From: Beroe forskalii
Taxonomy: Eukaryota; Ctenophora; Nuda; Beroida; Beroidae
DNA length: 64,000 nt
NCBI GenBank assembly: GCA_011033025.1
Contig: WFMF01000105.1
Span: 248,001-312,000, forward strand
Direction: 5' to 3'
Shown: positions 1 to 64,000 of the stretch, piece after piece
Layout: every line of letters begins with the position of its first letter
How positions within the stretch are numbered: the stretch's first letter is position 1
Notes under the pieces: generated by a model
What the model saw: the letters and a program-made list of their open reading frames with translations, nothing else
Databases searched by the model: none
Told to the model about the DNA's origin: nothing
Position numbers and translations under genes: made by a program

Positions 1-2690
1 AACGGAGCCGTCTTTATTTTAAACTCGGGAAAGTTTTCAAAAATGTATACCGTGCAAAAATCGAAAAAGTCGAATAATTCAAAAACTGGCATAGAAATTG
101 ATAAAACTTTCCAAGTTTACTTATCAGACATTGATTAACATTCCTGCGGAGTTTTATAAAAAATCAACGGAGCCGTTTTCATTTTAAACACCAAAGGAAA
201 GTTTTCAAAAAATCGAAAAAGTCGAATAATTCAAAAACTGGCACTTAGAAATTGATGAAACTTGCCAAATTTACTTATCAGACATTTATAAACATTCTAT
301 GGGTTTATGAAAATCGGAGCCGTTTTATTTTAGAAACGCAAGGAAAGTTTTCAAAAATATGCCGTGCAAAAAATCGTAAAGTCGAATAATTCAAAAACTG
401 GCACTTAGAAATTGATGAAACTTGCCAAATTTACTTATGAGACATTGATAAACATTCCTGTGGGTTTATGAAAATCAGGGCCGTTTTTATTTTAAACGCA
501 AGGAAAATTTTCAAAAATGTATACCGTGCAAAAATCAGAAAAAGTCGAATAATTCAAAAACTGGCATAGAAATTGATAAAACTTGCCAAATTTACTTATC
601 AGACATTGATTAACATTCCTGAGTTTTATGAAAATCAACGGAGCCGTTTTTATTTTTTAAACGCAAGGAAAGTTTTCAAAAAATGTATACCGTGCCAGTT
701 TTTGAATTATTCGACTTTTCGATTTTTGATTTTGAAAACTTTCCTTGTGTTTAAAATGAAAACGGCTCCGTTGATTTTTATAAAACTCCGCAGGAATGTT
801 TATCAATGTCTGATAATAAATTTTACAAGTTTCATCAATTTCTAAGTGCCAAGTTTTGGAATTATTCGACTTTTTTTTTTTGCACGGTATACATTTTTGA
901 AAATTTTCCTCAGGTTTAAAATAAAAAAAACAATCGTTGATTTTTAAAACTCCCAGGAATGTTTATCAATATCCTGATAAGTAAATTTGGCAAGTTTCAT
1001 CAATTTCTAAGTGCCAGTTTTTGAATTATTCGACTTTTCGATTTTTGCACGGTATACATTTTGAAAACTTTCCTTGCGTTTAAAATAAAAAACAGCTCCA
1101 TTGATTTTCATAAAACTCCACAGGAATGTTTATCAATGTCTGATAAGTAAGTGGCAAGTTTCATCAATTTCTAAGGAGTGCCAGTTTTGAATTATTCGAC
1201 TTTTCGATTTTTTGATTTTTGAAAACTTTCCTTGTGTTTAAAATGAAAACGGCTCCGTTGATTTTTATAAAACTCCGCAGGAATGTTTATCAATGTCTGA
1301 TAAGTAAATTTGGAAAGTTTTATCAATTTCTAAGCGCCAGTTTTGAATTATTCGACTTTTTCGATTTTGCACGGTATACATTTTTGAAAACTTTCCTTGC
1401 GTTTAAAATAAAAAACGGCTCCGTTGATTTTCATAAAACTCCACAGGAATGTTTATCAAGATCTGATAAATAAATTTGGCAAGTTTCATCAATTTCTAAG
1501 TGCCAGTTTTGAATTATTCGACTTTATCGATTTTGATTTTTTGAAAACTTTCCTTGTGTTTAAAATGAAAACGGCTCCGTTGATTTTATAAAACTCCGCA
1601 GAATGTTTATCAATGTCTGATAAGTAAATTTGGAAAGTTTTATCAATTTCTAAGCGCCAGTTTTGAATTATTCGACTTTTCGATTTTTGCACGGTATACA
1701 TTTTGAAAATTTTCCTTGCGTTTAAAATAAAAACGGCTCCGTTGATTTTTATAAAACTCCCCAGGAATGTTTATCAATATCTGATAAGTAAATTTGGCAA
1801 GTTTCATCAATTTCTAAGTGCCAGTTTTGAATTATTCGACTTTTCGATTTTTGCACAGTATACATTTTGAAAACTTTCCTTGTGTTTAAAATGAAAACAG
1901 CTCCGTTGATTTTATAAAACTCCCCAGGAATGTTTATCAATATGTGATAAGTAAATTTGGCAAGTTTCATCAATTTCTAAGTGCCAGTTTTGAATTATTC
2001 GACTTTTTCGATTTTTTGCACGGTATACATTTTGAAAACTTTCCTTGCGTTTAAAATAAAAAGCAGCTCCGTTGATTTTCATAAAACTCCACAGGAATGT
2101 TCATCAATGTCTCATAAGTAAATTTGGCAAGTTTCATCAATTTCTAAGAGCCAGTTTTTGAATTATTCGACTTTTCGATTTTTTGGCACGGTATACATTT
2201 TGAAAACTTTCCTTGCGTTTAAAATAAAAACGGCTCCGTTGATTTTCATAAAACTCCATAGGAATGTTCTTCAATGTCTGATAAGTAAATTTGGCAAGTT
2301 TCATCAATTTCTAAGTGCCAGTTTTTGAATTATTCGACTTTTTCGATTTTTGATTTTTTGAAAACTTTCCTTGTGTTTAAAATGAAAACGGCTCCGTTGA
2401 TTTTCATAAAACTCCACAGGAATGTTTATCAATGTCTGATAAGTAAATTTGGCAAGTTTCATCAATTTCTAAGTGCCAGTTTTTGAATTATTCGACTTTT
2501 TTCGTTTTGATTTTTTTGAAAACTTTCCTTGTGTTTAAAATGAAAACGGCTCCGTTGATTTCTATAAAACTCCTCAGGGATGTTTCTCTATGTCTAATAA
2601 GTAAATTTGGCAAGTTTCATCAATTTCTAAGTGCCAGTTTTTGAATTATTCGACTTTTTCGTTTTTTTGCACGGCCGTGCAAAACGTGCA
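1..2690. repeat. ~165-bp satellite array with internal inversion
   Basis: About 16 degenerate copies of a unit of roughly 160-167 bp. Recognisable blocks are GAATTATTCGACTTTTCGA, GCACGGTATACATTTT, AAAACGGCTCCGTTGATTTT and ATGTTTATCAATGTCTGAT. Units at 1 to about 690 lie in reverse orientation; from about 697 onward they lie forward, so the array flips strand once inside the window. Two unit types are interspersed: one carries the GCACGGTATACATT block, the other has TTTTTGATTTTTT there and reads TTGTGTTTAAAATG instead of TTGCGTTTAAAATA. Open frames across it are by-products of the repeat and not genes. The array probably continues left of the window. It abuts the start of duplication copy 1. 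Confidence 0.93.
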
Positions 2691-3036
2691 AGAAAGTCCA
2701 ACTCTCTGCGTGCCATTATCGGAATCTGGTGAAAATGCGGTGAGGTCCAACGGAATGTTAAAAATAACAAAACAAGCCTAAAACGCCATTCGTTCAATGA
2801 AACGTAGATTTCATTCGTATAAACTTGACATTTATCTTAACGATTCCCGGATAATGAAAGTACATTTTATCGCTTCATAGTGCACTTAAACGTGGACAAA
2901 CGAGTGATTTTGCCTTCTGGCTATGATTATTTAGGTTTAGGATGAAATCATTGGCGAAATTTCCCTCAAACAGTGGCTTACCGGTTACCTGTGTATTTTG
3001 CATTAAAACTCGTAATCACTGCCAGTAAGTAAACAC

Positions 3037-4100
3037 CAGAGGCGTGCCGTGGAGGGACTAGTCAGCATATTTGGGGTGTATGGTACCGTCAGACTCAGGG
3101 GGTTTGGGGGGCGGGCCCCCCAACCGCCGGAGGCTATGCGCCGCAGGCGAAACCTCTGGAAAATAGCTGAAAAAAGCACTCAAAAAGTGCCTAAAACAAG
3201 TCTCTTTTTACAAATTATACTATGTTTCAAAAGTTGTATTTTTGCAAAATTTTAAATGCTCATATCATGTTGATGTATGAAATTCATTATTCAAAGCGTA
3301 AACGTTAAATCATAAGATCACAAATACAGGGACGTATGTATAACACTTCTTTTTTTACACGAGATCATTGAACACATTTACATCGGATCACTGGATCGAG
3401 AACACTGGAACGTCAAAACACAAGATTATGGGACACAGGCACATCAGATCATTAGATCGAGAACACTGGAACATCACAACACTAGATCATGGGACACAGG
3501 TACATCGGATCATTAGATCGAGAACACTGAAACATCAGAACACAGGTACGTCGGAATATGAATGTCGGATCATTAGATCGAGAAACTGAAAACGGGAAAA
3601 ATCAACAATTAATATGTTAATTAAAACTTATTTGTCACTATATTTGTTCCCTCTTGAATCTTAGAAATCCGTCACAAGAAAGAAAAAATCAGTCGCAAAA
3701 CATTCGAGACGAGTAAAAAGTGATCGCGAAATCTAAAAGACAATGTTGGAAATGGTACGTGTGCACTGCAAACTGAATGCGCGAAACTGAAAATCGGGGG
3801 TGTCACGGGCACCCCCGCGCAATTAAAATACAGTAGGCACCCCGATTTCACGGCACGCCTAGGGAGATTGCAATTTTACAGTAGTACGGGGTGTATGAGA
3901 GTTTTACGACGCGCAGCGCGCGTAACAATTGCGCGCGCTAGTTTTGCGGAGGAGAAATCGGTAAGATAAATGACAAAATGCGCGGCGCGACGTTGGCTAG
4001 ACGGGGCATTCAGCGCTAGACGCAAGGGCAATAAAATTTGATTTTCTTAATTTTAGCGGGGTGTACATTGACACCCCAACACCCCCACGGCACGCCTCTG
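3037..4100. mobile_element. hAT-type non-autonomous DNA transposon, 1,064 bp
   Basis: Both ends read CAGAGGCGTGCCGTGG inward (terminal inverted repeats of at least 16 bp). They are flanked by a perfect 8-bp target duplication GTAAACAC at 3029-3036 and 4101-4108. The sister copy has the single unoccupied site GTTAACAC near 37,159. An 8-bp duplication and CAG-type ends are hAT hallmarks. No transposase frame is present. The interior holds a ~58-bp tandem repeat and a second, internal CACGGCACGCCT block near 3851-3862 that looks like an older, nested end. Confidence 0.9.
3380..3600. repeat. ~58-bp minisatellite inside the hAT element
   Basis: About four copies of a unit containing ATCGGATCATTAGATCGAGA followed by ACACTGAAACATCA-like sequence. 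The array lies entirely within the hAT-type element, so it is probably part of the element rather than of the duplicated locus. The 73-residue frame across it is a repeat artefact. Confidence 0.8.
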
Positions 4101-4569
4101 GTAAACACGCGATTTGAACTCGGGTCGAACTATAAATCTTGATAACGGGATTTTGTTTATTTGTCGAAATTTTCGTGAAATAATGGCTACAAGAACATCT
4201 AATAATGACTAAAGGAACATTTAATTTAAGTTCAAATGCTTAATTTCCTTGTAACTGGTCTGGAGCCATAAGTGTGAGAAACGTATTGATAATAACTGAA
4301 AATAAATGGATAAAAGATCGAAGCAATATCGAGAGTTGAATTCATGCTTAAAAATTCCTTTAAAAAGGGATAACATGAGGAATTTCATGATTGAATGACA
4401 AATAAATTTGAAAATACATCGATTGTCGCCCATTAGGTCGTATGCTGCCTGAATGTCCACCTTTGAGGAGACCATTCAGGAGGAAAGACTTTAGGGAGAA
4501 AAGCTCGATTGTATAGAACTAGCAGAGTTGTCAATAAAATTAATACAACGCTCCAATAATATCATAATA

Positions 4570-4796
4570 CCTGAGGAGGTGTATTTATGTGGAGTAAAAT
4601 TGTGGGTTTTACAAATTTGGTAGGCCGGTAGGGTGCAATTGGGGATATTTCTCAAGTCATCACTTTAATCAACATATGATAATGACGTTAACATATGATA
4701 AGAAGTCATTTTGGATTGTCGAATGGTGTGTGAAAAAATGCGGATTTTTTCGAATAATCCCCAAAGTTAAAACCTCCATAAGTACACCTCCTAAGG
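4570..4796. mobile_element. Tc1/mariner-like MITE, 227 bp
   Basis: Ends read CCTGAGGAGGTGTATTTATG on the left and, on the opposite strand, CCTTAGGAGGTGTACTTATG on the right. It is flanked by TA dinucleotides at 4568-4569 and 4797-4798. Duplication copy 2 lacks the block at the matching place (about 37,600), which provides the empty site. There is no coding capacity. Assignment to the Tc1/mariner superfamily rests only on the TA target. Confidence 0.8.
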
Positions 4797-4937
4797 TAGC
4801 TCCACGAAAATACCTCTTGGATGAAATACAAGGAGAATGATTAATACGACAATTCGTTAATACGGTTATAACATGAATATGTATATAACTATAGCACCAC
4901 ACGTGAACAAAAAGAAAGAATAACCATCCAACAAACC

Positions 4938-5672
4938 TTACGAAGTAAAGAGTCCGGCCCACGTGCATGTAGGGCCCTGCATGTAGATATTACTAGACGC
5001 TGTTTTCCTCTTCTTCCTCTTCACCCTCAGATCATCAGGATGCGTGATGAGGTAGTCCAGGGGGTCCACCACCTCAGGGCTAGCCCACGTGCAGTCATCT
5101 CGCCCTGGTATCAACTGAATGGACGTGCTGGACAGCACTACTTGCCTGCTCAAGCTGTTCAGCACTTCGTTTCTCTGCCTGGCCCTGGCTTCCCGGAGAC
5201 TGGAGTACGCGGAGACAGGGAGGTTGTAGGTGGGTGTTTTGATGTAGGTGTGCGGCTGGGGGAAGGGTAGGTTCAGGTGATCAGGGATGTAGGATGGCTG
5301 GGTCAGTGGTGTGGTTATCTTAACGACGGTCGGGGGTTTCTCGGGAGGCTGAACTGCAATGTTAGGCAGTTTTGGTAGGGTTTTGGTTAGGTGAACGTTC
5401 TTCAAGTCAATGCCACACTCGCCAATACCACTCAACACATCGTAGAATGAGGGGGTTGTTCGACCAGCATGGTTTGTTAGCACAGTTGCTTTTGTGGCAA
5501 TGTTGTTGATGAAACTGACGACAAGTTCAGTTAAAATAGATAAGCATGGTGGTGATACAGACTGCCAATCACATGATCTCATGATTTGAGCGACAAACTT
5601 ATCAAGGTACACATCGTGCAAAACAGGGGGAAATCTTTTGTTTCCACATAATTTACTGCTGCTGCTTTTCAT
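4938..5672 (-). CDS. TAF8: TFIID subunit 8 (TAF8), copy 1
   Basis: An intronless 244-residue frame. Residues about 15-95 form a histone-fold domain (from FPPVLHDVYLDKFVAQIMRS to FYDVLSGIGECGIDL). About residues 120-150 carry the diagnostic TAF8 block, seen here as FPQPHTYIKTPTY. A basic KRKKRK stretch near the C-terminus is a plausible nuclear signal. TAF8 pairs with TAF10 through its histone fold and helps assemble TFIID at RNA polymerase II promoters. The protein is somewhat shorter than vertebrate TAF8 (about 310 residues). It differs from copy 2 at three residues (S5 versus T, L8 versus I, and one K versus Q just after the histone fold). The 5' neighbour on the same strand is UPF0390. The first Met lies close to the histone fold, so an upstream coding exon cannot be excluded. 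Confidence 0.88.
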   Translation of the reverse strand: MKSSSSKLCGNKRFPPVLHDVYLDKFVAQIMRSCDWQSVSPPCLSILTELVVSFINNIATKATVLTNHAGRTTPSFYDVLSGIGECGIDLKNVHLTKTLPKLPNIAVQPPEKPPTVVKITTPLTQPSYIPDHLNLPFPQPHTYIKTPTYNLPVSAYSSLREARARQRNEVLNSLSRQVVLSSTSIQLIPGRDDCTWASPEVVDPLDYLITHPDDLRVKRKKRKTASSNIYMQGPTCTWAGLFTS

Positions 5673-6165
5673 AGCATCAGGTGGTTCAAGGCGTTCTTTT
5701 CATTTTCATTCCTCAAATTTTTAATATAATAAGTAAAACATTACAGATATGAGTGTTGAAGCTGGGGCAGTTAAAAAAATCAAAACAATCCAGTTCCTGT
5801 TTGAATGAAAATGCACCATCGAATCAAAATTTTAGATATTTGATCCCAAACAAAGAATTAAAATGACTCATTTTGACTTTTTGATAGTGAATAGTCATTA
5901 GTCAATAGTAGTTTAGATAAGATATAATTTGTAAGTTTAAGGTTCAAAATTTATACGTCAGACCATGACCATATCTTATTAAGACCATACTTATTAAATT
6001 GATAATGAAATAGACTATATGATTCAATACAAAATAAGCAGTTTTTGTAGGATGGGTGATTAGAAGAAAGTAGGTATATATTGGATTCATAATCAACAAT
6101 TATGAACTCCAAATAAAATAAGTATCAAATGAAATTAGTTTAAAGACATAAAAATCAAAATCAAA

Positions 6166-6435
6166 TTATTTCTTTTGTTTCTCTTGCTTTTTCTTAGACT
6201 CTGTCATCAAGGCTTTCTTCACAAGAGCAAACTTATGAGTGTCATTGGTCATTGCTTTGTTCAAAGCTTCTTCAATATTTGAATTTATTCCCTTTTGAAT
6301 TTGTTTCTTAACAGCTTGCTCCTGCTTTTGACATTCTTTTGGTGCAATCACCAGAGGCCCTTTCTTTGACTTTTTTCTTATTGGCTTCTTCTTAGTTGCC
6401 TTAGGCTTTGAAAGCTTTTTAAGACCTTGGGCCAT
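6166..6435 (-). CDS. UPF0390 / Leydig cell tumor 10 kDa protein homolog, copy 1
   Basis: An 89-residue, very lysine-rich protein beginning MAQGLKKL. Its GPLVIAPK core and basic flanks match the UPF0390 family (human C19orf53), a small basic nuclear or nucleolar protein of unclear role. In this copy the stretch after VIAPK reads ECQKQEQ, and a lysine-rich stretch before the core also differs. The DNA shows small deletions and insertions relative to copy 2 that shift and then restore the frame. Copy 2 reads KKNVKQQEQ, closer to the family consensus, so this copy is the derived one. The frame survives to the normal stop, so it may still be expressed. Confidence 0.8.
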   Translation of the reverse strand: MAQGLKKLSKPKATKKKPIRKKSKKGPLVIAPKECQKQEQAVKKQIQKGINSNIEEALNKAMTNDTHKFALVKKALMTESKKKQEKQKK

Positions 6436-6904
6436 TGATCCATTAAGTTCCTCAAATAAATGGTTTATGAAAAGAAAATATAAATATGGAAATCCACTAT
6501 CATGAAATTTAGATGATTCAATCTATAGACAGAATTCAATTAACACTGGTACACAATGCCATGGATAAATTGTACATTGACATGCCCAATGGGGCTAAAT
6601 CAAATGAACTACACAACACAAGGAAGTTAATAAACTTGCAAGGCTGCACCAGCTTATACATAAGAGTGGAGATTGTTCGAAAAAGAGGGCTTGATAACTT
6701 TAGATACTAAAAATCACACTTGCAACTCTAGATAACAGTATGTTTCTGTATAAAGAGTTGCACGCAAGTGTTGGTATATAATGTTGTTGAGCACTCTGTA
6801 TTGACTAATAAATAAATATAAATAATAAAATTTTTTTGATCTGCACACATACATTACTAAGACTGGAGAATTAATTAAAGACTGGAGGCTTATGGAATGA
6901 GTTT

Positions 6905-7650
6905 CTTCCCTAGAATCAGGGAGACTCTCTCTCAGGATCCTTGAGTCTCCCCTAGGATCAAGGAGACCCTCTCAGGATCAAGGAGACTCTCTCAGGATCA
7001 AGGAGACTCTCCCATAATCAAGGAAATTCTCCCAGAATCAAGGAAATTCTCAAAGGATCAAGGACATCTCTCAGGATCAAAGAGACTTGAGGAGACTCTC
7101 TTAGGATTATCGAATCTTCCTTAGGAGTAGGATCAGGGTGACTCTCTCAGGATCAAGGAGACTCCCTCGTGATCAAGGAGACTCTTACAGGATCAAGGAG
7201 ACTCTCCAAGGATCAATAAGACTCTCAGTATCAACGAGACTCTCTCAGGATCAAGGAGATTCTCTCAGGATCATTAAGTATTGCCTAGGACTAGGAACAG
7301 GGAGACTCTTTCAGGATCATGGACAATTTTGCAGGATCAGGGATCCTGTCCTAGGATCAAGGAATGTACTCTGTGATGAAGGAGTGCAGCCTGGATGGAG
7401 AGTCTGTCCCAAGATAGAGGAGCCTTCACCAGGTTCAATGATTCTTTTCCAGTATCAAGAAGTGCATCCCAGGATGAATGAGTGTATCACAATATCAAGG
7501 AGGCTATCCCAGGCCAGAATCAAGGAGATTCTTCTACAATGAAGAATTCAATCCCAGGAACAAGGAATCAGCCATATGATGAAGGAGTGTCTCCAGGGAT
7601 GAAGGAGTCTCCCCCAGGATCAATGAAACTTTTCCAGGAATAAGGAGATA
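6905..7650. repeat. ~20-bp minisatellite (copy 1)
   Basis: Dozens of degenerate units close to AGGATCAAGGAGACTCTCTC, progressively more diverged to the right. The same array is present in duplication copy 2 (39,705-40,535), so it pre-dates the duplication. Open frames here are repeat artefacts. A short outlier block of the same repeat lies beyond the MITE at 8,578-8,765. Confidence 0.9.
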
Positions 7651-7732
7651 ATTCAATTCGATTCAATTATCAATTTTACAGCAAAAATTGACACATATTT
7701 TTCTCTGAGTTATACAATGAAGCATCTGACAT

Positions 7733-8542
7733 CGGGGGGGGGGGGGGGGGGGGGGGGGGGCCGAGAGCTAATTGGTTGGACCACATGCCAGTTAAGGGGT
7801 TGGTGACCCAGCAGGCTCAACCAGTTAGGGTCTGGACCCTAACTGGTAAAATTTTCTGCCAAAAGGGTCCACCAAACCATCTGACCAGTTAGATTTTGCT
7901 ACCTAAGTGGCTATTTTCAGACCTAATTATTATTGAAATTACCATTTCAATCGAAATTGAAACCAAATTGATTCATTCTACCAGAAAACGCATGATAAAA
8001 AGAAAGTGAGTATGCTAAATTGCCAATTTTGTGCTTATTTTCATTGTATATTCTTAATTCTATATATACTGTATTATGCACATATTTATCACTCACACAT
8101 AACTCAATAATAAACATCATATGACCTTATCAATCTCAATAACGTTGATGGCATAGGCGCTCGAAATGATAGTGAAATAAATTAATAGGTACCATTCATT
8201 CTTAATAATGATTCTGTGTCATTTTCGTTGTATATTTAACAGAAAGTTGTTTTTGGAGCTTTAAAATATGATGTGCAATGATAATTATGAGATCGGAGAA
8301 AAATGCACATATTTAGCCATAGGAAATTAAGTCTCGATAATTTATGGGATTCAATTGAGATATTACATTATTATATAACATTATGGAAATCAACATTAAT
8401 TGGGTGGTTGGTTATCGTCGATTTTGCCCAACCACTTAGGGTAAGAACCTAACTGGTGGGTGGGTGGGTCAAAATTTTGGCTAACCAGTTAGGTACCAAA
8501 ATAGGCATGTGGTCCAGCCATTTAGCTCCCGGCCCTCCCCCG
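7733..8542. mobile_element. 810-bp MITE with poly-G terminus
   Basis: Terminal inverted repeats of about 39 bp. The left end is C followed by 27 G's and then CCGAGAGCTAATTGGTTGG. The right end read inward is CGGGGGAGGGCCGGGAGCTA and continues AATGGCTGGACCACATGCC; both arms share GGACCACATGCC. A 7-bp target duplication CTGACAT sits at 7726-7732 and 8543-8549. Duplication copy 2 has the single empty site CTGGCAT near 40,616. Sub-terminal ACCAGTTAG blocks repeat in both orientations. No transposase is present. The superfamily is uncertain; a 7-8 bp target suggests hAT or Merlin-like. Confidence 0.85.
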
Positions 8543-8577
8543 CTGACATGTGCTGAGTTTATCCTAGGATAAAGGAG

Positions 8578-8765
8578 AATATGCCAGGCCAGGATCAAGG
8601 AGACTCTTCTAGGATCAAGTATTCCATTGCAGGTACAAGAAACAGACCTACGATCAATGAATCTATTACAGGACCATCAAGGCTTTCCCAGGGTCAGGGA
8701 GACTCTTCCAGGATCAAATGGGATCTCCCAGGATCAAGGATTCAGTCCCAGGATCATGTCATGTG
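8578..8765. repeat. Minisatellite outlier block (copy 1)
   Basis: Degenerate units related to AGGATCAAGGAGACTCT, separated from the main array by the poly-G MITE. Copy 2 counterpart: 40,640-40,830. Confidence 0.8.
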
Positions 8766-9137
8766 TGCATGTAAGTATGTTGAACTGATAGCTGAGGTGT
8801 TTTGAAAGGTTTCATGATCATGATTTGGAGAGCTCATCTATAATCCAAGCTTGATACTTAAAAAGATGACAGACAGGCCTATCCTAAGTCAAGGTATGTT
8901 GGTAATCTAGAGCACATAAAGTAAAAAGTAATCTAACACATGCAGATAGCATAATATTCAGACTGACCCAATCAACATTTAACAAATGAATTTAAAATTG
9001 ACCAATGTGCACTATTAATATTTGCAGTAAAATAACTGGCTTTAAAATTGAAATAAAATTGCCAAAAATGATAACATTTTGAATAAAATTATTTATAAAA
9101 TTATTTAAATTTTCGCTGCATATTGCAATGATGGACA

Positions 9138-9310
9138 CAAGAATGCGCGGCGCGACGAATTATTGGACTTCAAATCACTTGTACTTGGCACTTGCTAGCT
9201 AAATGTTGACTGCCTTGACTCGCGAGTCGGGGCGCGCGCCGCGCGGGGGACCAGGCAACCCTCGCGCGCGCAGCGCGCTGCAACGTTCCCCATTTGGACG
9301 TCACCTTTGC
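9138..9310. repeat. CpG-rich patch (copy 1)
   Basis: A GC-rich island in AT-rich surroundings with GCGCGGCGCG and CGCGCGCC runs, ending GCAACGTTCCCCATTTGGAC. A diverged counterpart lies in copy 2 at about 41,245-41,395. Similar GCGCGCGC-rich scraps occur in the PFKFB introns (about 16,975-17,260) and in the desert at 24-26.7 kb. This suggests a dispersed CpG-rich repeat; no gene is seen. Confidence 0.55.
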
Positions 9311-10940
9311 GCTTTCGGATATCGCCCGAATAATTGTTCATGTTCAAAGCTCTTGCAATGAATTTTAGAAGAAATTACAATTCAATGTCATGTCAAGCAC
9401 TAGATATAATATAATAATATAATAAACAATTTTGATATTACATCAACAAATTTCACACAACTGTTTCTATGATTCACTAGGCATTAAACTGGATCTTCCA
9501 GACCACATTAAGTAGAGAAAATTAACATTAGGAAAAAAAGGCAAGCCTACAGCTAACAAAACTACCAGATTCATTATGGAACTCACAAACTTATGAAATT
9601 ATAAAAAGTTAAAAAGCTTTACTGTACCATGAGCATGCATAAAAATAATTAATTGAGAATTAATAAATTAAATTATTCAGATAAATTAAGGAGCAGTCAG
9701 AGATTAATAATACTGTTATGAAATTAAAAATAAAATTAAAAGTTTGCCTTATATACAAAAGTAAAAATTTACTATCATTTTTAAATATATTATCAAAAAA
9801 TCTCTCAATATACCTAAATCCTTCTTCCTGTTCCTATATTATTGAATATGTGGCTACGAAACAGAGTTTCAGCCATGATTTCCTGAAGAGTGTTATGTGA
9901 GTGAGTTAAATTAATTCTTTTCCCATCCTTCATAGCAATCAATAACGACCTTGAAAGCTTTTTCTATAATCTTTGTGTAGTTATCCATTATTTAAAAAAA
10001 TTGTTCAAACCGATTGTTGTTATCAATTGACCAAGAATTTGCAATTGCTAAACATGAATACCCCTGCCATGCCTGTTTGTGTTATGCAGCACACTTCTTC
10101 AGAACAGGAAGTGCTTTGTGCATACGCACACCTATGCAGGCTTAGGAAAATTTGCATGCATATCACTTGAGGTCAATGATATTTGGTATTCTTATATTTG
10201 GTCTTCTTATATTGTATTGTATATTTGGCATGATATTTAGGTATGGCATTTCAATCCTGAGTATACTTTTGCAAATCTAAGCAATAATTCCCATTTTGCA
10301 CTTTTGAATATTTGCATTTGATTCAAATTTTTGCAAATCTAAGCAATAATTCCCATTTTGCACTTTTGAATATTTGCATTTGATTCAATTTAATTCAATT
10401 ATAAATTTTACAACTCAACAGACAATATATACTTCTTCTCAATTTGGCATTATGAAAGACGCCTCTCATGTTGTGCTGAGGGAGAAGCCCATGCCATTAC
10501 ACACTTTTCCGAGCTAATTGGGGTCAAGGCCCCCTTAGATTTTTCTAGGGGGCCTTTGGAAGCTGAGGGGGGCCTAAATTTTCATTACCGAATTTTGCAT
10601 AAAAATACAACTTTTCTGTTTGCTTTGATTCTGAAAAGATTTCAAGAAAACTTCAGTTTATTTGAACTTGATTTTATGCTTTATTTTGATGTTCAAATTT
10701 TTGAGAAAATCTAAGGTATGGCCAAGCCCCCCCCCCCCCCCCATCCCCTAAGATTTTTCTAGGGGGGTTTCAAAACTAGGGGACTGCCCCCTCCCCCATA
10801 GGGGGGGCATGTAGTCCCATGGAGAAGCCAAAGGCAATCTTTTAGACTGTCAAGAGGCCAATCACTAAGAAATATCAATAATTCATTGTGAAATTATGAC
10901 AGGGAAAGGGAAGAGGAAAGGCCACATTAAATAATGAATT

Positions 10941-11111
10941 TTATTTAGCAAGGTACATCATGCCTTTACTCAAGGGAACATTCAGACCAGCAACAAAAGT
11001 TGCACGTTCAAGAACAAATTCTGCCTCAGAGGGAGAGAGATCAAGATCCAATTCTATCTCGGATTTAGATTCTCCCAAAGTGTTATTAACAGCAGGTATA
11101 TTTTGAATCAT
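10941..11111 (-). CDS. Short unknown ORF, copy 1 (56 residues)
   Basis: Begins MIQNIPAVNNTLGES and ends SKGMMYLAK before a TAA stop. The first 55 residues are identical or nearly so to the start of the frame at 50,027-50,251, after which the two copies diverge in DNA and reading. The acidic middle (EIELDLDLSPSEAE) looks like real coding sequence, but no family is recognised. It could be a terminal exon of an unidentified gene or a small protein. The stop here overlaps an AATAAA-like stretch that might serve as a poly(A) signal. Confidence 0.35.
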   Translation of the reverse strand: MIQNIPAVNNTLGESKSEIELDLDLSPSEAEFVLERATFVAGLNVPLSKGMMYLAK

Positions 11112-12206
11112 TCAAACTTGATATCTGATGACATTTATCTGATAGTTGCTACAAATGTTATTCTAAAATTAGCTATGCATTCATTGGGTTTTATAGTGGG
11201 TTTTTTAGATATTGTTTGGATATTGTTATCATTCTTACTGATACATTCATCAATGTTCAATTCAATGCAGCCCTTCTTATATAGCTGCATATATAGGAAA
11301 AGAAATATAAAAATTTCTTTTCCTGTTCAATTTAATAATGAATTTCACTGAACACCCATGAACCAACAATTGATATAATTATATGCTATGACTAGAATAT
11401 GGTAGTCCAATGTAACAGGTAAAGCCAGGTAAGTAAATAATCAATCTATCTGAATTTCCTTGAAAAATAAGTGATTCTTCCAGATGTTAATTTCTTGTAA
11501 ATTATTTAAAATCTTTAAATAGCTTGAAGATTATCCTTGAGACATTTCAGGCACCAAGACCATCAGCAACACATTGGTTCCCTCACAGGTGAGCACTCAC
11601 CATTAATTTGGGTATTTAAAGTATATAACATACTTAATCTTTATTTTTGAAATTTATCTGCATTGAGACAACCTAAACTCTAATCTATATTCATCAAACG
11701 AACTCCATTATGGTCCCTTGAAGTAGAACATTGTTGTTTTGCTGCATTGTATGTACAGTAAAGTGAAAATACATAATATCAAAAATAAAGTGAAACATCA
11801 GTTTTATGATGTATAATTTTGTGTTATTATAAAATATGAACATTGAAATTTGATACAACTCAAAATCAACTTGAATGTATTTCAATCTCACAAAATATGC
11901 TATGAGTCTTTGCTATGAATCTGAAGTGCTTTTTTTAGTCATATAATAGTATTTAACTGATAGCACCAAAGACAAACTCATAAGTTTCTTGCATGGTTGA
12001 GGCATTTCATGTATTCAGACATCTGTCATATGAAAATAGTAATAGAACTTAGAGAGTATGGGACAGGTCACGATTTATTATTTATTTGCTGTCAAAACTT
12101 CCAATATAAAACGTACTGCATCTTGAAATAATTCCCATCATTCTATGAATGTTGGTTTGACTGATAAGTGTACTGAAATATTGGGGCATCACTTCATAAT
12201 TCATAT

Positions 12207-13430
12207 TATATAACGATCGTTATATAATTCTTGCTTCGATAATTTTTGTTATATAACGGCTTCAAAAATGGAGTTTAGGGGTCAATTAATAATTTTCATA
12301 AGATTTTAAAATTTTCGAGGAATTTTGGGGTGTGATAATTTTTCAGGTGTGTGATAACTGTACAGTTATCACACCCCTCAAAGAACAGTTATCACACCTT
12401 TGAAAAATTATCACACCCCAAAAATCAAAACTTTAGAATTTTGTTATTCGTATTTTGTTATTTGTAATTACTATGTAAAATCATTTCAATCTGACTTTTA
12501 GTCAATTCTCTCACTCCATTACAATACACCAGTGTATACATCTTATGTTTTCTTGTTTATGCATTCACCGTTCACTTTAGTCATTATATGAGCCGCGCAC
12601 GCACGTGCCAGTAAAGGAGTAAGACCACTTGATCTGAATCAATACACCAGTGTATACATATTATTATGTTATCTTGTTTTGGTTTCATGAGTTTATGTAT
12701 ACCTTGTTTGTCATTATATGAGCCGCACACCCACGTGCCAGTAAGACCACTTGCTCTCACTCCATAAGGATACATCAGTGTAGCAGTGTATACATTTATT
12801 TTGTTATCTTGTTTTGGTTTCATGAGTTTATGTATACCCGGTAGTCGTTATATGAGCCGTGCACCTTATACTTACCCTCACTACAATTTGCCTATAAATG
12901 TGCATCCGTTACGGCATTACACACTTACACGAAAATGATCTTTCAATTTTGTTTTGATGTTGCTACACATTTCAATCGACGATCACTTTTATAGTACCTT
13001 GGAATCAAAAGATATGAGCAAAGTTTATAAAGATTCCGGATTTACGTTTTATTCATACTTTGAAGGCAAATTTAAATATACATAGCCACTCTTCACCATC
13101 TAATCTAAGATTCCTGGCCAATCTTGATATTTTCCTAAATAAATTTCAGGCCATATACTCTTTAGCTCAAAAGATTTTTATATTTAAAAGCTTCTAAATT
13201 TGCTTTTTTCATTGGAAAAACCAGTGTAGATCTCCGCCCGTTTCTCACGTTATATAATAGATTAATCATAGATACGTTTATATCATATCACACTCGCCTT
13301 CGGCTCGAGGTGATAATTGAATTATTGCACTCGCCTTCGGCTCGAGCAATAATTCGAATTATCACACTCGCTTCGCTCGTGTGATAATTCATATAAACGT
13401 ATCCTAAGGGTGTTTGATTATCCTATATTA
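12207..13430. mobile_element. 1.2-kb insertion in copy 1 with multiple hairpins
   Basis: Absent from duplication copy 2, where TTCATAT joins directly to CAGCATGATTC. The insertion begins TATATAACGATCGTTATATA. It contains a long inverted repeat at about 12,330-12,425, three ~125-bp tandem units at about 12,525-12,855, and a nested hairpin cluster at 13,271-13,403. No clear terminal inverted repeats or coding frames are seen, and only a 2-3 bp target duplication (TA or TAT) is possible. A deletion in copy 2 is the alternative explanation. Confidence 0.6.
12525..12855. repeat. ~125-bp tandem repeat, three units
   Basis: Each unit carries ACACCAGTGTATACAT (or a close form), a TTTGGTTTCATGAGTTTATG block, and CATTATATGAGCCGCGCAC followed by CACGTGCCAGTAA in the first two units. 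It lies within the 1.2-kb copy-1 insertion. Confidence 0.8.
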
Positions 13431-13528
13431 TCAGCATGATTCAACAATCTTCTCATTTACTTCATTGCAGTACAGCTTGGAACCTTTATAATCGCCAAAA
13501 TCAAAGCAATAGGTCCGCCAAAAGTAAT

Positions 13529-13890
13529 TCATATAACATCATCTGTCTCTGGGTCAAAATATATGTGGTCATCATCCACAAAAGTATCTGCATACACACC
13601 CAGCTCATCTGACCCATTCACCTCATGTGATCCTATGTATGACTCGTTCCTCTGCAGATTGGATCTGTCCTCCTCACTCAGTGGAGCTAAATCACGAGGA
13701 TCTTCATACGTCCTGGGTTCGTCATACATCCTAGGCTGGTCATATGGAGTCCTGGGCTTGTCATACCCTGACACCGTTGTGTATACCAAATCTGCTTCAC
13801 TCAAACCAGGCTCCTCGCTGTCATCCAGTTCGGAATAATGTGAAGTTTTAGGTTTCTTCGCAGATTTATCTTCAACATATGGGTTTCCTC
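13529..13890 (-). pseudogene. Truncated TSR receptor: cytoplasmic-tail fragment only
   Basis: Corresponds to about the last 118 residues (from GNPYVEDKSAKK onward) of the 750-residue TSR receptor at 51,374-53,626. It includes all four tail YxxP sites (YDKP, YDQP, YDEP, YEDP) and the same stop. The signal peptide, eight TSRs and transmembrane segment are missing because the duplication ends here. Upstream the frame stays open past CGDIRRVLAYR to an in-frame TAG at 13,922-13,924, which closes the next exon. It has a few substitutions relative to copy 2 (for example DLAPLSEEDRSN versus DLASVSEQDRSN) and no stop within the tail. Translation would need an internal start or splicing from elsewhere. 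Confidence 0.85.
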
Positions 13891-13921
13891 GGTAAGCTAA
13901 TACACGCCGTATATCACCACA

Positions 13922-14133
13922 CTAGCTCCCCTGAATGCTCATGAGAAAGTTCGTCTCAGCCCCGGCGATGGGTTCAAACACTGGGTTCCTGAACATCATA
14001 GCCCCCTCAACGTCGTCATGGTACCCGTCACCACCCTCCTCCCCAGGGTGGGCGTTGCCAAGGTGCGCGTTGCCAAGGTGGGCGTTGTCATGGTGATCTT
14101 CTTCACCATGGTGAGGAGGACTTGGGTGTGTTC
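13922..14133 (-). CDS. Orphan terminal exon, receptor-tail-like
   Basis: An open stretch of about 70 residues preceded by a good 3' splice site (CTTATCGCAG) and closed by TAG. It encodes a His/Gly/Asn-rich tract with the repeat GNAHLGNAHLGNAHPGEE, then MMFRNPVFEP and a C-terminus MSIQGS. The FRNPVFEP block resembles FDNPVYRP in the juxtamembrane tail of the complete TSR receptor. The next downstream frame, past the stop, is in phase with the truncated TSR tail. No upstream exon was recognised. It may be the end of a diverged TSR-receptor paralog; the assignment is inference. Confidence 0.45.
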
Positions 14134-14188
14134 CTGCGATAAGTTCTTATCAGTGAAAATTGTAGGAGTAATCAGTGGAGTTATTATT

Positions 14189-14332
14189 CTAATATCGGCG
14201 GCGTAATATCGATGGCGGACCCACAGGTCCTTTTAACATTGACAGTGCATGACTTTGCCGTTAACTTTGTGCTGATTGGCCAATTAGCTTACCCATCGGG
14301 TTAGCTAATCAATCATTATACGCCGATATTAG
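14189..14332. mobile_element. 144-bp MITE-like inverted-repeat element
   Basis: Starts CTAATATCGGCG and ends CGCCGATATTAG, an exact 12-bp terminal inverted repeat, with a second internal inverted pair (TTAGCTTACCC / GGGTTAGCTAA). No convincing target duplication. Non-coding. Confidence 0.6.
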
Positions 14333-15551
14333 GAGTATCTGGTGAATTACCTTAAAATAATATTTTCCATTTCAGGCATTTCAGAATGAATTTAACGAGT
14401 TTTTAAAGATCTTTATTTCCAGGTTACTTGATTTCAATTTCCAGGACTTCAAGTGAAAACAATGTCGAGTTTGCATGCATTATAACTCATCTCTCGATTT
14501 GAGTATTTCTTTACCGAAATACACTTGTATTTATGACCCCCCCCCCAATTGTATGATTTCTATCGAAGGAAACATTAAGGAAAGATAACTCACGTTTATT
14601 ATCCTTCCCTCGTTTCCCAAAATAACGGTTTAAAAAGCAAATAAATCTGTCATAAAAACAAGCGGGCGATGGGTTGGACATAGTGTGCAAAGTGAAAATA
14701 CATCTAAACAATGAATAGAGCTAGCCATCATAATGTCACGTGACATTTTCACGTGACATATTGACAATTATATCATGTTAATGCTGAACTGGCGGCTCAG
14801 AATGCCGTCAAATTCATGATTTACCATCTGTAATTTATGACGTCACCACACAACCGTGTACTTTTTATGCGTGACAATTACTTTACGAAACAGTCCAAAA
14901 CGCCCGGTGAGTAGAGATAAATTTGGTCACGTGACAAATTTAGTCACGTGATAATTTTAATCACGTGATAACGTAGTTCCGTTTGCTCTTTATTATATGC
15001 TAGTGATATTATTCCAATTTTGAGTATATTGTAATTCGTAGCGAATCTTCTAGGCTGTATATATTATGTTATTAATTAACGTTTAATATAAAGGTATATA
15101 TATCAAATTATATTTTGTATTGTGACGTTGGACGAACTATTGAAGTAACCCTCTCTCTCCCGTGCACTATAGTATGGTTTAAATCAAGGTATGATTGGAG
15201 CTGGGTGTTGGCAACTTCACTGTCAATCATTACTAAGTTCACTTTAATAACATGATACCTTCGTACTTTGAGCGCCGCGCGCGATAGCGTTCGAACGAAT
15301 GCTGACAATTCACTCTTCGCGCACATGATGGTTATCAATTATGAAGCACCATGAGGGTTATTCTACACGGTAACTTATAAATTTCAGGTTCGTCAAACTC
15401 TGAACTCCTGGCTTTTCAGTCTTTCCGACATTACAGTTCATTCCCTGTGGATTCATATTCTTGATAAAAAAGAGATCTAATCTCACACAAATATTCAGAT
15501 TCTGAATAAAAGAATAAAGAAGTGGACACCACTCATACCCCATATATTCAG
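14333..15551. other. Non-coding stretch before the first PFKFB exon
   Basis: AT-rich. It holds the CACGTG cluster described separately. No open frame resembles the kinase N-terminal half (no GLPARGKT-type Walker A) in the three forward frames. A copy of the acceptor region of the first recognised PFKFB exon (AAATATTCAGATTCTGAAT, about 15,493-15,510) lies just upstream of the real one at 15,541-15,556. Confidence 0.7.
14735..14967. promoter_or_regulatory. Cluster of five CACGTG E-boxes
   Basis: Palindromic CACGTG cores lie at 14737-14742, 14750-14755, 14928-14933, 14945-14950 and 14962-14967. Two sit in the perfect ten-mer GTCACGTGAC, the form preferred by MiT/TFE (TFEB, MITF) and USF-type bHLH-leucine-zipper factors. 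Five in about 230 bp of AT-rich DNA is far above chance. The cluster lies about 0.6 kb upstream of the first recognised PFKFB exon on the plus strand and about 0.6 kb upstream of the orphan exon on the minus strand. Function is inferred from the motif only. Confidence 0.55.
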
Positions 15552-18500
15552 ATTCTTGACGCGACCAACACGACCCGAGAACGGAGGCAACTCATCCTGG
15601 ATACCTTTGCCCCGGAGAATATTGAGGTTCTGTTCATTGAGAGCGTGCTGAACGATGAGGACATCGAGGAGAAAAACATCAGGGTGAGTTTAAATGTTTT
15701 GTAGGCCAAACTTTTAGCACAAAACTTTAGCACAAAAAGCCGAAAATTAAGAATTTCTTAATTTTCGGCTTTTTGTGCTAAAGACAGCCTTTTTTGACAT
15801 TTAAATCGCCGTAAGTAATAACGCCTGTTCTGCAGGAGAAAAAGATCAGATGTCCCGACTACCAGGACTGTGATCCGGAAACAGCCTTTGCCGACTTCTC
15901 GGAACGAATCAGGAACTACAAGAAAGCATACGAGACGCTGTGTCTCAGCCTGGATAGAGAGCTGTCTTTCATCAGGGTGTCGAATGTAACCCAGTTCCAC
16001 ATCAACAACCTTACGAGTATGTCATGACTGGTTGGAGAAACACAGCGGTTTTATAAATGAGATCTTAAACCTACCCGACTCATCAAAAATTAATTTGATA
16101 TTTTACTGAAAATTTTCTATTGGGCATACAATTTAGTTCGTTAATGTTTTTGCTTTTTTGTTACCCTGGTGCCTGGGGAATTTCAGGTTTTATAAAATTG
16201 CATCGTTTTCGTTATTAAAATAAAACCCTCACACCGTTGTCAGGTAACGTGCAGTCGAAGTCAGCGTATTTCATCATGAACACACGACCCTTCACCAAGA
16301 CAACCATGTATTTCACCCGCCATGGGGAGAGTCTGTATAACGAACTCGGGAGAATTGGAGGTTTGTAACCTTACAACACTAGGTACTTTATACAATCACA
16401 ACAATACTTTGTAACAGGTGAGAATGAGAATTTGTTTAACGGATAATTCTTAGAACTTCCGGGGCTATTTTTGGCCCTGATTTTGCACTTCCAATTCACA
16501 GTTCCTTTTACACTGAACCCTTGAATTAATAAATTCCGACCTATATCTTTGGCCCTAAGGCGGCATTCTAATTCAGGAGAAACGAAATTTTCAGATAGTT
16601 TCACTAATTCACTGCGTTTCGGATGGGAGTAGAGTTACGCCCTATTTTTGGCCCTATTTTTGGCCCTATCTTTGGCCCTATCTTTGGCCCTATCTTAGGC
16701 CCTATCTTTGGCCATATTTTTGGCCCTAATTCAGCACCCTAATCCAGGAGACACGGAGTTGTCAGATAACGGTGTGGAGTACGGGAAGCAGATATCTCAG
16801 TACCTGGAGTCCTGTGGACTGGCTGACATTCCGGTGTGGACTAGTCTCATGAAACGTACCATACAAACCTGCTCCTACCTGCCCAACCAAGACGTCCGCA
16901 GGTATACAGTCGACGGACGTAGCTCATCTATTTCTTCTGACTGGATGGCTTACAAATGTTACCGTCAAAATGTGGAACGTTGCGCGCGCGGGGTTGGGTA
17001 GCATCCTACGAGAACTGCCCTCTTTTTGGGGTGGCGCCGTTTCACGTCCTCCTTTATACCCCCCAACCCTCGTTTTGCTCGTCTATTTTTCTGACTGGAT
17101 GGCCCAACAAAATGTGCCGTCCAAATCAAACGAAGCGCGCGCGGGGTCGAAAGCATATCCTAAGAATAAAATGTAATGATATTTATTTTTTATGGATCTG
17201 AAATTTAGCTCCATCAGCCAGTAATTGGCATTTTGCCCCAACCGCGCGCGAAGAGGGGGGCCATACTAGTCGTCTCACAATGCGTTTCGTATCGTAGGTA
17301 CAAGTGTCTGAACGAGCTGGACGCAGGGCGGTGTGACGGGCTGACGTACGAGGAAATAGCAGAGCGTTATCCCGAGGAGTTCGCTCTGAGAGATCTCGAC
17401 AAGTACAACTACAGGTATTTAACAGGGGCGTGTAGAACTCATGACAGGCAGTGAGCCGCGCACGATTATTACGCCGCGCATGGAAAAGCCGCGCACATAT
17501 GAGTTCGACACCCCACAAAATAAAGTACAAAGGTCAAAGTTGCAGTGATTCGATCGACTCATGTATTTGGGCTTTTTTGAAATCTGTTGCTATTTCACTC
17601 TTGAGTCTTGTCTTGCGTTGTCGTATTATTTCGCCTTTTTGGAACGCAATGAAAAATTTTTCTTGGGGCCTTGATAAATCAAGTCGCTTTTGGTCGATTA
17701 TATTTGAACCTTTTTCGTTATATCAGGTACCCCCGAGGAGAGTCGTACCACGATCTCTGTTGTAGACTGGAACCTATTATCATGGAGCTAGACAAACAGA
17801 AACAGGTAGCAACCTTACGAAATAAATTTACATGGAACAATAATTCCGGGGTAAATAAATAAATAAATAAATAAATAATGCCCTTATTTTTGTCCCTCCC
17901 TCTGTAAACCTTCCACCACTCCCCAATTAAACATGTTGGAATGATCTGTCACCAGTGACAGTTGACACCACCAGGTGCATCATCGGAGTTTAAAATACCT
18001 CAACGTTCCAGCTGATGAGATACCTTATATTAGGATACCCCTCCACACCATCCTCAAAGTCACGCCCACCGCGTGAGTATACATTAGGATACTCCCTGAT
18101 TTTAAATTTGTCATCCCCTCCCAAATTTAAAACCTCCCACCTTCGTGTTGTATACATCAGGATACCCCATCATCATTACTCAAAACGTTCCAGCCCACCC
18201 CTACATCAGGATATCCATACTAATCTGCGGGGATGTATATCGTTGAATCCTCAAAGTCACACCCACCGCGAAGCTGCAGGTTTTTAAAAATACTGGGGAC
18301 GTAGCCAGGTTTTGGAAAGGGGTCGGCGATTAACATTAAAAACCTGTTGCCTGTGTCGCCTTCCCCCTGGCTACGCCCCTGGTCACTACACTACACGCTA
18401 TTTCACCTGGAGGAATATCCCCAAATCCTCAACTCAATAGTGATTATAATGTGCAACGTTCCTGGGGTTATATACTTATATCCGGGAAAACGTCCTCCCA

Positions 18501-19362
18501 CGGCTCGGGCGTTGGTACCCTAAGTACTGTTAGTTTACATACAAGTTTTAGAAAGCTGTTAATAATATTTACAATTACAAAGCAGACGCCATATTATTTG
18601 CTCAATTTCAGCTGCTCAGTGCTCAGACTAACTTGGTTGATCATTGCTCCGAATTTCATCTAACCAGATGCTTTCGCCGAAACGGCTCCAAATCGAAACT
18701 GCTAACATTTCATCCTACTCAGATACGCAAGTTTGGGAAGCAACAATCACTAATTTATCAACTGTTTCAGGAGAGCAACTTACAGATACCATACAATTGA
18801 CGCGTTCCCTGCAAAACGCTGGTGTTATAATGTTCTTACACATCTAAGAAATTGAGAAATGTTTTTGACATTTGCGAGTCGCGCGCCACCGTATACGTAC
18901 GTAATCATTCTGTCGTTAAACCAACATATCACGCGCGTATAAATGTCGCGCGAGTGGAAATATCACAATCATTCTAACCTGAGGAAAAAAATATGGCATT
19001 TTGTAAATTTGGGAGGTGTTTCAGGTCGATGGTCATTAAAAAGCCAAATTTAACTTTCACTGTTTTTGGTCCACAGTTACGGTTGTGAAAAGGAAGATGT
19101 GGTCTTTGGGGTTTCCGGTTGCGTAACTCACCGCGATAAACCGACCACTGAGACCATAGAACAGAGACTAATGGACGCCACCTTCGGAGGTGGTGGGGTG
19201 AAGTCTGATGGGTCAGGAGTTGGACCTGTGCCAGGTGAATCCAATGGCAGTTCAGCAAATGGATCCAGTACTGCAGCGCACGATGGATCCCATAATGGGC
19301 ACACGTACAATGGTTTCAACGGCACGACTACGCCTGTGGAACCTGTTGCTACTACAACATGA
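15552..19362 (+). CDS. 6-phosphofructo-2-kinase/fructose-2,6-bisphosphatase, 5'-incomplete and possibly damaged
   Basis: The bifunctional enzyme makes and removes fructose-2,6-bisphosphate, the activator of glycolytic phosphofructokinase. Exons seen: 15552-15683 ([10 protein letters not shown], end of the kinase core), 15836-16016, 16244-16360 (phosphatase RHGES histidine), 16748-16901 (MKRTIQT), 17298-17414 (NELDAG catalytic Glu; YPEEFALRD), 17727-17805 (YPRGESY), a problem exon at about 17933-18072, and 19077-19362 (AYGC, C-terminal Gly/Ser/Asn/Thr-rich tail, TGA). Phases agree except at the problem exon. There, GMICHQ (second catalytic His) and [19 protein letters not shown] are out of frame with each other, separated by 19 extra bases containing a stop, and no AG acceptor precedes GMICHQ. 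Exons for the Walker-A part of the kinase were not found upstream. It is either a decaying or truncated gene, or one with assembly errors. Confidence 0.8.
15725..15783. repeat. 59-bp near-perfect palindrome in a PFKFB intron
   Basis: Two exact 29-base arms (CTTTAGCACAAAAAGCCGAA and nine more bases) around a single central T. It would form a hairpin in RNA or a cruciform in DNA. It lies between the exons ending at 15,683 and starting at 15,836. Confidence 0.9.
16560..16747 (+). repeat. Degenerate copy of an exon start, then 12-14-bp repeats, upstream of PFKFB exon at 16748
   Basis: At about 16,565-16,600 the intron reads CTAATTCAG|GAGAAACGAA and on through TTTTCAGATAG, a diverged copy of the real junction CTAATCCAG|GAGACACGGA and TTGTCAGATAA 171 bp downstream. 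The space between is filled from about 16,648 with eight or so TTTTTGGCCCTA-type units. So both the 3' splice site and the exon start are duplicated. Confidence 0.75.
18073..18290 (+). repeat. Degenerate tandem copies of the preceding PFKFB exon end
   Basis: The exon segment running from AACGTTCCAG through TTAGGATACCC to CCTCAAAGTCACGCCCACCG (17,998-18,072) recurs in pieces downstream. GTATACATTAGGATACTCC is at about 18,076, GTATACATCAGGATACCCC and ACGTTCCAGCCCACCC at about 18,150-18,200, and CCTCAAAGTCACACCCACCG at about 18,250. The copies surround and include the 5' splice site region. Confidence 0.75.
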
Positions 19363-20713
19363 ACTTGTTCGTTGAACAGTCCTTGCTCAACTTTTAGTAA
19401 TAATTGTTAAGGCAAAACTCGCGCTTGATAGTAGGACTCAGGAGTTTCAAAGTCATCAAGAATCAAGATTCGGACCAATGGCGTCTTCTCAGCTGCCCTG
19501 CTTTCGGAAAATGAATAGTTAGATGGGACGATAATTGTAGGGATAAAATATATTATAGGGAATTTATTTAAATAGTTTAATTAATGAACAATGAACATTA
19601 CAGAGATTTTATCTCAATTGTTGAATGGCAAATTCAAATAATGAAAGAATCGCAATTAGACTGGAGAACATTGATGAGGCTATTTTGTGTTGTATTTTTA
19701 TCAAAAGATGACTGGAGTCTGGTGTGATGATGAAGTAGAAACAGTTGGAAGACAAGATCAAATTCTATAATATTGTTTTAGGTGTAACTGAATGTTTGTA
19801 TCGTAAAATTGTTAGATAATTTAAATATTCCAATTAAAATTAACTCTATTTCACATTCAATTAAGATTAGATTGTTTTTAATAATTTGTAATTTTATCAT
19901 ATCAAAAAGGAGATATCTCCAAATCAGTCAGATAGTTTGATAAACCGAAATATCGTTAATTTAGGAAAGTAAAGATTAAATGATGAATGTTGTTAATTCT
20001 TTAATTTTTGGAAATCATAAATCTCAATAAAATGGTGGACAGTAAATATGTTTGTAAATAATTATATTATTAGCATTATACTATTAGCATTAGATTTAGA
20101 TAGTTCATGATTTTAAATTATTTTAGCTAAATCACAATTTTAGATGCCGAAATCCAAATTAACTATTGGATTTAAGGTGTAGTGATAGATGTATTTAAGG
20201 TTTGTAACGAATATTTCAGTTAATTTAGATAAGTTTAACCGCCGTTAATTTCGTGAACTATGATAAACTTGATAAGCCCCTGTCTTTATCCTCCACCCTT
20301 TGCTGCATTTGAACCCCTTCAGCAGTTGCTGAGTGCTGACAATTTTCTAAAAAAATTTAGGCATCGAGAAATATTTTCAAAAAATTGAAACAACTTGGTA
20401 TGAATGCGAAAAATTAATGATCAAACATAAAATTATCAATATTGAAAATCAGCAAAATTATGAAGGGGTGAAACATAAATTTACAAACAGTTATTCATCA
20501 TGAAATGCAACAGATAAATCCAGAAATATGTGAGTCTTGAATAGTGTTCAAGCACTGTTTAACTTCAAACTGTCCGTATCATTGTCAATTTTAAGGGTCC
20601 ACGGTCCTCGGATCCCAGAGTCAGCCAAAATAAGTCCTTTTCTCCACATACCGTTTAACTTCAAGGTCTAAGTGTCCTTAATCGTCATCATGAAAGTTCA
20701 CCATTAGGTTAAC
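19363..20713. other. Non-coding stretch between PFKFB and the peptidase gene
   Basis: AT-rich, convergent 3' flanks of the plus-strand PFKFB and minus-strand peptidase genes. An AATAAA at about 20,027 could serve PFKFB polyadenylation. No other feature is recognised. Confidence 0.6.
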
Positions 20714-22557
20714 TTAAGACGCCATGACACATGTCGGCATCCCGCTCCACTGTCCATCTCCTCCGCAAACTGCCGGTCCCCCGGATACCGTATACCCGTC
20801 CATACACTCTACCGTTGCCGTGGTACCGCTCACAATCTCCTTGGTATCGCTCCCGTCTCCAGGACTACTGAAGGTCACGTGATAGGCGTTCTCCACCGCT
20901 CGTTGAGAGATCCTCGGGCATTCCTCTTTCCGGTATCGGCTGCATACGAACCTGCGGGGAACGGACATTTTAAATTCATCTCACGACACTTTATCTCACG
21001 ACACTTCATAATCATCTCACGACACTTCGACTTTATCTCACGACATTTCATCTCACGACACTTATGTCACGAAACTTAATCTCACGACACATATGTCACG
21101 AAACTTCATCTCACATTTCGCCTCAAGTCAAATCTCACGACACTTTGGATTAGGAAAGGAAATGTCTCACGAACCGGTACTCCTCGTAGGGTGCAGCGTC
21201 CAGCCACCGGCCCCTCTGGTGGTTCTTGTTCTCTCCGGGGTGCACCTTGTTCATCACTCCGTACCTTTTAGGGAGCAAATTAAAAACGTTAAATGATACG
21301 ATAAAGATTAAAATCAGGAGCTTTCGAAAATCATGTGATTATCGTCGTCAGCTGAAAATGGAAGGTGAAAGTGAGTTTAGAAATGATATAAGAGGTGTCA
21401 GGGAGTGGGAGATGGGGTGTGAGTGAGCAGGTGACGGGCTAATCAAATACAAATTATCCGTACCTCTTCTTCCGCTCCCCGGACTTGAAGTTCAGGTACG
21501 GGGCGTCCTCCCCGGAGATGTCCTTGTTAGCAACGTCCGCATCGCCGTCCACCCACACCCATCGCTCGTCCGCCTCCTGCTTCTTGTCGAAGAGTCCGAT
21601 CCAGAAGACGTTGAAACTCGTGTCCTTCTTCTTGTCCGTTCCGAACTTGGCGGTGAAGAGATCGTAGACTTCGAAGTTGTGCATCTTCGTGGGGATATGT
21701 GCCAAATCCCAGCCATCTCCCAGGGCTTGACACGATTTCCTTGCGTTTTGGAAGGACTTTTTACCCGCCCCAATCTGGTACTCGATCTCCCTTCTCTTGC
21801 CCAGCAGGAGCTGGTACGCTTGGAGGGCGTACCTGCACCACTCGTTGAGTTCGGTGTCGGCGTACTTAACGTACCCGTCCTCCCCCCAACTGGTTCCGTA
21901 GCTGTTACGGACTATGTAGTAGGGCTTGCCGTTGTTTGACTGCCACCCGACGAAGGTCAGGGCATGCGGACTGGGGTTACGGACGCATCCCTTCCTCCCG
22001 TCGTCCGTCAAGATCCCACTCTTGTCCCAGCCAGCAAACTTCACTCCAATGTTCATGCCGTGGAATGTTGGGCCGTTTTGCAGTGCTTCTTTCACTGCTG
22101 CTGGCGTCGAGGCAATTCGTCTATAACCGTGAACCCAGACATCAGCCAGGGCGTTCCGCAGGGTTCTATCCCGGGCCCCCACACGATCACATCTGTTGTA
22201 GTCGAAGTTGCCCTGGTACTGGTAGTCCTCGTCGTACGGCAGATACTGCTCGGCCATGATCCGCTGCACCTCGCTGTTCAGAACTCCGCTCTGACACCCG
22301 TCTTCTGGCTCCCCCGTGCTCAGGTCCAGGCCACAATCCACCATGTACTGCGTGGATACCGGTGTTTTGACACCGGTTTCCGTGGCAAGTTGCCAGTCCA
22401 GGGCTCCGGCTATGGCGAACCCGACACAACTCCCACAACCGCCCTGATTGGCGATCGGTGACATGTTTTCGTCCCTCCAATCAACGTCCTCTATTCCTTG
22501 TGACACTGGAATCACCAGTAAGAGTAGCTGTAGGACCATCTTGATCTTGAGAATCAT
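20714..22557 (-). CDS. Secreted papain-family (C1A) peptidase with C-type lectin-like and sushi domains
   Basis: Three exons: 21464-22557, 21175-21264 and 20714-20951, with phases that agree, giving about 475 residues. Order: signal peptide (about 1-21), C1A peptidase (about 22-250), a C-type lectin-like domain (about 255-395), then a complement-control (sushi) module ending CVMAS. Catalytic residues are visible: Gln38 and Cys44 in NQGGCGSC, His198 in SPHALTF, Asn218 in RNSYGTSWG. There is no I29 or other propeptide between signal peptide and mature domain, which is unusual because C1A enzymes are normally made as zymogens. Val replaces the usual Trp after the catalytic Cys. Location should be extracellular or vesicular. 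The lectin and sushi modules suggest targeting to glycans or surfaces, as in innate defence or secretion-gland proteins; that role is inference. Confidence 0.87.
20975..21140 (-). repeat. ~16-bp tandem repeat filling an intron of the peptidase gene
   Basis: Read on the gene strand, about ten units like AGTGTCGTGAGATGAA or AGTTTCGTGACATA fill the 3' part of the intron between exons 2 and 3. The true 5' splice region of this intron reads GGTTCGTGAGACATT, so the repeat unit looks derived from the intron's own donor segment. Confidence 0.8.
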
Positions 22558-23649
22558 ACTGGCATGAATCTGTGGGAATTGGTAGTCAAGAAGCTGTTTT
22601 TAAATGCGGCTAATCGAATTGTCTGCTAATTAAGGTCTGCCGACTCTAAGTCTGACCATGTATCGTTTAACTTCCAAACATTTTAAGTATTCGCATTGTT
22701 TCCGACATGTTTATGATCGACTGACCGCGGCGGTGGAGATTGAATTAAAAGAGGCAATCATCGACATACCATGGCCAATTCAAATTTAATTCAAAATCAG
22801 ACTTCGAGGCGTCAGGAGAGACAATTTGAAATTCTGTGCAGTGAAGATTGGCACCACTTTAAGTTGAGTCAAAAGGATTTTATTGTAGCGTTTATGGATA
22901 AAGTCACCCCTGGGGTGAATTTTGCAATGGTAGAATTGCCCGAGGCATACTTAATTTCATTCTGAATAATAATAAAAATAATAATATGCGTGGAAAATTT
23001 GAAATTGAAGTGCTTTCAACCACTATGAAAATATGAAATAGGGCGTCTGACAAGTTATGCTAACGTAAAAAGTGTTCACTTTGAAGGAGTAGAACGCTTT
23101 TATAGTGAGGTCGGAGGAGTTTCGCCGTGAGGCTGGCAATGGCATTATTTAAACTTAATAATAATGTAAATGAGCCTTTTAAATGTTTCAACCGCAGATA
23201 AAAACTTAATCACCAATTTGCACCACTTTCATGAATGAAAATAATTATGAATTACGGACATAACGACTTTAAATGAGCTGCACTACCATTGATTAGAATG
23301 AAAATTTGACGGGGGGAATGGGATGAATATAAAAGTTTTTATTATGTTATTAAATGTTTGAGACCATAATTTCCCGTTGTAATAATTATATTTGTTTTAT
23401 TTTGCCTTTAATTTTAAATTTAGTTTTGAATGGGCTGCTGCAAGTGAGTATATTTCTAATTGCCTAAAAGGGTCTCGCATAACTACGACGTTTTGTCATG
23501 CTGCTGTTATCGCGGAAAAGCTGAAACTGAAAGTTGACGTTAAAAAGTCGGTCCAACAATATGAAAATGCTCGTGCTTGGTGCTGTGCCTGTCGGATATA
23601 TGTGTGCAGATCACTCGAAAAGGAGTTCTTGGTTACTGGAGATCTAGAT
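22558..23649. other. Non-coding stretch upstream of the peptidase gene
   Basis: AT-rich with no recognised gene. The 5' flank of the peptidase gene should hold its promoter, but no specific motif stands out. The frame starting at 23,392 has no recognisable domain and runs into the foldback element. Confidence 0.5.
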
Positions 23650-24260
23650 ACTAATAGTAACTGTGCACAAGATGAATCAGTTTCGGACCGAAAGTGCCTG
23701 TGCTGCGCGCAAATTTTCACCATTTCACTCATAAAACCATTTGTTAAAGTCCAATCGATACCAAAATTTGCATGGACACAGTTTATGGCATAAGACAGCG
23801 TCTGTGAAAATTTGAAGCATTTTCATCAAAAAATGACCAAGCTATAACAGAATTTTATAATCAGTTTCGGACCGAAACTGCTCGTTTGGCAGTTTCGGTC
23901 CGAAGCTGACTTCATTTTTATTTTTGCAATATCTTCATCTTCGGATGAAAATGCTTCAAACTTTCACAGACGCTGTCTAACCGTGGTGTTTCCACATAAA
24001 AGACGGCACTCGTATGGTACTGAGTGCGCGCCATTCCCACCTTGGAGATTTAATGTTGGGAATGGCGCGCACTCAGTGGCGCGCACTCATTGCGCGCCGT
24101 TTTCATCATGTGGAAACACCACGGTAATGTCACAAACTGCATCCATGCAAATTTTGGTATCGATTGGACATTCACAAATGGTTTTATGAGTGAAATGGTC
24201 AAAATTTGCGCGCAGCACTTTCGGTCCGAAACTGATTCGCGTGCAACTCTGTACTGTTGT
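23650..24260. mobile_element. Foldback (long inverted repeat) element
   Basis: Two arms of about 150 bp. The left arm, from about 23,678, runs CAGTTTCGGACCGAAAGTGC, then CCAATCGATACCAAAATTTG, then AGACAGCGTCTGTGAAA (to about 23,830). The right arm repeats these in reverse from about 23,943 to 24,232. CAGTTTCGGACCGAAACTG-type palindromes also sit in the loop near 23,861. Homology between flanks continues slightly beyond the arms. No transposase. The right arm is interrupted by the 144-bp MITE at 23,981-24,124. Confidence 0.85.
23981..24124. mobile_element. 144-bp MITE, PIF/Harbinger-like, nested in the foldback element
   Basis: Ends read CCGTGGTGTTTCCACAT inward on both sides (exact 17-bp inverted repeat), with TAA at 23,978-23,980 and 24,125-24,127. 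A 3-bp TAA/TTA target is typical of PIF/Harbinger. The interior is rich in GGCGCGCACTCA-like inverted sequence. Removing it restores the right arm of the host foldback element. Confidence 0.85.
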
Positions 24261-26578
24261 ACTTGTAAATGTATACTTGTAGCTTACGTCCCTACCCTCC
24301 GCCGCGGCCGTGTGCGTGCCCACTTTTTTCCTAGTCTGCTGCAACACGAACCTCTGCATTTCATTTCCAAATTTTCGCGCGAAAAATGGTCCGACAATAA
24401 CGTCTGCAGACAAAATTTTTGATTTTCGAGTGCCTGTGCAGTGTTGCGCGGAGGGTTGCTAAACACGTATATCCCCGTAGGGAAGCGCCGCGCGCGTACA
24501 CACACCTATGCGGGCTTAGGAACGCGGAGGGTCGTACTCGTACCGGTACGGCTGCGGAAAATTAAGGCGTGCAGCGCGGCGGAGGGTGCAGGTACATGCA
24601 CTGTTTTTTAAAAGCTAAGTCTTATCCTTAAAGTTAAAGTTAAAAGAAAATTTGCGCGCCGCAATCTTAACTAACACTCAGGATCATGAAAATTGAAAAT
24701 TGTTGTAGGATGTTACCCTACGTCCCTACCCTCCGCCGCGCACGCAACGTTTTCCGCACGCAACGTTTTAGTATATGCAAGTGCAACACGACCCTCCAAA
24801 CCTCCGAGTGTTGCGCGCAGGGATGAGAGAAATCCATCAAGAAAATTGAAAAAACGCGCAACCTGAACCAGCAACACAAAAATTAAACTTAAAGAATAAT
24901 ACGCCGCAGAGACTCCTGCATGGTTACACTTACAGAATACAGTGATGTCGTGATGAGCTGCAAAAGTGAACATAATAAATAGTAGGATGGCACTAATACG
25001 CCGCGCTTCAAAGTTCAACTTCAAGTTCAAAAGGTCGAGACACCAGTACCACGCTCACACACGCATCGAGCTTGACCAGACAACCAGTACCACGAACTAA
25101 GAAATGCTATGGACAAGTAAATAGAATATCTGACTTGGATCTTACTTAAACTAAAACATATGAACATACAATTACAATATTACATGAAGCTCAAGCACGT
25201 AGAAAACATTAACAAGGCGTCCAGTCAACCGCGAACTCATACATATCACAAGTCTGTGTGATCATCAGTCTAAGTTCTCAAAAGATAACACCTGTCAACT
25301 GTCAGCGTCAAAATGCCATTCTTTTAAGTGCCAGCAGATAGAAAGGCCCTTTCAAATAGATCTATTCTCTTGTCAGGCGTTGCCTGACAACGTCAGAAAA
25401 CTATTCTCTGGCATTTTATAGCGTATTCAATGAATATGATAAAAAATGCCAGGAAATAGTTGTCTCACTTGCGTTATCATGATAACGCTGACCGCTGGAG
25501 CCAAAATTATTATTAACAAGTACTTTTATTTCACCTCTTTCAGTTTCGGGGGGTCTTTTAGTTTTATAGATTTCTAAAAAATAGTTTTAAGAGGTCTAAA
25601 AGTATTGAAGTATTGAACTGATGAGCATTCAAACTCACAGATGGAACACTATCAGTATGATACCTTAATACGCCAGAGGTTCTGACTTTCTGAGGGTCCT
25701 TTATGTAATATTTAATTGCTAACAATAACAACTCCCAAACATTTACATAGCAGCTGCCATGGACAAAACTTAGCACAGAACGCTGAGGCGAAGAGAAATA
25801 TGCACTCAAAGAAAACGAGGATATTTCTAGTTTATTTAATCAAATCGATCACAACTGGCATTTAAAATTGAATTTTAACCGAAGCATGTCTAAACACAGT
25901 CTTAAATTCAAAGCTAACCCATCATGTTACAAAATGCCAACGTAGCAACAAGAAAGGCCCTTTTTAAAAGTTGGTTTAGAAATCGAATGATTATTCAACG
26001 TATTTCTGGCATTTATAGACTCTAGAATTTTTAGAAAATGTCAAATAGACCTAGTCCTGAATTCTAGTTTAACCCTAATTTAGAGGAAAATGAATTGCAA
26101 AGTTTATGATAAACATTTAAATTTAAAGAACCCGGCCTTAATGTTAATAAATTGAGGCCTTTTTATTCAAATTTTTGCAGCTAGGGGATGATTTAAGGTC
26201 TAAATATTCTTTAAAGCAATAATTTCTGAATATCAAAAAAAGTTTGAGCTGCCTTTTAAACTTAGAAAACGTTGAGGCGAAGAAAAATGAATTCGAGGAT
26301 CTTTTTATGAATAAACTGCATTTAAAGATTTGGCGTTAGAAAACATGACAATCCAAATCTGGTTTGATGAGCAATACAATCATGGTCACAATTTGAGACG
26401 AAACTGAAGGTCTAAAACCATTCTGCATAAAGCTAATTCAAATATTACAAAAGTTCGAACACACAATTAAAAAAATTGAACACATATGAAATCTTTATAT
26501 GAAAAGAACGGCATCACATATTACGATTAACGAAAATCACAAGTCGACATTGGAAAAGATTTGTCCGTGATGGAATAA
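24261..26578. other. Gene desert with CpG-rich dispersed repeats
   Basis: CTACGTCCCTACCCTCCGCC-type blocks occur at about 24,278 and 24,718. The block TTGCTAAACACGTATATCC ... CCTATGCGGGCTTAGGAA at 24,456-24,522 is also the 92-bp insert at 41,933-42,024 and, in a diverged form, 10,043-10,150. The rest is AT-rich, with diverged repeats around AAAATGCCA ... GAAAGGCCCTTT at about 25,310 and 25,932. No gene is recognised on either strand. Confidence 0.55.
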
Positions 26579-26734
26579 CAGTGGCAGTTCGAACTGCAGT
26601 GTGCGCGTCATTTGGCGTTAGTCTGCGCGGCGTCGGTATAGACATATAGATAGCATTTCTGATGTCTGTACGCCGCGCACACAAAAGACGCGCACACAAA
26701 AGACGCGCACACTGCTGTTCGAACCATGCCACTG
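26579..26734. mobile_element. 156-bp MITE-like element
   Basis: Inverted ends: CAGTGGCAGTTCGAAC and then TGCAGTGTGCGCGTC on the left, CAGTGGCATGGTTCGAAC and then AGCAGTGTGCGCGTC read inward from the right. CAGTGG ends suggest hAT, but no clean 8-bp target duplication is seen. Non-coding. Confidence 0.65.
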
Positions 26735-27122
26735 CATAACAGGGTCACTGTCCACCTAAAAATGAAGTAAGGTAAAATCATAGCGAATTTCACCGTTATA
26801 AATAAAGAAGAGCGTCTTCATAAAACTTGAATGAGAAGGTCATAATATGAGAATTTAAGAACTCGCTTTTAAAAGAGTTCGCTTAAATAAAATAACAGTT
26901 GTTTGAGTCACATGCTCATATGCTCATGTTTGGTAAAGGTTTAAGTTTCTTGGCAGGATATTGAGATTTTGGAAATATTCCAAAAGTCTGAGCTACTTTG
27001 GTCCTTATTATAACAAGCCCAGTAATTGACATTTTACACTTCATAAATTACTAAAAGTCTGAGGGACCGTTGACACTGTCACCATGACAACTGTTGGCAG
27101 GATTGATGACGTCATCTCGGTG

Positions 27123-30100
27123 TCAACTGTTAGAGGGCTTGGTGGAGTAGTAGAGTCGCCAGAACTCCTTGGATATGTCGTCCACAATGGATCTAAGGGT
27201 GGAATCATCGTTAATGCCGAGCTATCAATTAATTGGCAATCGTCCAACACCTGTGTAAATTGTATATCTGTAAACACAGACAGACAACACGCAGAAAACA
27301 GACTGACACACACACACTGACACTGTAGACACACAAACACATTACCATTACCTGTCAGGGATTTGAGCCGCCATTCCGTACATGGCGGCGGACCCGGTGG
27401 CTTTGCTCTGCGGCTGAAGCAGCTGCTTGGCGGCGCTCTCCGCAATGTCCGCCAGAAGCTGGTCAATGACCCCGGGGGCCATGTGCCGGCGGGTCAGGGC
27501 GATGTGAATACCTGGGGGGAGCGCTATAGTTGGAATTGTTCAGGGCGATGTGAATACCTAAGGGGGAGGGGGGGGGGGAGCGATATGATTGGATTTTGTA
27601 ATAGTTCAGGACGATTTGAAAACCTTCATTCTATGCACACTAGTGCGAGTTTTCCACGTGGGTTACACGTGACTGCTGCACGTGGGTAACATGTGACTTT
27701 TGACTACAACACGTGGTACTGGTTTAGGTTACACCAGTAAAAACCGAGTATACCTGCCGGGAACTGGAGAACAGCCAAGTTCCAGCCCTTGGCCGTGAGA
27801 TCACTCGACATGTTGTAGATGTTGAAGCGTTCACTGGTCCACCCCACGCAGGACACCACAGGATCCCCCATCACCTCCACCCCTTCTATCTTCTGGAGAC
27901 CAGCTATGAAGTACCGCGCTCCACGGATCACTTCCCGAGTGGCACTAACGTAGCCTGAAAGAGATAGAGAGTTGAACTAAAATTGAGGAGGAGTTGGAAA
28001 GGGACAAGTTCTGAAACTGCCGAAAATTTCTGGAGTGTTCTGGTAGAACGATTATTTGTTCATTTGTTTTATTATCCTGGGTAAGTTTCAAGGATCTCAG
28101 TGCCCACAGTGTACCCTGCTGCTTCCCTGCTAAAACAGCCAAACAGAATTGATAGTCGAGTATCAATTGAATTAAAATGGTTTAATTTCAAAATAGATAA
28201 CAGCAATCAAGTTCCAAAATTCATACTGACATATGTATTCCGTATCATGATAAAGAAAATTAAAAAATGATATAATGTGAAAAATATGCACAATCAATAA
28301 TTTCTAGAGCTATTCCAGTATTCAACTCGTAAAATGTAAGAAGTAGGAAACCAACTCTGCTAATGTATTAATGTTAATGTTAACTTCATGATTATTCAAA
28401 GATTTTTAAAGCTGTTTAATCGTAAATGTATCATGATACCTTGTTTTCAAATTATCAAACACAATTTAACAGCAAGTTTCTCAGGACCAACGGAGTTCTA
28501 TAGACACAAGAAATCAAGGATTTTTAAAGATTTCAAACCAGTAAAGCACACTAAAAATAAGCCAGTTTAGGAAGACTTCAGTCTTTAAACTTTAGTTTCA
28601 GATCTCTATTGTCCGGCAGTTGACAGCGTTCTCCCCGGACCCCGCTGTTGTGGGTGTTGTTTTCTTCTCTCGTGTGGACGTTGTTTTCTTCTCTCGTGTG
28701 GTCTTTATCTTCTTCTCTGCTGTAGAAGTGGTCTTGTCTCCCCTCACACCATATATCCTTGCCTCTCCTCCTCCTCCTCTTATCCCACAGATTGCTCCCC
28801 TAAATAAGTGCAGCTTTTTGCCTCAGGAACTCCCTGAAGCTGCGCACCGTCAGACTGTATACATAAAAGTTAGCCATTACGTTGATGTTAATGATGGTAA
28901 AGGCTGCTCTAAAGAATTGAACGTAGAGCATTGGGTCCTGGATGAACTGCTCAAATACTTGGACCAGCCCTGTTGGCAGCACAGACAGACAGTACACCAC
29001 AGCTGTTGCAATGACTGTCATCAGGCCTTGCCATTTTATCTTTTCACCCACTCGATTCGTTGCTCTCAAGGCAATCACTATGAGCCATGTAGTGGTCACT
29101 AAGACAACAATGTTTGGTACCACTATTACTGAACCGCCAAAAAACGGTCGCCAGATTGTCCAAGCTTCCGCTGAAAAGCGATACATGCAGGAGTACCATA
29201 TGTAATTAAATTCCACGTCATCTTTATCTATGAAAAGGCAGAGAATTGGCAATGTTAGGGAATAAATCCAGATGATTCCGCAGGCGATATGAGCTTTGGA
29301 TTTTGTCCAGAGATGAGCATGCATCGGGTACTGGACTATGAGGAGCTTGATGCTGGTTAAGGCAGCTGTAAAGTAGAAGCAAGCCGCGTAGGAAAAGTAG
29401 GGTAAATAACCACTGACACTGCACAAGAAGGACCCCAGATTATTCCGTTCTGAGATCAGAGTAGCTAGATAGAGAACAACACTGAATGAGTTGAGAAGAT
29501 CACATACTGCCATGTGCTGCATGATGGTGACAATGGCTTTGTGAAGCTTGAAGGCATCGTATTTTATGGATGCCACTAGGATGATTGAATCCCCCAGGAA
29601 GGAGGAGAGGATAACAAAGAGATAGAAGGAGATCCAGCAGTAGCGGGCAGCCTGGTTGTGGATGCCAAACTCAGTGTAGTTGGTGAAGGAGACGTTCATT
29701 AGGTCTGAGGTTTTCAGATGTATCCAGGGGTAGTGCTAGAAGATACTAAAACGAGATATAAGAGGCCAATCCAAGCCAATGGATGGTGCTGCGATTAGTA
29801 ATGAGAAAGAAAAAACTAATTCAGGATATCTGATTGTAAACTGAACTATGTCTAATAAACTTTGCTATGATAGATCACGTGTTTGCTATCAATTTACAGT
29901 TCCTACATCCTATTTTCCTGGTAGTGGTACGTCGTTTTGGTTATGAGTTTTGGTTTTGATCTGACGTTACAATAATTTCGCTAAGTAGCACTGACCAGGA
30001 AATTCAATTCTGGGAAAAAGGTACAAAGAAGCCAACGTCGGTTGCCTCAGTATCGTAAATTAATAAAATAGCCTCAGAAAGTGGAAAGAATAAGAGAATA

Positions 30101-33100
30101 AGCAGCCATATTCTATAACTGGCTACAGCGTGAGCAAACTGTTATTCATCTTTGTAATTACTTCACCTTTTCTTTCTGAGAAATCGGTAGGTCTCCCATG
30201 TAAACGGATCCGGGCTCTGAGTGACGTCACAGATCTTTACGTCAATCTTTTTGTATCCTAACCATAAACCCAATCCTAACCAGAACCCAAACCTTTATCC
30301 TTACCCTAAACCTCAAAAATCCTGACCCTGATCCTGACCCTAACCCTAAGACTCGCGTTTATATTGGGAGACTGACTGAGAAATCAAGATCGGGGAGGGA
30401 CATTTAGCGCCTGCATACAGGAACAACAGACAACAACAGTCAATACCACACTATTCAGTGACATTATATTCCTTATTATATTGGGCCACTCTTCAAACCA
30501 CTCCATAATAATATTAATAATTTATTCACTCGCTTAGCCTCGGCATCTGTGCTGACGCTTGAGTCCGGCGACCATCTTAGAAGCAGAAGTGGAAGAAACA
30601 AAAAGGACACTAGCCGTCTTTTCCGAAGCTCATCATGGCAGCCCAAGTCACGGCAATGTTGGCCCCAGGACGGCTGCCTGCTATGGTTGGGGAGGCGTAG
30701 ATACCACCTGGCCACTCAGTAGCCGTCGTGATTTGTTGGTAGAACATCTCTTCAGTCCTGAAAAGACGAGATTATCTAATGGACGAAATACTGGAATACT
30801 GGAATATTGCAACGAAGAGAATAAATTCATTATATATTCGAAAACCAGTAATTTCTGTGCGTCAGAACTCAGAAGTAAATAGGTATACCTATTTACTTCC
30901 CTAAAAGTCGAGGAATTATCCCACCCCTCTCACCACCATCACCACCCTCATCACTATCACCACTCTCACCAGCCTCACCACTCTAACCACTATCCACCCC
31001 TCACCCCTCTCACCACTAGACTATATCCACCCCTCATCACTATATCCACCCCTACCCACCTGTACAGTGTACACCCCTCACCCCTCTCACCACTAGACTA
31101 TATCCACCCCTCATCACTATATCCACCCCTACCCACCTGTACAGTGTACACCACTCACCCCTCTCTCCTCATCACTATATCCACCCCTACCCACCTGTAC
31201 AGTGTACACCACTCACCCCTCACTCCTCACCACTATATCCACCCCTCACCCCTCTCACCACTAGACTATATCCACCCCTCTCACCTCTACACCCCTCTCA
31301 CCTCCTCACCCCTCATCATTATATCCACCCCTCACCCCTCTCACCTGTACACTACAACAGAGGAGCCCTTGTAGGTGTACCCGTACTTGTGGGTATCTAC
31401 TGATATCGCTGTCACTGCAGGGAGCCGGAAGTCGAAGGGAGGCAGGGGGAACCCGGCTTCCTCCATGAAGGGCACGAGGAAACCACCGAGACACGCGTCC
31501 ACGTGAAGTCCAACGTCATACCTGGGGAGGAGTCGTGATGTAATTGTAACGCATATGTGGTGTGTGCAGACCGCTCGATTACAGGAAACTTGAATTTGAG
31601 TACAAAATCTATTTCGAACAGAAAATATCATGTGCTATCCGTCGTTATATCACGTGAGTTCACACGTTATCCCTCACGCTTTACCCCCCTACGCCCAACA
31701 TCCCATCCAATAGTTCTCTGCCTCACCCTTCACCCTTCGCCCCCCTCACCCTTTACCCCCCTAACGCCCAACATCCCATCCAATAGTTCTCTGCCTCACC
31801 CTTCACCCTTCGCCCCCCTCACCCTTTACCCCCCTAACGCCCAACATCCCATCCAATAGTTCTCTGCCTCACCCCACCCTTCGACCCCTCACCCTTTTAC
31901 CCCCTAACGCCCAACATCCCATCCAATAGTTCTCTGCCTCACCCTTCACCCCAACCCCCTCACCCCACCCCCTAACGCCCAACATCCCACCCCCCACTTC
32001 TCTGCCTCACCCTTCACCCTTCGCCCCCCTCACCCTTTACCCCCTAACGCCCAACATTCCACTCTCCACTTCTCTGCCTCACCTGGAAGCTATCTCATTA
32101 AGAGCCTCGAGGTCGTCAATGATGCCGTGAGGGTACTGGGGGACGGAGCCCACGATGCAGATCGTGTTAGCGTCGATAGCGTTGGCGATGTCGCGGGGGT
32201 TGACGGAAAACGTGTCCGGATCCACCTAAGGAAGGAAGTTGGTTGAGTTGGTCAGGACTCAGTGTATGGGAGTCCTTTCCGAAACAGACTTATGTCAAAA
32301 ACGGACTCAAGTCAAACTTGTAGTGTAAATTTGCAATTAACTTTTTAAATCGGTTTTTTTAAAATTAAGTCTGTTTCGGAAAGGACCCCCAGGTTTCTAC
32401 GCTTTGAAGAGAACAAAGAGATTTAAAAGTATGAAACTATGAAAGGCCACAATGAGTGGGAAAGCATGAAAGGATGGTTGACCTTTTGATGAAAAGTATG
32501 TTATATTTATTGCACGTTTGCATATTGCCTGTTTTTCATAGCCAATCTGCCATTACTCCTTACCTATTAGGTACCTAGTTACCAACTCCGTGAAAAATTC
32601 AGTGAAACAGTCAAACTTAAAAGAAATATTGAATATGGAGCTCACTAATACATACATACTGAAATATTAATCATGGCTCGATGATATTATTAGGAAATCT
32701 GAATAAAATTCAAAGAAATGATGATTCATTTCCCAATCAGAGATCTGTAATAGGTCCAATTATATAATTGTTTGTACCACACGCTAATATTCAAGTATGT
32801 TGTGAAAGCTTAATAAGTTTTACAGATTCTGGCATGTCTGGGTAGAGCATTAGAACGGGTGTCCTTTGATGCACCACTATTCAAATACCCGTCACAACTC
32901 AGGAACTCCCTCGACAGGTTACCACGAGCAGGCCTGTTCACGGCGCTCGGACCACAGAACAACGCCCTGACCCAACACCGCACAAACTTCCTGAAACTGT
33001 TAATGGAGGCAAAGTAAACAAAGAAATTAGCCCAGTTGCTGATAGTGATACTCATGTTCCCCAAACTACACAGAGTCGTGTAGAGCACCCCTGAGAGCGG

Positions 33101-36100
33101 TACCCCATCTGCCCCCAACTCCACAAAGACCACTTCCCCAGTCTCTAAAGTCAGGAACTTCTTCTCCCTCACAAAGCTGGAGTCCCCTAGGTAAGCTGAG
33201 TAGTAGAGTGCGTGGGGCAGGAAGGAGACAGTGTAGAGCACCCCGATCAGGATCACTGTCACGATCCCCTGCCATTGTCGAGCCCATTGTCGGGTGGAGA
33301 CCGCCGGGCGTCGGATGTGTTGTTTCCGAGCTATCACCACCAAGCAACCGGTGGTTACCATGACAACGCACGTGGGTAGGATTATCACCAGGGTGAGACA
33401 GAGCGGCGCCAGCCACCGCCACACTGGCGCTGTGTAGGCGTACATCGTCACCATCACCCGGTAATCGAAGTAGAAGTCGTCGGGGTTAACGAGGAACTGA
33501 CAGGCTGGCCACACGGCGGATATCACCCAGAACCCTGAGACAGCAGCGTGACATTGGGCAGTGGTGGAGGGGCCCCAGACCTTGCCTAGAGGGTCGGAGA
33601 CACTGATCAACTTAGCAACATTGAGTCCGCAGACCAGGACAGAGCCACTCAGCGCAAAGAGCACCCCCAGATACACCCTAACGTAGGCCAAACCCTCGCC
33701 CAGCACCCACTTTCCAGCAATATACGACACGAAACCAGGGATGTAGGAGAACACAACGTTCCCAATGTCACACACAGCGATGTGCTGGATGAAAGCCACC
33801 GTTATTTTGTCAAGTTTTATGGCATGGTGCTTGGTGGTGGCCAGGAGGATGATGGAGTTGCCTGCGAGAGCGACAATGATGTACAGGATGCTGTAGGTAT
33901 AGACTGTAGCGATTTGGGGGGCAGTGTGAGCGAAGAGCAGAGTTTTGTTGTTAGATGCAATCATTCTGAGCTGCGAGAGATGACGGTATCATAGATAATC
34001 CATATGTGTGAAGATGCATAGATCGATCAAGGGACTGATTAGGACGTGCATTGTTCAGTGCGCACAATTTACTTTTCACAGAATTTCAGTGAAAAGTGCA
34101 GTATTTTAAGGCGTTTTCATAGATCGATCCATGTGCACACATATAGATAACAAATATCAATAGTGGATTGATCACACCAAATCCGTTGATTAAAACTCAA
34201 GAACTTAGAAGCTGCTTCTTATTTCGTCGCAAACTATATCTAGGAAAATTGATCTAATATTTTCCCCATGAAAGGTACTACAAGAGACAATTGCAGATCA
34301 GTAAACCAAAAGATATAAAAGATTCCCGAAACACAAAACTCTTATGCAAACGATGTCCCCAGGAGTAATTCGTAAAATAAATGCACCGGTGACATAATTT
34401 CGGGAATGAATATTGTGGTAACCATACTTATGTATAGGATGATCAGAAAGCTTATTACGTTTCGAGGTACAAGAAATCCCTTTTTTCACTTTTCATGATG
34501 TAACAAGATCCTGAAAATCTTAAGGCGTTTACTTAGCTACTATATGTCTGTTTTCATAACTTATCGGCTTAAAATACTATGCATTATAAAGATTGGGGAA
34601 TATAGAATTTAAACAATGAATTTGAGATTCCATGCAATTTCTTGTAGCTATCCAAATCAAGAAGTGCCACATCTGAAGTGACATGATGCAAGCCCTTTTA
34701 TCCTTTTATGCACCACATTTCGATGCAATAGATTAAGCAGACAAGTTGCAAACACCGAAACGCAAGATGTGGATTGTGGAAATAATAGAAACACGATTGT
34801 GGAAATAAAAAAGTTGAAACACAAATGGAAACAGGAAGGAAAAGGAAAAAGGAAATGCAAAAAATGGAGTCACACATTGGAATGACTATGACATGATAAA
34901 AATGTCAAACGTGATGTAAAGTTTCTTTACGTAACAAATGAGATTTACGTACGAAATGAATGAGAATATGAGAAGTACGTACATAACTGAAAGTAAATTT
35001 ACTTACATAACTGAAAGTAAATTTACGTGCATAACTGAAAGTAAATTTACGTACCTTGACATGTATGACTCTGATTTTGAAGTAAGCCCCCGCCTTGTCG
35101 AAGGCAGGATGGGCCGTGATGGGACACACGATGTTCGGCTTCTCGATGCCCTTAAACTCTCTAGCGTAGTCCCGGTGCGCTTTCATCGACATCAGAATAG
35201 ACTCAGTTCCTGAGGCATAGACGTAACTGATTACAACTCACGTATCAGTTATATCGTTTAAACTTCAAATCAAGAAGTTAGTTCAGATTATTATTTGAAA
35301 TTAACATTGTTTTCTTGAGGCGGAAAGGGAGCAAGGTAATGAGATTCGCTGTCTAACTTACTTCGAAGAGCTTTCGAGATATACTTACCGCCACTGGTGA
35401 CACTGCCGCAGGGTGAACCAGGATGGTTGAACATTTGGCCGATCATCGCCACACACTCAGCCTCCATTTTCCGGACATCTTTAAAGCAGTCCACGTGAAG
35501 TGGGTTAGTCCAGCAGAACTTCTTGTAAACCTGGGAAGGAATGTTCAAATTCATTAACCACACGAACTAACAACCTCTTTTAGTTGTTACTCATTAACCA
35601 CACACCAACTAACAACCCACTCAAAGTAACCACCCAGTACCCCCACCCCCTACCTAACACCCCTCACCCACCTCTCCCAGTAGATCGTTTTTGTCCTCCT
35701 CAGCGCAGTAGACAGTCCCCGAGCACCTCCCCTCCTGCCACACCACATCGTTCAGGGCGTTGTTCTTGTCTATCTGACTCCAGAGGTCGGTGTCAGATAG
35801 CCCGGCATCAGGAAGACACGTCTGGTAGGTGTGTCCTGGAGGGAGGAGATGTTGCGATCATCAAGATGGCATTGACTAATGAAAATCTATTGTAATTAAG
35901 CGCAAAACAACGAAATCATGTGGCACCCTGCTGTAGATAAATCAAATTTAACAACTTTCCGATAAAATCGAAAGAATTAATATATTACTGTTTTCTTTGT
36001 AAAACGTACCTTCTGGTAGGACCCAGGGACCATCGTTGGCCATGTCAGCTTTAGTTTTATCAACCTTTTCTTTGATGATAGCCCCCACTATGGGCGCTCG

Positions 36101-36549
36101 GCGGGCCATCTTAAACAGGCCTTTCTTCAGCCGCGACAAAATGGGCTCGTCTTGAATCAAGAAGTTGAGGATGGCTTCGGACATAAGGGTCAGGGCAACG
36201 GTCACCAACATTACCTGCCAAATCCCTTCGATGAAGTCTCAGGCATTTAGCTATTATATGTACTTAAGTAAGCTGTGTAAGTGTAACGAACCACCGCGGA
36301 AGCATTTTTATATTAGAATTTTAACCCGAAAATGAGGCAAGGTGAAGGAGGAACGAAAAATCGTCAAAAAAAGGTGCCACATTTTACGTGAAATCTGTGC
36401 AAAGAACTTACCTGCCATATCTCGTACTGTTTAAACTCGTTGTTAACGGATGTTTTGAAGAAAGTGAAGTAGCCATAGAGGGACATACATATCGTATTGA
36501 AGTAGGGATTATCTGTCAATGTTAACACTGGAGGCGGATCTTCGGCCAT
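27123..36549 (-). CDS. SGPL1: Sphingosine-1-phosphate lyase
   Basis: A PLP enzyme that irreversibly cleaves sphingosine-1-phosphate to hexadecenal and phosphoethanolamine, normally in the ER membrane with the active site facing the cytosol. Eleven exons, all phases consistent: 36412-36549, 36010-36214, 35672-35835, 35389-35530, 35055-35209, 32093-32225, 31345-31521, 30615-30757, 27754-27954, 27352-27511 and 27123-27192, giving about 560 residues (human 568). Exon 1 starts MAEDPPPVL; a membrane segment ([19 protein letters not shown]) is in exon 2; SGTVY in exon 3; SVTSGGTESIL spans exons 4-5; HVDACLGGF and the PLP lysine in DTHKYGY are in exon 7; [15 protein letters not shown] in exon 8; the C-terminus is YYSTKPSNS. 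The intron after exon 8 begins GC (GC-AG type). Two GPCR genes lie inside introns on the same strand. Several introns hold splice-site-anchored minisatellites. Confidence 0.95.
27496..27626 (-). repeat. Triplicated 3' splice site of SGPL1 exon 10
   Basis: On the gene strand the exon begins AG|GTATTCACATCGCCCTG (27,495-27,511). Diverged copies AG|GTATTCACATCGCCCTGAAC (about 27,540-27,558) and AG|GTTTTCAAATCGTCCTGAAC (about 27,604-27,624) lie upstream in the intron, about 45-65 bp apart. Each includes the AG acceptor. Confidence 0.85.
28800..29699 (-). CDS. Seven-transmembrane (rhodopsin-like) receptor nested in an SGPL1 intron
   Basis: An intronless 299-residue frame with seven hydrophobic segments. 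The helix 1 motif reads GDSIIL (usual GN changed to GD), helix 2 has MAVCDLL, the helix 3 end is [10 protein letters not shown] with no D/ERY, and helix 7 is [13 protein letters not shown] in place of NPxxY. A possible N-glycosylation site (NVSFTNYT) is at the N-terminus. It lies in the intron after SGPL1 exon 8, on the same strand. It is a paralog of the GPCR at 32,810-33,964 (shared VCD, DxxxxxY and NSFRxF/RSFREF features). The ligand is unknown. Replacement of the DRY and NPxxY switches could mean atypical G-protein coupling. Nothing in the sequence shows that it senses sphingolipid. Confidence 0.85.
   Translation of the reverse strand: MNVSFTNYTEFGIHNQAARYCWISFYLFVILSSFLGDSIILVASIKYDAFKLHKAIVTIMQHMAVCDLLNSFSVVLYLATLISERNNLGSFLCSVSGYLPYFSYAACFYFTAALTSIKLLIVQYPMHAHLWTKSKAHIACGIIWIYSLTLPILCLFIDKDDVEFNYIWYSCMYRFSAEAWTIWRPFFGGSVIVVPNIVVLVTTTWLIVIALRATNRVGEKIKWQGLMTVIATAVVYCLSVLPTGLVQVFEQFIQDPMLYVQFFRAAFTIININVMANFYVYSLTVRSFREFLRQKAALI
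30905..31344 (-). repeat. ~70-bp minisatellite anchored at the SGPL1 exon 7 donor
   Basis: On the plus strand, units contain CACCACTAGACTATATCCAC and CCCACCTGTACAGTGTACAC. The exon 7 5' splice site on the gene strand is GTGTACAG|GTGAG, and the repeat contains ACTGTACAG|GTGGG three times. The array starts at the splice site and runs into the intron, becoming CACC/CACT-rich low complexity. Confidence 0.85.
31660..32092 (-). repeat. ~75-bp minisatellite anchored at the SGPL1 exon 6 donor
   Basis: About five units with CGCCCAACATCCCATCCAAT, AGTTCTCTGCCTCACCC and CCCCCTCACCCTTTACCCC on the plus strand. The real 5' splice site on the gene strand is CCAG|GTGAGGCAGAGAAGTGG. Every unit repeats GGGTGAGGCAGAGAACT, so the donor-like GGTGAGG is carried in each copy, with the first unit being the intron start itself. 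Confidence 0.9.
32810..33964 (-). CDS. Seven-transmembrane (rhodopsin-like) receptor nested in an SGPL1 intron
   Basis: An intronless 384-residue frame with seven hydrophobic helices: helix 1 [13 protein letters not shown], helix 2 HIAVCDIGN, the helix 3 end [15 protein letters not shown] (no D/ERY), and helix 7 [18 protein letters not shown] in place of NPxxY. A 60-residue Arg/Ser-rich cytoplasmic tail follows. An N-terminal NKT sequon is possible. It sits in the intron between SGPL1 exons 5 and 6 on the same strand, and is a paralog of the receptor at 28,800-29,699. Lack of introns in both suggests retrocopying or a family that is intronless by habit. The ligand is unknown. Confidence 0.86.
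   Translation of the reverse strand: MIASNNKTLLFAHTAPQIATVYTYSILYIIVALAGNSIILLATTKHHAIKLDKITVAFIQHIAVCDIGNVVFSYIPGFVSYIAGKWVLGEGLAYVRVYLGVLFALSGSVLVCGLNVAKLISVSDPLGKVWGPSTTAQCHAAVSGFWVISAVWPACQFLVNPDDFYFDYRVMVTMYAYTAPVWRWLAPLCLTLVIILPTCVVMVTTGCLVVIARKQHIRRPAVSTRQWARQWQGIVTVILIGVLYTVSFLPHALYYSAYLGDSSFVREKKFLTLETGEVVFVELGADGVPLSGVLYTTLCSLGNMSITISNWANFFVYFASINSFRKFVRCWVRALFCGPSAVNRPARGNLSREFLSCDGYLNSGASKDTRSNALPRHARICKTY
34965..35054 (-). repeat. ~27-bp tandem repeat at the SGPL1 exon 5 donor
   Basis: The intron begins GTACGTAAATTTACTTTCAG on the gene strand. The unit (AC)GTAAATTTACTTTCAGTTAT recurs three times, followed by degenerate TACGTAAAT scraps. Each unit carries both a donor-like GTAAAT and an acceptor-like TTTACTTTCAG. 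Confidence 0.88.
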
Positions 36550-37762
36550 AGCTCAACGAGGAAAATGTGAGATATAAGGAATTGGGAAAAGATATTAAAG
36601 GAAACGATATACTAAAAAACGATATTAAAAGCTTGTGACACCATCTGATGTGTATAAATTCTAGACTTTCTGAAGTATGGCACGCCCAGAAAATCACGTT
36701 ATTATGTTTCGGTAGTAGGGCTGCCGGTTCAATTATACAATTTTACATCAAAAACGCGCACTGCGCGCGACCAACAAAGAAGGAATCACAAATTTGTCTT
36801 CGCGCCGTCCAACATTCACGCACATTTTCTGCGTGCCATTATCGGAATCTCGTGAAAATGCGGTGAGGTCCAACGGAATGTTAAAAATAACAAAACAAGC
36901 CTAAAACGCCGTTCGTTCAATGAAACGTAGATTTCATTCGTATAAACTTATCATTTATCTTAACGATTCCCGGATAATCAGAGTACATTTTATCGCTTCA
37001 TAGTGCACTTAAACGTTGACAAACGAGTGATTCTGCATTCTGGCTATGATTATCAAGTTCAGGATGAAATAACTGGCGAAATTTTCCTCAAACAGTGACT
37101 TACCGGTTTCCTGTGTATTTTACATTAAATCTCGTAATCACTGTCAGTAAGTTAACACGCGATTTGGACTCGGGCAGAACTATAAATCTTGATAACGGGA
37201 TTTTGTTTATTTGTCGAAATTTTCGTGAAATAATGGTTAAAAGAACATTTAAGATCAAATGCTTAACTTTCTTGCAACTGGTTTGGAGTCATAAGTGTGA
37301 GAAACTTATTGATAATCACTGAAAATAAATCGATAAAAGATCGAAGCAATATCGAGAGTTGATTTCATGCTTAAAAATTCCTTTAAAATAAAGAAGAAAA
37401 ACATGAGAAATGTCAGTATTGAATGACAAATATAAATTTGAAAATACATCGATTGTCGCCCATTAGGTCGTATGCTGCCTGAATGTCCACCTTTGAGGAG
37501 ACCATTCAGGAGGAAAGACTTTAGGGAGAAAAGCTCGATTGTATAGAACTAGCAGAGTTGTCAATAAAATTATGAAATTAATACAACGCTCCAATAATAT
37601 TTTAGCAGCTCCACGAAAATACCTCAAATGGAACCCAAATTAAATGCTTCTGCCAGGAGCATGATTAATTCGTTAATACAGTAATAACATGATTATGTAT
37701 TGAACTTTAGCACCACACGTGTACAAAAAGAAAGAACCACCATCCAACAAACCTTACACATA

Positions 37763-38497
37763 TCACGAAGTAAAGAGTCCAGCCCACGTGCATGTAGGAC
37801 CCTGCATGTAGATATTGCTGGACGCTGTTTTCCTCTTCTTCCTCTTCACCCTCAGATCATCAGGATGCGTGATGAGGTAGTCCAGGGGGTCCACCACCTC
37901 AGGGCTAGCCCACGTGCAGTCATCCCGCCCTGGTATCAACTGAATGGACGTGCTGGACAGCACTACTTGCCTGCTCAAGCTGTTCAGCACTTCGTTCCTC
38001 TGCCTGGCCCTGGCTTCCCGGAGACTGGAGTACGCGGAGACAGGGAGGTTGTAGGTGGGTGTTTTGATGTAGGTGTGTGGCTGGGGGAAGGGTAGGTTCA
38101 GGTGATCAGGGATGTAGGATGGCTGGGTCAGCGGTGTGGTTATCTTAACGACTGTCGGGGGTTTCTCGGGAGGCTGAACTGCAATGTTTGGTAGTTTCGG
38201 TAGGGTTTTGGTTAGGTGAACGTTCTGCAAGTCAATGCCACACTCGCCAATACCACTCAACACATCGTAGAATGAAGGAGTTGTTCGACCAGCATGGTTT
38301 GTTAGCACAGTTGCTTTTGTGGCAATGTTGTTGATGAAACTGACGACAAGTTCAGTTAAAATAGATAAGCATGGTGGTGATACAGACTGCCAATCACATG
38401 ATCTCATTATTTGAGCGACAAACTTATCAAGGTACACATCGTGTAAAACAGGGGGAAATCTTTTGTTTCCACATATTTTACTGGTGCTGCTTTTCAT
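37763..38497 (-). CDS. TAF8: TFIID subunit 8 (TAF8), copy 2
   Basis: An intact 244-residue frame with the same architecture as copy 1: an N-terminal histone fold for TAF10 pairing, then the TAF8-specific PHTYIKTPTY block, then a basic KRKKRK tail. It differs from the other copy at three residues. Both copies keep open frames and identical core motifs, so both may be functional. The SGPL1 promoter region lies about 1.2 kb to its left. The UPF0390 gene lies about 0.5 kb upstream on the same strand. Confidence 0.9.
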   Translation of the reverse strand: MKSSTSKICGNKRFPPVLHDVYLDKFVAQIMRSCDWQSVSPPCLSILTELVVSFINNIATKATVLTNHAGRTTPSFYDVLSGIGECGIDLQNVHLTKTLPKLPNIAVQPPEKPPTVVKITTPLTQPSYIPDHLNLPFPQPHTYIKTPTYNLPVSAYSSLREARARQRNEVLNSLSRQVVLSSTSIQLIPGRDDCTWASPEVVDPLDYLITHPDDLRVKRKKRKTASSNIYMQGPTCTWAGLFTS

Positions 38498-38977
38498 AGC
38501 ATCAAGCGGTTCAAGGGGTACTTCTCATTTTCATTCCTCAAATTTTTTGTATGATTAGTAAAACATTTCAGATAGGAGTGTTGAAGCTGGAGCAGTCACA
38601 AAAATCAAAACCATCCAGTTCTTGTTTGAATAAAAGTGCACCATCGAATCAAAATTTTTAGATATTTGACCCAAAACAAAGAATTAAAATGAGTCATTAA
38701 AATGAGTCAATAGTAGTTTAGATATAATTTGTAAGTTTGAGGTTCATAATTTTATGCCCCAGACCATGACCATACCTTAATAAGATCACACGTATAAAAT
38801 TGATAATGGAATAAATTTTATGATTCATTCTATTCATCAATACAAAATAAGCAGTTATTTTAGGTGGGTGATTAAAAGAAAGTAGGTATATATTGGATTC
38901 ATAATCAACAATTATGAACTCCAAATAAAATAAGTATCAAATGAAATTAGTTAAAGGACATAAAAATCAAAATCAAA

Positions 38978-39247
38978 TTATTTCTTTTGTTTCTCTTGCT
39001 TTTTCTTAGACTCTGTCATCAAGGCTTTCTTCACAAGAGCAAACTTATGAGTGTCATTGGTCATTGCTTTGTTCAAAGCTTCTTCAATATTTGAATTTAT
39101 TCCCTTTTGAATTTGTTTCTTAACAGCTTGCTCCTGCTGTTTGACATTCTTTTTTGGTGCAATCACCAGAGGCCCTTTCTTGACTTTTCTTATTGGCTTC
39201 TTCTTAGTTGCCTTAGGCTTTGAAAGCTTTTTAAGACCTTGGGCCAT
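38978..39247 (-). CDS. UPF0390 / Leydig cell tumor 10 kDa protein homolog, copy 2
   Basis: An 89-residue, lysine-rich small protein with a MAQGLKKLSKPKATKKKP start and a GPLVIAPKKNVKQQEQ core. The core fits the family consensus VIAPKK followed by a Gln/Lys-rich stretch better than the first copy does. The C-terminal half, NIEEALNKAMTNDTHKFALVKKAL, is predicted helical. No internal breaks. Likely nuclear or nucleolar, as in the human member; molecular role unknown. Confidence 0.85.
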   Translation of the reverse strand: MAQGLKKLSKPKATKKKPIRKVKKGPLVIAPKKNVKQQEQAVKKQIQKGINSNIEEALNKAMTNDTHKFALVKKALMTESKKKQEKQKK

Positions 39248-39704
39248 TGATCCATTAAGTTCCTCAAATAGTTAATTTATGAAAAGAAAATATAAATATG
39301 AAAATCCACTATCATGAAATTTAGATGATTCAATCTATAGACAGAATTCAATTAACACTGGTACATAATGCCATAGATAAATTGTACATTGACATGCCCA
39401 ATGGAGCTAAATCAAATGATCTATACAACACAAGGAACTTAATAAACTTGCAAGGCTGCACCAGCTTATACATATGAGTGGAGATTGTTCGAAAAAGAGG
39501 GCTTGATAACTTAAGATACTAACAATCACACTTGCAACTCTAGATAACAGTATGTTTCTGTGTAAAGAGTTGCACACAAGTGTTGGTATATAATGTTATT
39601 GAGCACTCTGTATTGAATGATCTGCACACATAGTACATACATTACTAAGACTGGAGAATTAATTGAAGACTGGAGGCTTGACATAGACTTATGGAATGAG
39701 TTTC

Positions 39705-40830
39705 TTCTCTAGAATCAGGGAGACTCTCTCAGGATCCTTGAGTCTTCCCAAGGATCAAGGAGACTCTCTCGGGATCAGAGTCTTCCCAATGATCAAGGAG
39801 ACCCTCTCAGGATGAAGGAGACTCTCTCAGGATCAAGAAGACTCTCCCAGAATCAAGGAGATTCTCCCAGAATCAAGGAAATTCTCCAAGGATCAAGGAA
39901 ACTCCCTCAAGATCAAAGAGACTCTCTAAGAATTGAAGAGACTCTCTTAGGATCATTGAGTCTTCCTTAGGAGTAGAATCAGGGTGACTCTCTCAGGATC
40001 AAGGAGACTCCCTCGTGATCATGGAGACTCTTCCAGGATCAAGGAGACTCTCCAAGGATCAATAAGACTCTCAGTATCAACGAGATTCTCTCAGGATCAA
40101 GGAGACTCCCTCAGGATCATTAAGTCTTGCCTAGGACTAGGACCAGTGAGACTCTTTCAGGATCATGGACAATTTTGCAGGATCAGGGATCTTGTCCTAC
40201 AATCAAAGAATGTGCCTTCTGATGAAGGAGTGCAGTCTAGATGGAATGGAGAGTCTGTCCCAAGATAGAGGAGCCTTCACCATGTTCAAGGATTCTTTTA
40301 CAGTATCAAGAGGTGCACTCCAGGATGAATGAGTGTATCACAATATCAAGGAGGCTATCCCAGGCCAGAATCAAGGAGATTCTTCTACGATGAAGAATTC
40401 AATCCCAGGAACAAGGAATCAGTCATAAAATGAAGGAGTGTATCCAGGGATGAAGGAGTCTTTTAAATTAAGGAGTCTTTCCCAGGATCATGGAGTCTCC
40501 CCCAGGATCAATGAAAATTTTCCAGGAATAAGGAGACAATTCAATTCGATTCAATTATCAATTTTACAGCAAAAATTGACATATATTTTTCTCTGAGTTA
40601 TACAATGAAGCATCTGGCATGTGCTGAGTTTATCCTAGGATAAAGGAGAATATGCCAGGCCAGGATCAAGGAGACTCTTCTAGGATCAAGTATTCCATTC
40701 CAGGTACAAGAATCAGACCTATGATCAATGAATCTATTACAGGACCATCAGGGCTTTCCCAGGGTCAGGGAGACTCTTCCAGGATCAAAGTGGATCTCCC
40801 AGGCTCAAGGATTCAGTCCCAGGATCATGT
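39705..40830. repeat. ~20-bp minisatellite (copy 2)
   Basis: Units near AGGATCAAGGAGACTCTCTC from 39,705 to about 40,535, then a spacer that includes the empty site of the copy-1 MITE (about 40,616), then outlier units at 40,640-40,830. It matches the arrays at 6,905-7,650 and 8,578-8,765. Confidence 0.9.
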
Positions 40831-41932
40831 CATGTGACATGTGTGTATGTAAGTATGTTGAACTGATAGCTGAGGTGTTTTGAAGCATAAGAAAGGTTTC
40901 ATGATTTGGAGAGCTCATCCATAATCCAAGCTTGATACTTAAAAAGATGACAGACAGGCCTATCCTAAGTCAAGGTATCTTGGTAATCTGGAGCACATAA
41001 ATTAAAAAGTAATCTAACACATGCAGATAGCATGATATTCAGACTGACCAAATCAACATTTAACAAATGAATTTAAAACTGATCAATGTGCATGCCAATT
41101 TAATTTGCACTATTAATATTTGCAGTAAAATAACTGGCTTGAAATTGAAACAAAATTGCCAAAATGATAACATAATAACTTTTCAATAAAATATTTCATA
41201 AAATTATTAAAATTTTCAATGCATATTGCAATGATAGACACGAGAGTGCGCGGCGCGGCAAATTATTGGACTTCAAATCACTTGCTAGCTAACCGTTGCC
41301 TGTCCCAATTCTGCGAGTCGGGGCGCGCGCAGGGGGCCAGGCAACCCTCGTGCGCGCGGCGCGGTGCAACGTTCCCCATTTGGACGTCACCTTTGCACTT
41401 TCGATGTCATGTCAAGCACTAGAAGTTACAAATTGACTATCATTTTTAAATATATTATCAAAAATCTCTCAATATACCTAGTTCCTTCTTCCTGTTGCTA
41501 TATTATTGAATATGTGGCTACGAAACAGAGTTTCAGCCATGACTTCCTGATGAGGGTCATGTCAGTGAGTTAAATTAATTCTTTTGCCATCCTTCATAGC
41601 AATCAAAAACGACCTTGAAAGCTTTTTCAGTCTAATTGTTCAAACCGATTGTAGTTTCAACGCAACATATCAATTGACCAAGAATTTGCGATTGGTAAAC
41701 ATGTATACCCCTGCCATGCCTGTTTGTGTTATGCAGCACACTTCTTCAGAACAGGAAACGTGTTTTGTGCATATGCTCACCTATGCAGGCTTAGGAAAAT
41801 TTGCATGCATATCACTTGGGGTCAATGATATTTGGTATTCTTATATTTGGTCTTCTTATATTGTATTGTATATTAGGTTTCATTTGGCATGATATTTAGG
41901 TATAGCATTTCATTCCTGAGTATACTTTAGCA

Positions 41933-42024
41933 TTGCTAAACACGTATATCCCTGTCTGCGTTGCGCGGCGCGCGTCCCGTAGGGAAGCGCCGCGCGCGTA
42001 CACACACCTATGCGGGCTTAGGAA
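41933..42024. mobile_element. 92-bp GC-rich insert with 9-bp target duplication
   Basis: Present only in copy 2, flanked by ACTTTAGCA at 41,924-41,932 and 42,025-42,033. It begins TTGCTAAACACGTATATCCC and ends GCGGGCTTAGGAA. A close relative lies at 24,456-24,522 and an older one at 10,043-10,150 (and copy-2 41,693-41,800). It is a short dispersed repeat that has moved recently. Confidence 0.75.
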
Positions 42025-42092
42025 ACTTTAGCAAATCTAAGCAATAATTCCCATTTTGCACTTTTGAATATTTGCATTTGATTAAATTCAAT

Positions 42093-43140
42093 CTCACTAA
42101 GACATGACTCACTGAAATGCACCATTGCAAAGTTGATTGAACAGGTGTGCAAAGATACAGTATTGGAACCAAGCCTAATACCTGTAACCACTGAGCAGCT
42201 GCAAAGTGGGACAGATGTTAGTGATGGGGCTAGGCTAGACGAGTAGTACTAGAGGTTTCTGGACGCCTTTGGATAGAGCATTTACAGATATAAGGGTACT
42301 ACACCCACAAGCTCAATCCAATGCGAACACAAGCCTTTTCCAGATGTATAAGAGACATGAGGTTGAGAAGAAGAACAAATACAATGATAGAGTGATTCAG
42401 ATTGAAAAGGCTACATTCACCACTAGTTTTCAGCACAACTGGTGGGATGGGCAACGAGGCAGCAAGGTTTCTGAAGCACCTGGCTGTGAAACTCAGTAAT
42501 AAATCAGGACAATCATACAGTGATACTGTTGCCTTTGTGAGATGCCGCTTAAGATTTGACCTTCTTAAGACATGTGTCATTTCACTTCGAGGTTACAGGG
42601 GTAAGCCAAGAGCCACAGCAGTAGAAATGGAGACACTGGACCTCAATCTCATACCAAAAGCAGAGTATTACCTGAACTTGGATCTAGTGTCAGCCAACAA
42701 GAATCATTGGTCAGCATGGAATTATGAACATCTTTTGAACTCTTAAGTTTTATGGTGCCAGCTGTTCTTTTAACATAAGTTCATACATACTGTTTTTTAA
42801 TTTTCATACAGTGGGCTGTAGACACAGCTAATTTTTTTCGCATGATTCACCATTGGTAACATTTTTTTCTTGTTTGTATGTTCATGTGAATCTGACCGTT
42901 TTTGGCATTTTCATTCCTTATTGGGGCTATTTTAATGACAGGGATTGTTTTTTTAAACACTTGGATAATTTATAATGATCAGGACTTATGATATATTTTT
43001 TATTTTACTTTTTTACTTTTTAAACTTAAATTATATTGATGATGCTTTGTGAAATTGTGATACACTATTGGTGATGCACCTCTAGTGCTTTCTCAGAATA
43101 TATTTATATTATTCCATTCTCTTCGGAGATTTTTCAAAAA
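42093..43140 (+). pseudogene. Decayed retroelement-type ORF fragment
   Basis: Present only in copy 2. The frame at 42,269 (DIRVLHPQAQSNANTSLFQM, YKRHEVEKKNKYNDRV) is shifted by an indel near 42,420 into FTPLVFSTTGGMGNEAARFL, then SDTVAFVRCRLRFDLLKTC and SLRGYRG. This block resembles a C-terminal segment seen in abundant transposon-borne reverse-transcriptase ORFs of cnidarians and other invertebrates (from general knowledge, not searched). No upstream reverse transcriptase part is present. The 3' part is AT-rich non-coding sequence. It is non-functional because of truncation and frameshift. Confidence 0.65.
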
Positions 43141-43601
43141 AATTCAATTCAACTATAAATTTTACAACTCAGCAGACAATATATACTTCTTCTCAATCTG
43201 GCATTATGAAAGACACCTCTCATGTTGTGCTGAGGGAGAAGCCCATGCCATTACACACTTTTTCGAGCTAGTTGGGGTCAAGGCCCCCTTAGAATTTTCT
43301 TGGGGGCCTTTGGAAGCTGAGGGGGGGGGGGCTAAATTTTCATTACCGAATTTTGCATAAAAATACAACTGTTTTCTGTTTGCTTTGATTCCGAAAAGAT
43401 TTCAACAAAACTTCAGTTTTAAACTTTACAACTTTCAACAAAACTTCAGTTTTAAACTTCAGTTTTAAACTTTACAACACTACTTTATACAATCAAATTT
43501 GAGGACCCCAAACTGTTGTTTACCTTGCCAATTTCTATCTATGGATGATTGCCACAGACTAGCTTCCATTCACCTAGGCTAGATCTCTTTCTTAACTTCA
43601 A

Positions 43602-45674
43602 ATGTCCAATAGAAAAGGTGGCAAAAAACAAACATCCGGGAGGGGGACCTCAGATGTGTTTCAGTGTGATAACAAAGAAAAGACACATGGCAATGTTAAT
43701 GGCAATGATCTGAAAGACCCTGTTATTACTAATGGAGAGTGTGAAAGATGTCCCTTCAGTGAGAATATTGCAAATGAAACCATTGTATGTTCTATCTGCC
43801 GTAAGTCTTATCATGCTTTATGTAGAGATAAAAAAGGTGGTTTTTCTGGGAATGCTATTTGCTCAAAAACTTTCTTTGAGATGTATGGTCCATTATCTGC
43901 ACATTACAAACATAATTCATCCAGATGGGGAAATTTTTTGTTTATTTGTCAGAAATGCTATGTGATTTATCCAGGTTTACTCCCAAATGCAGACTCAAAT
44001 GCAGACTCAGATGAGATCATTGATGTTGTTAGCCTTCAATCACCCTCCAAACATCCACCTCTCACAAAACCTACCAAGTGTTCTGAGTCACAAACCTTCA
44101 TCTCTGGCAACATGAGAGGAGATAGTTCTGACCATGAGGCTGGTAGTGATAGTAGTCTTACAACTCTTACTAGGTTAAATCATGAAATTCTTGATAATAT
44201 AAAAGCCCTTGAACAGCTATCTAAGGATCAAGCACAGACCTTCCATCTTGAAATTGGAAAAGTTTTATCAGAGCTGAAGTCTACTACAAATGTTTGCCCT
44301 TACCCTTCCACTAAGGACAATGATAATGCTACTAATAAACCTGCCACTTTCAAGTTCAACCCTAGCTCTTGCAAAGCAGTGCAGAACTATGATGAAAACT
44401 TCCTCACTGACACACAATACCCAAAACTTCTTGAATTTCTTGAAAAATGTGAAGATTTTAAGACAATCAAATCAGGTAGTAGCAGCAGGGATGTTGCATA
44501 TTATGGTGAATTCAGGTATAGGTATGGAGCCATTCAGCATGAAGCTACTCCTATACCAGAAGTTCTAAATCCTATATTTGAGCAAATAAAAGCAAAATAC
44601 CCAAAATCCCTCATCAACTCTTGTCTGATCACAAAATATAAGAATGGAACCAATATCTGCCCAAAGCACAGTGATGATGAAGTCTTCATTGCACCCTGGT
44701 CTGACATATTCACGTTATCTGTTGGCACACAAAGACCTATGCAGTTCTCGTCATCTTCTGGGGATGTTCAATCAGTCAACTTGGCTGACAATAGTTTGCT
44801 CTCATTCTCACGGGCATCCCAACAGTTTTGGAAACATGAGATCCCAGCAAATGAATGCTCTACCACACGCTATAGCATCACATTCCGGCAGTTAGCACCC
44901 TACTACCTCAATTCAACACTTATTGTGGGTGATTCCAACACCCAGAACCTCAAATTTGGTTCAGGGAGGAACACATTTGGTGTTTGGATGCCCGGATGTC
45001 GTGTCAAAGCAGGTCGAATAGATGACATTCCTGAACCTGATGATTTGGAATACCCTTATCGTAATCTTGTCATACACAGTGGAATAAATGACCTAAGGAG
45101 CAATAGTTATCTCCCAATTCATGTACTCATTGAAAAACTTGAGAAAAAGTGTCTTGCATTGCATTCCAAGTTTCCAGAAATGAAAATCTTTGTTAGTTCA
45201 CTTCTTCCTACTAAAGATCCTGGTCTTAATTCAATGGTGCAAGTATTTAATGCTAAAATTAAGAGTTTTGTTAGTAAGCATGTCAATATGTTTGTCATTT
45301 CCCACCAGAATCTGGCAAACAGTTCAGGTTTATTGACTCATGATTTGGGGCGCCATTACATGGATGGAGGAGCCAAGGTATTTGATGCTGTCCACTTGGG
45401 ATCTAAAGGAATCTCAATCTTCTGTTCAAATATTAAAAACAGTATCATCAAGCAAAAACCTTCCAAAAGTTCCAATAATAACCCCAGCCCTGTTAACAGG
45501 AAAGCAACAGACAATGGATCTGCATTCTGGAATCCCAATCCTAGTTACAGAGCAAGTAATCGTCCTCTCCCAGATCATCCTTACCCTTGGACAGGAAATC
45601 ATAATGATAGGTTCCCAATTGGAGGACCTAAAAACTTTGATTTAAATAACTTTAATAATGGCTATCAATTATAA
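43602..45674 (+). CDS. LINE ORF1: PHD finger + AlkB-like dioxygenase + SGNH esterase
   Basis: A 690-residue intact frame. Residues about 47-125 form a Cys/His-rich PHD-like finger (CERC, CSIC, HALC, CQKC). Residues about 187-228 are a likely short coiled coil. Residues about 270-432 are an AlkB-type 2OG-Fe(II) dioxygenase: the iron triad is H356 and D358 in KHSDDE plus H412 in WKHEIP, with the 2-oxoglutarate arginines R423/R429 in RYSITFR. Residues about 438-615 are an SGNH hydrolase: GDSN (Ser445), HSGIND, and the DAVH Asp595/His598 pair. PHD plus esterase ORF1s are known in CR1/L2 LINEs. The AlkB insertion is the odd part and could repair or demethylate the element's RNA or cDNA (inference). 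All catalytic residues are present. Confidence 0.92.
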   Translation: MSNRKGGKKQTSGRGTSDVFQCDNKEKTHGNVNGNDLKDPVITNGECERCPFSENIANETIVCSICRKSYHALCRDKKGGFSGNAICSKTFFEMYGPLSAHYKHNSSRWGNFLFICQKCYVIYPGLLPNADSNADSDEIIDVVSLQSPSKHPPLTKPTKCSESQTFISGNMRGDSSDHEAGSDSSLTTLTRLNHEILDNIKALEQLSKDQAQTFHLEIGKVLSELKSTTNVCPYPSTKDNDNATNKPATFKFNPSSCKAVQNYDENFLTDTQYPKLLEFLEKCEDFKTIKSGSSSRDVAYYGEFRYRYGAIQHEATPIPEVLNPIFEQIKAKYPKSLINSCLITKYKNGTNICPKHSDDEVFIAPWSDIFTLSVGTQRPMQFSSSSGDVQSVNLADNSLLSFSRASQQFWKHEIPANECSTTRYSITFRQLAPYYLNSTLIVGDSNTQNLKFGSGRNTFGVWMPGCRVKAGRIDDIPEPDDLEYPYRNLVIHSGINDLRSNSYLPIHVLIEKLEKKCLALHSKFPEMKIFVSSLLPTKDPGLNSMVQVFNAKIKSFVSKHVNMFVISHQNLANSSGLLTHDLGRHYMDGGAKVFDAVHLGSKGISIFCSNIKNSIIKQKPSKSSNNNPSPVNRKATDNGSAFWNPNPSYRASNRPLPDHPYPWTGNHNDRFPIGGPKNFDLNNFNNGYQL

Positions 45675-46035
45675 AATGATCACAATGCGTGAACTATGTG
45701 TGAATTGCTGTAAGGATATCTATACTCATGATAAAATCTTGATATGCTCATTGTGCAACAAAATTTCCCATTCCAAATGTGGTAAGCAAACATTTCAATA
45801 TGATCAGACAGTTGATCAATGGTTTTGTTGTGACTGTCAAGCACAGAAAATAGTAAAATATTCCCCATTTAATTCTATTAGCTACAACAAATATAGTCCT
45901 GATGATCCTGAAGCTTATGCTGAGATAGATAAAATTAAAAGTTGTCTGAGTAATTGTAAACTTATGTCTAACAAAGTAATGAACACCCAAAATTTTGGCT
46001 TTGATAGAAGACCTCTGGCTGTTTTTTTCAAATAA
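45658..46035 (+). CDS. LINE ORF2 N-terminal part: PHD-like zinc finger
   Basis: A 125-residue frame overlapping the end of ORF1 by 17 bases. An internal ATG directly follows the ORF1 stop (TAAAATG), fitting reinitiation of translation. The Cys pattern CVNCC, CSLC, HSKC and CCDC forms a PHD-like finger. The frame ends in LAVFFK at a run of seven T's near 46,021-46,027. The endonuclease frame passes through the same run one register away (LWLFFSNNID), so a one-base indel or a frameshift event separates this finger from the rest of ORF2. Confidence 0.8.
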   Translation: MAINYKMITMRELCVNCCKDIYTHDKILICSLCNKISHSKCGKQTFQYDQTVDQWFCCDCQAQKIVKYSPFNSISYNKYSPDDPEAYAEIDKIKSCLSNCKLMSNKVMNTQNFGFDRRPLAVFFK

Positions 46036-49000
46036 TATTGACGGAATGTCACAAAATTTTGACACCTTACTCACTAAGCTATCAATGCTTCAAAACCAAT
46101 TTGATCTTCTGGCTCTAACTGAAACAAACATAAATGAGAGCCATAAAAATCTTTATAAAATCCCTGGATATACCTCCATCTTTAATTCCAAATATCCCAA
46201 TAAACATAAAGGAAGTGGTTTGGGCATATACATCAATGAAGGTTTTACAGGAAATATCATCAATTCACTTACAATGATTTGCCCTGATATTGAAACCCTA
46301 TTTGTAGAAATATCTTGCAAAGGCCAAAACTTTAACTTTGGTGTGGTATATAGGCCTCCAAGTGGCAATTTAAAAACGTTTAATCATTTGCTTGAAAATG
46401 TTTTCAATAATTTGTCAAACAAAACAAACCATTCCATTGTCTGTGGAGACTTTAATGTTAATTTGATTAAAAATGATTGTAATAAAATGAATTTTGAAAA
46501 TGTTTTTTATGGTAACTGTTTTATACCAACAATCTCTCTTCCTACCCATGAAAAGCCTGGTTGTGACCCATCTTGCATTGACAACATTTTTGTTTCTGAT
46601 GTAGATTATGTCATTGGATCTGGATTATTAACTGATGTTAAAGTGTCTCATCACTATCCAACTGTTTGCTTTTATGACATTATTGATTCAACTAACCAAA
46701 GCAATAGTGGTGGTGATGATGACATTTGCTCTTCATCACACTATGATTATTGTGAATCCCATATCCTTGAATTCAACTCAAAGCTTACCCATAAACTTTC
46801 TATTGATGAATTCAGTGCTGATGAGACAGGCTTTGAAAAGTTTGTTCAATGCATCAGCAACACAATAGATGAATGTTTTAAAGTTAATTCAGAAACACTC
46901 AAGAAATCAAAACGTAACAGGATAGAGAATCCTTGGATCACAAATGGCCTGATCAATTCAATTAACTATAAGAATTTTTTGTATGAAAAATGGAAGAAAA
47001 GCAAAAATAAGAGAAATAAAATGGGGGATTCTGAACTTTATGATAGATATAAAAAGTACCGTAAGAAATTACGTGCCTTAATTACATCTGCTAAAAATAT
47101 GTTTTATTCCAAAAAATTCAGCAACTGCAAGGGGAATAGTAAAAAAACATGGGAATTGATCAATGAACTTAGAGGAAAGAGCATTTCAAAACCAAAGTGT
47201 TCTTTCCTTGTGAATGGAGTCTTGGTGAATCATAGAAGAATTATTGCTAATGAATTTAATAGGTATTTTGCATCAGTTGCTCATGACCTGAATGAAAATG
47301 CTCTCAAGTCTGAAAACCTTCCAATATCTCCTGTACCAGACTTTTCTATTTTTATTAAGAACAGAGTTAATGAAAGCGTCTTCTTTGAGCCATGCTCAAC
47401 AGCAGAAGTAGAAAAAATCATTACTGCACTGGAGAATGGTAAAGCCAGTGATATACCAATAAGAGTTCTCAAGAATTGCACATCAATTATTAACCCACAC
47501 TTGACAACTTTTTATAACAAATTTATTGAACTAGGAATATTTCCGAATATACTTAAAGTTGGTCAGATAACTCCTGTTTTTAAGAAAGATAATAAACAAT
47601 TATTTAAAAACTATAGACCTGTCTCAATGTTACCATGCTTTGGGAAAATATTTGAAAAACTAATATATTCCCGCTTATATAACTTTGTTGTCTCAAAAAA
47701 CATTCTATATGAAAACCAATATGGGTTTCGTAGTCACCATTCAACATCTCATGCTGTGAACTACTCTATAGACAAGATAACGGTTAACATTGAAAACAAA
47801 AACCATGTTCTTGGTATATTTATAGACCTTAGCAAAGCTTTTGACACAATATGCCATGAAAAACTCTTAGCTAAGTTAGAAAACTATGGAATAAGAGGCA
47901 TACCACACAATCTTTTGAAAAGTTATATGACTAACAGACAGCAGCTTACTAACTATAATTCTGAAAAATCAGATTTGATGCCTGTTATTTATGGTGTACC
48001 ACAAGGATCTGTTTTAGGGCCATTACTTTTCATTTTGTACATCAATGACATAGTTAACTGTTCTCAACTTGCACACTTTGTTATGTTTGCCGATGATACT
48101 AATATATTTGTAACTGGAAATTCTGAAGAAGAAGTTTATTCTAGAGCCAATGAGGTTCTTAAAGATGTCAATTTATACATGCTTAGCAACCAAATTCATA
48201 TAAATATAGAAAAATGTGTTTACATGTATTTTAGACCAAAGCTTAATCATCAGGAGCAAAAAACTTGTGCCAGAACCAAAATTATAGGTCATGATAAACA
48301 TTTATATTTGAATGACAATAAGCTTAAAAAGACTAATATGGTTAGATATCTAGGAATTATCATTGATGAGAATTTGAACTGGGAAGGCCATCTTGAACAT
48401 TTAGAGCAAAAATTAAATAGCTCAATCATCACTATCAAAAGAATTAAGAAGTTCATTCCCCAAGAACACTTCAATAAACTATACCACTCACTTTTTGTTT
48501 CACACTTAACTTATGGAATATCAGCTTGGGGTTCTGTATCAAATAATAAATTGAAGTCTATATTTAACATCCAAAAGAGATGCTTACGTTTACTTTATGG
48601 AAAGAAGTTGAACTTTGATCATGCAGAATATTATAAAACTTGTGCTAGGACTAGATCAATTGATGAACATTTAGCCCCAAAGGACTTTGTTTTAGAACAC
48701 ACCAAGCCTCTGTTCACTGAGTTAAAATTATTAACTGTTCATAATCTACACAAACTTTTTTTGCTGAATGAAATATTCAAAATTAAAAAATATAGATATC
48801 CAATTCCCTTGTATACGTTACTGAAAAGGTCCCCTGAATCCATAAGAAATTGTCAAAGGAATAACATTGTTATTCCCCCTTATAACCTTGAAACATCAAG
48901 ACAGCAATTTCTGTATCGAGGCTCTATTGTATGGAATAAATTTAATACTAACTCAACTGCCCAGCTAAACACAAACTTTCTCTCAGACCTATCCACATCA

Positions 49001-49102
49001 TCCTGTGTTGCAAAAAATAGGTTTAAAAAATTTCTTCTCAATATTCAGTCATCAGGACATCCGGAGCACTGGGAATGTCAAAATATTAGTTTTGTAGTAT
49101 GA
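45995..49102 (+). CDS. LINE ORF2: AP-type endonuclease and reverse transcriptase
   Basis: A 1,035-residue open frame. The endonuclease part (about residues 10-240) shows SNNIDGM, LALTETN, VVYRPPSG, VCGDFNVN and SHHYPTV. The reverse transcriptase (about 510-770) shows ITPVFKK, NYRPVSMLP, motif A FIDLSKAFD, motif B GVPQGSVLGPLLFILYINDI and motif C FADDT. The C-terminal part has HLTYGISAWG and a typical IFNIQKRCLRLLYG segment. It works by nicking target DNA and priming reverse transcription from the nick. Catalytic residues look intact. The methionine chosen here is only the first in this frame; the real start is probably at 45,658 or 45,675 in the PHD frame, upstream of the T-run frameshift. 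Confidence 0.93.
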   Translation: MALIEDLWLFFSNNIDGMSQNFDTLLTKLSMLQNQFDLLALTETNINESHKNLYKIPGYTSIFNSKYPNKHKGSGLGIYINEGFTGNIINSLTMICPDIETLFVEISCKGQNFNFGVVYRPPSGNLKTFNHLLENVFNNLSNKTNHSIVCGDFNVNLIKNDCNKMNFENVFYGNCFIPTISLPTHEKPGCDPSCIDNIFVSDVDYVIGSGLLTDVKVSHHYPTVCFYDIIDSTNQSNSGGDDDICSSSHYDYCESHILEFNSKLTHKLSIDEFSADETGFEKFVQCISNTIDECFKVNSETLKKSKRNRIENPWITNGLINSINYKNFLYEKWKKSKNKRNKMGDSELYDRYKKYRKKLRALITSAKNMFYSKKFSNCKGNSKKTWELINELRGKSISKPKCSFLVNGVLVNHRRIIANEFNRYFASVAHDLNENALKSENLPISPVPDFSIFIKNRVNESVFFEPCSTAEVEKIITALENGKASDIPIRVLKNCTSIINPHLTTFYNKFIELGIFPNILKVGQITPVFKKDNKQLFKNYRPVSMLPCFGKIFEKLIYSRLYNFVVSKNILYENQYGFRSHHSTSHAVNYSIDKITVNIENKNHVLGIFIDLSKAFDTICHEKLLAKLENYGIRGIPHNLLKSYMTNRQQLTNYNSEKSDLMPVIYGVPQGSVLGPLLFILYINDIVNCSQLAHFVMFADDTNIFVTGNSEEEVYSRANEVLKDVNLYMLSNQIHINIEKCVYMYFRPKLNHQEQKTCARTKIIGHDKHLYLNDNKLKKTNMVRYLGIIIDENLNWEGHLEHLEQKLNSSIITIKRIKKFIPQEHFNKLYHSLFVSHLTYGISAWGSVSNNKLKSIFNIQKRCLRLLYGKKLNFDHAEYYKTCARTRSIDEHLAPKDFVLEHTKPLFTELKLLTVHNLHKLFLLNEIFKIKKYRYPIPLYTLLKRSPESIRNCQRNNIVIPPYNLETSRQQFLYRGSIVWNKFNTNSTAQLNTNFLSDLSTSSCVAKNRFKKFLLNIQSSGHPEHWECQNISFVV

Positions 49103-50026
49103 TGTTTTTTGGTGGTTTATTTACCTACAGCAGTTCTCACTAAAGGACTACTATGATTATCAATTTGCATATTTTCATGTATTTCAGATCAACAGTTGAA
49201 TATTGCTGCATGTTATAATTACCTGTATTTGTATATATATGGAAGGGACTTATACTCCAACTTAGGTGAACACAGGTTAATAACAGAACATGAACTGAAT
49301 TGTGTTTTTAATGGTCATGTCAACTTTAATTAATCAGTTTAATTTTAGCTTTCAGTTAAATGATATTTACCATAATAGAGTTTGAGGTGTATTTCACTAC
49401 ACTAGCTTATTGTTTTTTAATAGTTTTTTGTGGTAGCAAGTTGGTAAATTTTTCCTGGGAAAACTGTTTTTAATTGTTAATATAGTTGTTGTACCAAAGG
49501 TGATACCCAAGTTTTCCACAAGTATTTCCTGTAGCCCACAACACAACTCTCTTTTTTAGAAAATTTAATCATTATACCAACTACTTGCTACGTTTCCTGT
49601 TTACAATGGCAGGTTATGAAACCTGTTTATAATATCAAATTATACCTTACTAGTTCTTTTTTATTTTATTATAAGCAGTTGTTTATTTTGGACCAGCATG
49701 GTAGGGTCCCCGTATCTTTTAATTTGTTATTATGATAATGGGCTGTCTGTCTCCCTTTTTTTAATTTTAAATTATTACTTTATTAATTGCTAATTAAATG
49801 CTATGTCTCTCATCAACCAAGTATCCAACTACTTAAAATCACAATTGTTATATGATCAAAGGAATTTGTGTTTGAATCATGGTGTAATGTGCTACAAAAT
49901 GTAAATTATTTGTTTTATTAAATTATTTGTTTCTCCCCCCCCTTGGGGGGGCATGTAGCCCCATGGAGAAGCCAAAGGCAATCTTTTAGACTGTTGAGAG
50001 GCCAATCACTAAGAAATATCAATAAT

Positions 50027-50251
50027 TCATTGTGAAATTATGACAGGGAAAGGGAAGAGGAAAGGCCAAATTAAATTAACTAACTGAGCAAGGTACATCA
50101 TGCCTTTACTCAAGGGAACATTCAGACCAGCAACAAAAGTTGCACGTTCAAGAACAAATTCTGCCTCAGAGGGAGAGAGATCAAGATCCAATTCTATCTC
50201 GGATTTAGATTCTCCCAAAGTGTTATTAACAGCAGGTATATTTTGAATCAT
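50027..50251 (-). CDS. Short unknown ORF, copy 2 (74 residues)
   Basis: Begins MIQNIPAVNNTLGES, continues through an acidic EIELDLDLSPSEAE stretch to SKGMMYLAQ, and then runs into a hydrophobic tail (LVNLIWPFLFPFPVI). In copy 1 the frame ends after MMYLAK because of a local difference, so the tail is not conserved. The shared 55-residue part suggests a genuine exon or small protein, but I do not recognise a family. Confidence 0.35.
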   Translation of the reverse strand: MIQNIPAVNNTLGESKSEIELDLDLSPSEAEFVLERATFVAGLNVPLSKGMMYLAQLVNLIWPFLFPFPVIISQ

Positions 50252-51373
50252 TCAAATTTGATATCTGATGACATTTATCTGATAGTTGCTACAAATGTTA
50301 TTCCAAAATTAGCTATGCATTCATTGGGTTTTATAGTGGGAGATATTGTTTGGATAATGTTATCATTCTTACTGATACATTCATCAATGTTCAATTCAAT
50401 GCAGCCCTTCTTATATAGCTGTTCAATTTAATAATGAATTTCACTGAGCATCCATGAACCAACAATTGATATAATTATATGCTATGACTAGAATATGGTA
50501 GTCCAATGTAACAGGTAAAGCCAGGTAAGTAAATAATCAATCTATCTGAATTTCCTTGAAAAATAAGTGATTCTTCCAGATGTTAATTTCTTGTAAATTA
50601 TTTAAAATCTTTAAATAGCTTGAAGATTATCCTTGAGACATTTCAGGCACCAAGACCATCAGCAACACATTGGTTCCCTCACAGGTGAGCACTCACCAGT
50701 AATATGGGTATTAAATGTATATAGCATACTTAATCTTTATTTATCTGCATTGAGACAACCTAAACTCTAATTTATATTCATCAAATGAACTCCATTATGG
50801 TCCCTTGAAGTAGAACATTGTTGTTTTGCTGCATTGTACGTACAGTAAAGTGAAAATACATAATATCAAAAATCAAGTGAAACGTCAGTTTTATGATGTA
50901 TAATTTTGTGCTATTAAAGTATAAACATTGAAATTTGACACACTTCAAAATCACCTTGAATGTATTTCAATACAAAAATGCTATGATTCTAATGAATGCA
51001 CTGAAATGCTTTTCTTAGTTTTATAATAGTATTCAAATGATAGCACCAAAGACAAACTCATAAGTTACTTGCATGGTTGAGGCATCTCTTGTTTTCAGAC
51101 ACCTATCGTGATGTCAAAATAGTAATAATAGAGTATGGGACAGGTCACGATTTATTTGCTGTCATAACTTCCAATGTAAAACCTAATGCATCTCTAAGTT
51201 ATTCCCATCTTTCCAGGCATGCCTGTTTTACTGATCTCTGTATTGGAATATTGGGGCATCACCTCATAATTCATATCAGCATGATTCAATAATCTTCTCA
51301 TTAACTTCTTTGTAGTACAGCTTGGAACCTATATAACTGCCAATGTCAGAGCAATAGATCCACCAAAATGAAT

Positions 51374-53626
51374 TCATATAACATCATCTGTCTCTGGGTC
51401 AAAATATATGTGATCATCATCCACAAAAGTGTCTGCATACACACCCAGCTCATCTGACCCATTCACCTCATGTGATCCAATGTATGACTCGTTCCTCTGC
51501 AGATTGGATCTGTCTTGTTCACTCACTGAAGCTAAATCACGAGGATCTTCATACGTCCTGGGTTCGTCATACATCCTAGGCTGGTCATATGGAGTCCTGG
51601 GCTTGTCATACCCTGACACCGTTGTGTATACCAAATCTGCTTCACTCAAACCCGGCTCTTCACTGTCATCCAGTTCGGAATAATGTGAAGTTTTGGGTTT
51701 CTTAGCAGATTTATCTTCAACATAGGGGTTTCCTCCCCTTCTAGCATATTCTGCATGTTCAACGTATGGGTTCACCTGAACATCAGAGTAAACATCATTC
51801 TCCGTAGCATTACAACAACCCTCAACATACGGGTCTGGTATTCCTCCAACATTATCTTCATCACTGGGCCTATAAACAGGGTTATCAAACAGCACTGGTT
51901 CCTCAGCCTCCTTCACCCTGCGTCTTCTGAGAACAAGGTACACAGACAGAGCAGCTAAAACCAACACAACCCCTCCCACAGCTACTCCGATGTAGTAAGA
52001 TGGCCGGCATTTGTCCCTGAATAGGACCTCATCAGGGGGACATGAGGATCGAATGAACATGGGAGAGTGAGTGACGTTGTCACAGTTTATCAGACAGTGT
52101 TCTTCACAGGTGTTCCACTCATCGCAGTTCTCCCGACACTGATCATCACATTGACCCTCCTCCACCCCCTCCCCGTCACAGGGGTTGCCACCGCACGAAG
52201 GGGCAGGATCCGAGCACGATCTCCTCCTTTGGAATGTCCCTCTTTTGTACTGACAATCACAGATACCCCACTCCTCCCACTCACCCCAGTTGCCGTCCTC
52301 CCTCCTGCAGCACTCGTCTGAACAGGACGTTTCTATGGCGGAGTCACCCTCGCAACTGTCGCCGTAGCAACGGGGCTCGGGAGCAGTGCACGTGCGGATT
52401 CTGTCCCTGACACCCGTCCCAGTGGAACTATCACAAAAACACTGTCCCCCAGCGAACCAGTCCGTCCATTGCCCGTCCACTGAAGTGCAGCACTGGTCAG
52501 AACACGAGGATTCCTCAATAGCGTCCCCGACACAGTGGTTTCCCCCACAATCCGGAGGAGGGCTGGTGCACATCCTCACCCGCTGCCACGCCCCCTGTCC
52601 GGTTTCGTGATCACAGACACACCCGCTCCACTCGCCCCACCCGGCCCACTCTCCATCCACTCGCACACAGCACTGATCCGAACACTTCCTCGTCTCCTCA
52701 GCTTCCCCCTCGCAGGCTGCTCCACCACACTCGGGCGCCGGATCACTGCATTGGCGAAGCCGTGTTTCAACTCCAGTACCGGTTGAGTGGTCACAGACAC
52801 ACCCGCCCCACTCGCCCCAAGCTGCCCAGTTCCCATCCACTCGCACGCAGCAGTTCTCCGAGCAAACCTGAGTCTCGATCCCTTCAGAGACATCGCAGTC
52901 ATTGCCGAAGCAGGAAGGGAGAGGGTTGGTGCACAGTCGGGATCGTGTCTGGATCCCGGATCCCGTGACATGATTACACGCGCAAACCGTCCAATCACTC
53001 CACTCATCCCACCCTCCATCTACAGTCTGACAGCACTGATCGTCACACGATCCTGTCTCCTCGGCGTCTCCCACACACGTCTTCCCTCGACACCACGGCA
53101 CCGGATCAATACAGTAGCGTTTCCGGGACCTCACGCCTGTTCCAGTGGCGTGATCGCATGAGCACGCCTCCCAGGCCCCCCAAACACTCCACCCGCCGTC
53201 CACCCCGCAGTGATCCACCTCCTCCCCACTCCCCGCGCACGCCTCCCCGCCGCAGGAGGGCGCGGGGTCGTCGCACGCCCGCACGCGCCGCCTGCTCTCG
53301 TCCCGCACGCAGCTGCACGCCACGTCCCACCCGCCCCACGCACTCCACACCCCGTCCACCGCCAGCTCCGAACACTCCTCTGTCTGCGTAGCAGCCCCGT
53401 AACACGACCTTCCCCCGCACTCCGGCAGCGGGTTGTCGCACGTTCTGCTCCGCGTGTGTGTGGCGATGTTGTCCGTGCACGTGCACGCGCCCCAGTGGCT
53501 CCAGCTCGACCAGCCGCCTCGCTGTGGGTGGCAGGAGCTGCGCCGCCGACGCCACCCCAGATAGGAGGAACTGGGAGGGAGGAGGAGAAGGAGGACGAGG
53601 AGCGAGAATCTTAAGGAGGATGACAT
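51374..53626 (-). CDS. Transmembrane receptor with eight thrombospondin type-1-like repeats and a tyrosine-rich tail
   Basis: A 750-residue single-exon frame. Signal peptide 1-22. Eight Cys-rich TSR-like repeats begin at Trp 39, 94, 146, 206, 267, 327, 387 and 447 (pattern VDGxWxxWGEWxxCxCD ... GxRxRxRxCxxPxPxCGG). A Cys-rich stem (about 495-545) and one transmembrane helix (about 545-566, then RRRR) follow. The ~180-residue tail is rich in tyrosines: NPVY, three NPYVE sites, SHYSEL, and four closely spaced YxxP sites, YDKP, YDQP, YDEP and YEDP (about 673-695). Serial YDxP sites are the known docking form for Crk/Nck SH2 domains, as in p130Cas. This suggests a surface adhesion or guidance receptor signalling by tyrosine phosphorylation (inference). 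The extracellular part is unusually GC-rich for the window. Its 3' end was copied to 13,529-13,890. Confidence 0.9.
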   Translation of the reverse strand: MSSSLRFSLLVLLLLLPPSSSYLGWRRRRSSCHPQRGGWSSWSHWGACTCTDNIATHTRSRTCDNPLPECGGRSCYGAATQTEECSELAVDGVWSAWGGWDVACSCVRDESRRRVRACDDPAPSCGGEACAGSGEEVDHCGVDGGWSVWGAWEACSCDHATGTGVRSRKRYCIDPVPWCRGKTCVGDAEETGSCDDQCCQTVDGGWDEWSDWTVCACNHVTGSGIQTRSRLCTNPLPSCFGNDCDVSEGIETQVCSENCCVRVDGNWAAWGEWGGCVCDHSTGTGVETRLRQCSDPAPECGGAACEGEAEETRKCSDQCCVRVDGEWAGWGEWSGCVCDHETGQGAWQRVRMCTSPPPDCGGNHCVGDAIEESSCSDQCCTSVDGQWTDWFAGGQCFCDSSTGTGVRDRIRTCTAPEPRCYGDSCEGDSAIETSCSDECCRREDGNWGEWEEWGICDCQYKRGTFQRRRSCSDPAPSCGGNPCDGEGVEEGQCDDQCRENCDEWNTCEEHCLINCDNVTHSPMFIRSSCPPDEVLFRDKCRPSYYIGVAVGGVVLVLAALSVYLVLRRRRVKEAEEPVLFDNPVYRPSDEDNVGGIPDPYVEGCCNATENDVYSDVQVNPYVEHAEYARRGGNPYVEDKSAKKPKTSHYSELDDSEEPGLSEADLVYTTVSGYDKPRTPYDQPRMYDEPRTYEDPRDLASVSEQDRSNLQRNESYIGSHEVNGSDELGVYADTFVDDDHIYFDPETDDVI

Positions 53627-55981
53627 GGGAGAAAGTTAGTGTAACATCTGGAATAGATGAAGATGTGAGATTCAAAGGATGAGTTTTGCGATGAAAAAAG
53701 TCACAATTATTGTGTTCGATTACTGAAATTTCAAACACGAATTCAAAACGAATTACGAGAATCACAACTCACTTGACGGCAGTAAAACAAAGTAAAATTT
53801 AATTAACTTCGTAGTAAAAATAACAACTATCAAGTTTCACTGGCAGCGTATAACAATAGCCCTTGAGTTAGTTATTCGTAGTATATTAATCTCAAAGACA
53901 AAGCTTTAATCCTCGTGAGAGTTGAGAATATATACAGACAATTGGTTCTCAAAGACTTGGATAATTTAACATTCTTATGATATTCAATATTTAACATGAA
54001 TTTAAACGAAAAGAGTAACACTAGAAAATGAACTTATCGCCAAAAACCGTAGTATACGTGTACAACCCCCTATGAAATTCAAAATATCATTGGTAATCGA
54101 AATGCGGATCTTTGATTGTCAACCAAAAGATTTTAACAAAAACGTCGAAGTTAAAAGCATGATATATGCGCTTTTGCTTATTTATCGTGATCATATACTC
54201 AGAAATAAATCAATAGAATATGATCGCGTATAAAAATAGAAAGTATGAACTTCTTGCAGAATCTCAAGAGTGGATTAAATTATATTCATCGTTAGCTCTT
54301 CTTAGATTACAAATATGGGAATGAATTTCAAACATTATGCGAATAATTGGAATATTATGAAGGGTCATTGATTTATTGTAACAGAATCTTTCTAATGGAT
54401 GTAGAATTATAGAACCCTCTGACGTTTTTATGCGGGTCTATAATCTATCTGGTCAATATCGGTTTAGACCCTCGCCCTACGGGCTCTGGCCAAAACCGGA
54501 TAAGCCCTCAGGCTTACGCCCTCTGGAAGTATCCCAAAATGGACCCGATAGGCGCGTGTGTATGTATTTTGTAGATGTACATGAAGTCCTTCAAGAAAGA
54601 ATAAACAATGTACAACAACAACACAGGAAATTAGATTAAAGCGTACAATAACACGTTGTCTAGATGACAAGCAAGGAAAGAAAACATTTCACTGTGCCTC
54701 TGTAATAGTAAACGATTCTGTACTTCGCCTTTATATGAAATCTACTTCCTACTTAAGAGCATACAATAACAACACAGTACCGGCAAACTACTATTGATAT
54801 GTAGTACACGGTCCATTTACTACTCATTATATCATTAAACACGAGATCATGACGTGTTTCTGATGGCGAGTGATAAACTAATCTTGTTCAGTTGGATTAC
54901 ATTGATTTAGTGATGACGGCGATTCAGTGTTAATCATGAGTTCTAGTCCGAGTTCAGAATTGATGCAAAGAAAATAAAATAAATACTCAGTGCCATTTAA
55001 ATTTTGAGATTTTAAGTTTGTCTGAGCTGAATCTTAGCGGGCCATTCGCCCATTCGTGTGAGACCTCATTGAGGCGCGAGCGACTTCAGAAATACAAATT
55101 GTCCCTTTTTCTACGTTAATGAATGAGCAAAGTCGCGGTTTTTGGCTAAAAAGCGTCCTCATTATAAAACAACAAAAAACAGATGTCCATAGAACAACAT
55201 GGTTGGAACCACAGGCTACACTTAAAAGTACATCATGGTATACAAGTAAATAGCTTAATAGGCTCTATATACCACCTTTCTAGATGAAGAATAGATTATC
55301 AATACAATCTATGATCTGAGGAATATGAACGTCTCTAAAATTTTCAATCTAAGCATTGTATAAGTGTAGTAATATGGTGAGTAATAATGTCGAGCCCCGA
55401 AGGGCGAGCCATTATTACAAACCGTATTACGTACTAATACTGCAACCACTATAGGGACGAATATCAAGATTTGAATCGAAAACCACTCATTTTTAGCAGT
55501 TTCGCTACAAATACGTACCAGTTGCAGTATTAAAGTATAAACGAGAAAGTACTCGAGGCTGGAGCAAAATAAGTGACCTATAAAAGTATAAAGACGGGAG
55601 TTCTAGTGTATGCGTTTGTATTGGCTCATTATAATACGCAATGATACGATAGCATTTGCTTGCTAAGTAGGACCGGCCGTAATCCCATCATGTTTTATTT
55701 GGTAATTGGCTATTTTATCAGCATGAACATAATGAGATGAATTTGGTGATTCGCACCATCACCCATGTGACTCAATGAATAAATTACTAATTTGATTGTA
55801 ACATGTTTGAATTAAAAAGAAAACTTTCAATGAATAAATTACTAATTTGATTGTAACATGTACCTGTTTTTAGAGGGTGTCATTGTCTTTTTTGAAAAAA
55901 AAGTAACAAAACGGACACTGACACTCCCCTCGTTTACTTGATTTAAGTATAACATTCTAATTATCATATCCACCATTTCAG
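53627..55981. other. Intergenic stretch between the TSR receptor and BDP1
   Basis: A divergent gene pair, so promoters of both genes and the missing first BDP1 exon are expected here. Mostly AT-rich. Small hairpins occur at about 54,468-54,530 (CTCGCCCTACGGGCTC) and about 55,385-55,420 (GTAATAATG ... CATTATTAC around CGAGCCCCGAAGGGCGAG). A 48-bp direct repeat (CAATGAATAAATTACTAATT and more) is at about 55,773-55,862. No gene is recognised. Confidence 0.55.
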
Positions 55982-58900
55982 TTCTCAGCGTTTAAAGTCC
56001 CAGCCTCCCCTATTGTGGTTGGTCTCCCCTCGCCCCACAAGCCCCCTCCTTCCTCCCCCACCAGTGGACTGTTCCATGGGTCGCCCCGTAAAACCCCCAC
56101 GACCCCCTTCTCTCCTCCACCTCGCATTCTCTCCCCCCACTACATTGAACCCCCGCCCTTTGGGGAGGAGGTCGAGGATGACGACAGGTGGGTGAGTGGG
56201 TTGTGAAGTGAAATGGTAGGTAGAGAGTAGAGTGCGCTTCCTTCAATCTCTTGAGAATAAAGCGTTTGTAGCGTTTTTGAGTTTTTTGAAAGCATTAAAA
56301 ATGTCATTTTTTTCAAATAGAGTCGTCAAAATCCAGAACCTATCGCTAATCTTCACTTCCTCAGATTTGATCACCTGCCCCAACCGGAACCTGACATTCT
56401 TCCACCGACCGTCAAGCAACCCAACAGCCTCTCTCTGGACCCCATCACGCCTCAAGACAGCATCAGACCCATAGCAAAACCTGATGAATCCCTGGAAACT
56501 AAGTGGAGTGCTGCTGAGTTTGACAGCTCTACGTCTCTTCACCCCGCTAAAACTGAGCCTGACCAACAAGTTACAGAGATTAAAAGAGCTGATGATCAGA
56601 AGTCAAAGGTTACAGAGGAAACTCAGAGTAGTGTCTCGGAGGATGGAGACTTCAGTGATGTCATGTCAGGTTAGAGTCATTCTAGTATGGAGACTTCAGT
56701 TATGTCATGTCAGGTTAGGAGCCATTACAAAGACGGAGCCTTAATGTCAGGTAGGGGTCTCATGTCAGGTAAAGCCAGGTACATAAAAGCCAGGTACCTA
56801 AGAGCCAGTCATGACATGTCAAGTGTCATTTAAGAGTTGTACTTTTCACAGGGACAAAAGTGTGTTTGTTGGCCATTTCCAACCAAATCACATCAGTCAT
56901 TAATCCGTCTGAAAGTAAATCACAGTAGTTACTTGAACCTTAGGCTTCTTTCAGCATACAACTTGAAACCTTCCTTAAAGTAATTTGGGGAATACCTTAG
57001 CCGGTGATATATTCATATTTCATGTTAAAATGATACCCAGTCCACCGGTTCGGTTCTTTTCATATTCCGTTATTAAGGTCGAGTCAACCTACATATCATA
57101 TTATTTGATGTGATTCGTGTATAGTTTAATTTTATATAGCTGCACACCGATGATTATTATTGATAAATAAATTTAATATGCAGTTGGTTACTTTGCTTAA
57201 CATGATGTATTGTCAGTTTCGTCACAGATTTCAAACAGATCAGAAAAAGCAAAAACTCCCACGGTAAGTAATATCATTCAATCTATAACATTTTCTTAAA
57301 AGGAAACTTACCGAATGTATGTATTCTGTACTTTGCCTTCAGTTATCACGACTTAATACAGCCCTAAAACCATGGACTACATCACCAGTCCCACTTCAGA
57401 TAACCAATGTTTCTGATAACAGATAAGCTTATCCTATCTTTAATAATGATAAGCTTATCTGTCAACATAAGCTTATCTATCAACATCAACAGATACTCAG
57501 TCTTGGATGAAGATTAGCTGCCCACTTTTAGTTGCTTTATACCCGGCAAAAATTAAAGCTAAATGGATTGAACTGCTGTTTCCCACACAGGATAATTGAA
57601 TGGCTGTTTTAGAGATTTGTACGACAGCCATTCGCGGGTTCATCGCTATTGCTAGTTTTGGTGTTAAAAAGATAACAAAAGTTGACGCGCACGAAATTAT
57701 TTTACGCGCGATTAGCGAAATTTAGGTGGCCACGCTGTACAATTACTGACGAAAGCAACGATCTTTTCAAAATTCGGTCACAATCGCTATTCATTTTTTT
57801 CACTGTCACTAATGATCAAGAAACACTGCTTTATTTCCATTTAGATAGTTTGGAAAATGCAGGTTGTACTCTGATCGGACAGCAAGATGAATGAGTGAAT
57901 GTAACGTTTTCACGTGTTGGAACATCTCTCAGTCCACGTATCACATGACGTCTAGTTGTGGATGGAATAATCTGTAATAATGAGCACAAACTCATCGGGA
58001 TTCATTTGAATATCAACGATTCAAACTATACAGATATACTTTGAGCTATAAAAGTGGGTCGTTATATCAGTCATTTCGTTGGAAAACATCTATATTAATA
58101 ATTTCAAAGTGTTCGTGCGTCTGTGTATGTATGTATGTATGTATGTGTGTGTAATGCGTTTATAAGAAATGCATTTAGTATTTTTGATCGGTTTTTTCGG
58201 GAAAATCTTCACCCAATTAAGAGGATTATTCTTATCTATGATAAATTCGAATCGGGCTTTCCGTTAATTAATTATTAGCATAATAAATATCATGCGTTTA
58301 CTAATGCTAATATATGCTGTGTGTATATATAGGTGGTCTCAAATTACAAAGTATGTTATGCGGTGCATTTCCGCGAATATCTGTAATCCTCGGTAAGCGG
58401 TAGCATGTTAAAGTGATACCTAGGTGATCAAATCACTTTACACATTCCAAGATGACGTCATGAAGCAAGTTGCTGTTGGCTGCTGGATACAAAACGAACC
58501 GCAGGTTGATTGTTTCCGCGAATCTTCGCGGGCAAACGCTAGTTGAAAATACTAAAATACTCAAACTTTAATCTAGCGAACGTAGCGAGGTGGATAAAAT
58601 GAGTTATTCACCGGGCGAAGCGAGGCGAATTCCTCTTGTGTTCGCAATCTATCCAGTTGCATAACTGCATTATTTCATGATCGAAACGGGTAAATTGACT
58701 AATTTGTAGAAGCCAAAATTTCATATCATCATCGTATCGAGATCAATCCAACGAGTAAGTTCAAAAGCAAGATAATGTATTGAAAATTGAGGTCTAATAG
58801 CACGGATGAAGCAAAGTTCTGAACTTCATCGATTGGGTTGTGAGTATGGAAAACAAAATGAAACACATCAAAATAAAATGCTAAATTGGAGCAATACACC

Positions 58901-60497
58901 TTATTCATGGCGCCACAAATATGTGCTCATGTGCGTATTTCGATCGCCAAAGAACAATAGTTTTTCAACGGCGAGCTATTCAATGATCATGAAATAATAC
59001 CGCTTTAAACAGGTTCCTCTTGTCATTGATAAAGCAAAGATAACGATGGCAGATGTTATTAAGATGAAGCCCTCCAAGAAGGGGAATCCCAATCCTTTGA
59101 CTGAGTAAGATCCTCCAAGTTTTGTTTATTTTTATTGTTATTGATCAGTAAGTGTATCGGTATCTAGTCTGGATCGTGATCGAAAGATCACGGGTTCGAT
59201 TACTTGCCATCCCAATTCTTTGCCTGAGTAAATTCCTCCATGTCTCGTATATTTTTCTATTTCCTTAACTATTCTGTCAAGTTATTGTTACAGATGAGGT
59301 TTAAGGTTTTTACGTCCTTATTTTTCTCACAGCACACTCAATAACCGAATTACTTTCAGAATTTGGCGGGAAATAAAGCGTAAAAAGCAACGAGACGAAC
59401 AGTTCGACCTGGAAAAGGAACAATCACGGAAGGACCGTATCCAGCAACTTATAGAAGAAGCCGAAGCAATGGGGCAAACCCTTGAGGAAAAAGACATCGA
59501 TGAGTCCGAACTTCCTCCGATTGAGGTGGAAGTGAACCCGGAAACAGGTGCAATCTCTCACCTTCCATTTTCAGCTGACGACGATAATCACATGATTAAC
59601 GTTTTAAACTTGCTCCCTAAGAAAAAAGGGTCTTTTGTTCCCATAATACCTCAATGAATTTACATATTTCTGTTATCCAATTAAACATTCATTCTTTTCT
59701 AAATTTTAGGTGCGATTGTGGTTAACGAGAAGAGTCTGGAAGTAAACATGAAAACGGAGACCGACATCCGGGAAACGGTGGAGGAGGACGTTTCCGAGGT
59801 GACCTTTGGAAAGTACGAGGATCACACGGTCAACATTAACTCCTTTTCCCGGCGGAAACCGAAGAAAATAACCACGTGGTCGGCTCTGGAAAACGAACGG
59901 TTTTATCTGGCTCTCCGGAAAGTTGGCACTGACTTCGACCTCATGCACAAGATTATGCCGGAGTACAGTCGTGATCAACTGAAGAGGAAGTTTAAGAGGG
60001 AAGAGAAGATGAGACTGAGTAAGGTTGATCTGGCGCTCAGTTACTCCATGCGGATAGACGATAATGTCATAGAGAAAGTTCCGGAACCTGAACCGAGTAC
60101 AAACGATCGGAAGACAAAGAAAATTAAGAAAGAAGAGGATTGTAAGCCCCTTAAAAAGGCAGGAAAACGAGTGAAAAGGAATTTATCCAGCTGTACAGAT
60201 GCTTCTGATTACACGATACAATCGGACGGCGAAGCCAACGAAAATGTGGACATGTTCAGTAAAGTAGAAAGTGATCCTCCGAAGAGGAAACGTGGCCGGC
60301 CCAAAAAACCTCAGAAAGAGGCCACTACAATCTGTGATGATGGAGATGATGATAATGATGCCTATGTACCGAGAATCAGATCTCCAGGAAAGAGAAGATC
60401 ACGGCCGCTGGTTATTGAGGATGAAGAAGAAAATGATCATGTGGCAATGAGGAACCCCAGTGCAACAATTGATCAGATTTTGGATAATTTTTGTTAG
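55982..60497 (+). CDS. BDP1: Transcription factor TFIIIB component B'' homolog (BDP1)
   Basis: A subunit of TFIIIB that, with BRF1 and TBP, recruits RNA polymerase III to tRNA and 5S genes. Exons seen: 55982-56187 (Pro/Ser-rich), 56365-56669, probably 57228-57263, 59013-59104 (ITMADVIKMKPSKKG), 59360-59547 (a charged helix, EIKRKKQRDEQFDLEKEQ) and 59710-60497. The last opens AIVVNEKSLEV, the counterpart of the human IILDEESLTVEV region, then carries the SANT/Myb domain (WSALENERFYLALRKVGTDF, KFKREEK). The tail has an AT-hook-like KRKRGRPKKP. The first coding exon (start Met) is not identified, and one more small exon is needed between 57,263 and 59,013 to restore phase. The donor at 59,548 is GTGCAATC, and the next exon starts GTGCGATT after AG, so both intron ends share the same word. 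Confidence 0.88.
56642..56800 (+). repeat. Serially duplicated 5' splice site in BDP1
   Basis: The exon ends GATGGAGACTTCAGTGATGT, CATGTCAG|GTTAG at 56,669. A near copy, TATGGAGACTTCAGTTATGT, CATGTCAG|GTTAG, ends 45 bp downstream. Further shorter echoes follow: AATGTCAG|GTAGG, CATGTCAG|GTAAAG, GCCAG|GTACAT and GCCAG|GTACCT. So six donor-like AG|GT sites lie within about 130 bp. Confidence 0.88.
57264..59012 (+). other. Large BDP1 intron region
   Basis: AT-rich with a short GTAT-type microsatellite (about 58,120-58,150) and inverted AAGCTTATC / GATAAGCTT clusters (about 57,422-57,480). At least one unrecognised small coding exon should lie here. A GCGAAGCGAG-type GC-rich scrap is at about 58,560-58,640. 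Confidence 0.4.
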
Positions 60498-61165
60498 ATG
60501 GGTCGGTAATTAATTCATTTATTAATCTGTTGTATATTTTGGGAGAGACCAACTTGAGGTTGATGAAAATGTATATTGTAAAGCGTTGTTTTAATATAAG
60601 CTCTTTTATTACTTCCTAACTTATTATTTTGAACAAGCATTTTTATACAGTATTTATTGGACAGCCCTTATTGACTTCGGTAAGTAAGAAAAACTTTCAG
60701 GTATGAGTTGACTGAAGTGTCTAATTTCATTGCCATGTGAATCGATTTGAGAATCGTCTGATTTTTTCCGTGTTTGCTCATTTTTATTTTGGACTGAAAC
60801 ATTTTTGGTTTAAATAGTACATCAATTATGATCATTTTTATATTTATCGTAGTACAGTAATATGAGGAAATCTTTATTTGTGTTGTATCTTTTGTTTTTG
60901 GTACAAAATGACTCCTTCCTGATTCCTTATTCTTACATTATGTGTTGGCATAACTTTTTTTCGATCTTATTTTACATTTATAATTTGTTATCGAACATAC
61001 TGCAATTGCAACTCATATAATATTGCCATAAAATTTTATTTATTCTAATGTAAGATAATTCTATTTTTTGTATTTTCTTTAGAAACTTTGTACTTTTCTC
61101 AATTGTAACCCACTCACACAATACCCTCTGTTAGGATGCTAGCCATGTAGCACGCTTATTAAGAC
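60498..61165. other. Short intergenic stretch between BDP1 and the KH-domain gene
   Basis: AT-rich, non-coding, between two plus-strand genes. It should hold the BDP1 3' end and the next gene's promoter. No specific motif is recognised. Confidence 0.6.
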
Positions 61166-63847
61166 ATGGCAAACAACAAGTTGAAGACTCATGCCCTCAA
61201 GAAGATCCTACAGAGTCCAGAGGGCATGATTCAGGATGAGGAGCTCTTCAAACATCTCAAAAAGGTTACTTTTTTATAGTGCCTTCAGTGCTGCAAAATT
61301 TGTATGGAATTTTGGATATTTCTGTTTTATCATTAATAAAACCCCTCCCCGGGCCGTTTATGGAATATTTAAACCTTCCCTTGTTTACACTTTGGAAGCA
61401 CTCATTGTCCTCAGCACCGCAAATTTTTATGTACCGCCTCTTGATGTGAGAATCTCGAAGATGTGTCATCAGGTCGTGAACATTTTTGTATCGTAGTTGG
61501 AAGCTGACACTCAATGCCCCCCATATTTCCAGCTAGATCGGTCTGCTGAGTCTCTGGTCCTCAAGAAGTTCGTATCTGCAGTATCCGAGATCCCGCTCAT
61601 TGAATACAACTCCTCATCCAAGATGTTCATTTTCAACAGGTACGCACAACCATATTTCGTACCTTTCACAAGGTTTGAAGAACGCAAGTTGAGTTTTTAT
61701 TCTTGTCCCATGCCCATGCATGTATTGTGGAAAGAAGGAAATGAATTCTGATTATTTAATTTTCGTGATAAATATGATACACAATTATCTCAACTAAATC
61801 TTTTCCTTTAAAACATGTATCATGATTTGAATTAGAAAATTAACTGATTATTTAACTTCCATATGGTAAATTTCACCTGGATTATTAAACTAACCCCTTT
61901 CCAGATCAGCGCACAGAGCAAGGAACTACTTCGTCTTCATGAGTTATCTCTTCGGGATCTCAATAGCAGCAAAGTGGCCGGACTTCAAGAAACTCACAAC
62001 CAAGATAAAGGATGTTAATCAGAGCCACTTCGTAAACTCCTACTGTCTACAGGTGAATACAGAGGCCATGATTGGGGGCTTGTCTATCGTTGATAGATCC
62101 TTCCGAGCATCAGCGGGTCTGGTATTATATCACCAGACAAATTGGGGCCCGCCCTTTGGGCATATTCTTTAGGGGTCTCGCCGATCAGACCCCTGTTTAG
62201 CATTGGCAGGATGCTGGGGCAATAGAAAAACAATCTTTCTCCGAAACTTCAAATTGTAGTTGAATGATGGCTTAATTTGCATCGCACAGAAACAAACTAG
62301 CATAAAGTAAACTATTTAGCTCAAGTTTTCGAGATAAACAAATCATTGTTTCCTGCTGATCACCAATTTATGCTCCCCAGACCTTGATCCAAGAGAAGCT
62401 ATCGGCGTACAACACCCAAATGACGATACTCCTCGACTTTGTTCTGAAGCAAGGAAAGGAGAAGGGAAAGGAGGTGATATTCGAGAAGCTGATCAACGAA
62501 ACCCTGGTTAACTTCTTCCCCACCCTCACAATCAACTGGGTGTGGCTCTTCAACGAGGTGGGAATTGAACAGGAATTATTGGTTTTATTTAAATAGGAAT
62601 TATATTTAAATAGAATTATTTAAATAGGAAGTAAACAGGATTAAAACAAAATATAGTCCAAAGAATCGCTAAATCTTCCATTTTATTGTTTGGAAAATAT
62701 TCATTACTGCATCAAAATCTATCATAGATCATAGAAGATAAGGATAATAGAATCCTGAAATTCACCAACTACATTGCTAAGAAGGTTTAATAAATTACCC
62801 TACATCCCCAGGTGGTGAAGGAACCTCGCCCCAAGAACCTGAGCAACAGCACGCTGACTCTGGAGAAAGCTCAGAGTCAGCTGATAAAGTGTGCTAAGAA
62901 AGCGGCAAAGGAAGCGGAGTTAGAGGTCAGTTAGAGTTTTGAAAGACACTTTGATTTTGTGTTGCAGTGAACACTGAACTTGGATTTTGAAAACTGTCGT
63001 GGTCGTACCCTTTTTTGCAATTATTTCTCGCATCAACCCGTCTCCCCAATAGCTACTCTGCGTTCATTTTCTGACTTCTCATGTTCATTTCCAGGTGCAG
63101 AGATTCAATGTGGACTCCACCCCACTCTCATGATATGTCCATTTCCAGGTTCAGAGACTCAATGTGGACTCTACCCCACTCTCATGATATGTCCATTCTC
63201 AGGTTCAGAGACTCAATGTGGACTCCACCCCACCCTAATGATATGTCCATTCTCAGGTGCAGAGACTCAATGTGGACTCCACCCCACTCTCATGATTTGT
63301 CCATTCTCAGGTGCAGAGACTCAATGTAGACTCAACTCCACCCTCATGATTTGTCCATTCTCAGGTGCAGAGAGTCAATGTGGACTCCACCCCACCCTTA
63401 TGATATGTCCATTTCCAGGTGCAGAGACTCAATGTGGACTCCACCCCACCCTCTGCATCTCACAACTGGGCTGATGTAGCTGCTACCAAAATATCCAGCT
63501 CAGGTATGTGAATCAGGAAATTGTGTCAATCTTTTAGCGATACTTCACTTTAAAACATATCACAACTGAAAGATTAAATGATAACAAAAGGGTACTGCTA
63601 TCACACGGGCTATTGCGCAAACTCCGCCATATTATTTGTATTCACAATACTGAAATTCAACTCTATGATCCACCAGGTGAAGTGAATCCAGATCCTGTTC
63701 AAACTGAAGCAATCCCCCTATCCGCTGACTTGTTTCCCATCATCCAAGGGAAGGATGGGGGTAATCTGAAGTACATCCAAAGTAAAACTGGTAGCAAAGT
63801 CTCCCTGGGAAAGATGAGAAATGGCGAGAGTGGCTTCTTGGTTCAAG
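61166..63847 (+). CDS. Unrecognised gene with a C-terminal KH-like domain, 3'-incomplete
   Basis: Seven consecutive exons with agreeing phases: 61166-61264 (start MANNKLKTHALKKIL), 61534-61639, 61905-62052, 62381-62557, 62812-62925, 63419-63503 and 63677-63847, after which a donor GTAAACC leads toward or past the window edge. The first ~230 residues are helical with a mix of charged and hydrophobic stretches (ARNYFVFMSYLFGISIAAKW, FPTLTINWVWLFNE) and match no family I know. The last exon contains LFPIIQGKDGGNLKYIQ-type sequence, the shape of a KH RNA-binding loop (I-x-G-K-x-G plus following helix). An RNA-binding role is inference. The intron before exon 6 consists largely of seven 54-bp units that each contain this exon's 3' splice site. 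Confidence 0.75.
63091..63430 (+). repeat. 54-bp tandem array, seven units each with a complete 3' splice site
   Basis: Units begin at 63095, 63149, 63203, 63257, 63311, 63365 and 63419, exactly 54 bp apart. Each has a polypyrimidine-like ATGTCCATTCTCAG (or TTTCCAG) acceptor followed by GTGCAGAGACTCAATGTGGA and CTCCACCCCAC. Only the seventh continues into the open exon (PPSASHNWADV). In the exon's frame the earlier units hit TGA shortly after the acceptor. The period is a multiple of three, which is why a 164-residue repetitive frame spans the array in another register; I regard that frame as a by-product. Confidence 0.95.
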
Positions 63848-64000
63848 GTAAACCATAGTTGGTTAGGATGAGAAAAGTCCCTCTGGAGATTGGACCCATA
63901 TCCTCATATCAACAAAAATGTGTCTTGATGTTAGTGCACATCTCTGATGGCACTCATTAAGTACCATAAATGGCAAGGAGTCGGTATTACAAACTTTTTG

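Follow-up and report, generated by a model that had tools for sequence, protein, structure and literature searches.

The window analysed here is a stretch of 64,000 nucleotides from the ctenophore Beroe forskalii (assembly GCA_011033025.1, contig WFMF01000105.1, positions 248,001 to 312,000), and it includes the genes PFKFB, a C1 peptidase, SGPL1, BDP1 and a KH gene. According to the original prediction, the local tandem repeats at ten named places in these genes have units that contain the splice junction. Each named junction was compared with its own intron by local alignment, and a place was considered confirmed if the unit spans the junction with at least 10 exon bases. The description holds at six of the ten places, while one is marginal, two arrays only begin at a donor, and one repeat contains no junction copy. 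The boundary repeats, in coordinates of the window, are as follows.

16465..16768, plus strand: PFKFB acceptor region (acceptor 16747), with a diverged copy of the acceptor and 21 exon nt, and a 12-bp array between the copies
18050..18270, plus strand: PFKFB donor 18073, with the last 23 exon nt copied and the copy beginning 174 nt into the intron
27494..27568, minus strand: SGPL1 acceptor 27512; the copy lies upstream and includes 18 exon nt
30922..31352, minus strand: CACC-rich minisatellite of SGPL1 intron 7, extending past donor 31344 by 8-10 exon nt
31671..32083, minus strand: 73-bp minisatellite of SGPL1 intron 6, beginning at donor 32082 with 1 exon nt
34976..35054, minus strand: 24-bp array of SGPL1 intron 5, beginning exactly at the donor with 0 exon nt
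56640..56742, plus strand: BDP1 donor duplication (donor 56670), with the final 30 exon nt and the donor, the copy shifted by 44 nt
63081..63453, plus strand: KH-gene acceptor array (acceptor 63418); its 54-bp unit, present seven times, includes the 3' splice site and 35 exon nt

The six confirmed units carry 10 to 35 exon bases and affect both 5' and 3' boundaries, namely donors 18073, 31344 and 56670 and acceptors 16747, 27512 and 63418. At SGPL1 donor 31344, 7 of the 10 exon nucleotides in the unit match, and the diverged copy of PFKFB acceptor 16747 sits 171 nt upstream. The marginal place is PFKFB acceptor 15551, where a 16-nt copy with 5 exon nt was equalled in 0 of 100 shuffles; join 17974 of PFKFB is itself doubtful. 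The array at the donor of SGPL1 intron 5 abuts the junction without exon bases and has three in-register units here versus seven in the segmental duplicate. For the C1-peptidase intron array at 20964-21114, the claim of a junction-containing unit fails, because the best donor copy (8 nt, equalled in 45 of 100 shuffles) and the best acceptor copy (7 nt, 89 of 100) are at shuffle level. The KH array is the sole array whose extra copies were read in frame. Its last unit alone (63419) opens into the exon, and all six upstream acceptor copies hit a stop within 13 codons. Because of these stops, the upstream copies appear to be decoys inside an existing intron.

The boundary duplications of Beroe resemble the 'mirage' minisatellites of amphioxus, boundary-spanning tandem units described for the Adh3 and globin genes (PMC3087553). 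The unit holds both exon and intron sequence of the predicted junction at six of the ten named places, and, as in the amphioxus account, units cross exon-intron boundaries at both the 5' and 3' ends, and AG or GT lies inside the units; copy number, variable in amphioxus, may vary here too. In contrast to that account, the host is a ctenophore, and the rate at junctions was here compared with that in intron interiors and is not elevated.

The window belongs to an assembly of 216 Mb, whose COX1 is 100% identical to that of B. forskalii over 411 residues. The starting set for the intron statistics consisted of 80 introns, 63 of them called by the gene finder under six or more of 12 settings and 17 set by hand. 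Exclusion of four introns of the SGPL1 duplicate and five shorter than 100 bp left 71. Eight more, judged false or doubtful because they lay antisense to better genes, were coding in a paralog or belonged to a duplicate TSP1-like fragment, were then removed, giving a curated set of 63 introns, 28 in the window and 35 outside. These eight were picked by eye once the first results had been seen, and results were computed for both sets. For intron-end matching, several statistics were tried on the set of 71. The region C1:50001-110000, with a single predicted intron, was excluded from the sample. Introns outside SGPL1 and PFKFB were called by a gene finder trained on SGPL1, PFKFB and other window genes, and the same gene finder produced false introns at other places. 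An Rfam scan gave no match reaching the gathering thresholds.

It had also been proposed that splice-site DNA is preferentially amplified. Several striking arrays within one window agree with this idea, and so does the lean, short of significance, in the number of arrays that cross a junction, 5 of 13 in the curated set versus 3.3 expected under uniform placement (P 0.21) and 6 of 14 versus 3.9 before curation (P 0.16). However, a local copy was found for the junction 24-mer at 6 of 126 junctions and for 23 of 366 intron-interior 24-mers (63 introns, Fisher P 0.66), and the coverage by duplications per base does not peak at the junction. Before curation, 6 of 142 junctions had a local 24-mer copy, and shuffled introns give 0.3. 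Junction duplications exceed chance, yet they are no commoner at junctions than inside introns. Because the junction rate does not exceed that of the interior, a splice-site-directed process is unsupported, and a preference for splice-site DNA is highly improbable. The controlled comparison indicates that an impressive catalogue of splice-junction repeats need not imply such a process. The repeats are not confined to the window and occur outside it too; their confinement, together with all the introns being ancient, had been named as grounds for abandoning the prediction.

Overall, the interpretation offered with the prediction is only partly supported. It included tandem duplication of AGGT-containing segments as a source of introns (the Rogers model), by which duplicated exon segments would have made introns with matching ends. 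The start of the intron equals the start of the next exon over at least 4 nt in 9 of the 63 curated introns, compared with a permutation mean of 2.5 (P 0.00025), so that same-intron end matches do exceed chance. On the other side, the three introns with the best end repeats, two in the peptidase gene and one in BDP1, have dispersed-repeat bodies. Minus these three, the excess is weak (6 of 60 versus 2.3, P 0.023), and the introns outside the window show none (2 of 35 versus 1.0, P 0.27). The features of the three introns are as follows.

21265..21463, minus strand: C1-peptidase intron 1, read as gained; positions ~12-197 of 199 are a dispersed-repeat copy
21457..21465, minus strand: left copy of the 9-bp direct repeat AGGTACGGA, exon AG and donor GT
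21258..21266, minus strand: right copy of the 9-bp direct repeat AGGTACGGA, acceptor AG and exon GT
20952..21174, minus strand: C1-peptidase intron 2, read as gained; a minisatellite also found in arrays elsewhere in the genome
21169..21177, minus strand: left 9-bp repeat CCGGTTCGT, exon CCG and donor GTTCGT, uninterrupted in paralog C407
20946..20954, minus strand: right 9-bp repeat CAGGTTCGT, with one mismatch, creating the acceptor AG
59548..59709, plus strand: BDP1 intron with pieces of the peptidase intron-1 element; ends AGGTGCAAT (59546-59554) and AGGTGCGAT (59708-59716)

The ends of peptidase intron 1 form an exact 9-bp repeat with AGGT on both sides. When the best 40 of 1064 first-look candidates were scored, this intron matched itself and at least 39 others, at 85-88% identity. 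In peptidase intron 2, AGGT is present on the right side only. At least 127 matches, some in other contigs, were obtained from the best 40 of 352 candidates scored; they are confined to positions 29-222, and the first 28 nt are covered, among the matches listed, by the intron itself alone. Both intron sites align without interruption in all four paralogs in which they could be placed (C407, C681, C869 and C427), while a fifth, C569, is too diverged for this purpose. All four have AGGT at the site of intron 1, and C407 reads TACCGGTTCGTGTGC without interruption at the site of intron 2.

The BDP1 intron begins GTGCAAT and the next exon GTGCGAT, exactly as originally reported, and its end repeat is 9 bp long with one mismatch and AGGT on both sides. 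It contains 43-bp and 25-bp pieces of the peptidase intron-1 element, and the remainder resembles the element copy C365 as far as AATTTTAG. The AG of this intron could derive from the element itself; the paralog comparison covered the peptidase introns.

These observations bear directly on the Rogers model. The AGGT that the paralogs carry where peptidase intron 1 is located and the above-chance end repeats are as it would predict, and it also fits SGPL1 intron 1, whose 14-bp end repeat has one mismatch; the candidacy of this intron as a dispersed element was rejected, the matches being itself and its segmental duplicate only. However, peptidase intron 1 and the BDP1 intron match dispersed copies, and blastn found no match of either to its own exons at E 1e-6, so that in these two introns the body is not exon-derived. 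The body of peptidase intron 2 is likewise a minisatellite present in other contigs. Judging from these sequences, the clearest matching ends, those of the peptidase introns and BDP1, come from a cause other than tandem duplication, and the Rogers model is distinctly unlikely as the explanation of the introns with matching ends. Instead, two introns, and probably a third, seem to have arisen recently through the insertion of repetitive DNA.

The presence of one element in two introns of a 64-kb window, together with 417 occurrences of its 3' end genome-wide by pattern count, raises the question of a family that makes introns in bulk. Introners are introns that consist of nonautonomous repeats; some of them have target-site duplications and take both splice sites from the insertion site (PNAS 2022, PMC9860276). 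In contrast to the introners described there, bulk production is not indicated for the Beroe element. AGGT follows only 1 of the 417 ends, compared with about 1.4-1.6 expected by chance, although the pattern, used without annotation, would miss copies like the one in BDP1, which extends beyond that end. Moreover, the 35 introns outside the window have no excess of matching ends. A bulk introner family is not supported by these pattern counts, which test it indirectly, and is considered very unlikely.

The joint lack of both peptidase introns in four paralogs could also mean that the introns are old and that a processed copy removed them from the paralogs. Database proteins from other ctenophores run on without a break at these positions (8 of 37 matches aligned), which says nothing of introns in their genes. 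Intron 1, however, is still 85-88% similar to other copies of the repeat and its end repeats are intact, which makes old introns very improbable. Alternatively, the peptidase copy could be a gene broken by insertions, its introns being artefacts of modelling, because no transcript was found among the protein matches (the best of 37 is 60% identical); the false introns called elsewhere point the same way. Against this, the three joined exons keep the frame, their splice sites are canonical, and no stop interrupts them. In the joined protein, Pfam identified papain, C-type lectin and sushi domains, with the Lectin_C match (residues 266-399) spanning both joins, at residues 365 and 395. A broken gene is unlikely.

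Overall, we assign a probability of roughly 0.75 to two superimposed processes, ordinary tandem duplication and minisatellite change at boundaries, and intron gain by insertion of dispersed repeats. In the first, local duplication and minisatellite change would occur across introns and their edges, and a duplication straddling a splice site would be tolerated if the exon-proximal site still yields an open frame. Because that site keeps the frame, the extra copy would become intron and presumably decay. No splice-site-directed machinery would be necessary.

In the second process, dispersed repeats would have inserted into coding sequence at AGGT-like sites, with peptidase introns 1 and 2 fitting such gains. 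Insertion would have duplicated about 9 bp, one copy supplying the exon AG and donor GT and the other the acceptor AG and exon GT. In peptidase intron 2, the AG would require one base change. Splicing, which is predicted, would restore the coding sequence. That the end repeats stem from insertion and not from break repair is our inference, and the mobility class assigned to the elements is likewise presumptive. The four nucleotides (TAAT) that separate the end repeat of intron 1 from the element count against insertion.

Transposon insertion into AGGT, in which the duplicated AGGT supplies donor and acceptor and leaves the coding sequence unchanged, has been reviewed (PMC3443670). The table in that review names Oryza, Drosophila, Oikopleura and Zea, whereas the present case concerns a ctenophore, with two introns of one gene and paralogs without them. 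The RdRp case of potato shares with Beroe an AGGT direct repeat at intron ends and duplications crossing the intron-exon boundary (PMC4974935), but here the three best introns have dispersed-repeat bodies and not duplicated exon. By the account of the cited papers, it is rare to catch a young intron whose source can be identified. The peptidase gene offers two apparently recent gains in one gene, with paralogs showing the pre-insertion site, in an early-branching animal phylum.

A wider and rather speculative reading is that several unrelated dispersed repeats, by chance landing in AGGT, are at present supplying B. forskalii with introns, that decayed insertions account for a sizeable part of its short introns followed by exons starting with GT, and that boundary duplications keep reshaping their ends. 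If true, ctenophores would join the animal groups in which introns are still being born, through many small families and not one introner. Within the window the downstream exon starts with GT in 15 of 28 introns and outside it in 11 of 35, a total of 26 among the 63 of the curated set, and the earlier count of five such exons among ten in SGPL1 is exact.

The window lies at positions 248001–312000 of contig C55, in an assembly of 216,145,372 bases and 1134 contigs. COX1 has a single match in this assembly, on contig C1134, and under code 4 it is identical to Beroe forskalii COX1 over 411 residues, with the next named ctenophores at 65% and 64%; amino-acid identity of a single mitochondrial protein cannot tell sister species apart. 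The SGPL1 model was read by hand and has 10 introns, with a frame that is open across the joins. Its homologs P0001–P0004 show no break at whichever joins they cover, and its relatives share 68–89% identity over at least 90% of the length, the best matches from named species being at 49%. The PFKFB model (15552–19363) starts at the residue aligned to residue 90 of 1k6m and agrees with that structure over residues 90–417. It lacks the segment carrying the catalytic HQ of the phosphatase, with a gap at the 17974/17975 join, so the gene may be degenerate or the model incomplete. The remaining genes were modelled by a self-trained gene finder over 264 contiguous kb under 12 settings, which recovered 7–9 of 10 SGPL1 exons and 4–7 of 8 PFKFB exons, both genes being inside the training set. 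From 80 introns kept, removal of the SGPL1 duplicate and of short introns left 71, and removal of eight false or doubtful introns, one of which is open and coding in a paralog, left 63. The BDP1 donor at 56670 fell outside the sample because the gene finder gave that intron another model. SGPL1 intron 8 has an apparent GC donor at 30614 (exon GACG, intron GCTAGT), and the following exon begins GCTACG. Two SGPL1 introns also contain predicted single-exon genes on the same strand, and intron-nested genes have been described in the ctenophore Hormiphora (PMC8527503):

Putative genes nested in SGPL1 introns, labelled from their sequence
28800–29735, minus strand, seven-helix receptor-like gene in intron 8
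32810–33988, minus strand, seven-helix receptor-like gene in intron 5

The original prediction held that tandem repeats in this window are anchored on splice junctions. The repeats are real, but the evidence does not support the proposed clustering around splice sites. When a 24-mer centred on each junction was compared with its own intron, a copy being at least 17 of 24 matches with at least 8 in each half, 6 of the 126 junctions of the 63 introns had one, compared with 23 of 366 24-mers from intron interiors. Shuffled introns gave 0.3 expected junction copies against 6 observed (71-intron set). Thus, the duplications are genuine and about equally frequent at junctions and inside introns. Exon 24-mers had a copy in the adjoining intron in 2 of 126 cases at 2–26 nt from the junction and in 0 of 126 at 36–60 nt. 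A junction is crossed by 5 of the 13 arrays overlapping introns, where uniform placement would give 3.3 (P 0.21); the uncurated set had 6 of 14, with 3.9 expected (P 0.16). Some duplication is present in 8 of 28 introns in the window and 4 of 35 outside it. The cleanest of the junctions originally named, in the KH gene, carries seven 54-bp units (63081–63453), each with an acceptor and 35 nt of exon. All six upstream acceptors lead to a stop within 13 codons, leaving 63419 as the sole acceptor with an open frame, and a genome search found no match besides the array itself.

If an intron arises from an AGGT-containing duplication, or from an insertion with target-site duplication, its start should equal the start of the next exon. 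Each intron's opening bases were compared with those of the exon that follows it, with permuted partners as the null. A matching run of at least 4 nt was seen for 9 of the 63 introns (2.5 under the null, P 0.00025), with 7 of 28 in the window (null 1.7, P 0.00075) and 2 of 35 outside it (null 1.0, P 0.27); several statistics were tried, and the choice of window is not independent of the finding. Without the two peptidase introns and BDP1 intron 59548–59709, 6 of 60 remained (null 2.3, P 0.023). Comparison of exon ends with intron ends gave no excess (P 0.38).

These three putative introns contain dispersed repeats. Peptidase intron 1 (21265–21463) has dispersed copies 85–88% identical to about positions 12–197 of its 199; scoring covered 40 of the 1064 first-look candidates, and the intron is one of these 40. 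The element ends 3' in TTGCTCYCTAAR in all eight copies fetched, seven of which, L042 being the exception, share sequence upstream of the start of the intron copy. Around the intron-1 copy, AGGTACGGA stands on both sides of the element. Peptidase intron 2 (20952–21174) is mostly minisatellite, with 127 match rows including itself on 36 contigs, and its ends are CCGGTTCGT and CAGGTTCGT. The paralogs C407, C681, C869 and C427 run uninterrupted through both sites; all four have AGGT at the intron-1 site, and C407 reads TACCGGTTCGTGTGC, unbroken, at the intron-2 site. Eight of 37 homologous database proteins were aligned and are continuous at the intron sites, protein records being silent on a gene's introns. 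BDP1 intron 59548–59709 contains two pieces of the intron-1 element, and the rest resembles the dispersed copy C365 as far as the final AATTTTAG; the ends of this intron are AGGTGCAAT and AGGTGCGAT. The idea of intron birth was right in spirit, but for the clear cases the mechanism first proposed was not: these putative introns appear to have been born from inserted dispersed repeats, not from tandem duplication.

One possibility is that the intron-1 element is an introner. Its 3' end occurs 417 times in the genome (reversed control, 6), and AGGT follows directly at only one, peptidase intron 1 itself. Because 1.4–1.6 would be expected by chance, the family shows no AGGT excess, and this explanation is not supported. 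We prefer single element insertions, which would have survived since AGGT was the site struck. Insertion into AGGT with duplication has been laid out as an intron source (PMC3443670), and boundary minisatellites in amphioxus, called mirages, have been proposed to create introns (PMC3087553). A survey of animals and land plants reported introners in two groups, both animals (PMC9860276); its main text has no words beginning ctenophor or Beroe. Among the papers listed for ctenophores or Beroe forskalii, supplements and most subscription papers being outside reach, no title or abstract opening reports boundary minisatellites or insertion-born introns.

A tandem segmental duplication involves window positions 1–13890 and 33874–51735 and reaches C55:244491, with main blocks 87–96% identical; it could alternatively represent two haplotypes joined during assembly. 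Within it lie copies of SGPL1 exons 1–5, an ORF of 253 aa and a partial gene labelled TSP1-like from its sequence. The SGPL1 intron-5 array, which begins at the donor, has 3 units in the window and 7 in the segmental duplicate, where the aligned flanks are about 89% identical. SGPL1 intron 1 (36215–36411, minus strand) has a GATTTGGCAGGTAA-like 14-bp direct repeat at its ends, with 1 mismatch, shared by its duplicate at C55:246933–247076; it was rejected as a dispersed repeat. At the start of the window (1–2674), units of about 160 bp, lying in either orientation, form a large array. A non-LTR-like retroelement, so labelled from its sequence, probably occupies 43596–49102, with two long open frames of 692 and 1039 aa; it is present in one segmental copy and missing from the other.
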